DNA of 64,000 nt from Bryoerythrophyllum caledonicum (taxonomy: Eukaryota; Streptophyta; Bryopsida; Pottiales; Pottiaceae): NCBI GenBank assembly GCA_963971425.1, contig OZ020524.1, forward strand, positions 17,549,845 to 17,613,844, in the 5' to 3' direction. The notes beneath the pieces are model-generated. The model searched no databases and was not told the DNA's origin. It saw only the letters and a list, made by a program, of their open reading frames with translations. The position numbers and the translations under genes were made by a program. Positions 1 to 64,000 of this stretch are shown here, in pieces. How positions within the stretch are numbered: position 1 is the stretch's first letter; every line of letters starts with the position of its first letter.

Positions 1-348
1 CTTGGCTTTCACTGAAACAGGAAGGATGAACATTAGGATGAATGTTTAACTGCGATGGTGGCCAAGCTTCACTATTATTTTCTCCCTGATGAAAGCAAAA
101 CATGAGGAGCGAAGGGGGCAGTCTTTACCAAGAGAGATCGAGCCCTGACAAGTTCAAGTCTTGAGCCATTTGAGTCTTGCTTTGGCCGGATAAACTCTCT
201 TGCGGAGGTAATAGCGAGTACCAGCACAAGCTTTGCAAGCCCTGCATGGTGATCATGATGACGAGAGAGTAAGTATCTTGAGAGAAGCAACAACACACAT
301 GGGCGAAGAAGCAACTGCGACACGCAACAAGAGTGGAAAGAAATGTAC

Positions 349-2300
349 CCTGCTGGAAGAGGCGTTATTTAGCGTCTCTGCGAGCTCATTTCTGGTATCA
401 AGATCCGGAATATCATTTAAGTATGATACTGCTTGTTGGACCATAGCCGCAATGGCCTGCCAAAAAGACGAACAGTCAGGAACAAGCGACCTCTGCTTCT
501 TTTGTAACACACATAAAAATGATTTCATTGCTTAGTGGAAGCTACTTCACATGCAAGTTTGTCATTTCATCGTCACTGCTGATTTGAGGTGGTTAATGCT
601 TGAAGACTCAGAAGACCCAAACAGATTCTGGAAAGGAGCGATATCATCCCTTGATCTTTGGTGAAGAAAAATCTGAGTCTTACCTGCTTTGGTTGATCTG
701 GACGCTGAGACAAAAACAGAATTTGTTTAATAAGCGTCTTCCAAGCCCGAGCGTCATAACAAAGCTGAATGATGGCGACTACAACTCTTTGGATCCTTGG
801 AGCGTCACTCGCTTCTTTTTCCAACTTCAGCAACTCCTCGATAGCTGCATCTAGTCTCTTTTCCTGCGCAATAATTTACAGAGCCGCTCAGATTTGTTCC
901 AGAATAGAGATCTCTACGATATGTAAAGCTGAAGTGCTGAGAAGAGACAGATCGAACCTTATCTTGCATTACATAAGTGCGCTACACACAAACAACCTCC
1001 GACCCGCTCCAAGTGAACAGAATCACTCATCCAAGACTCTCGGTCATCTTTTCATTAGCGATTGTGCATGTGCAACTACAGTTAAAGGTAGACTCATCAG
1101 TTGCGAGGTCAACTTCTTGGCGATCTTGACCACAAGCGGGAAGCGGAGCCAAGAAGGAAAAACCGTCAGGTCAAATGATAACCTGTTTCGCTACAACTGG
1201 AAAACCGGCTATGGACATGCAGAAACAGATTAAGCAGTAGAGAGAGATAGACACGCAAAACACGATGACTCCGAAAAAAATATAGCTGGAAACGCGTTGG
1301 AACACCACTACTTACTACACGGGAGAGCAACGGAATTCAGAGCAGCGCTTAAAAAACGCCTCCCCGCTGCAAAGATATCGGTGAGAGAACCAAGCCTACA
1401 ATATATGAGAACTCAAGCCTGCCATAGACGTCCGTGATACACGATTGCCGAGTCAATTTACTTTACGCAACTTACAAATGAAAGCAAAACGAAAACTACT
1501 TTCGTTAACAGGACTCTCGGAGGTGATTGTCGTCGCCTAACACAACACGCAACCTATCTTGATCCTCCAGATTACTCTTTAATTTTGTTCCAGTTCCCTT
1601 ACGAAGCAATAAGAGCCCCTACAACGGCGCAGCACTCCAAGAGACTCCAGAGCGTTACTTCTCATGAGATTCTAGGACCTCAAACTAGGCGAAAATCAGA
1701 AGCTGTGATCGTCCTCTCCACTCACTCAAGCTAGAACATTGACCGTAAGATCATACCGACCGAGCAAGCACACGATGTCCTCTACAACACCAGAACGCCT
1801 TCGCCGACTACTTCTGCTTCTGTCTTCCTCACGATCGCTTAAGCGTTTGAGACTTCCACTGCTCAAAGAATCCGCGGAGATTTCAACTTCTCTTTCAAAA
1901 CAAAAAAAAGGTGTGACGTTACACCCTCACACGTCTGGACTGGACGCTTTGAAGCACTCGTGAGATTTCTAGTCCAGAAACAGCGAGCGCTTGTCGCGTG
2001 CAGGCGGTTTCCAACCGTCCGAAGGCTTCTCCTTCCGACACCGATGGATCCCGAAGAGCGTCTTCTAATTACACTCATGCACTGTCTAAAGACGCGGACA
2101 ACTCCACTCTTCCTCGCGTCTCTCTCCGACGGAGACAAATAAACATCTAAACAACTCTCCGCCATAATCTTTGCGCGGAATGGCAGTAGGCTAACCTGAA
2201 GCGCAACGACGCGCTGCTCGCGAATAAGCTTCTCCAGCTTCTCGTCCTCCACTGCGCACTCCTTCACCATGTCCGCCTTATTATGTATCGCCATCGTCAT
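349..2300 (-). CDS. RPN5: 26S proteasome lid subunit RPN5-like, first three exons (partial, diverged)
   Basis: RPN5 (PSMD12) is a PCI-domain subunit of the 19S proteasome lid. Three exons join in frame: 2300(or 2294)-2196, 863-684 and 456-349, with GT-AG borders (CAG|GTTAGC, GCGCAG|GAAAAG, CAG|GTAAGA, GGCAG|GCCATT, AGG|GTACAT), all in phase 0. The joined protein starts MTMAIHNKADMVKE and contains AAIEELLKLEKE, IIQLCYDARAWKTL, AIAAMVQQAVSYLNDIPDL and TLNNAS, matching the N-terminal helices of plant RPN5. The first ATG of the exon is at 2300, with a second in-frame ATG at 2294. Oddities: the usually near-invariant LSKRRGQLKQ stretch reads LSQRPDQPKQ, and the expected next exon (IYVEIERARL-like) is not clearly present in 1-348; a weak VYPAKARL string near 180-135 ends in a stop. 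The rest may lie left of the window, or this may be a decaying partial duplicate. Family identity is well supported; functionality is not. Confidence 0.72.
864..2195 (-). other. Long first intron of the RPN5-like gene
   Basis: This 1332-bp gap lies between exon 1 and exon 2 with GT and AG ends. No convincing coding exon or known repeat was recognised in it. Such a long first intron is common in plant housekeeping genes. Confidence 0.55.
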
Positions 2301-2332
2301 CCTCCGCTGCTCGCTCTCCCTCACACGAAACC

Positions 2333-2340
2333 AAACCCTA
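2333..2340 (+). promoter_or_regulatory. Telo-box (AAACCCTA) in the RPN5-like 5' leader
   Basis: AAACCCTA lies about 35 bases upstream of the presumed ATG of the RPN5-like gene, in a CT-rich leader. Telo-boxes are known near transcription starts of plant translation and housekeeping genes. A single octamer can occur by chance, so the role is inferred. Confidence 0.3.
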
Positions 2341-4811
2341 CCTCTCCTCCCCCTCAGCAAGAAAACTCCATGGACTCATCCTCACCGGAAATCACAGCAA
2401 TCAACTTCATCACCACTCTCCAATTCCTCCAAACCCCTGCCAGACGCAAACTAAACTACCGAAAATTCCTCACACCCGCTGGTTGCGCAATTGCGGACAA
2501 ACACAAGCGCACGAGTGGGACCACAATTCATGCAGCCGGCAGGCGGGCACACAAAAACCAAAACACGAGACAGACACTCTCGCAGCAATTGCGGTGTGAA
2601 GGGATCGAGCGACCTCCGCTTTAATTATATGGCCGCGGAGGTCGGAGCTGCCTCGGCCTGTCTCTGCGAGAGAGAAAAAGATTATGATGCCGGAAAACAT
2701 AATTTTAAGGATAAAATACTTAATGAATTTTACCGAGACGAGAACGATGAGCTGCTTTCCAAGACTCTGTTTTCTCAGCCTACCAACCGAGGGCCACCGG
2801 GGAGCCACCGGGGCGACCGGGGCTTTGCCGGTGACCCCTCGCGACCCGGTGTGATCGGATTTCATTCCTCCGACGCCTTCTGGAGGATGGATGATTTTCA
2901 TTCATCCGTTTTCGTTGTTTTGCTCCTTTGAGGGGTGTGGGGTGACCTGCTTTATGCTTTTTCAAAGTGGTTTTACATGGGTTTTTTTTTTTTTTTTTTT
3001 TTTAATTTTAATATGTGAGTGTGAGAGCTTGAGATGCACGAATGGTGGTGGTGGTAGTGGTGGTGCATTGGCCCCGGCGTGGTGTGAGGTGGAGTGATTT
3101 TGCTTGGTTTAACCTATTGATGCCTATTAAGGTTTTTTTTTTGTGCTTTTGGGGTTATAACTTTCACCACGATTGCATGTTGTTGTCGTGTTACTCATGC
3201 TGCACTTTGAGCTCCAAGAGATCTTTTGAGCACATTTGTTCGATCTCTAATCGGTGCATACAATGATTTCCGTGAATGCGGGTCAGGATGAAATGTATCC
3301 AACGTGTAGATGATGTTTTGCATATTCTATTATCATCATAGATTCTCTTGGTGCCTCATGGTCCACTTAGGTGGTGAAGGGTTCAGCCCTACTCATACAA
3401 TGAATTTTATTTTTTTGGTTGTGGTGTTCGAATACTAGAAAAAGATGGTTGACAATAGTATGTTGAACATTACACTAAAAACAATGACTAATGGCATTCC
3501 CTAAAGGCTCTAAATTTTTCCTCCAGATGAACATCTTTTACCAACTTAAAAGTTACTACTCATATGTGAGAATACTACTCATACTGGAGAATAAGATCGG
3601 TAAAAAAATAATCCTTTCCAAGTAAACAGTCATGTTATTTTTAATTATTATTTACCATTGTTGATTTATCCATACCATCGTTTCTAATTGTGAAAATTAT
3701 GGTGTGTGGAGGGTTAGTCAATGCATTAGGAAGTGCAATTTAGCATCCATGGAGATTTCGAAGGTCACCTTGATTTTAGCAATTTGAAATCTTGGGCGGT
3801 GTGGGAATTCAATGGTGTGTGGATCAAAGCTTATGGTGGGCATGCAAAATATGCATTAGGGCGTGTTAATTTGCACATCTAGGGATGATTTGGATATGGG
3901 AAGGAGATTTTTCTCATGTTGGCTTGATTTTGGGGGCTTGAAATCTAGGATTACGTGGGAGTTATTTCCCTTGTGGCTTAGGTTTCGCCTATCACCTTGT
4001 GAATAAATTAATGGAGATGGATTTATAGCTTTCGGGAAGTCATGTGCATTTGACATGACCGGCCGCATCATGGCTTATTACCAAGGGTTTGAGGAAGTCG
4101 CCATGATGTGGCATGACTAATTTGACTCAGGAAGCTTCTCACATGCTCCATCAATGTTCTGTTTAGCCTCAGCTAGAGGGCTGGGGCAAATTTGAAAAGA
4201 TGGTGCCATGTTTGCTGTGTAACCATAATAATATATACCCAAAACATTATTCCTAAAAGGAGAATATCTTGTATGGGTCATGAAACAATACTAGAATATA
4301 TTATTTTTTGTGATGTTTTTTTTCTATTTCTGAGCTATTTGATGTCATTTTAGTATCATTCTTGCTATATAATAAATATAAAAATACTTAGAGGTGGATC
4401 ATAACTTCTCAAAAAGAATATATAAATTTGTCTCAAAAATGGCAACCCCACAATGGTGCTATGGTGTTGGAATGTACAATCCAAACTCTTTTATGCAATA
4501 GATTTGAAGCATATTCTCATGATTGTGAAATGAAGGAGGATCATAAACATTTTGGATTTGTTTAAATTGGTTTATTAATATTATTATGTGTTTTTAACGA
4601 AGATATGTGATAGTTGGTGATAATATAGAGGGTTTCAATGTGGTTTGGCTTGTTCTTTTTCTTGTCAAATCTATTGCATAGGAAAAATATTAATGTCACA
4701 TCTAATTAGAGAGTAGGTTTGAAAGCAACAATAGTGGAAAGATGGTTTTGAGCAACCAACAAGTGTGTTGATTGGTGGCAAGTTAGGCCCCACGCTTATC
4801 GTAAACTACAA
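2341..4811. other. Upstream and intergenic sequence without a recognised gene
   Basis: Bases 2341-2960 are GC-richer than what follows and probably contain the RPN5-like promoter. After a T-rich run near 2980-3010 and a GGT-rich microsatellite near 3041-3066, the DNA becomes AT-rich. Small open frames here have no recognisable domain. I see no RNA gene. Confidence 0.4.
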
Positions 4812-5015
4812 CTACACCAAACACTCACCGCCACCTCTCCATCAATCCACATTGGTTTTGTGTCAACAATTTTGAAACATCCCACACTATATTCTGAAGT
4901 ACATGATTTGATGTGGATTGAGAAACCAAGTGGACCACTGTAATTTGTGTTTAATGGAATCAGTGTAGGTAGTTCCAAATAGTATGACCCACAGTATGTG
5001 TAGTGTTTGGTGTAG
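4812..5015. mobile_element. MITE, family 2 (CTACACCAAACACT ends)
   Basis: A ~204-bp element has inverted ends CTACACCAAACACT and AGTGTTTGGTGTAG. Its interior (GGGATGTTTCAAAATTGT on the minus strand) recurs at 10794-11144. It has no coding capacity. The superfamily was not determined; the target duplication is not clear. Confidence 0.65.
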
Positions 5016-5639
5016 TTGTATTACTTGTAGGACCTCTTTATTTTACTGCAATTGATGTTCCGGAGGATGAGCCTTATTCTCTCTTTTATTGGCTTCCTCA
5101 TTTGGGGGTTGTAGAAGCTTTTTTTGGGATTTAAAAAAATTCTTTTGGAAAAACTTGGCACCCACCCAAAAAGAGACAATAGTGTCTTGTATTGTTTGAT
5201 TCCAAGCTGACATGTAAAGCAACGTTTGGAGATAGCGTCGCATGTTACCAGTGGCACATGATACCTGTCGATGCTCCGTTGAAGCAACCACAGCTTGCGC
5301 AGACGTGGTTTTGTCATCTCCTTCTTGGAACTGGCCTTGGGCACAACACGAACTTGTGGCAAGCTTATCATTGCACGTGTGCAACATAGTCATGTGAGCT
5401 TGGGCAACCCACCTTCCGCATTATGGTAGCACCCGGGTTATTGTAGCTTGAGCTGAAGTAAAACTAATTTCAATCATGAGGAGGAGTGTCAGAAGAGGAA
5501 TGAGTCCAAATTTATGATAGAAGAAAATTACAAACAGAAAATAATTGAAATTAGATAACAGAAAAGCCGTAGTGAAGATTACAGAAAATACTTTAAATAC
5601 AAAAAAATGCTTCAAATTTTAGCAAGACACACAGCTTTG
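5016..5639. other. No gene recognised
   Basis: Bases 5021-5393 give two overlapping open frames on the minus strand and one on the plus strand, none with a recognisable domain. The stretch to 5639 is AT-rich. No repeat boundary was found. Confidence 0.35.
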
Positions 5640-6298
5640 GATTGAAGATTCTTCAACTAACATCTTTCTTTTTTTTTTCTTTTTTTTTTTGGCACAAAAA
5701 CAAAACGAATTTTGAATTGCAAGGAACTCAACTAACATCTTTCATGTGCAGGTCATTTCAATATCCCAATCTTATCATGCTCAAATACGACATCATACAT
5801 GTAGAATTCATGACCATTTTGCAACCTCTCCAACCAATGCAATAGGTGCAATTGAATGATCTAAATTTGAAATGCCATTGGTGGCTAATGGATTGGGCTT
5901 GACACACATACAACCTTTTGTAAATGTTGTCTACATCGATTCTTACACCTTGTATGTAAAATACAAAGAAGACATCATATTGCAAACAAAATATGGGTTT
6001 TCAGACCTTAATCCTGAAAGGCTGATGAGCTTTTTTAGCTTGCGAGAATCTACAAGCGTTCTAGATTATGCAGAACAACATCTATGCAAAGAGTACATTT
6101 CACCAGAACCCACATTCACATAAATCATTGTCGCTCGCCGATGCTTGCACCGATTTTTGTGGCAATTGTCTCAACACATGCCCATCTTCCTTTACCTCTT
6201 TCTCATAGTTTAAGTCTTTCATGGAGGTGGCTTGTAGCAATTGCTATTGAGATTATTGTGCCGAAAGGACCCAAAACGGGTCTCTTGTCTTCAAAGGG
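5640..6298 (-). mobile_element. TTAA-flanked element, D/F type (diverged)
   Basis: The segment shares GGATTGAAGATTCTTCAACT and the ATACATGTAGAAT box with copies at 6365-6577, 15857-16260, 34590-34816 and 58320-58909. Its right end, read on the minus strand, is TTAACCCTTTGAAGACAAG followed by a small GACCCGTTTTGGGTC palindrome, like the element starting at 53731. TTAA occurs at 6299-6302 and again at 6307-6310. The left boundary is uncertain. Confidence 0.45.
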
Positions 6299-6364
6299 TT
6301 AAAGGGTTAAGAGATTACTCATAGTCACTTCTAGAAAGATGAGATGACCATTGACTACCCCTAA

Positions 6365-6577
6365 CCTTTAAAAGTCAAAAGGTGCCATTGGTGGCCACAA
6401 TATTCTACACGTATGGTGTTGTATTTGAACATGATATAGATGAGATATTGAAATGACCTTCAAATGACATATGTTAGTCGAAGATTCTTCAATCCAAAGG
6501 TGTAAGTCTAGCTAAACTTTAATACATTTTTTGTATTCTACAGAGTAAAATACGAGTTCCTGATTGATGTTTGAGGG
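6365..6577 (-). mobile_element. TTAA-flanked element, D type, short
   Basis: A ~213-bp unit ends in GAGGGTTAA (TTAA 6578-6581) on the right and CTAA then CCTTTAAAAG on the left, so one duplication has a substitution. The interior carries the D-type boxes CCAAAGGTGTA and ACACGTATGGTGTTG. It is non-coding. Confidence 0.55.
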
Positions 6578-6581
6578 TTAA

Positions 6582-7434
6582 TAACGGCAATTCACATGAG
6601 AGAGTGTGTAGTATGCAATTTATTCTCCCCCTCCATTTAGTAACTTACACGCCTAATTATTATTGTAACTCCAAATCCAACACATGACCATTTGTTCATG
6701 ATTATGCAATCCTGGGTAGATGCTCTTATTCCACCATTGCTCTCTTTCGCGGAAGTGGAATTCATAACTTCAGAAATGGAGGTGAAAAAGGGGTCTGCGA
6801 TGCACATGCCACTACTGTGCAGATGAATAATGGAACCTTGTGGGCATGGATGCTCACTGTACTGTGGTAGTTATCAAACAATCAGTGAAATGTGATTGCC
6901 TGACTCCTCATGCCCTTGCCAGACCTGCCTCTCCTGCCTCGCCCTCTAACTCTCTCCCACTTTTTAACCACGGTGAAAACCATGTGCCATTCGTGTCATT
7001 GGGCAAATGGGGACAAATCAAAAGAGAAAAAAAAAAACAAACAAAAAGAATAGTAAAACCCAAAGAAATAAACTTATATATAATAGGTTATGATAGTCAC
7101 TACAAACATCACTACAAACACCATAACAAACATCACTACAGTTCTCTTGTCAAACTTCAGCAGATGTTCTCACCGCACTCGTTGGAAGCACATGGATCCA
7201 AGGAACTGAACTAAGGCACCATTTCAAACACATATGAAGTATTGGTCCACCAAATTTGCAAATTATTTAAAAGTGATCACTTATGGACCTCTTGTCTTTA
7301 AAGGATTAAAATAGAAACCCTTTTTTATCGCTTTCCAAACTACTATGAAACTCTTGGTTTTTGCCAAATATTAGCACATTACGATAATTCTCAACTAGGA
7401 CACCATTTAGTGGACATTATAAACAACCCTTAGA
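6582..7434. other. No gene recognised
   Basis: AT-rich DNA holds a purine-rich tract near 7019-7060 and short ACAAACATCACTAC-like repeats near 7098-7140. The 124-residue open frame at 6840-7214 has low-complexity content and no recognised domain. Confidence 0.35.
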
Positions 7435-7642
7435 GGACCACGGTCAATCTTAGAGGAATCTCTATTCTATTGATAAAAAACTTCCAAGATGAACTTTTTG
7501 AGAATGTAACTATAGGATCTTCTTCCTAATCTTATAAGAGATGATGTGGTAAAAGAATCTATGAATTTTGACCGTACGGATTGAAACATCATTACAATGA
7601 AAATGAAAAAAATGTCTCCCAAAGGGACACTTGGTCCTTTAG
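7435..7642 (+). mobile_element. TTAA-family element, C type (~210 bp, degenerate ends)
   Basis: The unit begins CCCTTAGAGGACCA and ends ACTTGGTCCTTTAG, inverted ends of the TTAA family. It shares GAGAATGTAAC..AGGATCTTCTT with copies at 22068-22258, 22391-22606 (inverted) and 27779-27957. Flanks are ACAA and TTAT, so the duplication has decayed. Confidence 0.55.
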
Positions 7643-7714
7643 TTATTTTGCAAACAAGAGACAGTGGTTTGGGAATCATTGTCACATGCACGAGAATCAA
7701 AGCTACTTAGTGTG

Positions 7715-7932
7715 CACTAACAATCACATTTAGTGTATGTCACGCTAATTGGTTTATAGATGCTTTAACTTTTCACTTTTGGTGAATATTTTTACCGACA
7801 ATGTTTACAATCATCGGCCTCTTTGGGTAGCATAGATAGTTGTGCTCTTAGTAAAAATACTCATTAAAGGTAAAAAGTTATAGCATTTATAAATCAAATA
7901 GTGCGACATACACTAAATGTGATCTTTAGTGT
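7715..7932. mobile_element. MITE, family 1 (CACTAAA ends)
   Basis: Inverted ends with internal palindromes (CACTAACAATCACATTTAGTG and CACTAAATGTGATCTTTAGTG-like) enclose the family core GTGAATATTTTTACC...GTTGTGCTCTTAG. Same family as 9499-9722, 10057-10269, 29004-29225, 36459-36695 and 44605-46420. It is non-coding and about 218 bp. Confidence 0.65.
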
Positions 7933-8640
7933 TGTTGAAATGAGATAGGGAGAATCAAACACACATGAAGGAAGCACCAAATGATTTGTTCTTTTAATTA
8001 TCAGAAACTTAAAACTGGACGCCGGAACATTGTAGTAAAGACTGTAAATGATCGCTTATCGAAGGGAATGAATGGGTCCCCTGCCTGTACATCAAAGTTT
8101 CACATAATTGCAAATCACTGAAATAATAGTTGGAGGAGATCCTGCATAAACAAACCATAAAAAGGACTTCTTCGATGATAGGCGGGTATCAAAACAGCTC
8201 GTACTTCAACCCATGCAAAAGTTACAGACGTCAAATTTAGAGGGGGGAAATATAACATTATCCGCAATTGCATTTTAATTTTTAATCCAAGTAATTTTCA
8301 ATTGTGCGTCTGTACGTAGGGCAACTTGATGAGTTCTCTAACCAACTCTGCAGGGAACTTGGAAAGACATCATCATGTACATATGCGGACCCCTTTACAA
8401 CAACCCGCGTAAGTTGGGGCCTCCACCCTGACATACAAATCACCCTGTCTCCAAACAATTGGTTAAAAACAATTTTGTCAGAAAACCACAACGGAGATGA
8501 TTATCCTCGTCGTGAAAAAATGCCGTACAATCATCTCTTGGACAAGTTATAATAATTTAACTTACAACCTCTGTTAACTTATGACCTTTGCTTGTAACCT
8601 TTGCTTATAACATATGCTAACTTATAACATCTGCTTCTAA
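7933..8640. other. No gene recognised
   Basis: The stretch has no supported gene. Near 8540-8640 a degenerate series of AACTTATAACCT/ATGCT-like units gives a simple imperfect repeat that resumes after 9273, so the next element appears to have inserted into it. Confidence 0.4.
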
Positions 8641-9273
8641 GGGGCGGTTTACACTATAGACCAAGAGCCGTGACCAAGGAAAATGGATTAATTCCATGGT
8701 CACACTTCATGGTCACACTTCCATGGTCACACTTCATAAAAATGTCATTTTTAAAGCCCTTGGGCCTCTCACTAAGTGTAAACCGAACTTGGACCGGGAG
8801 GAATGACCATGTACTAAAAAGTGGGCATGCTGATTTTTTTTATGAATGCCTAAAAAGGGCAGTATTTCCTAAAATGACAAAGAAAATAAAACAAGCCAAA
8901 AAGACAAAAAGGGTGGCCGCCATTGTATCTACAGTAACGTTGGGGCCCCTTCCCAAAAAAACAAACCAAAACAAAAAAAAACAAAAAAACAAAATGATTA
9001 AAAAAATAATAAAACTGCATTTCAGGCCCATGGTCCCCTCGTTTCAGCAACAAGAGAACCCATTTAGCCTCTCTCGCCGCAAAATCCGGGGGACCATGCA
9101 ACATTATCCATTAGGCCTATTTTCTAGGCCTTTTGAGGACCTCAACTCCTTTGGTCACTTTTCTTTTTTCCTCCTAGTGTAAACCCAAGTCATCCCGGGA
9201 CGAGTTGATGGAGCCAATCACAGATTTAAGAGGGCCATGGGACGAGTTCTTGGTCCGTAGTGTAAACTGCCCC
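8641..9273. mobile_element. Non-autonomous DNA element with GGGGC(G/A)GTTTACACTA ends
   Basis: A 633-bp segment is bounded by inverted repeats beginning GGGGCGGTTTACACTA and GGGGCAGTTTACACTA, both followed by a GACCAAGA box. The interior includes short CACTTCATGGTCA repeats and A-rich runs, with no recognised protein. The same flanking simple repeat on both sides supports an insertion. CTTCT occurs close to both ends, but the exact target duplication is ambiguous; a hAT-like origin is only a guess. Confidence 0.6.
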
Positions 9274-9498
9274 TAACTTCTGCTAAGTTATATACTTTGT
9301 TGATATGCAACCTCTTTTAAGGAATAACCTTTACATAGTTATTACCTCTCTTGACGTGAAACTTTTGTTGAGTTTTAACCCATACTAATATTTTACCACC
9401 CCAATCTATTGGTGCCATATTTAGCTACAATTTGTTTTAGGAATGAGTGATAACAAAAACTTGTAATAGTTTTGGAGTTAGAACAAAATTTGAGGTGC

Positions 9499-9722
9499 AC
9501 TACACTGATTTTGATGTTTAGTGTCATGGGCAGTAATTGACTTGTAAATGCTGTAAGATTTTACTTTTGATGTAATTTTTTACTAAGAGCACAACAATCT
9601 ATACTACTCAAAGAGGGGGATCATAGTGGACATGGTCGGTAAAAATATTCATCAAGAGTAAAAACTTATAGCATTTACAAGTCATTTACTGCCCATGACA
9701 CTAAACATCAAAATCAATGTAG
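9499..9722. mobile_element. MITE, family 1
   Basis: Ends CTACACTGATTTTGATGTTTAG and the inverted match ending CAATGTAG enclose the family core (ACTTGTAAATGCTGTAAG and its inverted partner CTTATAGCATTTACAAGT). The whole unit is a near palindrome of about 224 bp and non-coding. Confidence 0.7.
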
Positions 9723-10056
9723 ATATGATAATGAAGTGAACCACAATTAGTATAAGTGCAAATCCCATGACAATATTTGCATTAAATCTGAGTTTGATAC
9801 TCACTTTGATTGAGAATTAGGTGCCCATTGGACTCGTGAATTTACAACACGTCTAGTTTTCAAGAATCTAATGGGCCTATAATTATGGGACAAAGGGAGT
9901 ATTAGATACTATGATATGTATAGTAAATATTGCCTTTAGAAAAAATATACAAACCTTCATCTACTAGTGGTAGAAAGATGGTTTGGGGGGACAAATTCAT
10001 ACATTAAGTAGTGGTAATTTGTACCAAATTTTGTATTCTTGTTGACCATCTTTCAA

Positions 10057-10269
10057 CTACACTAAATATCACTTTTAGTGTAGCGCCAAATAAATGACTT
10101 GTAAATGCTATAAGTTTTTACTTTAAGTGAATATTTTTACCAACTATGTTCATAATGATCCTTTTATTTGAATACTTTAGAGAGTTGTGCTCCTGGCATC
10201 AAGAGTAAAAACTTATTGCATTTACAAGTCATTTACTGGGCACTACACTAAAAGTGATATTTAGTGTAG
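10057..10269. mobile_element. MITE, family 1
   Basis: Begins CTACACTAAATATCACTTTT and ends with the inverse of that sequence; each end is itself a small palindrome. The 213-bp interior is nearly identical to the copy at 29004-29225, suggesting relatively recent mobility of the family. Confidence 0.75.
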
Positions 10270-10793
10270 TTAAATGAATTATTCTTGAAGTAGCTCGGAG
10301 TTTGGTTGTGATTTTGATTCTACATTCATAAGGCTTGATGGCTCCCATATGCTAATATTACATTTTAAGAAATTTGCTTAGCTTTTAATGGACCCTTCAA
10401 CAATAAATTTATCCAGTAGCATTAATTCATAATCAAGCTTGTAGTTTTTTACTAGGGATACATCCTTAAAGTGGTCATTAAACTGGCTTCCTACCTTTTG
10501 CTCAATTTGACTTGCTTATTGAGGCTACTTCGTTTGTAAATGATGTAGAGTCTTTAGTGTATAAAAATGATCTTTAAGTTGTATTCTATATTCTCCATGA
10601 GTTTGAAAACTACATGAACAAAGGAGAAAGAGAATTTGTTTCATGTGTAGATGATCTTACAAATTATATGCAGATGTTCCCACATTTTAAATTCTCTCTT
10701 CTTTGGAAATTCAAGATGTAATAACATCTCCACATTACTACACCAATTTTTAACCTACTTTACAAATAAAAATCTCCGCATCACTACACCAAA
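10270..10793. other. No gene recognised
   Basis: AT-rich sequence. The small open frame at 10651-10839 runs into the next MITE and has no domain. Confidence 0.35.
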
Positions 10794-11144
10794 CACTACA
10801 TATAGTGCGGACCAGACCATTTTGAAATACCCACTCTAATTCCAGCACACGCAAATTATAGTGATCCACCTTAATTCTCAATCTACATCAAATCATATTC
10901 CTCATAAAATAGTGTGGGATGTTTCAAAATTGTCGATACAAAATTAATGTGGATTATGGAGAGGTGGCGGCGAGGAGGAGTGGAAGATATTTGGTAGTGA
11001 GTAGCGGTGTGGTGGCAAAGACTAGCATGACACATGTTGAAATGTGTCCACTTCAATTGTGTTCCTAAACCAAATTGATGTGGTCCACATCATTTTTCAC
11101 CCACATAACCCATGAATGCACACTATATTCAGTGTTTGGTGTAG
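10794..11144. mobile_element. MITE, family 2, long copy (~351 bp)
   Basis: Bounded by CTACACCAAACACTACATAT and its inverse ending GTGTTTGGTGTAG. It shares the GTGTGGGATGTTTCAAAATT box with 4812-5015 but has an extra GC-richer segment near 10960-11030. Confidence 0.65.
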
Positions 11145-11400
11145 TAGAAAGATGGTTTGAGATGACCAATGAGCGCACCAACTAGTGGTAGTTTACACTA
11201 AGTATGGGGTCTAATTTTTTTTAATATTGGAAGGATGAAATGAGATAACCATGGAGTATAGCACCTAATGGCAACCTATATCAAAGCTACCCAATCTTGA
11301 TACACTCGTCGGCCGTCTCATACCATCACTCTAATAGTGACTAGTCAATATGTATATGTCATTGGTCATTCCGTACCATCTTTCCACTACACTAACCATC

Positions 11401-11727
11401 CTAGAAGAAGAAGAACTCCGATCTCCAGATCTCGAGGATAAACACTTTTCTACACTCAGTGCTTCCCTACACTAATTGCCTTAGAGACAACCAACATGTC
11501 ATCTCCTTTTCTACACTAAGTGCTTCCCTACACTAATTGCATTAGAGACAACCGACATGTCATCTCCCCCAAGGGCTTTGTGGGTCCTCACACAACGAGG
11601 CCTTGGGACCCCCCACAATAATTGGGTGGACTATGATGGTAGGCACCACGCCGGCAATAGGACTTGAACTCACAACCACCTCACTGGTGTGCCATGACCC
11701 AAACCACTACACCAAGGTCGTGGTGCT
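11401..11727 (-). mobile_element. tRNA-derived SINE with 9-bp target-site duplication
   Basis: The 327-bp element is flanked by CTAACCATC at 11392-11400 and 11728-11736. On the minus strand it begins AGCACCACGACC and shows an RNA polymerase III A-box-like TGGTGTAGTGG (11714-11704) and a B box GTTCAAGTC (11669-11661), about 40 bases apart. The 3' part contains a tandem duplicated segment and ends in a GATCTGGAGATC palindrome followed by TTCTTCTTCTTCTAG. Similar 3' ends recur at 14231-15454, 33557-33630, 35151-35225 and 55778-55834, each with its own duplication. This is the only copy with both promoter boxes. Confidence 0.85.
11446..11567. repeat. 61-bp tandem duplication inside the SINE
   Basis: Two adjacent 61-bp units (11446-11506 and 11507-11567) begin TTTTCTACACT and end CATGTCATCTCC, with few differences. 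The interrupted SINE copy near 14231-15454 appears to have only part of this unit, so the duplication may be copy-specific. Confidence 0.8.
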
Positions 11728-11929
11728 CTAACCATCCCTAATAAACAAGGAATGTTTACAATGAAGGGGGAAATCTAGTAAAGATGATATTAAATTTCTC
11801 TTTAGTATAAAATGAGTGTCATATGAAACCTAAGGCTCGGAAGTCAAAGGCTTTTGAGTGACATGTGTCTACTCATAGGAGCTTGCTTTCTATACTACAA
11901 TCACGGTGTAGCAACTAAGACGACCAAAG

Positions 11930-12169
11930 AGGAATGACCCCCTTGTTGATGGATAGAGATGGATGGGAGGTCCTCCCCCCTTCATTCCTCAGGGACCAAT
12001 TTTAAGTGTTTAGGATTCAAGGACCAAAGTTTGGAGTTTAGGGTTAGTATCTAGGGTTTATTGGTTATTTGTAGGGTTTGAGGTTTGAATAAGGCTATGA
12101 GAAAAAGTCTACAAGAGCGGGCAAGGGATGACCCCATCCATCTCCATCCATGCCCTCGGTGGTCATTCT
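11930..12169. mobile_element. MITE, family 3 (GGAATGACC ends)
   Basis: Imperfect inverted ends of about 45 bp: GGAATGACCCCC...GAGATGGATGGG on the left and the inverse ending GGTCATTCT on the right. A related copy lies at 28726-28969. The interior contains several TAGGGTTT-like words but no coding region. Confidence 0.6.
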
Positions 12170-12254
12170 ACCCTTGCCAACTAAAATACCATCCACTCAA
12201 AATTAGTACCCCTAGGTAAATATTCAATCTCTCATTTTGCAAAGTAGAAAGTGT

Positions 12255-12640
12255 TTTGGGTATTAGCAACACATGCACTAAGGTAAGCTTCCCCATAACC
12301 AACCAAAACCCATAGCCAACCCCTATAAAACTGGGGTATATCCAACCCTCTTCCATCCCATTACCACCAACTCAGCTCCAAATGGAGGTTTGCTATTAGT
12401 CAAGACCCTTACTTTTGGTCGTTGGTTACAAGGGGGTACCCACTGCTGGCCACCCACTAAACATGGCTGCACAGTTTGAAAATTCATAACTAATTCAATT
12501 TTCATTGGAAAAATATGAAATCACTTGGGTTGGATTTGTTATTCTATTGGCTATCACTGAAAAATAGTGTAATTATTTCCTCTCTCCATATATGCTCATT
12601 CCTTAACTTGTCTGTTTTAGGGGGGCCTACCTTAATATGG
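12255..12640 (+). repeat. Dispersed repeat, inverted partner of 35875-36260
   Basis: This segment and the reverse complement of 35875-36260 share blocks in the same order: CCAACCC..TTCCATCCCATTACCACC, CTCCAAATGGAGGTTTGCTA, GGGGTACC, and the ATATATGGAGAG / TTAACTTGTCTG region. It is non-coding and of unknown class. Confidence 0.6.
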
Positions 12641-14230
12641 ATAATTAGCACACTTGTTGGTGATCCATGACCATCTTTCTGTGGAGATGCTCGAACTTGG
12701 GCTGTGAGTGCTACGTACCGGAAACACGGGGCATCACGTTGGGCATACAGTATGCACCAGGTGCGTGTTCATGATCATGTGCAGGCATACGGGTAAAGAA
12801 TGTCATGAAGAAAAGCAGGGGGGGGGGCATCAGCTAGCTAGCTTGCCAGATAAGGGAAGGGCCATGGCAGAGGCAGCTTGCGGAGTAAGCTTGTGAACTA
12901 GGCACGAGAGAATGATTGGGCTCATAACACCAATCCATTATTCTCAAGGCAGCTTGCTCCTTTGTCCTTTTGTAGATGGATGATAACCGTCACTGATGGA
13001 TGAAGATCATCTGATGTGGATGGAATTGTCCCTCGTCCTTCGTACAAGAGAGTAGAGTTTTATGAAAGTCTTTTGTGAAGAGGAAAGAAATGACAAAGAT
13101 AGGGTGAGATTTAAATATATTGAAAGAAAGAGAGCATGAGGAATTCATCATGCTAGGTTTTTGTGAAATGCATGGCAATTGATGCTCTTGGGCCCTACCC
13201 AATGCAAGCTAAATGGGCATCTTACAGTACCCTAAGTACTCAAAGAGATGATCCACTCTTTTTCAAAACCAAGTCACCATGTCCATGTGGTCCAAGTTAG
13301 TAACATAAGACCATAAAGTATGGGGTGACATGCAAAGTGATCCCTTATCCCCTAAAGGACCGGGCATTGTGCTTCACCAAAACCACCCCAAAACTCTCAC
13401 TTTGACATGAGATATTTTTAGACCACTTAAAAAATACGATTACTATTTTCAACCGTATAATATTCAAGATCACTACTAAAAGAAGACACCCAGATTTTTG
13501 TAAAATTTGACCATGTGGATTGTAAGATACATGCATTTGAAGAGTGAAAAAATGTTTATTTCCACTGTGCTTGGATAGGGCCTGCGTACTTTGACTCAAG
13601 ATAATGGCATATTTTCCCACTATACATTGCATTAGCTTAGTGGATTTATGTCCTACCTTGTGTTAAGTCATTGCACACCATAAATCACAAGTAATGGAGT
13701 TGTTTATGATAAGAAAAATGGACCTACAATAACTACGGGTATAGAAAGTGGCCCTTTACTTAGGAAAGCAATTCTTTTTTAATTAGAGAAACAATTTCTA
13801 GATCTAAAATCCAAACAATGAATAGAATTATCATGACTTATTATAACGATAGAACAAAATATTTTTCAAAAATAGTAAAGTCCTTAAGTGGAAACAATGA
13901 AGGTTGCCAAGAACTTTCCTTCTCCTCACAAAAGTGCAATTGTCAACTCTACAATAGCACTATTCATCTCTATAGTACCCTGCCTAGTTGCCAAAAGGAG
14001 TGTGTGCCTTATGTTTGAAGCACCATAACTTTCTCCATGTAAGTCCAACCAAAAAAAAATCCCCGCAAAGATAACATGTATTTCTATTTTCACTAAAAAA
14101 TTCAAGAAGCTTTCTTCATAAATGGATTTATAGGAACCTGCAGACAAGTACAAATGGTCCTTTAGGAATTAATACTTTCAAAAAAGCTCTAATAAATGAA
14201 TTTAGAGTAAATATTTATGTTAGTATTGAA
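12641..14230. other. No gene recognised
   Basis: No supported gene, RNA gene or complete repeat. Near 13350-13600 there is a diverged stretch that resembles TTAA-family interiors (CCTAAAGGACC near 13350, GTGGATTGTAAGAT), too decayed to bound. Confidence 0.4.
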
Positions 14231-15454
14231 AGTCCCCATGTTGGCGTAGTGCCTACCACCATAGTCCACCCACGTATGGTGGAGGGGTCTTAGAACCTTG
14301 TTGTATGGATAACCAAAAAGCCCTTGGGGGGGACAACACGTCGGTTGTCTTTAACCCCTAAAGGACCACGACCACTTTCGCTCTAAAACCAGTCCAAAAC
14401 TGCCACTGCCAAAAAGAGACATGAAAATCACATTTTAAAGTGAATTTTGGATTTCCAACCGTAAGATCTTAAAATAGACTTCTTTATAAACATGCCGTAA
14501 AATTTTGGTTGCAATCCACCGCACAGATTGATAGATTTTAGTGTTTAAAGTCAAAACAATGGTTCATTTTCTTCCCTGCGTTGAGTAGATCAGCATACTT
14601 TGACTTCACTTTATATCAATTTTTTGCATTGTACAAGGTCTAAATATTTTGCCATTGTCTTAAGCATGATGTTATTTCCCAACACACCAATTTTTAGAGG
14701 TAAAAAAGGGGTGTAGCATATTCAAAACAAGTGTGCAAGGAGTGGGGGTTCAAAAATTGCCATTTCACGTTTTATTTTCTTGTGAACTACGTATGTATTC
14801 AAATGATAATCCAAATGGTCACTAAGAAGTTTTTCACCACATATTGTTGTTGAAAAAATAAAAAGTGAAAAATATGAAGATCTCTAGGTTATATGTAGAA
14901 AAGATGAAGTTTTTTTCCCCCATTGCCCGACAATGTGTGAAAATGTTTGACTTGGAATAAAATGCCTTTTACACTAAAGACAAGATTTTTTTTTGGAAAT
15001 TTCCAGAAAGGGAAATATTCTTTTCATGTGTGAAAAATCTCAATGTCAATAGAAACTTTTGTCAAAAAATTTGGAGGTGCCCGGTGTCCCCACTTTTGGC
15101 TTTAAGTGGTACTAACTTTCAAACCACAAATCCAAAAAATAAAATAAAAATATGTCCACGAAGCTCTTGTCAGAGGAAATCTAGAATAAAAATTTCAGAG
15201 AAAAAGGATTTTTTTTCGAATTTTAGGAACCTGCCCAAAATTAGAAATCCCCCCGAAGGAGACTTTGGTCCTTTAGGGGTTAAGGCACTTAGTGTAGGAG
15301 GCACTTTGTGTAGAAAAGTAATTATCAAGAAAAGGGGGAAGTAGATCTATTACACTACCCTATGTCCCGTGGCCATAGTCTTAGTGAAGAGAATGAACAA
15401 ACACTACATTCACGGCCGTCCCTGTTGAAAACTGAAGTTCTTCTTCTTCTTCTA
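14231..15454 (+). mobile_element. 5'-truncated SINE split by a TTAA element
   Basis: Left part 14231-14350 and right part 15284-15454 align to the 3' two-thirds of the SINE at 11401-11727 (GTAGTGCCTACCA, CCCTTGGGGG, GTCGGTTGTCT, then CACTTAGTGTAGGA and TTCTTCTTCTTCTATTAG). TTAGTATTGAA at 14220-14230 and 15455-15465 is the target duplication of the SINE. Between the halves sits a complete TTAA element. Confidence 0.8.
14355..15279 (+). mobile_element. TTAA-flanked non-autonomous element, A type (925 bp)
   Basis: Begins CCCCTAAAGGACCA and ends TGGTCCTTTAGGGG, flanked on both sides by TTAA (14351-14354, 15280-15283). It sits inside a SINE, and the uninterrupted SINE has only one TAA-like site there, which supports TTAA as a true target duplication. 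No long open frame. Relatives: 24235-25179, 29702-30746, 41593-42420, 47721-48638, 52610-53544 and a diverged one at 31740-32350. Duplication of TTAA is characteristic of piggyBac and Kolobok transposons; assignment is inference. Confidence 0.85.
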
Positions 15455-15856
15455 TTAGTATTGAAGCAATTAATGCAGTTGGTGCTTATTACGATATTCA
15501 AAATAGTGGAAAGAGGGTATGAGTACACCAATGAGTGAAGAAGGGGACAATGTTCTTGCAACATACTTTTAACAATGATCTCCACAAAAACACCAATACC
15601 CACACTTGGAGCTGTAAATTTAAAAAAATAAATTTAATCAAGTCCAAGGTAACTAGATAGGAACTAAGGAATTAGACACAAGTTTCTTTTTAAGAGACTA
15701 CTACAAGCCCCATATGAAACTATTATCCTTCACCATACACCAACAAATGCACCAATGATTTCACCATCAAGGGCACCAAACACTAGTTGAAAGATGTTTT
15801 AAGACAATTAACGAGAATACCAACAAGTCATAGTTTATATCAAAGGTGGGGTTTAA

Positions 15857-16260
15857 CCCTTAAATTTAGGTCTATTGGCGACCGTATATATGATCATGTA
15901 TTTTACTCATAGAATTCAAAAGAAGTATTAAAATTTAGCAATAGATACACCTTTGGATTGAAAATTCTTTAACTATCATCTTTCATTTGGAGGTCATTTT
16001 GATATCCGAACCTTATCATGTTCAAATACGACACCATACATGTAGAATATGTTACCATTTTGCAACTTCTCAAATATGTGGTAGGTGTAGTAATGATCCA
16101 AATTTGAAAGCCATGTGTAAATTCATGTGTCATTGGATCTGGCTCAACATAAATACAACTTTTGTAACTATTATATACAACAATTCTTACATCTTGTATG
16201 TCAAATACACAAACGAACATCATTCTGCAACCCAAATATGGCAACAAATCTCAATGTGAA
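15857..16260 (+). mobile_element. TTAA-flanked element, D type, long
   Basis: TTAA at 15853-15856 is followed by CCCTTAAATTTAGGTC. The interior matches the reverse complement of 58320-58909 (CACCTTTGGATTG, GGAGGTCATTTTGATATC, ACACCATACATGTAGAATAT, GCATC..ACATCTTGTATGTCAAATAC). The right boundary is unclear. Confidence 0.5.
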
Positions 16261-19970
<3,710 letters not shown>

Positions 19971-20159
19971 GGACGGCAACCGAGTGGTGGACGGAGCCAT
20001 CAATGCACACAACGGCACACAATTGTGTTGGTGGTTCTTCGGAGAGTGGAAGTTGCAGAATTGGGGGGACTTGGGCAAGGTTGAACTTTGCCTCAAAATC
20101 GGGCGATGGGCACGTGAGCGTGTAGAGCGGATGCAAGCGGTTTAGGGTTGTGTGACACC

Positions 20160-20900
20160 AATACAGTCTAACTTCTTTCATACGACACTCCATTATACAA
20201 CAAACACAATAATACAACACATTTTTGCACGACCAAAAATTTAGTCTGAAACTCCCTCGATAATACGGCTATGACACACAAGAATGCAACACTTTGAGCA
20301 CCACACCTTGTCCTTTTATAGAGGGAAATAAATGCACTGGAAACATGTTATCATGTGGGGAACAAATTGTGAACGCTGGGAACAAGCTATCAAGGTTGTA
20401 AACACATCATGAGGCAATGGCTAGACGTTGCAGCACCACCAAGCATCTCAGTCCAAAATTTGAAATCTTAGTCCAAATTTGTCTTTGCAGCGTTATTATC
20501 CACTGTCTGCCACTGTGTTCCCATTTCATCATGGAAAATTCTACAAATTTTGATGTTCATACCATAATAGAACATGAAAAGGTATTGGGGAGGTTGAGGA
20601 AGATGATTATAGCCAATTGTGGTAGACAAAATCAGAGAACTTTGGACACCTTCTTCGTGCCTAATTTGTAAACCTATCACTTGAGGATTTTTTATGTGAT
20701 ATTTTCAATGCTATGAAGTTTCTACAAGCAATTTCCAATATGTTTCTTGTACCTTTTTTCTTGTCGTTTTTTTTTGTTGCAAACTTCAGGCATCTAATAT
20801 TGTGTATTTAACTAAAACCTCAATAATGCGACATTTGGATCCAAAATGCCATATTCTTGATTATATGACAATTTTCTAACACAACACTCCTCTCGTTTCC
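20160..20900 (+). mobile_element. Possible pogo/Tigger-like transposon remnant
   Basis: TACAGTCTAACTTC at about 20162 followed by several CGACAC/ATACGAC words, and AAAACCTCAATAATGCGACA near 20812, resemble the ends of pogo-like elements. Between them the open frame 20417-20671 ends LRKMI..RQNQRTLDTFF, similar to the C-terminus of pogo/CENP-B-type transposases. No catalytic residues were found, and the inverted end is not demonstrated. Confidence 0.3.
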
Positions 20901-22067
20901 CAAACCTGTCAAATAGGATAGATTGTATTGAGATCCAAGCACTAATAAAAAGGGTTAAGTGTTGCGACTTGGACAATATAAATCAAGGATGAAAAGATTC
21001 CATGAATGATTCCAAGTAGATCATTCCCTCCCTAATTTTGCCCATGAGCAGGGAACTTTCTACTGATTTACTTGCAATGCCTATGAGCTTTATTTACTCG
21101 GTTATCATTTGCCCCATGGTTGATCCAATCAACACCCTTTCCCTTGGACCCACTTGGCAACATTGTGATAAAACTACCTTAATTTTGGCATGTCCCTCCC
21201 CATTTTGGCATGAGTGGCAAAGGGTTTGATTATAACAAATTTGAATCCTTATTTGGGTGGGAATTGGGGAGGAATGGTATCTTTCAGATCATTGGATGGT
21301 ATCCTTACTTTTTGGTCACTTTGGGTTTTAACTTTTTGTTTTTGTTTTTCATTCTTTATCAATGCACGAATGGCCCCCTGGTTCTTAGGATGACGTGTCA
21401 ACCGCATGTTGCATGGGTGGAGATTTTTTAAGTTAATTGATTTGATTATTTTTAATAAACAAATCGGTAAATGAAATTGACCGTGATACTGTAAGTGTAA
21501 CTTAGGGTCAAAATTCTTGGTCCCAAAGTGCCCACTATGAGTAAAGTGGCCTATCGCCGTAACTCATTTACCCCTAAGAGCTTCTCCACTGGGGCACTCG
21601 GCCCCGATGAAAATGGTTGGTCTAGCATGCGATTTCTTGTAGCAAGCAGGACTGCAACTAACACAGCCACCATCCCGCTCTGTATCTGGACCCCAGAGTC
21701 ATGCTTCAACGCCAAACTTTGAGTTCATGCTGCCTGAGCGCAAAAATATTGCAGGACTTTAAGACCACTCAGTGTGTACCACGTCGCTTGCAACAAGTGG
21801 TTGTGGCGCTTGTGGCACAAAAATGGTAACCGCACGGTAATAGTAATGGCACAGAAAGGTTGCGGTTTGCTGCAAAATGGAGAGGGGTCTAAATCGAGAC
21901 GGGGTAAGTCCATGAGAATTCACAACAGTTGGCGGTTTGGGGGGCGTTGGTACAGTTGTCCGGCTGGCGGTGCAAATCCTACAAGGAACTTGACCAGCGG
22001 GCAAAGATGACAAGGGAGTCTCCACCCTAGACATGTTTGGGATGGCGTGCATAGAGTGGAGATGCTC
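20901..22067. other. No gene recognised
   Basis: No domain-bearing frame. Bases 21520-22050 are GC-richer than the surroundings and carry small open frames on both strands, none recognised. Confidence 0.35.
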
Positions 22068-22258
22068 TAAAGGACCAAGGAATTTGAGAGAAATTTCTAC
22101 TCCATTAATTCAAAACTGCCAAGATTAGCTTTTGGAGAATGTAACCGTAGGATCTTCTTTTAAACTTAATTTTGTGAATTTTGACCTTAAAGATTGAAGA
22201 TTATCTCAGTTAAAATGATATATTTTGTACCCCACATGTACACTTGGTCCTTTATGAG
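22068..22258 (+). mobile_element. TTAA-family element, C type (degenerate)
   Basis: Begins CTCTAAAGGACCAAGG and ends ACTTGGTCCTTTATGAG, with the C-type interior (GGAGAATGTAACCGTAGGATC). The flanking TTAA is lost on the left and reads TTCA on the right. Confidence 0.5.
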
Positions 22259-22390
22259 TTCAACTTTGAAGTGTGAGTTATTATGAGTCTCTTAGTATTG
22301 CTTCCTTTGTCTTACAATTGAGGGCCCATTTTACATCTGAAACCTAGAGGTTCTGTAGATTTTGCAAGTCAAACAGGTGGATCATTTTAA

Positions 22391-22606
22391 CTCCTAAAGG
22401 CCCAAGTGTACCTAGACGGGGCACAAATTTGTTCACTTTGACTCTAATTATCTTTCAATCCCTACGATCAAAATTCACAAAATTTTAACCACATCATCTC
22501 ATACAAGTTTAGAAGAAGATCCTACAGTTATATTCTCAATTTTGTTTTTGGCAAATTACAATCAACGGAGTAGAGATTCCTCTAAAACGCCTTGGGCTTT
22601 TAGAGG
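22391..22606 (-). mobile_element. TTAA-flanked element, C type (216 bp)
   Basis: Flanked by TTAA at 22387-22390 and 22607-22610. Ends are CTCCTAAAGGCCCAAG and CTTGGGCTTTTAGAG. The interior is the reverse complement of 22068-22258, only 130 bases away, so the two copies form an inverted pair. Confidence 0.8.
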
Positions 22607-22728
22607 TTAAGAGAGAAAGAATGTACATAAGGAAATGGTAATTTGTCATATTACGTGGAATAGCTTATGTTTATCTATAATTATGAAATAATTGGTTTTC
22701 ATGCGATCATCCTTTTTTCATGGCTTAA

Positions 22729-23535
22729 CCCCTAAAGGACTGGAGTCCCTTTGAGGGACACTTTAAGCTTCAAGTGAGTCCCTCAGTCTCAAATTTTGGC
22801 ATGATTTTTTGAGATTTTTTTTATTGAATGGGCAACTTCTTAATAGATTCTATTGACATAAATTTTGTAAAATCCGACTCACAGCTTAAAAGTTACAAAC
22901 ATTTTCAATAACATACAGATAGTGCAGCAATTTAGTGTGACATATTCCAATAGCGTAACAAAACTGTAATTAATTTAAAGTTCAATAGAAATTTGAGTGT
23001 TTGTACATTTAAAAATAAATAAATAAATCCTCTTTGGAAAGTGAATGGAAGTCTTTGCATTTTCCGTACGGATTTTTTTATTTCAAAATTATGAGAGGGA
23101 TATGATATATGCAAAGCTTGAAGTGTATTGTTAATTCTCACCTCATAGTTGCATTGCGAGATTTTTAAGAACATCTTCTATCCCTCTTCCACTTCTAAAA
23201 TTTGGTGCACTTGTACCTAACATGATCTTTTAAAGTTAAAACTAGAAAATCACGTACAATAGTGCAAAAATTTGTTATAGAAGGTGATCAAAATTTGTTG
23301 TAGGTTTTAGTATGACCTCAAGAAGAGTTTATGACTCACTTCAAAGGCTGGTATCTTTCAATCTCTGCATGTCAAACTAAACAAAAAAAATTACGACACA
23401 CACTTGTACAATCCTAGTACAAGATGCTATGGTTAGATATTTTTAAATTGTGTTTATTTGCCTTTGTTGTTGAAAGCATTGAAACTGGCCGTTTTAAGCG
23501 AATTTGGGTGCTAAAATGTCACGGTCCTTTAGAGG
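22729..23535 (+). mobile_element. TTAA-flanked element, B type (807 bp)
   Basis: TTAA at 22725-22728 precedes CCCCTAAAGGACTGGAG; the right end is TCACGGTCCTTTAGAGG followed by TTAG. The interior is shared with 34932-35820 (same orientation) and with 26961-27774 and 30860-31664 (opposite orientation). Non-coding. Confidence 0.75.
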
Positions 23536-24234
23536 TTAGAGCCTTGTGGAGCCAAGAACATTTGAATGTGCCCGTTGAAGTGAATGTAGCCCTATGGAAG
23601 AATCCTTCAAATGTGATATTCCACTAAAAATTGGCTCATAGTAGACAAATATTGAATCTTAAAATATTGTTATGTACAAAAAAATAGAATATAATTGCTA
23701 CACATACAATTCTAGAATTACAATTTCAACATATTGTGTCTAGACAACACACTCTTCCTCTCACACACACATATTCCCATTTGAAGAATTTTTTTTCTTT
23801 GATTTTTCTTGAATAATTAGGGTATATGGGGTGACATAAAAAGGTGACATGTAGGGTGAAGAAACCCTACAAAGTCACCCCCACTCTCAATCATTGGCAC
23901 CTCAACTTGTAGACATAAACATGCCCTTCATCAAGCCCCAAGGACTCAGTCATGGGCGCAAGCATGGAAGCAAATGAAAACACTACAAATGGAGCTCAGC
24001 ATTTTGACTTCTCAATATCATAAGGAATTCTGGGTGCGATGGAGCTTCAATCGAGGTATTTAGGAGGAAAGGATGGCATCTGGCACTCAAGCTAGCTTTG
24101 TCAGCTTGAGCATGTGAGGCACATCTTACTAAGCTAACTCGTTGTGAAGGACAAGAAAGCCGGACACACAGATTACAGCTTTTCAAATTTCCACGAGTTT
24201 AGCCACACCAAACATGTTTTCCAGGAGTAAGTTA
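23536..24234. other. No gene recognised
   Basis: Short AT-rich spacer between two TTAA elements. A run of CACACACACA-like bases occurs near 23761. No coding signal was recognised. Confidence 0.35.
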
Positions 24235-25179
24235 CCCCTAAATTACCAGGCCATTTTCAAACCCAAAACACTTTGAAACTACTGGTTTCATTACAATGAG
24301 CAAGGAAGAAAACCACAACTTTTGCTTTCAAATTTTACCATAAGACCTCGATTAAGACTTATTAAGTAAAATACTAAAAAAAATCATAAATTTTGACTGC
24401 ACGGTTTGAAAGATTATAGTGTTTGAAGTACAAAAAAGGGTTCATTTTCTTCCCTGCGTTCAGAGGATCAACAAACTTTGACTTCACTTCGTGTCTAATT
24501 TTCGCACAACACAAGGTCTAAATTCATTACCACCATGTTAAGCAAGATATTAGTTCCTTGTACACCAATTTTTAGAGGTAATCAAAGGGTGTAGCATATT
24601 AAAAAAAAGTGTGCAAGGAGTAGAGGTTCAAAAAATGTCAATTCAAGTTTTTATTTTTTGTGAACTTAATATGTTTTAGAATGAGAATCCGAATGGTCAA
24701 TGAAAAGGGTCCCTCCACACAATGTTGTGGGGAAAATAAAAAGCAAGAAATATGAAGATCTCAAGGTTTTATGTGGAAAGGAAGAAGATTTTTTGGTACC
24801 TTGCTCAACAATGTGCAACAATGTGTGAAAATGTTTGACTTGGATTTATATGTTATTTTGCATTAAAGACAAGAGATTTTTTGACAATATGAGAGCAAAG
24901 AATATTATTTGCTAGTATTGAAAATCTCACATTCAATAGAGTGTCCTAGTAAAAGTTTTTGGAGTTGCCTGAAGTGCCCGTTCTCCCCATTTGAACTTCA
25001 AAACCCTATAGGTTTTTTTTATGAAATGTTGGATTGAGGAAAAAATTGGACTCACACAAAGCTTTTAGTAATGTCCATCCACAATAAAAAAAATAAAAAA
25101 ATAATGTTATAGATTGACAGAGAAGGAACCTGCCCAAACCTTCAAAAGTCCCCTGAGGGTACTCTTGGTAATTGAGGGG
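24235..25179 (+). mobile_element. TTAA-family element, A type (~945 bp)
   Basis: Starts CCCCTAAATTACCAGG and ends CTTGGTAATTGAGGGG followed by TTAA (25180-25183); the left flank reads GTTA, one base off. The interior matches 14355-15279 (GCATATT, GTGTGCAAGGAGT, ATATGAAGATCTC, GTTTGACTTGG). Confidence 0.75.
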
Positions 25180-25677
25180 TTAATCAACAATCATTCACCA
25201 TACTACAAACTTTCATGTGCAAGTATGTCAGAAAATCTACAAAATAAAGATACTATGTAGCGGAAAGACTAGCTGGGGACAAGTTTCAATAGTACAAGTT
25301 TGATCAAACCTTTTTGTAAGGAAACTTACATTGTTTGAATGTCAACAAATCAGCAATAAAACAGTACTTGAAAGACAACATTATGTGTTAGTGTCAACAT
25401 AGAAGTTTGCAGAATGCTACCATGTCCACTTATTTCAAAAGCATCCTAGTCAAACATAGGGGTTGGCTTCGTATACCAAAAAAAATCATGATTGGCGCAA
25501 ACCAAATAATGTGTGTTGCCTTGGTCCCAAATAGGACCATATCCACAATACAGGAAATGAGACAAATCTCTGTCCCTGCCCAAACTCAAAATAATTAAAC
25601 ATCCCCAAATCACCACACAAAAGTGTGGCTCAAAAACCCAATCAATGAATGTTTGATCTCACATTCAAAATTTTGCA

Positions 25678-26430
25678 GGGTTGACCATATCACACATCGA
25701 TAGCAACGAAACAAGACCAAAGTAACAGGACCTGAATCTCACGAACAGTGTTGGATTACAAATCCAATGTTTGTGTAAGGTTGACCATATCATTGCAACA
25801 AGAAATTGGTAGAAAGTCCCAAAAATGCATAAATTTGTGTTTGATCACAGAATCAGAATCCTGACTGTATACCCCCTTCTTGCAATTCAAACCCATTTTT
25901 TAGCCAAAATTTTGAAAAAATTCTGACTATCACACAACGAGAACTTGGTGAATGAACTTGTGAGAATACGTGACAATCAACCACGAAACAAAAGAATTTG
26001 CGTGGTTGACCATCGCAGAAAGCACAACCAAAATCTTAAGAACGAGTACTAAATTAAAATTCAACCTTTCTTTTGCAAGGTAGACCATATCATTGCATCA
26101 AGAACTTGGTGGAAAGTCCCAAAAATGCATGAAAGTCGTGTTTGATCCCGAGTGTCACGCAACTAGTTCTAGTTGAGAGCATGGCCGATTGTCAACCACG
26201 AAACTTGGTAGACAAACTTGCGAGAATACGTGATAATCAACCACGAAACAAAAGAATTTGCATGGTTGACCATCGTAAAAAAGCTCAACAAAAATCCCAT
26301 GAACCAGAGTTGGATTACAAATTCAACATTTTAGTAAGGTTGACCATTTCATAGCAACAAGAGCTTGGTGGAAAGTCTAAAAAATGCATGAAATTTTTGT
26401 TTGATCGCGAATGTCAAGCAACTATTGTTA
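25678..26430 (+). repeat. Three imperfect tandem repeats of ~260-300 bp
   Basis: GGTTGACCAT..CATTGCAACAAGAAATTGGT, AGAAAGTCCCAAAAATGCAT and TGTTTGATC recur in order three times. GTGGTTGACCATCG-type boxes begin near 26004 and 26264 (spacing 260). ATACGTGA(C/T)AATCAACCACG precedes the last two. The DNA is non-coding; class unknown. Confidence 0.65.
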
Positions 26431-26956
26431 TCCATTAAACAAGGGCGTGACAAAATTTGAATTGTGTACACAAATGTTGATGCAAATGCAAGGGTACTAA
26501 GGGCAGCAGCTGGACGATTCTTTGTTCCCTTGGCAGGCATCATGTGCAGAGCTGAGGCTCCTCTCGTATAATTGAATTATTGGCGAACCCAAAAGCCATG
26601 GCAATGTACTACTGCGTCTGACAAATCAAACAATCAAACAGTTTTTGCTGGGGTTACACTGATTTACTTGCCAGGTACCTATTCAAAAGTACTTCATTCT
26701 GGTGCAAACAGACAGACGTGTATTATGCATATGACACTGGTCGTACCTTTGGCATCCACACATACTTTTACTTTTTGAGTTTCATTCCTATGTTTGTTGT
26801 TTTATGATGATGGATCTTACTTTGCCCCTGCAGAATGGCGTGGGAGGGTTATGTTTTTAAATTAAGCCCTACTCTATTCATTACTTCATTGTATATTCTG
26901 TCGGAAAATCTACGCCCCTTGTAGATTATGTTAGCGACCAAAAACGACAACAATCC
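26431..26956. other. No gene recognised
   Basis: Bases 26470-26800 are less AT-rich and carry small frames on both strands with no recognised domain. Confidence 0.35.
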
Positions 26957-26960
26957 TTAA

Positions 26961-27774
26961 TTCCTACAAGCCCAAGGCATTATAGCACCCAAACTCACTG
27001 AAAACAACAACTTTCATGCATTCAACACAAAATGCAAATCAACCCAGTTCTTACATATTTCACCATAGGATTTTGTACAAGGATTGTACACATGTAATAT
27101 GTGGTAAACATTTTTTTCAGTTTGACCACACGGATAAAAATATACCAGCCTTTGAAGTGAGACATAAACTCTACTTGAGGTCATACTAAACACCTTCATC
27201 AAATTTCGACCGCCTTCTATTGCAACTTTTTGCACTACGGCCCGTGATTTTCTAATTTTAACTTTAAAAGGATCTATTAGGCACATGTGCACCAAATTTT
27301 AGAAGTAGATGAGGGGTAGAAGATGTCCTTAAGAATCTTGCAATGCAACTATGTGCAAAGAATCAACAATACTCTTCAAGTTTTGCATATATCACATCCT
27401 TCTCATATTTTTTAAATTCAAAAACCCGTATAGTAGATGCAAAGATTTCCATTTCCTTTCCAAGAGGAATTTTTCCTTTTTTTTGGTACAGACAAAAACT
27501 CAAATTTCTATTGAATTTAGAATTAATCAAAGTTTTGCTACACTATTTGTTATATGTCACACTCAACCGCTCCACTGTTTGTATATGTTATAGAAAACAA
27601 ACTGTAACTTTTGAACCGTAAGTCAAATTTCTACGAAAATTATGTCTAGGGGAAGCTAATAAAAGTTTCCCACTCAGTAAAAAAAAATCTCATAAAATTG
27701 TGCCTAAATTTGAGAACTTGGTACCCTATCCAAACTCAAAATGTCCCTTGAAGGGACGTTAGGCTTTTAGAGGT
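26961..27774 (-). mobile_element. TTAA-flanked element, B type (814 bp)
   Basis: TTAA flanks both ends (26957-26960 and 27775-27778). Ends are TTCCTACAAGCCCAAGG and GACGTTAGGCTTTTAGAGG. Interior shared with 22729-23535 in inverse orientation. Confidence 0.75.
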
Positions 27775-27778
27775 TTAA

Positions 27779-27957
27779 GGGTTAGAAGTTCTAAGATGAA
27801 ATTTGTGAGAATGTAACTCTAGGATATTCTCCTAAAATTATATGTGATGGTGTGGTAAAAGGTTTGTGAATATTGACCATACAAATTGAAAAATAGTTGG
27901 AGTCAAAATAAAAAGAATTGTCTCTTGAAGGGACACTTGGTTGTTGTCAAAAGCATT
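27779..27957 (+). mobile_element. TTAA-family element, C type, abutting the previous copy
   Basis: It begins at the right TTAA of the B element and shares AGATGAAATTTGTGAGAATGTAAC and GGGACACTTGGT with C copies. The right end has decayed. Adjacent placement suggests insertion into, or next to, the same TTAA. Confidence 0.45.
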
Positions 27958-28725
27958 CCAATTATTATACATCAAAACCATGGCCAAACAATTATTCTTG
28001 GTGCCACCAACTGTGCTACGGGAAATGTACTAACACGGTGTTGTAAGACAATGCATACTCCATTAACAGTTGTTCACTCAAACAGATACATGCATAGGGT
28101 TCAAACCTAGACCTGTAATGTGGAATACACCCATACCAACCAATAGCTTTGAGTTCATGGATTGACAAATGCAAACACCAAAATATATGCAGATATGCAT
28201 ATATTTTTCAAAAGATGGAAAGGTAAACCCACGGTGGTAGCTTGTTGTGGATTGGAGATGCCGTACTCCGGTGGTTAGACATAAGTGTGACTTGTGCAAT
28301 TTCCAAGACTGACACGATATAAACTCGCGCAGCAACAAAAGATGAAGAAGAAGAGCAACCATAAGTCTTACGTTATCTATACGAATTGGAAGTGTGCAAA
28401 AGTGGTTGGTCGGTTCTTGAACCTTGATGCACATGATGCCCAGAGAAAAGAAGCTCAGAGTGCGCATGAGCTCATCAATGTTCATGCCCACAATCATGAC
28501 TCCAAATTCCCTCTTTCCGGTTCACGAGGTGTGTTATTTTCCATAATTCTTGTGGCAGGCAGGCCAGTTGTTACAGGTATGAACACACTGCAGCTTTACC
28601 TTGCTTGCCCTCTACGGTAGAGTAAGGCCCGCAATTGACGCATGTGAAATACAATACAAAAGAGTATGTACCAACTTAGTTATATTGAGTCTATTTTCAA
28701 GAGGAGGCACTAAGGGGTCCAAGGT
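27958..28725. other. No gene recognised
   Basis: Overlapping frames of 139 and 108 codons (28078-28497 minus, 28294-28620 plus) are antisense to each other and carry no recognised domain, so neither is called. Confidence 0.35.
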
Positions 28726-28969
28726 GGAATGACCCCTATGCTCTCCGAGGGGATGGACGGAGACGGGTCATCCCTCACCCCGTTCCTTGCATGTTCTTGC
28801 ATCCACATTCTCGTGCCCGTTTCCTAACACCACTCAACCCTAACACTGAAAATAACTGATGCGCCCTAAATCCTAAGTCCCAAGACTTTGATCCATAAAC
28901 CCCAACCCTACAACCTCACACATCCTTCATACATCCCTTGAAGGGAGAGGCAACAAAGGGGGCATTCAT
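28726..28969. mobile_element. MITE, family 3
   Basis: Ends GGAATGACCCCTATGCTC and GGGGGCATTCATC resemble 11930-12169. The interior is the inverse of that copy (TCCTAAGTCC, CCATAAACCCC, CAACCCTACAA). Non-coding. Confidence 0.55.
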
Positions 28970-29003
28970 CGCTATCTTGGTCCATGTGATTTAAGTAGCA
29001 GCA

Positions 29004-29225
29004 CTACACTAAATATCACTTTTAGTATAGCGCCCAGTAAATGACTTGTAAATGCTATAAGTTTTTACTTTAGGTGAATATTTTTACCAACTATGTTTAT
29101 AATGATCCTTTTATTTGAATACTATAGAGAGTTGTGCTCTTGGTAAAAATTGGCATCAAGAGTAAAAACTTATTGCATTTACAAGTCATTTACTGGGCAC
29201 TACACTAAAAGTGATATTTAGTGTA
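29004..29225. mobile_element. MITE, family 1
   Basis: Starts CTACACTAAATATCACTTTT and ends AAGTGATATTTAGTGTA. Very close to 10057-10269, with a few extra bases in the centre (GGTAAAAATTGGC). Confidence 0.75.
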
Positions 29226-29701
29226 CCCCCAACAGGCTCTGTATTCATGTTGGTCGATTACACTGACGTTTTTTTTCTTCTCTTCTTCTTCTTGCATGCA
29301 ATAGGTTAGAGGAGCAAATATAAAGAATGCTAAATTCATGATTGGCAAGTTGAAAATAAGTTTTATCTTTGTATTTTTGAATTTTTAATATTAGGAAAAT
29401 CTTGATTGAGCTTCATGAAATTGGGTTCAAAATTTTTAATATATTTGTTCAAAAACCAATACTTTTATTAGTCAAAACAATTTTTTTTAGAAAAGCACAT
29501 AAACACTTTTTAATCCCTATAACTTCCAAGCCGTTAAAACCCAAAAAAGAACATTGTTTCATTGGGAATGCTATATGTGAAAATGTAACTAAGGTTATAA
29601 AATGTCCACCATAGAACCTTGTAACAAAGTTCTTGTTTTTGTAGATGCAAATTGAATTTGGAGTCATGTAATCTCATAGACTTAAGGATTGTAGAGTTTC
29701 A
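29226..29701. other. No gene recognised
   Basis: Contains a pyrimidine tract (TTTTTTTTCTTCTCTTCTTC near 29272) that could be a decayed SINE tail. Otherwise AT-rich without features. Confidence 0.3.
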
Positions 29702-30746
29702 CCCCAAGGGACCAAAAGTCCCAAGGCGGGCTTTTGAAGAACTCGGGCATGTTTCTGTGGTTGCATTTATCTCCAATACTTGAAATTTTGATTTTTACCC
29801 CTAAATGCAAAAAGTTTCGAGGTGGGCTTTTGCAAATCTCGGGCACGTTCCCATGGTTGCAATTTGTATTTGCAATTCTTGAAATTTTGTACACATATGC
29901 AAGAAGACAAGAGGTACGTGGGAGTATAATTTATTCTCATTGGACTTATAGAAAAAAATTTATGTCATCTTAAGGAAAAGAATGTCGAGTGCGGGCACTG
30001 TAGCAGAACTTCCAAAAGTTTTGCTAGGATACTCTAGTTGATTTGAGATTGTCAATACTAGCAAGTAATATTATTTCCTTTCATATTGTCAAAGAATGTT
30101 TTTTGTCTTTTAGAAAAAAAAAATGCATATTATCCCAAGTCAAAGATTTTTACACATTGCCACACAATATTGAGCAAGGAACCAAAAAAACTTCTTCTTT
30201 TTGACATAAAACTTTGAGATTTACATATTCTTCACTTTTTATTTTTTCTATTACAAGACGTGGTATAAACCTTCTTAGTGATTGTTCGGATTATCATTCT
30301 AAGACATATTATGTTCCCAAAAAAATTTAAACGTGAATTGGCAATTTTCGAACCTCCACTCCTTGCACAATTTTTTGAATATGCTAAACCCCTCCTCTAC
30401 CTCTAAAAATTGGTGTACAAGGAGTTAATATAATGGTCAACATGATGATATAAAAATTTAGACCTTGTGTAGTGCAAAAACTTTGACACGAAGTGAAGTC
30501 AAAGTCTTCTGATCCACTTAACGTAGGGATGAGAATGAACCATTTTTTCTACTTCAAACATTATAATCTTTCAATATGTGCGGTCAAAGTTGAAGAGATT
30601 TTGTGAGTATGTTTCTTAATATGTGTTTAATGAGATCCTACGGTTAAAACTAGATTTTATTTTTTTTGTTTCCTTCCTTACTCATTGCACTAGAATTAAC
30701 AATTTTGAAGTGTTTTTGGTATGAAATTGACAAGGAAATTTAGGGG
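29702..30746 (-). mobile_element. TTAA-family element, A type (~1045 bp)
   Basis: Starts CCCCAAGGGACCAAAAG and ends GACAAGGAAATTTAGGGG. Flanks read TTCA and TCAA, decayed from TTAA. The interior is the inverse of 14355-15279 but has an added tandem-like segment near 29735-29930 with GTTTCTGTGGTTGCA and GTTCCCATGGTTGCA. Confidence 0.65.
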
Positions 30747-30859
30747 TCAATTTGCAAGAAGATAAGAGCTATATGGGAGTATAATTGGATTTTTTTTTTA
30801 AAATACTAGATGCCAGCATTTTGGGTAGCTTCAAAAGCTTTTTCTAAACCCTCTATTAA

Positions 30860-31664
30860 CCCTTGAAGGACCGTGACATTTTAGCACCCAAACTCACTAA
30901 AAACTGCCAAGTTCAATGCATTCAACACAAATGCAAATAAACATAATTTTTACATAGCTAACCATAGGATCTTGTACTAGGATTATACAAGTGTGTAGTA
31001 AGACTTTTGTTCACTTTGACTGCACGGATTGAAAGATACCGGCCTTTGAATCAAGACATAAACTCTTCGTGAGGTCATACTCAACGCCTTCAACAAAGTT
31101 CCATCACCTTCTATGACAAATCTTTGCACTACAAGCAGTGATTTTCTAATTTTGATTTAAAAAATTCATGTTAGGCACATGCGTACCAAATTTTAGAAGT
31201 GGAAGAGGGCTAGAAGATGTCCTTAAAAATCCTACAATGCAACAATGTGCTAAGAATCAACAACACACTGCAAGTTTTGCGTATATCATATCCTTTTCAT
31301 ATTTTTGAAATTAGAAAATCTGTACGATAGATGCAAAGATTTCCATTCCCTTTCCAAGAGAATCTTTTCTTATTTTTAGATGGACGAAAACTCAAATGTC
31401 TATCGAATTTCGAATTAGTCAAAGTTTTGTTAGACTATTTGTTATATGTCACACTCAACCACTCTACTATTTGCATATGTTACTGAAAAAAGTTTGTAAC
31501 TTTTGAACTGGAAGTTAGATTTCTACAAAATTATTGTCCTTTGAAAGCTACTAAAAAGTTGCCCATTCAATGAAAAAATGTCAAAAAATCATGCCAAAAT
31601 TTTAGGTTGAGGGATTTAATTGGAATTAAATTTGTCCTCCAAGGGAACTTTGCTCATTTTGGGG
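30860..31664 (-). mobile_element. TTAA-flanked element, B type (805 bp)
   Basis: TTAA at 30856-30859 and 31665-31668. Ends CCCTTGAAGGACCGTG and GCTCATTTTGGGG. It shares CACCCAAACTCACT and the CATTCAACACAAATGCAAAT block with 26961-27774. Confidence 0.75.
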
Positions 31665-31739
31665 TTAAATATGATATTTTCAATAAAAGTAAGATTATTT
31701 TATATAAGATTGTAAAATGAAACCCTTCTATGGTGTGAA

Positions 31740-32350
31740 ACTTTCACTCTAAGACAACTTTCTAGAGTGTAAAAAATTTCTCACCTTTTTTTAGGCAACA
31801 TGCACAAAACAAATTTCATTTTTTTCATAAAAATTAGAGATCTTCAATTTTTTCTCATTTCATTTTTTTCTTTAAGAAGAAACATGATATATTGTCCTTA
31901 TTGTTTGAATTTGTAAATTACACAATTTTTTTATAATTAATGATCAAATTGTGGTTTAGTGATTTTGAATGTCTTTTTGTTGTTTTTTTTCTTGAAAATG
32001 CTTCACTTCTCCAATTTCTCAAAAAATTGGGGTATGAGGAACTAACATCACGGACATTGAAATCGCATAAAATCTAAGAGCTTTTGTGATGCAAATATGA
32101 AACACCAAGTGAAGTCAAAGTTTGTAGATCCTTGAAACACAAGGAAGAAAAATATCATTTTCTTCACTTCATATTCCATAATCTTTTAATTCATATGGTC
32201 AAAGATTATGAAAAATTGTAAGTATGTAATTTTTATAGTATTAAGATCTTTCATATGGAGATGGAAATAAGAGGTATATTTTTCAATTCCTTTTTTGCAC
32301 TAAAATGAGCAATTTTTAGGGTGGTTTTGGTTAAACATTGTCATGGTCCT
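31740..32350 (-). mobile_element. Diverged TTAA-family element, A type
   Basis: Blocks TTAGAGATCTTCAATTTT, AAATTGGGGTATGAGGAACTAACATCA, AAGTGAAGTCAAAGT and GGTTTTGGTTAAACATTGTC follow the A-type order in the orientation of 52610-53544. Ends are not preserved, so boundaries are approximate. Confidence 0.45.
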
Positions 32351-33556
32351 AATTTAAGAGTTGATATTAAAATTTAGTTCTACAATTTCATTGATTGTAC
32401 TTTGGAGTTGGAATTCTATCTTTATTTTCTAAAGATAACGTAATTTTTAATTACACAATTGTTTAAAATTATCCCAAATTCAAAGTTTTATAAAAAAATA
32501 TTAAAGAAACATTACTATATTTAAAAATGGCACTACAATGTTAAAAAATGGTCTTAATCATATGAAGGAAGTATAGACCAAGACTAGACTTCCTTGTACT
32601 ATAGTGGTTGCCATCTATATTTTCAACATTTTCAATTGAGTTAAAAAATTTACCACAAAAACTAGGCTTTTCCTACATCTAAATCAACATATTTCTATTG
32701 AAATCAAGAATTTAATGAATGGTAAATTATTCTTTTAATTAAAAGTCTTGAATATGGATGCTTAAAGCTTTAGGATTGATTATTACGTTTTTCATTTAAA
32801 AGAAAAATTGCACCTTTTTTGTAACCCCATGCAAGCAAAGTCAACAAAATAATTAATACTAAATAAACTGATCGGAAACCATATAGGAAATGTTAAGGAT
32901 CTCAAATTGGTTATGATGATTGTCACATGATTACATGTTAGAGTTGAAAAAGTAACATCAAAGATAGTTTGTAAAATAGAAAGTTTGACTTTAAATTTAG
33001 TATATGGGAAGTAAGTGATAAATGGTTACAGATGTTCAAAATTTCATGTCCATATGTGTTTTATATTTGAAGTTTGAAAGTGTCAAGTAGGAGTCAAAAT
33101 TGGACCACTCATAATATGTCAAACTAAAATATAATCACCAATGAAATAATAAAGCAAGTTTAGTACTTCTTTGTCGTTGAATATTGATCACTAGTCCTAG
33201 ACATGCCTATCTTTAAAGAAAAAAAACAATAGCTTTAATCCACTAACCTATGTCTTGTATATGGACTTTTGAAAATATCAATTGGGTACCAATGGTGTCA
33301 ATATAAGGTTCGAGGAGGTGGATTTTAATTATAAGAGAAAAAAAAGTAATTTTTTGTGTGAGTACAAATTTCACTTAAACAGGATATGTTCATAAAAACT
33401 TGTGATTGAAGATGTAGATCAAATTTTATAGTTAAACATGCACATCAAAAGTGACTTTTTGTGAAGCTAGGACTAGCAATCTGGGTACAAAAAATTACAC
33501 TAGAATGGGTAATTTTGGAGCATTTTTTGTTTAGGTAATTAAAAAAGTATTAGAGG
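32351..33556. other. No gene recognised
   Basis: Very AT-rich sequence with no open frame of note and no recognised repeat boundary. Confidence 0.4.
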
Positions 33557-33630
33557 TCTTAGGAGTGGAATGAACAGACTCTTCATTCACGCCGAGCCCC
33601 CTCCTAGGATCGGCATTCTTCTTCTTCTTC
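33557..33630 (+). mobile_element. Short SINE 3'-end insertion (74 bp) with 9-bp duplication
   Basis: TATTAGAGG at 33548-33556 and 33631-33639 brackets a segment that carries CTTCATTCACGCC, a GCCGAG...ATCGGC hairpin and TTCTTCTTCTTC, the 3' end of the SINE family. The promoter boxes are absent. Confidence 0.75.
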
Positions 33631-33639
33631 TATTAGAGG

Positions 33640-34470
33640 ATCACTCTAAAGTAGACATTTATTTCATTTCTAATAAAAGAACCAAAATAGCAAAAAAGAA
33701 CATAGTCCATGAAATGTTTACTCCTGATAGATGTCTTTCTTGATCCTATTTTGGGCAATTTACATCCAAGAATTTTTTCCATCGCCAACCATCACTAAAA
33801 AAAACAAAAACATGTGCATGGATGAAGTACGTGGCATACATGAAATAAAAGTAAGATATATTTGGAAATGATCTATGGAGTAAATAAATAAAACGATCGC
33901 AAATAAAATTCCCAGAAAAGGGTCGCAGGTTCATAGTTGTTGGAGCATAGGATGCTTGGGTTCAATGAGCATTACAGCCATAGGAAATGAATTGTGATGA
34001 CTATTCAAATAGTACAAGCACGGCCTTCACATCAAGCCACCTCATCACACATCAAGTTACTACGGCCATAGCCAGCTCTGTGCTCTGCAGTAATGTTGTG
34101 ACATGTCACCCTTTTATTGCGGTGAAAAAAAATGAGAATTGGGCGCCACCATGTCGGTGTCTTTTGCATACGAGGAAGAGCCATTGAATTTTGGATGAAA
34201 ATGAGTCGGCGACCAAGAATGTAAGGATGGCTGCTTGGTTTACGACAGGAATCGTAGAAGTTCATCTGACTATTCACTAGATGTACCTTGCATTATATCT
34301 GTTTGGTCAGATTTATTATTATTTTGCAAACCATTCTGAGCTTGGAATTTCCTTGCGCTTTAATATTATTGTGTTAATCTATGATAATATGATAGAATGT
34401 AGCATTTTTAGGTAGGTGATTCGTAGACTTGTGTTGCTTCCAATAATTTCAAGAATACATCAATACAATA
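33640..34470. other. No gene recognised
   Basis: Bases 33960-34290 are of more balanced composition with small frames on both strands, none recognised. Confidence 0.35.
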
Positions 34471-34610
34471 GGGTTAATCCTTGAAGGTCAATATAATGGG
34501 GCTAACCCTTGAAGGTCAATATAATAGGGTTAACCCTTGAAGGTCAATATATTGGGGTTAACCCTTGAAGGTCAATATATTGGGGTTAACCCTTGAAGGT
34601 CAATCAGGAA
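34471..34610 (+). repeat. 28-bp tandem array of a TTAA-element end
   Basis: Five units starting at 34471, 34499, 34527, 34555 and 34583 read GGGTTAACCCTTGAAGGTCA plus AATAT-rich spacer, with small changes (first unit TTAATCC, second CTAACCC). Each TTAACCC junction equals the outer end of a TTAA-family element, and the last unit runs directly into the D element at 34590. Confidence 0.9.
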
Positions 34611-34816
34611 CCGTACACACGGGCACACATTTTACGTTGTAGAATACAAAAATGTATTGAAGTATGGCAAGACATACACCTTTGGATTGAAGATTCTTTA
34701 ACTAATATCTTTCAGATGGAGGTCATTTCAATCAATTTGAACCTTATCATGTTCAAATGCGACACCGTACATGTAGAATATTGTGGCCACTAGTGGCACC
34801 TTCCAACGTTAAAGAG
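34590..34816 (+). mobile_element. TTAA-flanked element, D type (227 bp)
   Basis: TTAA at 34586-34589 and 34817-34820. Starts CCCTTGAAGGTCAATCAGG and ends GTTAAAGAG. It carries the D boxes CACCTTTGGATTGAAGATTC and ATACATG-like TACATGTAGAATATTG. Confidence 0.65.
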
Positions 34817-34931
34817 TTAAATTTGAGGAATATTTCTACTTGATAGATTGGTGATTGCAATTACTTACATTGTTTGGGATACACAACTTTAGACAATTTT
34901 AAAATATTTATTCTTGTTGATTGTGGTTTAA

Positions 34932-35820
34932 CCTATAAAGGCCCAATGTTCCTTTGGGGGACATTTTGAGTTTGGATAGGGTACCACGTTCTCAAATTTA
35001 GGCATGATTATATGAGATTTTATTTTATTAAACGGGCAACTTTTTATTAGCTAGACATAATTTTCATAGAAATCTGACTTACGGTTCAAAAAAGTTACAA
35101 TTTGTTTTCTATAACATATACGAATAGTGCAGTGGTTTAGAGTGACATATTAAAAAAAAAAAAAAAAAACATTGGTTGCCGAAGGTGACCTGCATGGATA
35201 AAGTGTCTGTTCGTACCACCATCTATGACATATAACAAACAATGTATCAAAACTTTAACTAACTCTAAATTCAATAGAAATTCGAGTTTTTGTCCATCTA
35301 AAGAAAAGAAAAATTCATCTTGGAAAGGAAATGGAAATCTTTGCATCTATTGTACGGATTTATGAATTTTGAAAATATGAGACAAATATGATATATGCAA
35401 AATTTGAAGTGCATTGTTGATTCTTTGCACATAGTTGCATTGCAAGATTTTTAAGGTTATCTTCTACCCCTCATCTACTTCTAAAATTTGGTGCACATGT
35501 GCCTAACATGATCCTTTTTAGTTAAAATTAGAAAATCACATACCGTAGTGCAGAAAGTTGCCATAGAAGGTGGTCAAAGTATGATGAAGGTGTTTAGTAT
35601 GACCTCAAGTAGAGTTTATGTACCACTTCAAAGGCTGATCTCTTTCAATCCGTACGGTCAAGTTGAACAAAATGTTTACCACATACACTTGTGTAATCCT
35701 TGTACGAGATCCTATGGTTAGATATGTAAAAACTGTGTTGATTTGCATTTTATGTTGAATGCATTGAAAGTGGCAGTTTTCAATGAGTTTGGATGCTAAA
35801 ATGCCTCGGGCCTACAGGGA
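34932..35820 (+). mobile_element. TTAA-flanked element, B type, with nested SINE fragment
   Basis: TTAA at 34928-34931 and 35821-35824; starts CCTATAAAGGCCCAATG and ends CTCGGGCCTACAGGGA. Without the 75-bp insertion plus its 8-bp duplication at 35151-35233 it measures ~806 bp, the usual B length. Confidence 0.75.
35151..35225 (-). mobile_element. Short SINE 3'-end insertion (75 bp) with 8-bp duplication
   Basis: TGACATAT at 35143-35150 and 35226-35233 brackets CAGACACTTTATCCATGCAGG (minus strand), followed by a run of T. The uninterrupted B element at 22729-23535 shows TGACATATT at the equivalent place. Confidence 0.7.
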
Positions 35821-35874
35821 TTAAAGACATGTTTAGATGTGGTAATTTTAGTTGTTTAACTATTTTTTGTATTA

Positions 35875-36260
35875 TGGTAACCCCCTTCATAACCGACAAG
35901 TTAAGGAACATGGATATATGGAGAGAATAAATGATAATAATAATACTTCAAATTTTTAGCAATAGCTAGTAGAATTACAATTTCAACTCAATTGATTTCA
36001 TATTTTTCCGATGAGATGTAAATTAGCCATGAATGTTCACAATGTGTTATCATGTTTAGCTGGTGGTTGCCAATTGGTACCTTCAAAAGGCGCCGACCAA
36101 GAGCAAGGGGTCTTGAATACTAGCAAACCTCCATTTGGAGATGAATGGGTGGTAATGGAATGAAAGTGGGTTGGATATACCCTAATTTCATAAGTGTTGG
36201 TTATGAGTTTTAGTTCGTTTTCAAGGGGGCTAGTTAGTTTGTGAAGAAGAGGTACTATCA
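35875..36260 (-). repeat. Dispersed repeat, inverted partner of 12255-12640
   Basis: Shared blocks are listed for 12255-12640; here they occur in inverse order and strand. It is diverged and non-coding. Confidence 0.55.
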
Positions 36261-36458
36261 GCTTGAATCCCTTACAAAACCGTATGTTACAACAACCATT
36301 TCATTAATAGAATCGCTTGGGACAACAACTATCTATTTTTGTGGTAGATACGAGGGGTGAATTCAATAGATGATGATAAATCTTGGTTAGACAAGCAAGT
36401 TGTTGTAGAGGGAGCTGATTGTATATTGGTCTTATAGAGTTTGTTGGGGGTAACGTTA

Positions 36459-36695
36459 CTACACTAAAATTGAGATTTAGTGTTATGCACAATAAATGAC
36501 TTGTAAATGCTATAAGTTTTCACTATTGATGAATATTTTTACCCTATCATTGTAAATATGAATGTAGGGTAAAATGATCCCCTTTTAAATATTATAGATA
36601 GTTGTGCTCTTTATAATAACCTGCACCACAAGTAAAACTTATAGCATTTTCAAAAAAATTATTGTGCTTAACACTAAATCTCAATTTTAGAGTAC
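36459..36695. mobile_element. MITE, family 1
   Basis: CTACACTAAAATTGAGATTTAG at the left and ACACTAAATCTCAATTTTAGAG at the right are inverted; the family core lies between. Confidence 0.65.
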
Positions 36696-36790
36696 ATAGG
36701 TACTATTTTTTGTGAAGAGCAATATTTAGACAAGGCAATGGCAATTCTTGCAACAAACAAGTGAATCAGTTGTCGTGTTTGTCCAGCATA

Positions 36791-37252
36791 CTAGAACTCA
36801 TCCCACTCGCAAATCACCAATGCAGTAGCCACCAGCACCATCCTTGTCTCCTCCCCAGCACCAAAACTACGGAAAAAAGGGAATAAATTTATCATAAATA
36901 ATAATAACAACAATAATAACAGGGTAGAGGCAAACTTACCATCCATCATAAAACAGTGACATGATTCAAACAGGACGTACAACGCCCTCTGGAACGCGGC
37001 CAGTTTATGTAAGCCTGGGAAACTTGCATTATTGCATGCTTTGGTCTGACAAGCGGAAGCCCCCCGTGGGGATCGAATCATAACCCTTCTGGCCCCTTCG
37101 ACGGACAGGCGGACGGACGATGGGGGAGTGAACGGTGGGCAACGCCACCCTCGTTTCGATGGAGACAAGATTGACGTGACATTTGAGGGGAAAAAATCAT
37201 CACTCTGATTGCTCTCTGTTTTTTTTTTCTTACCTACCTTCGAAGAGGCCAT
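36791..37252 (-). other. Unrecognised open frame with intron-like segment
   Basis: A 153-codon open frame begins MASSKVGKKKK on the minus strand, in a locally GC-rich patch near 36960-37190. Near 36870-36940 it contains GTAAGT, a pyrimidine tract TTCCCTTTTTTCC and a TAG acceptor, the look of a ~75-bp intron. The unspliced translation there is a Leu run, as expected for intron DNA. I do not recognise the protein. It might be a small gene fragment or a chance frame; transcript evidence is lacking. Confidence 0.2.
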
Positions 37253-37686
37253 GTGAGACCTGTGTTAACCACATCATGATGCCATATTTCAGTTATTTTT
37301 TATTTTGCAGTTTTGATTTTAATGGTTTTTTTTTTACTGGGGTGTAGGTTGTACAACTGGCCACATGGGACACAAATTATGAGTTGATTTGAATAGCTGT
37401 GAATTCCCATGAGAACGAGATTGCGTAAACTTTAGTCCTGGTGCAATTCATTGCAGATCCTGCTTTGCTTGTTCACATGTGAATGCTCTGGGTTTCTTTC
37501 ATTACCATAGCAACATTGCGGGGTTGCCACACCACCCTCTGGACAACTGTATATGGAGAATATAAAGGTCCACCGAGGATAACAATTACATGGAGAACAA
37601 TATATGAATAAATACACAACTATTTATGTGAAATTTGGTTTTCTCGCAGAATAATTTAAAATGTAATGACCTCAAGTGGCTTCCAA
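37253..37686. other. No gene recognised
   Basis: AT-rich spacer between the unrecognised frame and the next MITE. Confidence 0.3.
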
Positions 37687-37890
37687 CTACACTAACCACT
37701 GAATATAGTGTAGAGGGATATTGATGTAGATCACCCACACTAATTTCCATCAAAGCATGTGCATGCCAAGTTCTGATTGGGTATTTGTTCTCAAGCAAGT
37801 GTGTGTCAGTCAACAATTGCATGTAAATTTTCAATTAGTGTAGGCAATTTCAAATAGTCTAGTCTACAATATATTCACGGAACGGTGTAG
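37687..37890. mobile_element. MITE with CTACACTAACC...GGTGTAG ends
   Basis: Starts CTACACTAACCACTGAATAT with an immediate AGTGTAG palindrome, and ends CAATATATTCACGGAACGGTGTAG. Related in its ends to families 1 and 2; about 204 bp, non-coding. Confidence 0.5.
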
Positions 37891-38964
37891 CAAAATACCA
37901 CAATCAATGATTCCCTCTACTTTAAGATTTTGGCCCCTATGTTTTTCCAATCATAATTAGTTTTTAAATATAGTTTCAAGAGAACTTGCAACCAAATAAG
38001 ATAAAACTTCAACTAAGATTAAACAATAAAATATAGATAAAGTTGATGATAATATTAATGATAGTGGTAATTGAAGTTATTGCATCCCTTTCGAATCCAT
38101 GTCCAGGATTTGCTAAAGCTTGTGCTGATGCACTCATCAAAGGTTGAAAAGACACCGAGGGCGAATTGATCCCCTCGTTGGGAGTAACCTGAGGCCGGAT
38201 CCGTCTTAATTGCATGGGGTCATTTTTCTAGCCCTCTTATTTTGGGGGTCCAAAGTTTTTTTTGGATTTTTTAGGATAAATTTGGGGCCCACGGCCATCG
38301 TTTATCGTATAGGACCCTCCCTTGCTGGAATAGGGCCCCATCCAAAAGCAAAATAGGGACCAAATTTGGCCCCACCACCTCGTGGCCACCTCGGGTATCT
38401 CCCAACGAGAGGGTCAATTCCCTTGGGCTAAAAAGACTAGTAAGTGAAATTTAATGTAAATTTCAAATTTCAAAGCCCATGGATTTTAACTAATGGTTTC
38501 TTTATGCTACAATGGTGGAGAAGGCCACGGATCAAGAATACTTTAAGGATTTTAGAGTGAAAAGGGCCTAACTCTTGGCCAACTTTATTCCAAAATTTCA
38601 CTTGAATTCTCCACCGTAGTGTAAAGTGGCACTTAGTGCACCATATGTGTTAACGGTACACTCATCCCTCCCAAGAGTTATACATCTAATAAGTCATAAT
38701 GTCGCTAACTAAAAACCTCATCCAACAATAACCTCAACTAAATTGTAACCATTGCTTGACTTAAAACCAATGTTGACGTTTTTGATGCATAGCCTAGGGT
38801 GTGGATTTGAAAGTAGGTGTAGAGGTCGAAGTGAATCATTTTTTTGTAGCCTCAAATCCCAAAGCTTCAAACACACTTGTGCACCTTTGAACCGTAAGGG
38901 TCGATGGAGGTGCAATTGGCCTGAAGTAACCAAACCCTATACTTGACCCATCATTAACTTTTAA
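37891..38964. other. No gene recognised
   Basis: Bases 38210-38420 are GC-richer (GGGGCCC-like words) but carry no recognised frame. Antisense frames at 38718-38946 have no domain. Confidence 0.35.
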
Positions 38965-39034
38965 CCCCTAAAGGCCCAAGAGTCTCCTAAAGGAACTTTT
39001 ACAATCTTTGGAGGGGACTCTTGGGCCTTTAGGG
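38965..39034. mobile_element. Minimal TTAA-family element (~70 bp)
   Basis: Left end CCCCTAAAGGCCCAAGAGTC and right end GACTCTTGGGCCTTTAGGG are near-perfect inverted copies separated by only about 30 bases. Left flank TTAA (38961-38964), right flank ATAA. It is essentially two transposon ends back to back. Confidence 0.8.
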
Positions 39035-39435
39035 ATAAAGCACTACTAAATTTTTACCACCTCCATCTCCCGGGACCATATTTGGCTACAATTTAAGGGT
39101 GGGATGAATGTATGCCATTCCATGTATGCAATGCTCAACCGCTTCAATGTGCTACCCTTGAAATGACAACTATTGTCCAGGATGGTAAGGAGGTGATGTT
39201 GTGTACATTGCATTCAGTACAAAAATATACATATATTATCTGATTTACATCCTACTTATTGATTGACTTCGGATATTGCCATAAGTGGATCAGTGCAATG
39301 TATCACCTACATCCATACAGCCCCAATCATGCCTTCAGGTACAATTTGACTCTAGATCCTTCATTCCCAAATTAGCACTGCAATTTAAAGTCTTGTAATC
39401 TTCTGTGGGCAACTTTTGCAGCAAAACTCCTGCAG

Positions 39436-39498
39436 CAAAGTCTGAGTTTTAGAGGGCAAAGTCTGAGTTTTAGAGGGCAAAGTCTGAGTTTTAGAGGG
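39436..39498 (+). repeat. 21-bp tandem repeat, three perfect units
   Basis: CAAAGTCTGAGTTTTAGAGG plus G, three times in a row with no difference. Confidence 0.95.
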
Positions 39499-39698
39499 TG
39501 GCCACCTCGTGTCAGCCAAAAAGACATGCCGCAGCACCCTTTAAGGACCTTGTGTTCTTTTCTAATCACCAAAGGAGGGTGAGATTTAAAAACGGAAATA
39601 TTTGCAGGGTGAGATTTCTCATCCTACATATTTCATGGGCCATGCTTATAGGACAGGCTGGAGTGTCTCAGTATGGAACTGACATGGGCTGCGTCACA

Positions 39699-39775
39699 AA
39701 TGGATTGAGTTAATTATCCAAATTCAATGAAATGGATTGAGTTAATTATCCAAATTCAATGAAATGGATTGAGTC
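39699..39775 (+). repeat. 32-bp tandem repeat, 2.4 units
   Basis: Units at 39699-39730 and 39731-39762 begin AATGGATTGAGTTAATTATC and are identical; a partial third follows. Confidence 0.95.
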
Positions 39776-40214
39776 AGTTACTGGAAATAATAGCCGCATT
39801 TACTCATGTTCCCAATAAGCCAGAATTACCCATTAAGTTGAGTCAGAGCATCGCCAACACTACAACGCGGAACTGACGCTATACATCCCTTTACCACGTC
39901 AATTTGCGTGGCATGGGGAAAGATGTGGCGGGGCGAGCTAGCTGCTCCACAACAACACTCTCTACTTTCAACGCGACACATAAGTGCAAGCTGCCACGTC
40001 ATCAACGAGCTGCCACATCAGCAACGAGCGGTGACTTAAGGTCCTGGAGAGCATGAAGTCTCTGTGCGATGTGGGTAGTGGCCGTGTCCTTTTTTTTTTT
40101 CTTGATTTTGGGAGTTTTGGTGAGTGAGTTCCAATGGAACAATGGAGAGAAGAGTTGTGCAAGAACTTGCAAGCGGAACTTGAAGATGATGAGTGCGAGA
40201 AGCAAGTTTAGGCT

Positions 40215-41417
40215 ATGCTTGTAGCTCAAATGGGAGAGTTTGAAGATGAAGAAGAGAAAATGAGAGCTGGAGGGAGTAGGCGAGGAAAAGCAGCCAATGT
40301 TGATAGGAATTTTGAGAGGGGTCATGAGCGCATCTACCATGATTATTTCTCTGATAATCCTATTTTCGGTCCTGTGATGTTTAGACGCCGTTTCCGAATG
40401 AAGAGGGAGTTGTTTGTGAGAATTATGGACACCATTTGTACTTATGATTGCTATTTTGTGCAAAAAAACAACTGTGTAGGGACATTGAGGTTGTCGTCGT
40501 TACAGAAGTGTACGGCGGCCATGCGTATATTGGCGTACGGGGTTTTAACAGACGCCACCAATGAATATTGTTGCATCGGGGAGAGCATGGCTATGGAGTC
40601 TATGAAGAGGTTTTGTATTGTTGTGAGAGCGTGCTTTGGTGCCACATACATGCGTAAGCCCACCCGCTCTAATATTGTGAATCAAATGCTTATTAATGAG
40701 GGTCGGAGATGGCCATGCATGTATGGTTCATTGGACTGTATGCATTGGATGTGGAAGAATTGCCCCATTGCATGGCATGGACAATACCAAGACAAGGATG
40801 GCAACCGCAACATTATCCTTGAGGCTATTGCTGACCAATCCCTGTGGATATGGCATGCATTTTTTGGATTGCCAGGGGGCAACAATGATTTGAATGTTTT
40901 GGATAGGTCCATTGTTATTGAGGACATTCTTATAGATGAGGGGCAAGACTTGACGTTCACTGTGAACGGCAATGTCTACCCTAGATTCAATTTGTTGACT
41001 GACGGGATTTATCCAAAATGGAGTTGTTTTGTCCAAACAATTCACGAGCCCCAAGACAAAAAGTGCAGCCACTTTGCATCAATGCAAGAAGCCACCCGCA
41101 AGGACATTGAGAGATGCTTCGGTGTTTTGCAAGCTCGCTTTGAGATTGTGAAGAATCCGTGCAGGCAGTGGGACGTGGACACTATGGGTGACTTAATGCT
41201 AGCATGTTGCATTATGCACAATATGATCATTGAGGACGAGCATGATTTTGATTTAGAAGTCATGTTTGATGGTCGTCCAGGTACTCGAGTTCAGAGAGGG
41301 GTGAATTGGGAATTCATCCGCGGTATGGCAGAGATTGAGCACACTGGGAGGCATTTTGCCTTGAGAAACGATTTAGTGGAGCACTTGTGGGAGTTGAAGG
41401 GTGAGAATACCTATTAG
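40215..41417 (+). CDS. PIF/Harbinger DDE transposase (ALP1/HARBI1-like nuclease)
   Basis: The 400-residue frame is typical of plant Harbinger transposases. It shows RRRFRM near residue 57, GSLDCMHWMWKNCP at 171-184, ILEAIADQSLWIWHAFFG at 201-218, GGNNDLNVLDRS at 221-232, LTDGIYPKW at 261-269 and RKDIERCFGVLQARFE at 295-310. Likely catalytic residues are Asp174, Asp263 and Glu299. The enzyme would cut and paste the element by a DDE (RNase H-fold) mechanism, normally with the Myb-like partner encoded at 43125-44087. The same frame continues upstream from ATG 40134 (MEQWREELCKNLQAELEDD) but is broken by TAG at 40209, so the original N-terminus is probably about 27 residues longer. The DDE domain is intact. 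Confidence 0.88.
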   Translation: MLVAQMGEFEDEEEKMRAGGSRRGKAANVDRNFERGHERIYHDYFSDNPIFGPVMFRRRFRMKRELFVRIMDTICTYDCYFVQKNNCVGTLRLSSLQKCTAAMRILAYGVLTDATNEYCCIGESMAMESMKRFCIVVRACFGATYMRKPTRSNIVNQMLINEGRRWPCMYGSLDCMHWMWKNCPIAWHGQYQDKDGNRNIILEAIADQSLWIWHAFFGLPGGNNDLNVLDRSIVIEDILIDEGQDLTFTVNGNVYPRFNLLTDGIYPKWSCFVQTIHEPQDKKCSHFASMQEATRKDIERCFGVLQARFEIVKNPCRQWDVDTMGDLMLACCIMHNMIIEDEHDFDLEVMFDGRPGTRVQRGVNWEFIRGMAEIEHTGRHFALRNDLVEHLWELKGENTY

Positions 41418-41592
41418 AGGGTTGACGCGTTCCTTTGAGATTATTTGCCATTACGTACATTGGAGTAGTCACTTTTATGCTATTGTGTTCTTCATACATG
41501 TTTTTGAAGTTAATGGAAATCATGCGATTAGTTTTCATGAAATTTTACCATACATTATGACAATATGAAGTATTGTATTGTTGTTTATTTAA

Positions 41593-42420
41593 CCCCTAAC
41601 GGCCCTTGAGAATTTCACACCAAAAACACTTCAGAATTGTTAAATCTAGTGCAATGAGTAAGGAAGGAAATGAAACTTTGTATTTATCCTTTTGACAAAA
41701 AGATCTCCATTAAGTCTTACTAATTAACATACTCACAAAATTTCATACACTTACAGAATATTACCTATATATATACACTTACAGAATATTACCTTTGTTG
41801 AAGTTGTCAAAAAACATTATTGTCTTTACTATAAAAAGATCCCCTAAACCAAACTCAAACATTTTTACACATTTCCGGCAAAGGAGGGAAATCTTTATAT
41901 TTTTTTCATAAAACCTAGAGATCTTCATATGTTTCACGTATTTTGATTTTTATAGAAATATGTGGTGAAAAACTTCTTATAAATCATCTACATTATCTTT
42001 GTAAAGCAAAAGATTTAAAAAAAAAAACGTGACTTTGCAATTTTTGAACCTATACTCATTATACAATTGTTTTCAATATGCTACACCGCTTCTCTACCCC
42101 TATAAATTGGTTTACAGGCAATGAACATCATGGTAAACAGAGATTTAAAAAAATTTAGACCTTGTGCAATGCAAAATATTGATACCATGTGAAGTCAAAG
42201 TTTGCTAATCCATCGAACACATGGAAGCAAATGAAGATTTTTTTTGATATCAAACACTATAATCTTTTGATCCGTACAATGGATTGCAACCCAAAAAATA
42301 AGATAAATTAATATTGAGCTTTGTTTTAACATCTTACGGTTAAAAGTCCAAAACTAGAGTTGAAAATGAGATTTTTTTGCAAGTTACTCATAGTCAGAGT
42401 TCTGGAGTGTTTCATGAGGG
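41593..42420 (-). mobile_element. TTAA-family element, A type, inside the Harbinger element
   Basis: TTAA at 41589-41592 then CCCCTAACGGCCCTTGAG. The interior is the inverse of A copies. The right end decays: the DNA near 42330-42420 resembles the same end again in opposite orientation (CTTACGGTTAAAA, GAGTGTTTCATGAGGG), giving a fold-back structure. Confidence 0.6.
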
Positions 42421-43124
42421 AAAATGTCTTTCTCTATTACAAGTTACTGCTAAAATAACAAATTTCAATTGAATTTGAATATTTACAAAACAAGGCTATG
42501 GTGTATAGGCCTTATGCATTTAAATTAAAATTTGAGGACTCTGCTCGAGTCTCAGAAACAACTACAACACTTCCATTTTGACATAAATGGTTGTATTGGG
42601 ATTCAGAGTTTTTCTGACTAAAATCATTTAAATTGTATGAGTGGCTAAAACCTTGGAACACACCAAAACTCTCAAGGCCAGGGGAATTGAAATTGTTGTT
42701 GTACCTATGATTTTGTGGTATGAAGCCGCTAGAAGGACTCTCCGTGAATTGTAATCTATCACTATATGCATGCAAGTGAGAGTTTCTTGACGGAGTTGGG
42801 CTTGGTGATGGGCCAGGTTGCGTGAAGTGAAAAGGGCAAGGTCGCAATCGTTGATCTGCGGAGGCTGCGTGCAGTGGGTAGTGGGACTGCAGGTGGTCTC
42901 ATGTCGCCTTCGGAGGCTGCTGCTGCAGTCTCAGTGGACTGCACGACGCCGACTTTGAGGCCGGGTTGGGAGACGTTCGGACGTGCATGCGACGGTGAGA
43001 GACGCCTGCATGAAGTTGGCAATTGCGGTGAAGTTGGCTGGCGATGCGCCAGACTCCAGGTTGCAGGCCCCGAAGGTTGACACAAATCGTGTTCCTCATG
43101 CGGCGTCGACGTCGGACCTGAACT
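42421..43124. other. Harbinger interior without a called gene
   Basis: Part of the element between the nested insertion and the C-terminal end of the Myb-like gene. Bases 42760-43120 are GC-rich; frames on both strands there (for example 42512-42847 minus, PS-rich) may be the tail of the Myb-like protein or its 3' region. No domain recognised. Confidence 0.4.
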
Positions 43125-44087
43125 CTAAACTTCATGCGCTGTAAACGGAGTTAATGTGGGGTTCGGCGTGCGCATTTCCATGGGCGGTGGCACTCCGGAT
43201 ATGTCCGCAATTGGACCTCTAGAAGCCGATTGCAAAGCCGATGCCGTTGCAACACTGATCTTCTCGTCCTTGGCCAACCTCCGCCGCAAGTGCACGATCT
43301 CTTCCTGCTTTCCAAGGAGTAGAAACTCTCTTGAAAGGGGGCAGTCGGAATTCGGCATTGCAAAGAGCGCCGAGGTTGCCTGGTCGGCCAGGATCCGTGC
43401 CTTGAGCCTTGTGGCATCCGCCATCTTAGAGGTCGTCTTCGCTTGCTTGTGAAGCGCGGAGTCTCAAAGCTTCACCCTCTTATGCTCTTCCTTCGTAGCA
43501 CGAGTTCCTCATGGTCGCTTAGTGGGCCTGTATCCAGAGTCTTGAACTTCGTCATAGACGTCCACCTCACTGCCCTCCTCTCCAACCCTGTCAATACCCA
43601 CATCGTCAACTTGCCTCTTCAGAGCAACAATGCTTGCTTGCCTCCGTGCTTCCTCGCAAGTCTCTCTCCACTGCGGCACGTCCTTCAAAATCCTCCAGGC
43701 GTGTGTGTAAGCAGCTGGATCCCTTCGCAAACTTCAACTTGAACAGCTCAAAAGCGCAGAGCAAGACATCCTCCAAACTCATGCCGCTCTCCCTCAAGTT
43801 GTGCATGCCGCCGTAGATCCCAACAAACTTGGTAACGTTGTGTTTGATGATCGACCACTTCGTCTCCAAAGACCGTGCAGGACGAAATCCTCCACCTTGA
43901 GGCCTATTTTGATTGTAGTGCTCGGTGATGCGCTTCCAAAAATTTGCACTCTTCTGACCGGTTCCATGCCAAGGGTCTTGCGAAACATGCAAGAACAAGA
44001 AACACAATGCCTTTCTTCCTCCTCAAAAAAATTCTTTCCCTTCTTCACTCTCCCGCCATCGACACAAACACTGTCTATTTCAGCCAT
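43125..44087 (-). pseudogene. Harbinger Myb/SANT-like DNA-binding partner, frameshifted
   Basis: From ATG 44087 the protein starts MAEIDSVCVDGGRVKKGKNF, then EEEER. The frame shifts near 44010 into LHVSQDPWHGTGQKSANFW, KRITEHYNQNRP, RPARSLETKWSIIKHNVTKF and CAFELFKLKF. A second shift near 43715 leads to YTHAWRILKDVPQW and a charged region, and further breaks precede MADATRLKARILADQATSALFAMP, similar to the C-terminal part of these plant proteins. The trihelix/SANT-like pattern with LETKW matches the accessory protein that, in active Harbinger elements, aids transposase nuclear entry and end binding. At least two frame changes indicate a non-functional copy unless unrecognised introns remove them. 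Confidence 0.75.
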
Positions 44088-44282
44088 AGTCAAAAGTTGA
44101 CCAAAATACAGGGATAGTACTTCCTCACTCTACAAACCCCCCTCTTTGCCGTTCATTTGTGAATGTGCTGTGGAAAACTCTAGTTGCAGTGGAGCTGTTG
44201 GGGCTATTTTCCGGCCAAAAAGCAACGGTACTCTTTTTGTTACCGTTGCCGTGACCGTTACGGCGTTGTATTGGCGATGCTC

Positions 44283-44604
44283 TCAGAGCTCTTTCTTGTA
44301 GCCACGGCATGCGTCAATTTTGTACAATTAGAGTCCATCAACAGTCCCCTCAATCCAGGGACTAGCTTATGTATTTTGACCGACCCATTTAGTTCGCCGT
44401 GCCTTTATTCTCATGTTGTTGCGCCCTTTCAGTTCATCAACTCAATCACAAGATACACTATGAAATTTCGGGTGACTATCCTGTTTACTTTCAGGAAAAC
44501 TCTATTGATTAGCCCATTGTGCATCCCCAAAATGATGGTATTACATGCTCGTTTAGAAATGATAGTTTGATTCATATAAAAGTACTAATTAGCACAGTGA
44601 CGGA
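44283..44604. other. Spacer between Harbinger and the split MITE
   Basis: The TCA duplication is at its left end. No gene or repeat recognised in the remaining ~320 bases. Confidence 0.4.
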
Positions 44605-44695
44605 CTACACTAAACATGACATTCAATGTAACCACAATAATTGATTTATGAATGATACAAGTTTTTACTCTAGATGAATTGATCTTTACCAACTA

Positions 44696-46301
44696 CAGTG
44701 ACGGACAAAATGGTTTCAGTGTTTCAAGTGGTGTCACTCTTTTACTTCTGTAGCTTGTAATAATGGGTCAACAAAGATAAATTTTGGAATGAAGAATTGG
44801 TGTATGTTTTGGAAGACATGGTGCAAGATTTGAGACAATTGAATCCAAAGGGAATAAAAAAAAAGGTGGCTTTCATTAGAGACAAAACATTGAAACAATT
44901 TTGGCCCTGACAATCAATATTTAGTTGGGCTTCCTTTGGCCTTCAAAACAGTGTGCACGGGCGTGGCATGCTATCTATTGTAGTGAGGATTACTTCTATA
45001 CTGATGTTGTACCACTCCTTGTCCACCCTCTCCTATAATTCCAACATCCCACTCAGGTGATTCAAAAAATGCATTCAAACGATGTTTGAGTTGCTTCCAC
45101 AAATGTTCTATTGGGTTGAGGTATAGAGATTGTGCTGACCATTTCATTACTTGCAAGCCAAGTTCTTCTAAACATGCCTTTGCCTTTCTAGAAGTGTGCT
45201 CTGGGTCACTATCTTGCAAGAATGTGACATGCTCAACACCCAAATTGTATTGATAAAGAGAGGGCATGAATTTGTTATGTAGAATCTTCCGATACAAGTT
45301 TGCGTCCATCTTTCCTACAATGTTAGTGAGGTGGCCTACGCCTTGAGTAATCATGGAACCCCATGTCATGACCAAACCACCACTGTGTTTCACTCTGGCT
45401 TGAGTAGTGCAATTTGATAGTGCCTCTCCTTGCTATTTCCAACACCCATTGTCCATCTGAACTAAGAAGATTGATCTTTGTCTCGTCCAACCACACTACC
45501 CCCCTCCAATCCGTTACCATATAATCCTTAAGGGTGTTGGCAAAGTCCATACACGCTCAACGATGCTTCTCGGACAAGAGTGGCTTTTGTGTCTTTAAAG
45601 ATTACTTGTAGTCCACCCTCCTTGAGAGCCCTGCACACTATCTTAGGACTAACTACAATATTGGGGTCTCAAGCTAAGTTTGCTACAATATCAACAACCG
45701 TATAACAATTTCCACATGTGATGTATTGCAAAATATTTTGTTTGTCAATATCTAATAGAAGCCCGGGGCGACTAGCACGACAAGCAACGTGCTCTGGCAA
45801 CTTCTACTTTGCTACCCGACTCTCTGTAGCAACACCAACGCCAACTTGTCGGTCAGCCTTGTGCACGCTAAGTCCAATCAATAGCAAGTGAACAAACACA
45901 TCCTCTTTATCAATTGGAGTTTTTTTCATACTAATGAGCAACAAAGAGAAGAAACAATAGAGAGTATATACTAGTGAGAAGAAACAACAAAGAACATGTA
46001 CTTGTAAAACAAAAACAACTAATTTTGCATGCAAGTCTCGAGAATGTCACATGATCATTTATAGTCAGTGATGAAATTGTCAAAGGTGTAGGGTCAAAAC
46101 TGTTTCAATGCACTTGTTGTGCATGCACAACTTTCATTCCATGCACAAACCTTATCACGTGACAACTTTTGCATACTTTGTTGACAGATAGGATTTGAAC
46201 AAGTTTTGTTGAAGGTTGACTTGTATTTTTTTTACAACTTGACATACAAGGTGTGTTTGAAATATCTTAGTATAGCATTGAAACCATTTTGCCCGTCATT
46301 G
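44696..46301 (-). mobile_element. Tc1-like transposon (1606 bp) nested in a MITE
   Basis: The left end CAGTGACGGACAAAATGG and the right end, read inverted, CAATGACGGGCAAAATGG agree in 23 of 26 bases. Left flank TA (44694-44695), right flank CA (46302-46303); alignment to the intact MITE shows the original site was a single TA. It carries one decayed transposase gene on the minus strand. Confidence 0.85.
44971..45830 (-). pseudogene. Tc1-like transposase, interrupted
   Basis: N-terminal helix-turn-helix remnants (ASRPGLLLDIDKQNILQYIT, then SPKIVCRALKEGGLQV) are followed by WLDETKINLLSSDGQ, GGLVMTWGSMITQGVGHL, FLQDSDPEHTS and LNPIEHLWKQLKHRL. The Asp of LDETK, the Asp of LQDSD and the Glu of PIEHLW give the DD34E spacing of Tc1 transposases. 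A stop (TGA near 45669) and frame changes near 45545 and 45370 break the gene. The normally conserved SPDLNP reads SLYLNP. Tc1-type enzymes are common in animals and fungi; their presence here is notable. Confidence 0.82.
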
Positions 46302-46420
46302 CATGTTGACAATGATTATCCTCTTTGAGTAGTATTTATACTTGTATTTTTATGAAGTAAAAAGTCATAGTATCATTAAATCATATAGTGGATTTACACT
46401 AAATCTCATATTCAGTGCGC

Positions 46421-46644
46421 ACTGAATATGATGTTTGATGTAATTGTACCATAGGATTTGGAAGTGCTATGGTATCTTGCTTTTGATGACAATTTTTTTA
46501 CCAAGTACACAACTATCTATACCACTCAATAAGGAGGATAATTGTCGACTAATAGTTGATAAAAGTCAATTCATCAAGAATAAAAACTTATAACATTTAT
46601 AGATCAATTATGTGGTTATACAATATATCATATTTAGAGTACAT
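46421..46644. mobile_element. MITE, family 1, directly adjacent to the split copy
   Basis: Begins CACTGAATATGATGTTTGATG and ends ATATCATATTTAGAGTACAT with the family core in between. Only about two bases separate it from the previous copy. Confidence 0.55.
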
Positions 46645-46801
46645 CATTCACTTCACATATTGTAGACCATATTAGTTAGATTTTCTACACGTACTCAAAA
46701 TTGACACACACTTGCTTGAAAATGAATACCCTCTCAAAACTATTGAAGTTTAATAGAAGTAGAGAAATGGTGGCATAAGCAAATGAAACACACAAGGTAT
46801 T

Positions 46802-47007
46802 ACAAACAATGTGTGGAGTGGGATATTGCCTTCTTTCGAAGGCCTTTACTTATAGTACCAATTGGTAATAACCTTCGCCAATATATATGGGACTACCTCA
46901 AGTTCCTTTCACGCCTCTCTATTTTCTCTCCTTTTACCTTTTCCTCTAAATTTATCTCTACTGTTTACAATGTTGTAACAACTACAAGCAACCCTTAAAT
47001 TCCAACA
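46802..47007 (-). repeat. 3' LTR of the copia element
   Basis: Minus strand begins TGTTGGAATTTAAGGGTTGC. It aligns along its whole length with 51932-52133, with many substitutions, so the insertion is old. Confidence 0.75.
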
Positions 47008-47019
47008 CTCCCACTTTGC

Positions 47020-50000
47020 GAATAGTCACCTTCTTGCAATCCCACCTCTTTCGTTAACATATGATGTCCTTCCATTGCAAACACATTTGTCAATACATTC
47101 ACAACCATGTCTTCCGTTGGGCAATATTTCAAGTTTATCTTGCGGCCCTCCGATTTCTCTCAAATAAAACGATGTTGCACATGGACGTGCTCTATACGTA
47201 AAAAAAGTGTGGGGGTTCTTTGCAAGTTTTATGCATCCTTGGTTGTCGCACATGATGGTGGTTGCTCTTTCTTGAACAAGCCCCAAATCCGCCAAAATCT
47301 TACAAAGCCAAACGGCCTCTTTGATATATTAACTAGTAGCCATGTACTCCGCCTCCGTCGTCGACAAGGCAATGGTAGGTTGCCTCTTGAAATTCCACAA
47401 GATGAAACCAACTCCAACCAAAAAACCATACCTCGTGGTCGACCAACGCTCGCTTGCATCTCCGGCCCAATCTGCATCACAATACCCTCTCAAAGAAATG
47501 TCCTTATTACCAAGGCACAACTTGTAGTCTATGGTATCTTGCAAGTATCGCAAGATGCACTTTTAAGACACTCCAATGTGCCAAATCAACCTTGGACATG
47601 AATGGGCTCACCATGCTCACCAAAAAAATTAAGGTCGGCGGGTGTGCCTACTATGGCATATCAACAATCTAAGTCCCACCTTATACAACGCACCTTCCAT
47701 CTCCTTTTGAAACTTCTTAACCCCTAAGAGCCCAAGTGTACGTGGGACGTACATTTTGGATTTTGGGCAGGTTCCTAAAATTAATTTTTTTTAAAACTCT
47801 TACACTAGATTGTCCCTGATAAGAGCTCCATGGAGATATTTTTATTATCATTTTTGGATTCATGGTTTGAAAGTTAGTACCACTCAAAGTTAGAAATGGG
47901 GACAGCGGGCAGCTCCAAAATTTTGCTAGAAGTCTCTATTGACATTGAGATTTTCCACACATGTAGAGAATATTACATTCTTTGAACATGTCCAAAAAAT
48001 TCTTGTCTTTAGTGTAAAAAAACATTTTAACACATTATTAACACATTTCGAGTAAGCGAGGAAATAAACTTCATTTTTTAAATATAAAACCTAGAGATCT
48101 TCATATTTCTCACTTTTTATTTTTTCTGCAATAATTTGTGGTGTAAACCTTCTTATTGACCGTTTGGATTATCATTCTAAAATTTATTAAATTCTAAAAT
48201 TTATTAAATTCTAAAAAATATATTGTGAATTGACAATTCTTGAACCTCTATTCCTTGCACACTTGTTTTGAATATGCTACACCCCTTCTCTACCTCTAAA
48301 AATTGTTGTGTATTAAACTAACATCATGCTCAACACAATGGTAAAAGATTTAGACCTTGTGTAGTGCAAAAATTTAATACCAAATGAAGTCAAAGTCCGT
48401 TGATCCACTCAACGTAGGGAAGAATAAGATCCATTTTCTTGACTTCAAACACTATAATCTTTCAATCCGTACAGTCAAAGTGTATGAAAATTTTGTGAGT
48501 ATGTTACTTAGTAAGCCTTTATGGAGATCCTACGGTCAAAAGGATAAATATATGGTTTTGTTTCCTTCCTTATTTATTGGACTAGAATCAACAATTTTGA
48601 AGTGTTTTTGGTGTGAAATCATCATGGGCTTTTAGGGGTTAAATTCTTCATCCAAGAGCATCAACAACTTGACATTTCTATCAAACGGGTTACCGATGGA
48701 GTTGTACTCGTTCATGTTGAAGCGCTTCATTACCTCCTCAATGTACTTACATTGGCTCATAGTGATGGTGCGCGCTTCACGATCCCTTTCAAACTCAACT
48801 CCAAGGCAATACTTCTACTTACCAAGATTGCTCATCTTAAACTCTTCGTTGATTTTGGCCTTGAGTCATGCCAAACTTTGCCAAAAGGCTAGCCAAGATG
48901 ACCAAATCATCTACATAGATGCGGACTATCAATAAGTACTCACCTGTTTGCTTGATGTACAAGGAATGGTCCCCTTGGCTCTTTGTAAAACCCTCATTGA
49001 TAAAGAAATAACCAATGCGTTGGTAACATGCTCTTGAATTCATACAAGGAATTCTTAAGCTTGCACATAAGATGATCAAAAACCTCTTGTACACATCTTT
49101 GGGATTAGTCCATGTAGATGTCTTCCACCAACTTCCCGTTCATGAATGCGGTCTTTACATCTATTTGTTGGATTTCCAAGTCCAAGGCTATTCAAAGTGC
49201 AAGGATGTACCGAATGGTGGTGACCATGGCAACGGGAGCAAATATTTCAACAAAGTCCACTCTGGCAACTTGAGAGTATCTCTTGTCCACCAATTGTGGC
49301 GCACCACTTGACTCAAAGCACCATTCCTTTTTCGAGACATCTACTTGCATCCGACGCTCTTGCGATTCTTTGGAAGAGGAGTCAACTCCTATGTACCATT
49401 TGCCATAAGTGACTCAAACTTTTCTTGCTTAGCCAACTCCCACTTGCTCGCATATTCTAGTTGAATAGCCTCACACATATTCAAAGGGTCTTCCAATGAC
49501 GCTATATTGGCATGCTCGACTTCATATCGAGACAAAATATGGCTCTTCCACCATTCATTGGACGGTCAATGCTCCGTTCTTGTATACTATGGCTCTTGTG
49601 AGTTTCCGAAGTCATCATCGCTTTGCAAAAGTGATGATGAAGACGCTAAACCTCCTTTTCTGGCATCCAACCTCTTCTCTGTCTAAATATCACCATCACA
49701 ACTATCTAAAGGTCGTGATTTCGGAAATTTGTCTACCAAAACCAAGCTAGAGACCTCATTATCCCTACTAGGACTCATTTCTAAACTATTAATAATACTA
49801 GTGCCATCCTCAACAAATACTACATTACAACACTTAATGATTTGTTTCGTTTCAATGCACATTAGTAGATATGCCTTAGTGTTGTGGCTATAGCCAAGAA
49901 ACGAACACTTTGTGCTTTTTTGCATCAAGCTTATTCCTCTTTGTATATGGCGCCATGGCATATGCAATACATCCAAAAATATGTATATGTGTAATGCATG

Positions 50001-51900
50001 GCTTGAGACCACTCGAAGATTCTTGTAGATGAGAGGCTGAGAGCCCTCTTTGGACATTGATTGCCGATGTAGATTGCATTGGCCACCGCTTCTGCTCAAA
50101 ACTCAAGCTTGAGGCGTTGCGCATGGATCATACTCCTTGCATTTCTACAATGGTGAAATATGCGCGCTTTGCCATTCCATCTTGCTTCGGCGTCTATGGT
50201 GTTGATGTTTGCCTTGCAATGCCATAATTCTTCAAAAAACATTGAAAGTCCTTGGATATGAATTCCCCACCATTGTTTGACTGAAACACCTTGATTTTAT
50301 ACTCTAGTTGCTTCCAGGAAGGGCCTTGAATTTCTTAGTCTTCTCAAGGCATTTCTCTTTTTTCTTCAACGTGTACACTTACAACTTTCTCGAAACGTCA
50401 TCAAAGAAAATCACAAAATTCCTTGCACCACCCTTGGAGATGGTTGTTGTGGGGTCGCACACATCCAAATGTATAATCTTCAAACGCTTTGTTGCATGTG
50501 TTCCTCCTTACTTTGGAAATCAAGCCCTATATTGCTTACATTGCACGCACTTTTTTTATAAAATGACATGGATGATTCATCTTTGTCAACATGCATACCA
50601 TTTTACATCCTTTGAAGCAAATGCACACTTCTCACGTTCAAATGACCAAGTCGACAATGCCATAGCTTTAATGTACCGCTCTTTCTTGATGATTGTGCCA
50701 TGTTGGCCGCATCCGCCTCAAACATTTTAGTAAAGGTGAGTTGGTACAATTTTACCTTGACGAGGTACTACCCCAAGAACATTTTCATTTGGTGCCCTCA
50801 AAACACATCCATCCACGTTCAATCGCACCTTCGTTCCACTTGTCACAAGCTTGCTCATTGGGAGCAATTTTGCTTGCAACTTGGGCATATAGAAAACATC
50901 ATTGATTCTAACCCTCCTTGAACGCCCCCTCATAAATACTTTGACAACAACAAAACTCACTCCATTGGCTTCTACAACATTATTGTCACTCAAATGTACA
51001 TTGCGTGGAGCAATTACCTCATATAAGCCAAATGATTTTCTATTAGGCGTCATGTGTTTTATAGCTCCCGAATCCATGATCTACTTACACATGGACTTTG
51101 ATTGTGATCTATCTTGAGTTGTAAATGCATAGTCATTGTTCTCCTTGGCGTAATTGACATTCTCATTCTCATTTGCTTGGATTGCGTTGTCCTCCTCCAA
51201 CTTCTTTGGTTTAAAGCAATTTTGAGTAGTGTCGCCCGGTTTGCCACAATTGTAACATATCTTCGGCTTACTATGTGAAGATGAGTTGCCCCACTTGTTT
51301 TGTTTTGACACCAGGTCCACATTGTTGTAATGGAACTCCTTCTTCTTGCGCTTGGACACTTTGTGCATCAATCACCCCTTCACAAATTCCGTGGTGAGGT
51401 CTTTCATATGCAACAAACCCAAGGCGGTGATCAAGTGTTTGAATGAGGACGACAAGCTCTCAAGCAAGGTCATAACCACAAATTCATCTTTCATACAGAC
51501 TTCCAAGCAAGTGAGTTGATCTGCAAGTGCCTTCACTTAGTTGACATGATCCAACAAATCATCTCCATTTTTCATCTTGCTTATAATGAACTTGTGGCAA
51601 ATGATAAGGATGTTCAACAAGTTCCTCGTCCCATCCATGTTGCACAAGATACACCATGCTTCCGCTGGTCCTTTGCAACTCTTGATGTGGACAAGTTGAT
51701 TGTCCACCAAAGTAAGCCAAAGATCGACATTGCTTTCTTTGAACACCAATCATAGTCCTTTTTTGCTTTTGGATCAAAAGGTGGAGGCTCCTTGGATTCA
51801 TCCACAATCTCTCAAAGTCCACGGAAGCCAAGACCATTTTCATCTTGAACTTCCAAAGATTGAAGTTCTTACACTTGAACTTGTCAATGACAATATTCAA
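47020..51900 (-). pseudogene. Copia gag-pol polyprotein remnant
   Basis: Gag: KNFNLWKFKMKMVLAS and a zinc knuckle CYNCGKPGDTTQNCF in which the usual His is Asp. Protease: DSGAIKHMTPNR (the catalytic DSG). GAG-pre-integrase and integrase: HIFGCIAYAM, KRNKLDAKKHK, CSFLGYSHNTKAYLLM. Reverse transcriptase: YVDDLVILAS. RNase H: YCDADWAGD, STTEAEYMA and CDNQGCIKLAKNP. Many frameshifts and stops separate these segments, so no full polyprotein can be made. The RT and RNase H segments are split by the nested TTAA element. Confidence 0.85.
47721..48638 (-). mobile_element. TTAA-flanked element, A type (918 bp), inside copia RT
   Basis: TTAA at 47717-47720 and 48639-48642; ends CCCCTAAGAGCCCAAGTG and CATGGGCTTTTAGGGG. 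Joining the copia flanks over a single TTAA gives a continuous reading LDEEFKKFQKEMEGALYKV on the minus strand, so the insertion and its TTAA duplication are certain. Confidence 0.92.
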
Positions 51901-51931
51901 GTAAGTGAGATATTGCCATCTTAGTGAGTCA

Positions 51932-52133
51932 TACCAAACAATGTTTGGAGTGAGATATTGCCTTCTTTTTAAGGCCTTTACTTATCAATTGGTAACAACC
52001 TTTGACAATCATGTGGAACTACCACAATTTCCTTTCACCTCTCTCCATTTTCTCCCCTTTTATTTTATCCTCTAAATCTACTTCAACTATTAACAATGCA
52101 GTAACAACTACAAGCAACCCTTAAACTCAAACA
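51932..52133 (-). repeat. 5' LTR of the copia element
   Basis: Minus strand begins TGTTTGAGTTTAAGGGTTGC. Just inside it TGGTATGACTCAC may be a decayed primer-binding site for initiator tRNA-Met (usual TGGTATCAGAGC). Confidence 0.72.
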
Positions 52134-52605
52134 AAAACTTGACATGCATGTGCTTGATGTAAAGTAGTGTAGATTTTCCGCTATGTTAATAAATCCACAC
52201 TGTATAAGGTGTAGAGAATAGTGAAAATGACGTAACAAAGTGTCCAAGGAAAGTGAGGTTCCTCGGTAATCTTTGCTGCAAATTCAATTGCTTTTGAAAA
52301 TTTGCAAAGAAAAGCACCAAGAACCAAATTTTTTTTGGATACAAAAATCTTTGTGTACTTGCAATCTATCTAAAACAAAATATTGATTAGTGTATTCATG
52401 TATCTAACAAGACGGTCATTTAGTTAGTATAAGAAGTAGCTTTATTATTGAGAGTAGCTTCTAACCATACTTCTATAGTAAAGTAATAGCTTGATCTATG
52501 TTTTTAGAAAATCCACAATAATTCTTATGTTCTGCATCTTATAGAGTCCAAGTGCATAAGCTATCAATTCAAATATGAAGATGAGAACGGAAGTGAAAAC
52601 ATTGT
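52134..52605. other. No gene recognised
   Basis: AT-rich spacer between the copia element and the next TTAA element. Confidence 0.35.
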
Positions 52606-52609
52606 TTAA

Positions 52610-53544
52610 CCCCTAAAAGACCAAGTGTCCAAAAAGGGCTTTTTGAAAAATTGGTCAGGGACCTATGGTGTCAATTTCCAACATTCCACTTTAAAATTTT
52701 TACTATAGAAAGACATTACCAAGAGCTCAGTGGGAAAATAATTTTTTCCTAAATTGGACATTTGATGAAAAAGTTATAGGGTTTTGAATTTTAAATGGGG
52801 AAGACGGGCACCTCGGGCACCTCCAAAAACTTTTGATAGGACACTCTATTGAAAGTGAGATTTTCAGTACTTGCAAGTAATATTATTTCCCTTCATGTTG
52901 TCAAAAAAAAGTTCTTGTCTTTAGTGAAAAATAGCATACCAACCCAAGTCAAACATTTTTACACATTGTCACTCATTGTCGGGCAAGGTACCAAAAAAAC
53001 TTCTTCTTTTCCACATAAAACCTAGAGATCTTCATATTTATCACTTTTTATTTTTTCCACAACAATATGTAATGTAAACCTTCTTATTAACCATTCGGAT
53101 TATCAATCAAAAACATATTAAGTTCAAAAAAAATTAAAGTGTGAATTAACAAATTTCGAGCCTCCACTCCTTGCACACTTGTTTTGAATATGCTACACCC
53201 AATCTCTACCTCTAAAAATTGGTGTGTAAGGAGCTAACATCATGCTTAACAAGATGGTAATAGATTTAGACCTTGTGTAGTGAAATTTTTTGACACCAAG
53301 TGAAGTCAAAGTCTGTTGATCCACTAAGAAAATGAACAATGTGCTTGACTTCAAACACTATAATCTTTCAATCCGTGCAGTCAAAGTTTATGAAATTTTG
53401 TACATGTATTGCTTAATAGGCCTTTATTGAGATCCTACGGTTAGAACTAAAAATAAAAGTTTTTGTTACCTTCAGTATTCATTGCACTAGAATCCATTAA
53501 TTTTGAAGTGTTTTTGGTGTAAAATTGTCTTGGTACCTTAGGGG
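52610..53544 (-). mobile_element. TTAA-flanked element, A type (935 bp)
   Basis: TTAA at 52606-52609 and 53545-53548; ends CCCCTAAAAGACCAAGTG and CTTGGTACCTTAGGGG. The interior is closely related to 47721-48638 and inverse to 14355-15279. Confidence 0.85.
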
Positions 53545-53730
53545 TTAAATGAGAAGATATATATTTTGTATGTCTTCAAACTCCAAAAGACCACAATCTA
53601 CATAATGAGATCACAGGTTGAAACTATTATTAAATTTAATAACAAAATATACATTTGATATTAATGTAGCAATGATTTTTTTTTACTGCACCTTGGTTGG
53701 CATGATGGAGAATCTTTGCTTTTTTCTTAA

Positions 53731-53970
53731 CCCTTCAAGGACAAGCAACCCATTTTGGGTCGTTTTGACACAATAATCTCTACAACAATTACTACAAGCC
53801 ACCTCCATGAAAGACTTAAGCTATGAAAAAGAGGTGGAGGAAGATGGGTATCTCTTAAGATTTGAGACAATCGCCACAAAAATTGGTGCAAGCATTGGCA
53901 AGCAACAATGATTTCCTTGAATGGGAGTTATGATGAAATATACCTTTGAAAGATGTTATTCAGCATGATC
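53731..53970 (+). mobile_element. TTAA-family element, F type (left end clear)
   Basis: TTAA at 53727-53730, then CCCTTCAAGGACAAGC and the CCCATTTTGGG palindrome. The next ~200 bases resemble the inverse of 6000-6298 (CCACCTCCATGAAAGACTTA, TTTGAGACAATCGCCAC, GGTGCAAGCAT). Right end not found. Confidence 0.5.
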
Positions 53971-54298
53971 TAGAACACTCATAGATTGTCGCAGGCCAAA
54001 AATGCTCAAATACTAAATATACAAATAAACGAAAAATAAATGTAAAGGAAATAAAAAAACACAAATTCTCTTCGAAAACGAAAACTTCGTATGTACTTCT
54101 GAAAATCAGAATTCAGATGTACTTCTGGAAATCAAGAAACGAGTTTTCCATTGGTTGTCCTTGGAAAAATCATAATAATAATAATGGTGGAATTATTGGG
54201 TTCAGTTATTATGGTATTAAAAGTTCAAGAAAAGAAGGAGTCATTCCGTTCGTATGACATGTACTCGTGAATACGGGTTACGATAGTAAGTGGAGAAG
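53971..54298. other. No gene recognised
   Basis: AT-rich with a (TAA)-like run near 54170-54185. Confidence 0.3.
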
Positions 54299-54386
54299 GA
54301 CACTGGTGAGCGACGAGGAGCGTCTCTGTCGCGAGGACATTGGTTAGCGACGAGGAGCGTCTCTGTCGCGAGGACATTGGTGAGCG
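54299..54386 (+). repeat. 37-bp GC-rich tandem repeat, 2.4 units
   Basis: Units 54299-54335 and 54336-54372 share AGCGACGAGGAGCGTCTCTG and differ at two positions; a partial third follows. GC content is far above the surroundings. Confidence 0.92.
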
Positions 54387-54948
54387 TCGCTGTCGCTCAC
54401 CCCACGAAGTTTCTGCCACGACAGTACAGTATGCTACGTATTCGTACATTTGGGTAGGTATACGCCCCTTGCTTCTTCATGCCATGTCTACATGATTTAT
54501 TTATTTCTTTTATGGTAGGTGCTACTCATGCCATCATGGCTTCTCTTTTAACGTTTTCCATTTCTTGGTCATACTAGTACATAACTACACCCTTTGCAAA
54601 CAACATGATTCTCAAGATAATCACTTAAAACAAGAATATTAATTATTAAACCACTAAAATCATAATCTACGCAGTGAACCACGCAGCAATCAACCACGCA
54701 GTCAACCGTGCAGTGAACTACAGAAACGCTGCAATCAACCGTGCAGTTAATCATGTTACTTTTTTTTTTTAGTAGTTTGTAATATAAAAACTACATTTAA
54801 AGGGTTGGACTAATGAGTTGCAAAGCAAGCGCCAATTGCTAGTATGGCATACAAATAAAAATAAACTAATGAACACTTCATCCTAATCCATACATGTATT
54901 TAAATATCACAAGAAGAACATAATGAATTTACAAATCACTCAATTGTA
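54387..54948. other. No gene; short CAACC(A/G)(C/T)GCAG repeats
   Basis: Near 54670-54750 the words AACCACGCAG and CAACCGTGCAG repeat several times, giving a low-complexity patch. No gene recognised. Confidence 0.4.
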
Positions 54949-55704
54949 CAGCGGGGTGACATTCAAATTGGCGTTTGGGCAATTCTAGGGATGGTGTCCC
55001 ACACTACTGCCAACTTTGACACCCTCCACAGGGTTGAAAAATTGTTATTTTACCTTGAAATTTTAGGGAAAGCATCACCTCTATGGTTCAAACATGCATA
55101 CCAAATTTCAAGTCCAGGGAACTTATGAAGCAAAAGATATTAAAGATCAACCACCATGGGGTAGTTGTGAGAAAAGTTTCACAGCTGCCAACTTTGACAC
55201 CCTCCCAAGGGCTAAGAGTTTGTTATTTCAACATGAAATTTTTGACACACGGTCACCTTATGTCGACAACATGTGAGAAAATTTACAAGGCCAAAAAACG
55301 TATTCAAAAGAAGATATTCAAAATCTACTAACATGGGGGTTAGCTGTGAGAAAAGTTTCACAGCTGCCCACTTTGACACCCTCCCAAGAATTCAAAAAAT
55401 ATATTTGTCCATGAAATTTTGGGTATGGAGTCACCTTCACGTCAAATACAAAGTGTGGAAAATTTCAAATCCAAATGATCTACACAAAAAAACATATACC
55501 AAGTCTACCAACATGTGTTGTTGTGAGAAACAAAGGGGAAAGCTTACCACTACTTCCAACTTCAACACCCTTCCTAGGATTGAGTTTTTGTTGATACAAA
55601 AATGAAATTTTGGCCACAAGATCATCTCTATGTTGGTAACATGTGAGATAGATTTCAAAGCCAAAAGATGTATATACAAAAAAAAATTATTCCATATCTA
55701 CCAA
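54949..55704 (+). repeat. Left inverted arm with four ~180-bp direct subrepeats
   Basis: The core GCCAACTTTGACACCCTCC recurs with its A/C at 55012, 55190, 55369 and 55558 (spacing 178, 179, 189). Between cores are shared phrases such as GTGAGAAAAGTTTCACAGCTG and ACATGTGAGA. The right arm (57516-58271) has the same in inverse. Confidence 0.88.
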
Positions 55705-55777
55705 TGTTTGTAACAATGAGAAACTATATTGAAGGGGCATATTGAGAATGTCAAAATATCTTTGACACCTCGTGCTC

Positions 55778-55834
55778 CTCAAGAAGAAGAAGAACACCGG
55801 TCTCCAAAGGAGGCCGGCGTGAATAAAGTGTCCG
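55778..55834 (-). mobile_element. Short SINE 3'-end insertion (57 bp) in the Tc1-like loop
   Basis: TCGTGCTC at 55770-55777 and 55835-55842 brackets CACTTTATTCACGCCGGCC (minus strand), a GGCCTCC/GGAGACC hairpin and TTCTTCTTCTTCTT. Confidence 0.75.
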
Positions 55835-55842
55835 TCGTGCTC

Positions 55843-56528
55843 TTCATTGATTTTATTCATGTGACTAAGCAACCAAACATAAATGCTTTTCGAAAAGATC
55901 AATAAAATCTACATGTAGAAGTAAAGAGGTGTTTCAAATAGAAGAATTTACTTGGTCATAAGGTGTGCATTATGTACGTAAGACGAGTTTTCTCCTCCAA
56001 ATATCTATTGAGCACTATGTAAAGAAAATGTTGTGTGTTTTTTGTCATGTGATTTGTGATACACTCAATGTTGAGATGATATTGAGAGCAAAGAATGTCA
56101 TATTGTGATGCATGAGTGTTAATTTAGATGTAGGGCATATGGTTGAGTGGACATATTATATATGGGCTCAGTATTGCTGACTGATTGAGAGGACATATCA
56201 CATATGGGCTGATTCATTGAGTGGACATATAATTTTTCTCGTTGAGTGTTGCTGATTGGTTTATTGAGTGTGGACAAATCACATGGGCATGAGTATGTCC
56301 AAGAGTATTTCCTGGTTAACACAATTGATGCACATGCCATGGTGATCACCTAATGCACATGTCAGTGTGAGTATTCTGTTGTTGACTAATTTACTTAGTG
56401 CACATGCCATGGGCTCAGTCTTTTGTGTTCACTGATCCATATAATCCAAATGCCATAGGTTGAGTGTTATATTGACTACTTGTTGATGAGCGTTTAGTAT
56501 CGTATCAACATCATTAAAAGTAGTCCAG
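55843..56528. other. Loop DNA upstream of the Tc1-like transposase
   Basis: Bases 56130-56480 carry loosely repeated words (GAGTGGACATAT, CACATATGGGCTGA, GCACATGCCAT). No gene recognised. Confidence 0.4.
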
Positions 56529-57522
56529 AATGGCAATTTTAGATGAAACTGTGCTCACATTAGAAGTTTGAGTGAAGGAGGAAATAGAAGAGTTTGCATC
56601 CACTACCAGAGTTTGTGTTAGAACAATTCAAAGGTTGATAGAAACATTTAAAGAAGATGGAACTTATAAGCGCAAACCTTGCGGTGGAAGTCACGTTAAA
56701 AACTTAGTGAGAGAGATGTGGATAGTATTGTGCATTATGTAAAAACTCATCGTCGCTCCTTGGTCTTAGAGATTACTAGTATATGTTGTACTCAAGTGTG
56801 TAGACGTACTATTCATAGGATATTATATAAAAGTGATATTTTTAGTCAAATAGTAGTCAAGAAACCTTTCTTGACACCCCGTCACATGTCTCAGCGAATA
56901 GTTTTTTCTTAGAAGCACTGTGGATGGAGTCCAGAAGAGTGGGAGCGTATTGTTTGAACAGATGAATCTACTTTTGAGATTGGAAAAAATTCTCGGCAAA
57001 TTCATGTTTGGAGAAGTGCATATGAGCGCTATTCATCAAGTTGCATGGTTCCTACTTTTAAAAGTGGACGGACATCTTTGATGATTTGGGGTGCATTTGC
57101 TAGAAGACAGAAGACACAACTTGTCTTTGTGCCAAAAACCGACGTCCTACTAAGGATTTTGTCGAAATGGTCTACAATGGCGAATTGATTCATTCCTTGG
57201 ATAGAGTTCTAGGACTGCTTATGGATGATGGCGCACGTGTCCATCGCAGCAAAACATGTGAAGACAGACAGATCCACCAACTCAAAAAGCTCAATTGACC
57301 TACAAACTCTCTCAATCTCAATCCAATTGAGAATGTTAGGAGGATGCTAAAAGATGTTGTGCAACATGGCAAGGAATGCCCTAGAAAATCAAAAGTGTTG
57401 AAGGTAGTACTTGAAAGAGAGTGGAATTTGGTCAGTGGTACAAAGCTCCTTCAACTCTGTCATTCCATGCCCTCAAGGTTACAAGCAGTGATTGACGCTA
57501 AAGGAGGACATACACGTTGGTA
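56529..57522 (+). pseudogene. Tc1/mariner-type transposase (DDE_3-like), interrupted
   Basis: Starts MAILDETVL at 56529. Segments in order: TTRVCVRTIQRLIETFKEDG (helix-turn-helix), HVKNLVRE, SIVHYVKTHRRSL, VCRRTIHRILYKSDI, TDESTFEIGKNSRQIHVW, YERYSSSC..TFKSGRTSLMIWGAF, RRPTKDFVEMVYNGEL, LLMDDGARVHRS and LNLNPIENVRRMLK. The Asp of TDEST, the Asp of MDDG and the Glu of PIENV form the expected triad, with about 33 residues between the last two. Stops (LEV-stop, FS-stop, IV-stop before TDEST, LN-stop) and at least two frameshifts inactivate it. The wording resembles Tc1-like transposases of fungi more than plant Mariner-like DD39D enzymes. It is clearly different from the enzyme at 44971-45830. 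Confidence 0.82.
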
Positions 57523-58319
57523 GATATGGAATAATTTTTTTTGTATATACATCTTTTGGCTTTGAAATCTATCTCACATGTTACCAACATAGAGATGATC
57601 TTGTGGCCAAAATTTCATTTTTGTATCAACAAAAACTCAATCCTAGGAAGGGTGTTGAAGTTGGAAGTAGTGGTAAGCTTTCCCCTTTGTTTCTCACAAC
57701 AACACATGTTGGTAGACTTGGTATATGTTTTTTTGTGTAGATCATTTGGATTTGAAATTTTCCACACTTTGTATTTGACGTGAAGGTGACTCCATACCCA
57801 AAATTTCATGGACAAATATATTTTTTGAATTCTTGGGAGGGTGTCAAAGTGGGCAGCTGTGAAACTTTTCTCACAGCTAACCCCCATGTTAGTAGATTTT
57901 GAATATCTTCTTTTGAATACGTTTTTTGGCCTTGTAAATTTTCTCACATGTTGTCGACATAAGGTGACCGTGTGTCAAAAATTTCATGTTGAAATAACAA
58001 ACTCTTAGCCCTTGGGAGGGTGTCAAAGTTGGCAGCTGTGAAACTTTTCTCACAACTACCCCATGGTGGTTGATCTTTAATATCTTTTGCTTCATAAGTT
58101 CCCTGGACTTGAAATTTGGTATGCATGTTTGAACCATAGAGGTGATGCTTTCCCTAAAATTTCAAGGTAAAATAACAATTTTTCAACCCTGTGGAGGGTG
58201 TCAAAGTTGGCAGTAGTGTGGGACACCATCCCTAGAATTGCCCAAACGCCAATTTGAATGTCACACTACTTTACATACAAAGGAATTTGTGGTTTTTGCT
58301 TTGCATGTATACTAGAACA

Positions 58320-58909
58320 CGTTGATTGCAATATAACGGGGTTTAGTAATACACTCTAAAGCATCGACATGAGTTCACATGCATATGAAAGTCTTATACA
58401 GTGAATGTAATGTATGTTCATTCCCGTCACTAGCCTATGCTCACTAGTTTATGATGTTCAAATATGACACCATACATGTAGAATATTGTGGCCACGAGTG
58501 ATACCTTCTAATGTTTTAGAATTATAGGTTTGAGAAGCTACATTTGGTTTGCAATATGATGTTTTCTATGTATTTGACATACAAGGTGTAAGAATTGGTG
58601 TATACAATAGTTACAAGAGTTTGTATTTGTTTTTGAGCCCTATCCAATGACACATAACAATCCTAATTTAGATCATTACCGCACCTACTACATGCTTATG
58701 AAGTTGCAAAATGGTCATATATTTTACATGTATGGTGTTGTATTTGAATATGATAAGATTCAAATATTAAAATGACCTCCAAATGAAAGATGATAGTTGA
58801 TGAATCTTCAATCCAAAGGTGTATGTCTAGCTAAATTTAATTCATTTTATGGATTGTAAGAGTAGAATACATTACAGTATATATGGTTCTCTATATACCT
58901 TTAAGGATT
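58320..58909 (-). mobile_element. TTAA-flanked element, D type, long
   Basis: On the minus strand it starts after TTAA (58910-58913) with TCCTTAAAGGTATATAGAG and continues through CACCTTTGGATTGAAGATTC and two copies of the ATACATGTA(G/A)AATAT box to about 58440 or beyond. Left boundary uncertain. Confidence 0.5.
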
Positions 58910-58913
58910 AAAT

Positions 58914-59488
58914 TGAGTGAGAAGTGTCAAGCTTATTGTTAGCAGAAGCAATTTATAGGTTTTTTGTTGTTTTTAAGAGACTATGGTAATCTAGTTTGGT
59001 TAGCTATTTGAGTGCATAAATCCTTTCAAACTAATTTGACCAGCCTTAAGAGTTATTTGCAAAGTCACCCATAGTTTCAATATAAAGATCTTTCTTTTTT
59101 ACTACTCTTTCATCATTCTAAACACTAATTAGATCAATAGAAGAGTGGTAATTTCATCCTTCAATGAGGTCAATGGAAAAATTTGTTGGTCACTAATTGC
59201 ACATCAAAGTAGTTCAGAGTTGGAGTTTGCATGAACTACCATGAATATTAGCCATTTTTCTCTCATTAGATATTGAAGATGACCATAATTCTTTTTAATG
59301 GAAAAAGACATGTATCTTATTGAAATACTCTACCAATAATGTAACTCTATTGAATCTATTCATGCAATTAGATCATGCAATTAGATTAGGAAAGAAATTA
59401 AAATAACCTCATCATGCTTCTTCTCATCAACATAATGTCATTCATAACTACTCTTTCAACTTTCTATTTAAATTATACACTTCATTAA
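58914..59488. other. No gene recognised
   Basis: AT-rich spacer, no supported feature. Confidence 0.35.
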
Positions 59489-59630
59489 CCCTTATAGGTT
59501 TGTGGGGGAACATATATACAATCATGTATTTCTCTTAAAATTGATGTACTAAAATTAAGCAAGTCATACACCTTTGGACTGAAGATTCTTCAACTAACAT
59601 CTTTCATTTGGAGGTCATTTCAATATCCCA
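59489..59630 (+). mobile_element. Truncated TTAA-family element, D type
   Basis: TTAA at 59485-59488 followed by CCCTTATAGGTTTGTGG, then CACCTTTGGACTGAAGATTC and GGAGGTCATTTCAATATCC, where similarity stops abruptly near 59630. Confidence 0.5.
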
Positions 59631-60044
59631 AACATAGAACACCTTCACTCCTAGCAAAAAAATCCCCATGGCAGGGCGGGAGATGTGCGTCACGGGTGGA
59701 GACGATTGGAAGGCTACTGAAAATCATCAAGCAAATAGACAAGGTGAAAAATAAAACTAGAACAGTCCAGATATTCAGGTCAAGAACAGATTTCATCTAC
59801 AAAAATATGTACATCCCCAAACTGAACTAAATTTTACCACACCAGCCCCAAAGCTAGACTAAGATTCACTACAAAATTGTGGAATGATCTCGCACTATAT
59901 GATACAACTCTGCACAAGATAAGTAGTATCTCTCCCTTTCAAAGGTCTCAGCAATCTCCTTTGAGGCTGCATTAATCTGCAAAAAATCTGGGTGAAAAAT
60001 TCACTGCTCCAACTGCTTTAATCTCCGCATCATTTGCACGGAAT
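59631..60044 (-). other. Presumed 3' UTR and downstream of the sugar transporter
   Basis: Directly follows the transporter stop codon at 60045-60047 on the minus strand. No further exon is needed to complete the family C-terminus. A clear polyadenylation signal was not identified. Confidence 0.4.
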
Positions 60045-63000
60045 TCATATGTTTGCCATGAGCAAAGCTTCAATTTCGCCTTGTGACCGGCCTTTTGTTT
60101 CCAACACGTATCTCCTCACAAACAGGGCAGCTGCAAAACAAATCGTTGCAAATCCTGTGTATAAAGTGCCAGTTCCCAGCTTCTTCAGTAAGCTCAGAAA
60201 CGTCAATCCAACCGTGAAATTCGCTACCTGCACCACACAAGTTTCAGTTAAATTCAACACAAAACATGCGTCAAAATACTTCACCTTCTCTTCCATTCCC
60301 ATTTCTTACAATGTAGCTCTTTTTTATGAAGATTTAAGGAAAAAACCATTTAGGGAGCTAGAAGCAGTACTCTTTTTAAGAAGGAACAGAGGAAGGAAAA
60401 GATTCATACCCAATGAACACACATGGCAAGAGACAAAGCTTTGGCTCGAATAGGAGCGGCAAAAAGTTCAGGCAAAATCAGGCCTGGAACTGGCCCTGCG
60501 CCTAATGCAAACATGAACACATATCTGCAAAACACCAGCAAAAAGTAAGGGTCGGATATCATCTCACATTGAAAGATACATGAAAACATAAAAGTTGGTG
60601 ACTTACATTAAAGTGCCCACAAGAGCCACTGCTCCTTTGGCTGCACTTAACGCAGGAACAAATGCTGTTGCTGCTTGTGCTGCCATTGCTAAACCCTGCA
60701 AGAATACAAGGGTACAACTTAATAAATAAATCTAGAAGCCGAACAATTAAAAAAAAAGAATACTCTTAACTGAACTTACCATTCCAGCAAAGCTATAAAT
60801 CATGAGGCTGCGACGACCAACTTTGTCCATCAAATAGCATGCCAGACAAGAAGCTGCATATGCAAACAGAAAGTGAGTCAGTTGGTAGAGGAATTATGTT
60901 TTATATCAATCTGAATATGCGAGAATTGGGCATAATGATAATACGCTAGAAATAATAGTTAGCACCTCTCTTTACTAACTGTTTCAGAAATGTTATACTT
61001 TCTCTGTCCCAGAATTAGGCACCCATCCTGAAATCTAGATTAGTTGTGAATTTCGTGATGCTTAATGGATAATTTCACCCATAGATCATACTACCAATAA
61101 CCTTTCTTGGTAAAAGAATTCATCTCATATAAATTCTTATAGCCTTGAGCAAATGGGTGACACTACTGATCATTGAGATTGACAGTTTTGAAGATTTACC
61201 AATGAGATTCACCACTCCCACTGCAACACTTGCTCCGATTTCGGAGTTAAGACCAGCACTTTTGAACACAGCTGATGAGAAATAGAAGATGGCATTGATG
61301 CCAGCAAATTGTTGGAATGCAAACAGCACTGCGCCGATAATCACGACTGCAAACATGGCAAAAAGTTCCCTTCGTCAGAACCACACAAGGATCATTTATT
61401 AAAAAAAAAAACAGGGGTGAAAGATTTACAAAAAGGGGTACCTCTGATATATCGTGGGTCAATTAAAGCCTTCCACGACGTTGCACCCTTCTCTTGTTTG
61501 TCACCTCCAGCAAGTTCAACCATCGCAGCTTTCACGTGCTCAGCTCCCCACAGCCTTGAAATTTGATTCTTTGCTTTAAATACTTTGCGTTGCTGAGCAG
61601 GAAACAAACAAACAAAAACTTAAGAGTGATATTTTAGAGTACCCTCCCAAGTCTCATCGACCTTTGTTGCAGGTACTATTTCACTATTTTACTTGCTACT
61701 ATATTGTTGAACCAACTGAGTTGAATATATATTTGTAAAGAGATTCAAAATGTAGTTCCTAAAAGTGATTTCCTAACGTTCTCACCTTTCGTTTTTAAGT
61801 GATTTTTGGCTTAACCTGCTGGCAATTCGTTTGATTAAGTAACACAACTTGCTGTTTTTAAAACAAAAATTGATATTCTCACCTTTAAGAGCCACTGCGG
61901 ACTTTCAGCACATGATTGCATCCCCACAGCAAGTAAAACAGCCGGAACAATGGACAGCGCAAAACAAACTCTCCACCTGCGCACCAACATATATGTATAT
62001 ACCGTTAGAAAAAAGAACTCATCAAAATTTAACATCTACATCAATACACACAATATGCAACTTTAACGAAGAGAGAGTACTTACCATCCAGCGACATGGG
62101 CAGCGGGGAGACCGGCTGCAATAGCAGCAATAATTCCAGTACATCCCGCAATCTGAAGAAGACTTCCGTTGGTTCCTTTCATATGAGCCGGAGAAATCTG
62201 CTCGAACAACAACATCAAATGAGAAGGTAAATAAGGGTCAAAACATGACGGAATTTAAAATAAACTCTGAATGCTAATCAAGGGAATGAAACACACCTCT
62301 GATATGTAAAGAGATGCAACTGGGCCAGAGAGACCCAGCCCTGCTCCAACAAGAAACCTTCCTAAAAGCATTGTGGGAATATTGAATGAAAGAGCACTGC
62401 AACAACATAAAAGTACGTTAGTCAAACGTCTATTTCATTCGTCATAATGAATTGATATATGTATACTTGACTGAAAAAATGATTCTTAAAGCAACTCACT
62501 AACGAAGCTGTGAATCACAAATGAGAATTACCTGAATAAAGCGCCGCAAATCATAGGGATGGAGCTGAGCTGAAAGGCGCGTCTTCTGCCATGTTTGTCC
62601 GCAATAGATCCGCTCAGGGCACACCCCCAAAATGCACCTACCAGACATATGCTCACGACAAGCCCTGCAATTCAAGCAACAAAACTTCGTCAGGAAAATT
62701 CCTCCAGATTGAACTCACCAAAGTGAGTAGAAGATGCGGTGAGCGTTTATTACCTTGAATCAGAGCGTTGCCGGCAAATCCAAGATCTATTGCTATGTAT
62801 TGAAGAGGGACGTTCACAACCCTGTCACAACAATGTTATCCACAATCAGTAACAAAGCTTTAACAATTAGGATAATACACGGATGCGAGAAGAGAACTCA
62901 CCCGATGTGGTAGCCGAAGAGGACAGATGTGAGAGTGGCAACAGCAACATGAGGAAATGAGAGTTGCCATGCAGGGACCGGCACCACAGGCGCCTTGTGT

Positions 63001-64000
63001 TTCAAACCTCCTGGAAAAAGGAAGAAGATTACACACTAGTTAGTAAACAAATAAAACCCCATGTCATCGAACCAGCGTGTGATAAAAATGAACAAAAGAA
63101 GATGCATTTACACATGCCAATACAGAAGGCAATATCAAAAGAAGATGCTTTAATTGGAAAAGCGGCATGCCAAAACGATAAACATCATAAGCAGAAGGTG
63201 CATTCACTGAACAAGAGACTTGCTACGACATCATGTCCTTTCTCTTTTAAAAAAAAGCAAAATTCAGCACATATCACTCGAATTAGTGAAGTCAACAACC
63301 CCATGTAAAAAAAACACAACAAATATTAAAAAACCTGCCAAACAACCAACATCAGAACAAGCAGGCCAATAAACAAACAGCAGAACAAGATACATTTACT
63401 TGGAAAAGAAGACATGCCAACATACCAGAAGAAACATGCAACGGACAACCAGAAGAAAATACAATTACTTGAAAAGAAAACAAACATCAGAAGAGGCATG
63501 CGAGCACATCAAACAAACCTTCCTAGTTTCTGTTGAAAAAAATCAGGACAAGAGGGAATTTACCTGGAGCGAGGGCAGCGTCTCTTTGGCGCTCCTTCGT
63601 CAACGAGCGTTTGAGCTTCTTCTCGAGGTCGCCCGTCAACGAGCGCTTGAGCTTCTTCTCAATCACAGAGGCGCGGGGGGGCCGCTTGGCAGTGCTCCAG
63701 TGAATCGCATTCTTGGTGCGCTCCACGAACAGCCCGAGCGACGCGGTCCGGCTGCTGTTGCTGGAGGACAGCCCGCTGCGGCCGCTCGTGGACGGCGCCG
63801 GGGGCCGCTCGATGCTGCGCCCGCGCCGCCGCCCGTACCCATCCTGAAACGAAAGCTCCGACGAAGAAGCGCGCGCGCTCCTCAACACGACTCTCCTGGA
63901 GGTCGCGGCGGCGGGCAAGCCCAAGGGATCAAAAATTCCACTCCTGGAAAAAGCAAAACCCCTCGAAGCGAACGCGGCCCTGCCATGCGACCCCGCGCGC
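60045..64000 (-). CDS. SGB1/plastidic glucose transporter-like MFS carrier, 13 exons, 5' end off window
   Basis: A major-facilitator sugar carrier closest to Arabidopsis SGB1 (At1g79820) and At1g67300. Exons (minus): 64000-63564, 63010-62902, 62821-62754, 62664-62532, 62396-62297, 62197-62085, 61976-61883, 61592-61442, 61346-61200, 60853-60780, 60695-60607, 60524-60410, 60227-60045; all introns GT-AG and phases agree. About 603 residues are visible: an Arg/Ser/Ala-rich N-terminus (HGRAAFASRGFAFSRSG), ADKHGRRRAF near 226, LLGRFLVGAGLGL near 259, AESPQWL near 344, QQFAGINAIFYFSS near 413, GAGPVPG near 513 and ETKGRS near 586, all sugar-porter signatures. The frame stays open to the window edge and no suitable ATG precedes the conserved part, so the start lies beyond 64000. 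Plastid or Golgi location is inferred from relatives. No defect seen. Confidence 0.93.

Follow-up and report, generated by a model that had tools for sequence, protein, structure and literature searches.

Known piggyBac enzymes bind a pair of ends, excise the element through hairpins and insert it at TTAA. The elements described here resemble members of the piggyBac superfamily such as T. ni piggyBac and Myotis piggyBat in their transposase, with its PF13843 domain, its counterparts of D268, D346 and D447 and its C-terminal cysteine-rich domain, and also in their short CC-rich TIRs and TTAA flanks. They differ from these two in having a land-plant host, stop-to-stop transposase frames that span 813–860 codons in three out of four proteins, and lengths of about 4.6–7.0 kb, nested inserts included and with N runs in some elements. 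For comparison, the T. ni piggyBac chain in structure 6x67 has 594 residues, and the element is 2,472 bp long (PMC10140906). Size alone is not new, because animal piggyBac elements are reported to reach 9.51 kb (PMC10813416). The non-autonomous units resemble the coral CMITE families, described in PMC2872659 as piggyBac-derived MITEs with TTAA duplication, CC[C/T]T-type tips and ends common to transposase-bearing piggyBac elements. The CMITE families have an animal host, whereas the units studied here are in a plant, their tips are CCCYTAAA, and for type A alone the candidate places run into the thousands (40 scored). Pokey of Daphnia is likewise a piggyBac-superfamily element, and is described as rDNA-targeting.

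piggyBac is little described in land plants. PMC12732532 gives it as known mainly in animals, fungi and protists and calls plant piggyBac occasional, naming red algae as a case, whereas PMC10813416 and PMC10140906 state that it is present in plants, PMC10794571 counts it among plant superfamilies, and PMC4438587 reports it in all groups studied, land plants included. A table of a fern study lists 1,230 PiggyBac pieces with a total of 122 kb (PMC6890710). No title on piggyBac in mosses was found among the open PMC matches listed, where a moss genome paper contains "piggybacking" in its abstract; subscription journals and Repbase, outside that scope, may hold earlier records.

In this work we analysed a stretch of 64,000 nucleotides from Bryoerythrophyllum caledonicum, called the window, and the genome around it (437 Mb scanned, in 894 contigs). 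Its repeated units are very probably non-autonomous, MITE-like elements of the piggyBac superfamily, and the land-plant genome that hosts them also contains relatives with a transposase. The first-pass annotation had read them as TTAA-duplicating non-autonomous transposons, with piggyBac or Kolobok as candidate sources and with few descriptions in land plants, and this overall reading is supported. The ends that it proposed as common to all units are indeed far in excess in the window: allowing up to two mismatches, CCCYTAAAGGMCC has 27 matches, against a mean of 2.53 and a maximum of 7 in 100 shuffles, and TTAA immediately precedes 15 of the 27, for a background TTAA frequency of 0.006 per position. 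Genome-wide, exact CCCYTAAAGGMCC ends number 8,632 (4315 + 4317), compared with 38 (15 + 23) for the reversed-pattern control, and TTAA stands directly before 7,089 of them (3504 + 3585, that is 82%), while the same count for the reversed control is 0 + 0.

Six elements of the window have TTAA on both sides, including all five that had been cited as examples. They are the type A element at 14355–15279 (+, 925 bp), which has a 14-bp TIR and whose first 240 bp, on the 5' side, correspond to the 3' end of the transposase-bearing subfamily E5; the type D elements at 47721–48638 (+, 918 bp) and 52610–53544 (+, 935 bp); the type C element at 22391–22606 (+, 216 bp); and the type B elements at 30860–31664 (−, 805 bp), which has one worn tip, and at 34932–35820 (+, 889 bp), which has worn TIRs. 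The element absent from that earlier list is the last one. Four further units have TTAA on one side only: type B at 22729–23535 (+, 807 bp; left flank TTAA, right flank TTAG), type D at 24235–25179 (−, 945 bp; right side), a 71-bp mini element with a long inverted repeat at 38965–39035 (+; left side), and a composite A/D-related sequence at 41593–42375 (no strand assigned), whose single TTAA-flanked end is at 41593. TTAA-flanked ends at 14168 and 53731, with two mismatches each, have no partner end. The remaining copies were recognised by sequence match: a type D fragment of 766 bp at 29981–30746 (+) and another at 31987–32347 (+, 70–72% identity), a type B copy with worn ends at 26970–27773 (−), type C copies at 22065–22258 (−, 69% identity) and 7450–7642 (−, 77% identity; outside the interval annotated earlier), and a type C fragment at 27806–27940 (−, 77% identity). 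Altogether, related sequence forms 19 clusters covering 9,865 of the 64,000 bases, close to the "about twenty" units first estimated, several of these clusters being fragments without ends. As queries, 14 non-autonomous pieces and 9 transposase-bearing ones were taken, and 9 of the 14 were themselves elements of the window.

The window had been annotated as devoid of a matching transposase, and this is what we observe: none of the 120 PF13843 places listed for the genome falls in it (116 of 305 candidates scored), and the 6 of its 10 long frames that were scanned contain no PF13843. The longer elements with the same ends and an internal frame, which the annotation had suggested looking for in the whole genome, do exist. 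A PF13843 profile search of the genome gave at least 120 matches (a lower bound set by the 116 of 305 candidates scored), with a best E value of 6e-81, and none in 14 control genomes, which we assume to be prokaryotic, in which case they are a weak control for a eukaryotic family. The regions around the best 20 matches were read. Clustered at about 85% identity, a cut-off of our own choice, their domains form eight subfamilies, E1–E8. The domain contains no internal stop at 13 of the 20 loci and one or two at the other 7. In the comparison with the piggyBac DDE domain that had also been proposed, the aspartates of the catalytic triad, corresponding to D268, D346 and D447 of T. ni piggyBac, are kept in 20 of 20 domains, and the aspartate at the D450 position in 19 of 20. 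Four proteins were scanned: PF13843 is their sole Pfam match, their long N-terminal part having none. In the PDB, the transposases have relatives only in piggyBat (9c0f) and in T. ni piggyBac (6x67). The Cys and His residues of the C-terminal cysteine-rich domain are invariant in the four aligned proteins; among the 20 loci, the motif at the end of the frame is absent in L040 and L047 and variant in L038. As possible accessory genes, three further open frames lying outside the transposase were compared with Pfam, and none had a match above the cut-off.

The connection between these transposases and the short units rests on their ends. TTAA-flanked CCCYTAAA-like ends in the correct orientation lie on both sides of the transposase at 10 of the 20 loci (L029, L032, L034, L036, L037, L038, L040, L041, L042 and L045), which bears out piggyBac as a candidate. 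Three loci cut by the contig end (L031, L033 and L035) have the 3' end only, a matching end is present only upstream in L044 and L046 and only downstream in L039 and L048, and among the 20 loci read no clean end pair was seen at L030, L043 and L047. The pairs were picked by us, and at any one locus, ends of background MITEs might be mistaken for a pair; the strong proof therefore comes from comparisons of two copies. L037 and L042 are 97% identical over 4.9 kb, and the homology consists of the element plus one TTAA on each side and ends there. L041 and L045 align in two pieces totalling 5.1 kb, at about 96.5% identity, and their homology ends exactly at TTAA. For L032 and L034 the homology stops 1 base past TTAA on the left and 5 bases past it on the right; the longest aligned piece, of 5.8 kb, is 99.4% identical and the flanks differ. 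The near identity of some copies suggests that the piggyBac population has been recently mobile.

Types A and D have more than the tips in common with the transposase-bearing elements. The 5' end of type A matches the 3' end of E5 from base 1, with 193 identities out of 240 (80%), and the type D element at 52610 matches the E1 3' end with its 5' end (88/112) and the E5 3' end with its other end (36/44). When the common 13-base tip is left out, the score is 144 for type A and 52 for type D, against maxima of 31 and 29, respectively, in 150 simple shuffles each, and a second type A copy, in L005, treated in the same way scores 102 against 22 (150 simple shuffles). The other end of type A is at background (28 for a shuffled maximum of 26, and 29 for 26 in the L005 copy). 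No boundary was found for the 5' end of E5 in the two further copies read upstream, in a region full of nested elements. The best end scores of the other types, each given with its shuffled maximum, are lower: 22 vs 26 and 29 vs 24 for type C at 22391, 15 vs 18 and 19 vs 22 for the mini element at 38965, and, for type B, 33 vs 25 and 32 vs 24 at 22729, 27 vs 24 and 29 vs 27 at 30860, and 40 vs 27 and 44 vs 30 at 34932, the last pair being the highest among the B, C and mini elements. Types B, C and mini are thus placed in the piggyBac group mainly via their tips and TTAA flanks. Types A and D, judged from their sequences, can be classed as piggyBac-derived MITEs: they have no transposase, TTAA duplication, and ends common to a piggyBac element. 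Because tips and TTAA flanks are common to PF13843-bearing elements and MITEs, and subterminal DNA is shared with types A and D, the source enzyme is very probably a piggyBac transposase.

Other enzymes leave similar footprints. Kolobok and Sola3 are also reported to duplicate TTAA, and it could be imagined that one of them made the non-autonomous copies with CCCCTAAAGGACC ends, since TTAA by itself is compatible with this; the enzyme search of the genome was made with the piggyBac model PF13843. Nevertheless, elements with the same tips and the same TTAA flanks carry piggyBac transposases of the PF13843 family, and the subterminal DNA of types A and D is in common with these elements, an argument which is weak for B, C and mini; a Kolobok or Sola3 origin is therefore very unlikely. 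The window itself offers another candidate, a PIF/Harbinger gene at 40212–41417 (PF04827 frame, E 2.5e-81), together with a DDE_3-like fragment. PIF/Harbinger elements make a three-base TWA duplication, and TTA, TAA and TA are all contained in TTAA, so that such a gene, or a Tc1-type enzyme, might move the units by duplicating three or two bases within TTAA. However, this frame is not bracketed by inverted repeats with CCCYTAAA tips anywhere in 39000–42600, and the window PIF/Harbinger gene was rejected as the source for this reason. The full TTAA is present at 82% of the 8,632 ends, even if the sequence can also be read as three duplicated bases next to a longer end, and the tips and flanks are those of elements bearing piggyBac transposases, which leaves a PIF or Tc1-type source extremely unlikely.

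It could also be argued that the transposases belong to contaminating animal or fungal DNA and that the plant MITEs are unrelated to them, as 4 of the 20 best transposase matches are on small contigs (C749, C854, C162 and C384). Chromosome-size contigs carry the other 16, and for 15 of them the contig also has matches to chlorophyll a/b proteins, C6 being the one with none (PF00504, the light-harvesting family, has 58 matches on chromosome-size contigs, some of them weak pieces). In addition, the transposase-bearing elements of L032, L042 and L045 lie inside repeats that are also present in the window. Contamination is hardly credible in the face of these observations and was rejected on the basis of the 15 of 16 chromosome-size matches. 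One light-harvesting exon (L049) has its highest-scoring single-length PDB matches in chains 8htu and 7xqp (470.5 and 468.6 bits), from the moss Physcomitrium, ahead of 8c29 and the chains ranked after it (about 440; seed plants) and of 6kac (about 399; green alga); a longer chain, 9vfj_2, had a higher score when its repeated domains were summed. This points to a land plant, probably a moss-like one, as the host. As for viruses as a source, one scan of viral contigs returned 57 pattern matches and no relative.

The piggyBac reading predicts one TTAA at sites that have received no element, and unoccupied copies of repeats give access to such sites. Fourteen alignments with empty-site paralogues were displayed, out of a larger set of junction-spanning matches: the junction is a single TTAA in seven, TCAA in five and CTAA in one, and it is offset by gaps in the last. 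The TTAA cases, 83–93% identical, comprise three for E1, two for E7, one for an 879-bp element and one for the type A copy of L005; the others, 74–88% identical, comprise TCAA for E3 (three), E1 (one) and E7 (one), CTAA for type A at 14355 (empty site at 11506–11652, −, where TTAA was expected) and the gap-offset one for E1. The 879-bp element is non-autonomous, lies in L032 between two TTAA, and the matching place in L029 has one TTAA; similarly, a near-duplicate of the flank of the L005 type A copy is unoccupied and has one TTAA. The E1 element of L032, the E3 element of L042 and the E7 element of L045 are inserted in repeats, unoccupied copies of which are found in the window and at other loci. 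TTAA empty sites of the L032 element are at 24415–24737 (within the type D unit at 24235, itself such a paralogue) and 53050–53315 in the window and in L001, and those of the L045 element are at 6391–6554 and 15895–16050 in the window, so that TTAA is found in five of the eight displayed sites of E1 and E7. The E3 element of L042 has TCAA in all three displayed empty sites, the closest being 103/117 identical, and no TTAA one was seen among them. The simple reading of the variant junctions, TCAA and CTAA, would be decay; the E3 sites may reflect decay, or else insertion into a target where TTAA had arisen by mutation.

TTAA target duplication, which had been proposed from the window, is thus supported by the genome-wide counts and by several empty sites. 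A formal caveat is that TTAA–element–TTAA is also consistent with longer ends and a duplication of only TA, TTA or TAA, but the transposase family and the conservation of all four bases favour TTAA duplication. In the mechanism that we propose, the transposase of E5- or E1-type elements would bind the common ends and excise the elements through hairpin chemistry, and the excised ends would be joined into TTAA, with duplication of these four bases. Type A may be an internally deleted derivative or a captured end-pair of an E5-like element, which, once formed, would have multiplied. This mechanism is already known; the host, the scale and the diversity are the new part. At least 120 transposase stretches, eight subfamilies among 20 loci, near-identical copies with open frames and thousands of TTAA ends widen the known host range, and the presence of piggyBac in a land plant leads one to ask whether it was inherited vertically or entered horizontally. 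Plant-adapted TTAA transposases of this kind are candidates for seamless genome engineering. A broader proposition, possible and on balance doubtful, is that moss-grade land plants keep a native, diverse and still-moving lineage of piggyBac, that its enzymes, which have a long N-terminal extension, cross-mobilise MITEs by the thousand, and that these MITEs occupy a sizeable share of the genome. If true, a land plant would harbour a major active piggyBac system, and TTAA-specific, seamless transposition would have a plant-derived source.

The abundance and the relationships of the types complete this picture. In a genome search with type A, the best 40 of 6,107 candidate places were scored, a lower bound for the copy number; besides the window copy, there are 39, each 94–95% identical and near full length. 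Since none of these 39 exceeds 95% identity, these best-ranked places fit a burst from a single source. The claim of at least five internal types stands in part: type B (22729, 30860 and 34932) is a separate group, with 80–82% identity over the main matches, whereas types A and D have in common a core of some 550–775 bp at 73–79% identity (14355, compared with 24235, 47721 and 52610 and with copies in L001, L002 and L005) and so do not count as two unrelated types. Finally, a 506-bp copy in L004 matches type D at both ends and has the look of an internally deleted type D.

In five of the 20 loci that best match the piggyBac transposase domain (PF13843) among the candidates scored in the genome, a run of 200 N lies upstream of the transposase domain (L029, L032, L034, L039 and L048), and because of these runs the transposase-bearing subfamilies E1 and E5 are partly unread. 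Downstream of the transposase of another subfamily, E8, an open frame of 526 codons is present on the forward strand (L044:6989–8566), for which a scan against Pfam gave nothing above cut-off.

The window itself carries a PIF/Harbinger-type transposase gene on the forward strand (40212–41417), an open frame of 401 codons that matches PF04827 (Plant_tran; E = 2.5e-81); flanking ends were sought in 39000–42600 and none was identified. On the reverse strand, at 44971–45432, lies a DDE_3-like transposase fragment, with a similarity below the curated cut-off; DDE_3 transposases are of the Tc1 type.

Two repeats were also observed in the window. At 34460–34604, 28-bp units form a tandem array, and several of them contain TTAACCCTTGAAGG, which resembles the CCCYTAAA-like tip of the TTAA-flanked non-autonomous elements where it adjoins TTAA. 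At 55002–55609, a 62-bp match occurs four times with a spacing of about 180 bp.

Elsewhere in the genome, five weak matches to the chlorophyll a/b protein domain (PF00504) are clustered at 18.74–18.82 Mb of contig C4 (G000:C4). These may be early light-induced proteins, which are expanded in desiccation-tolerant plants.
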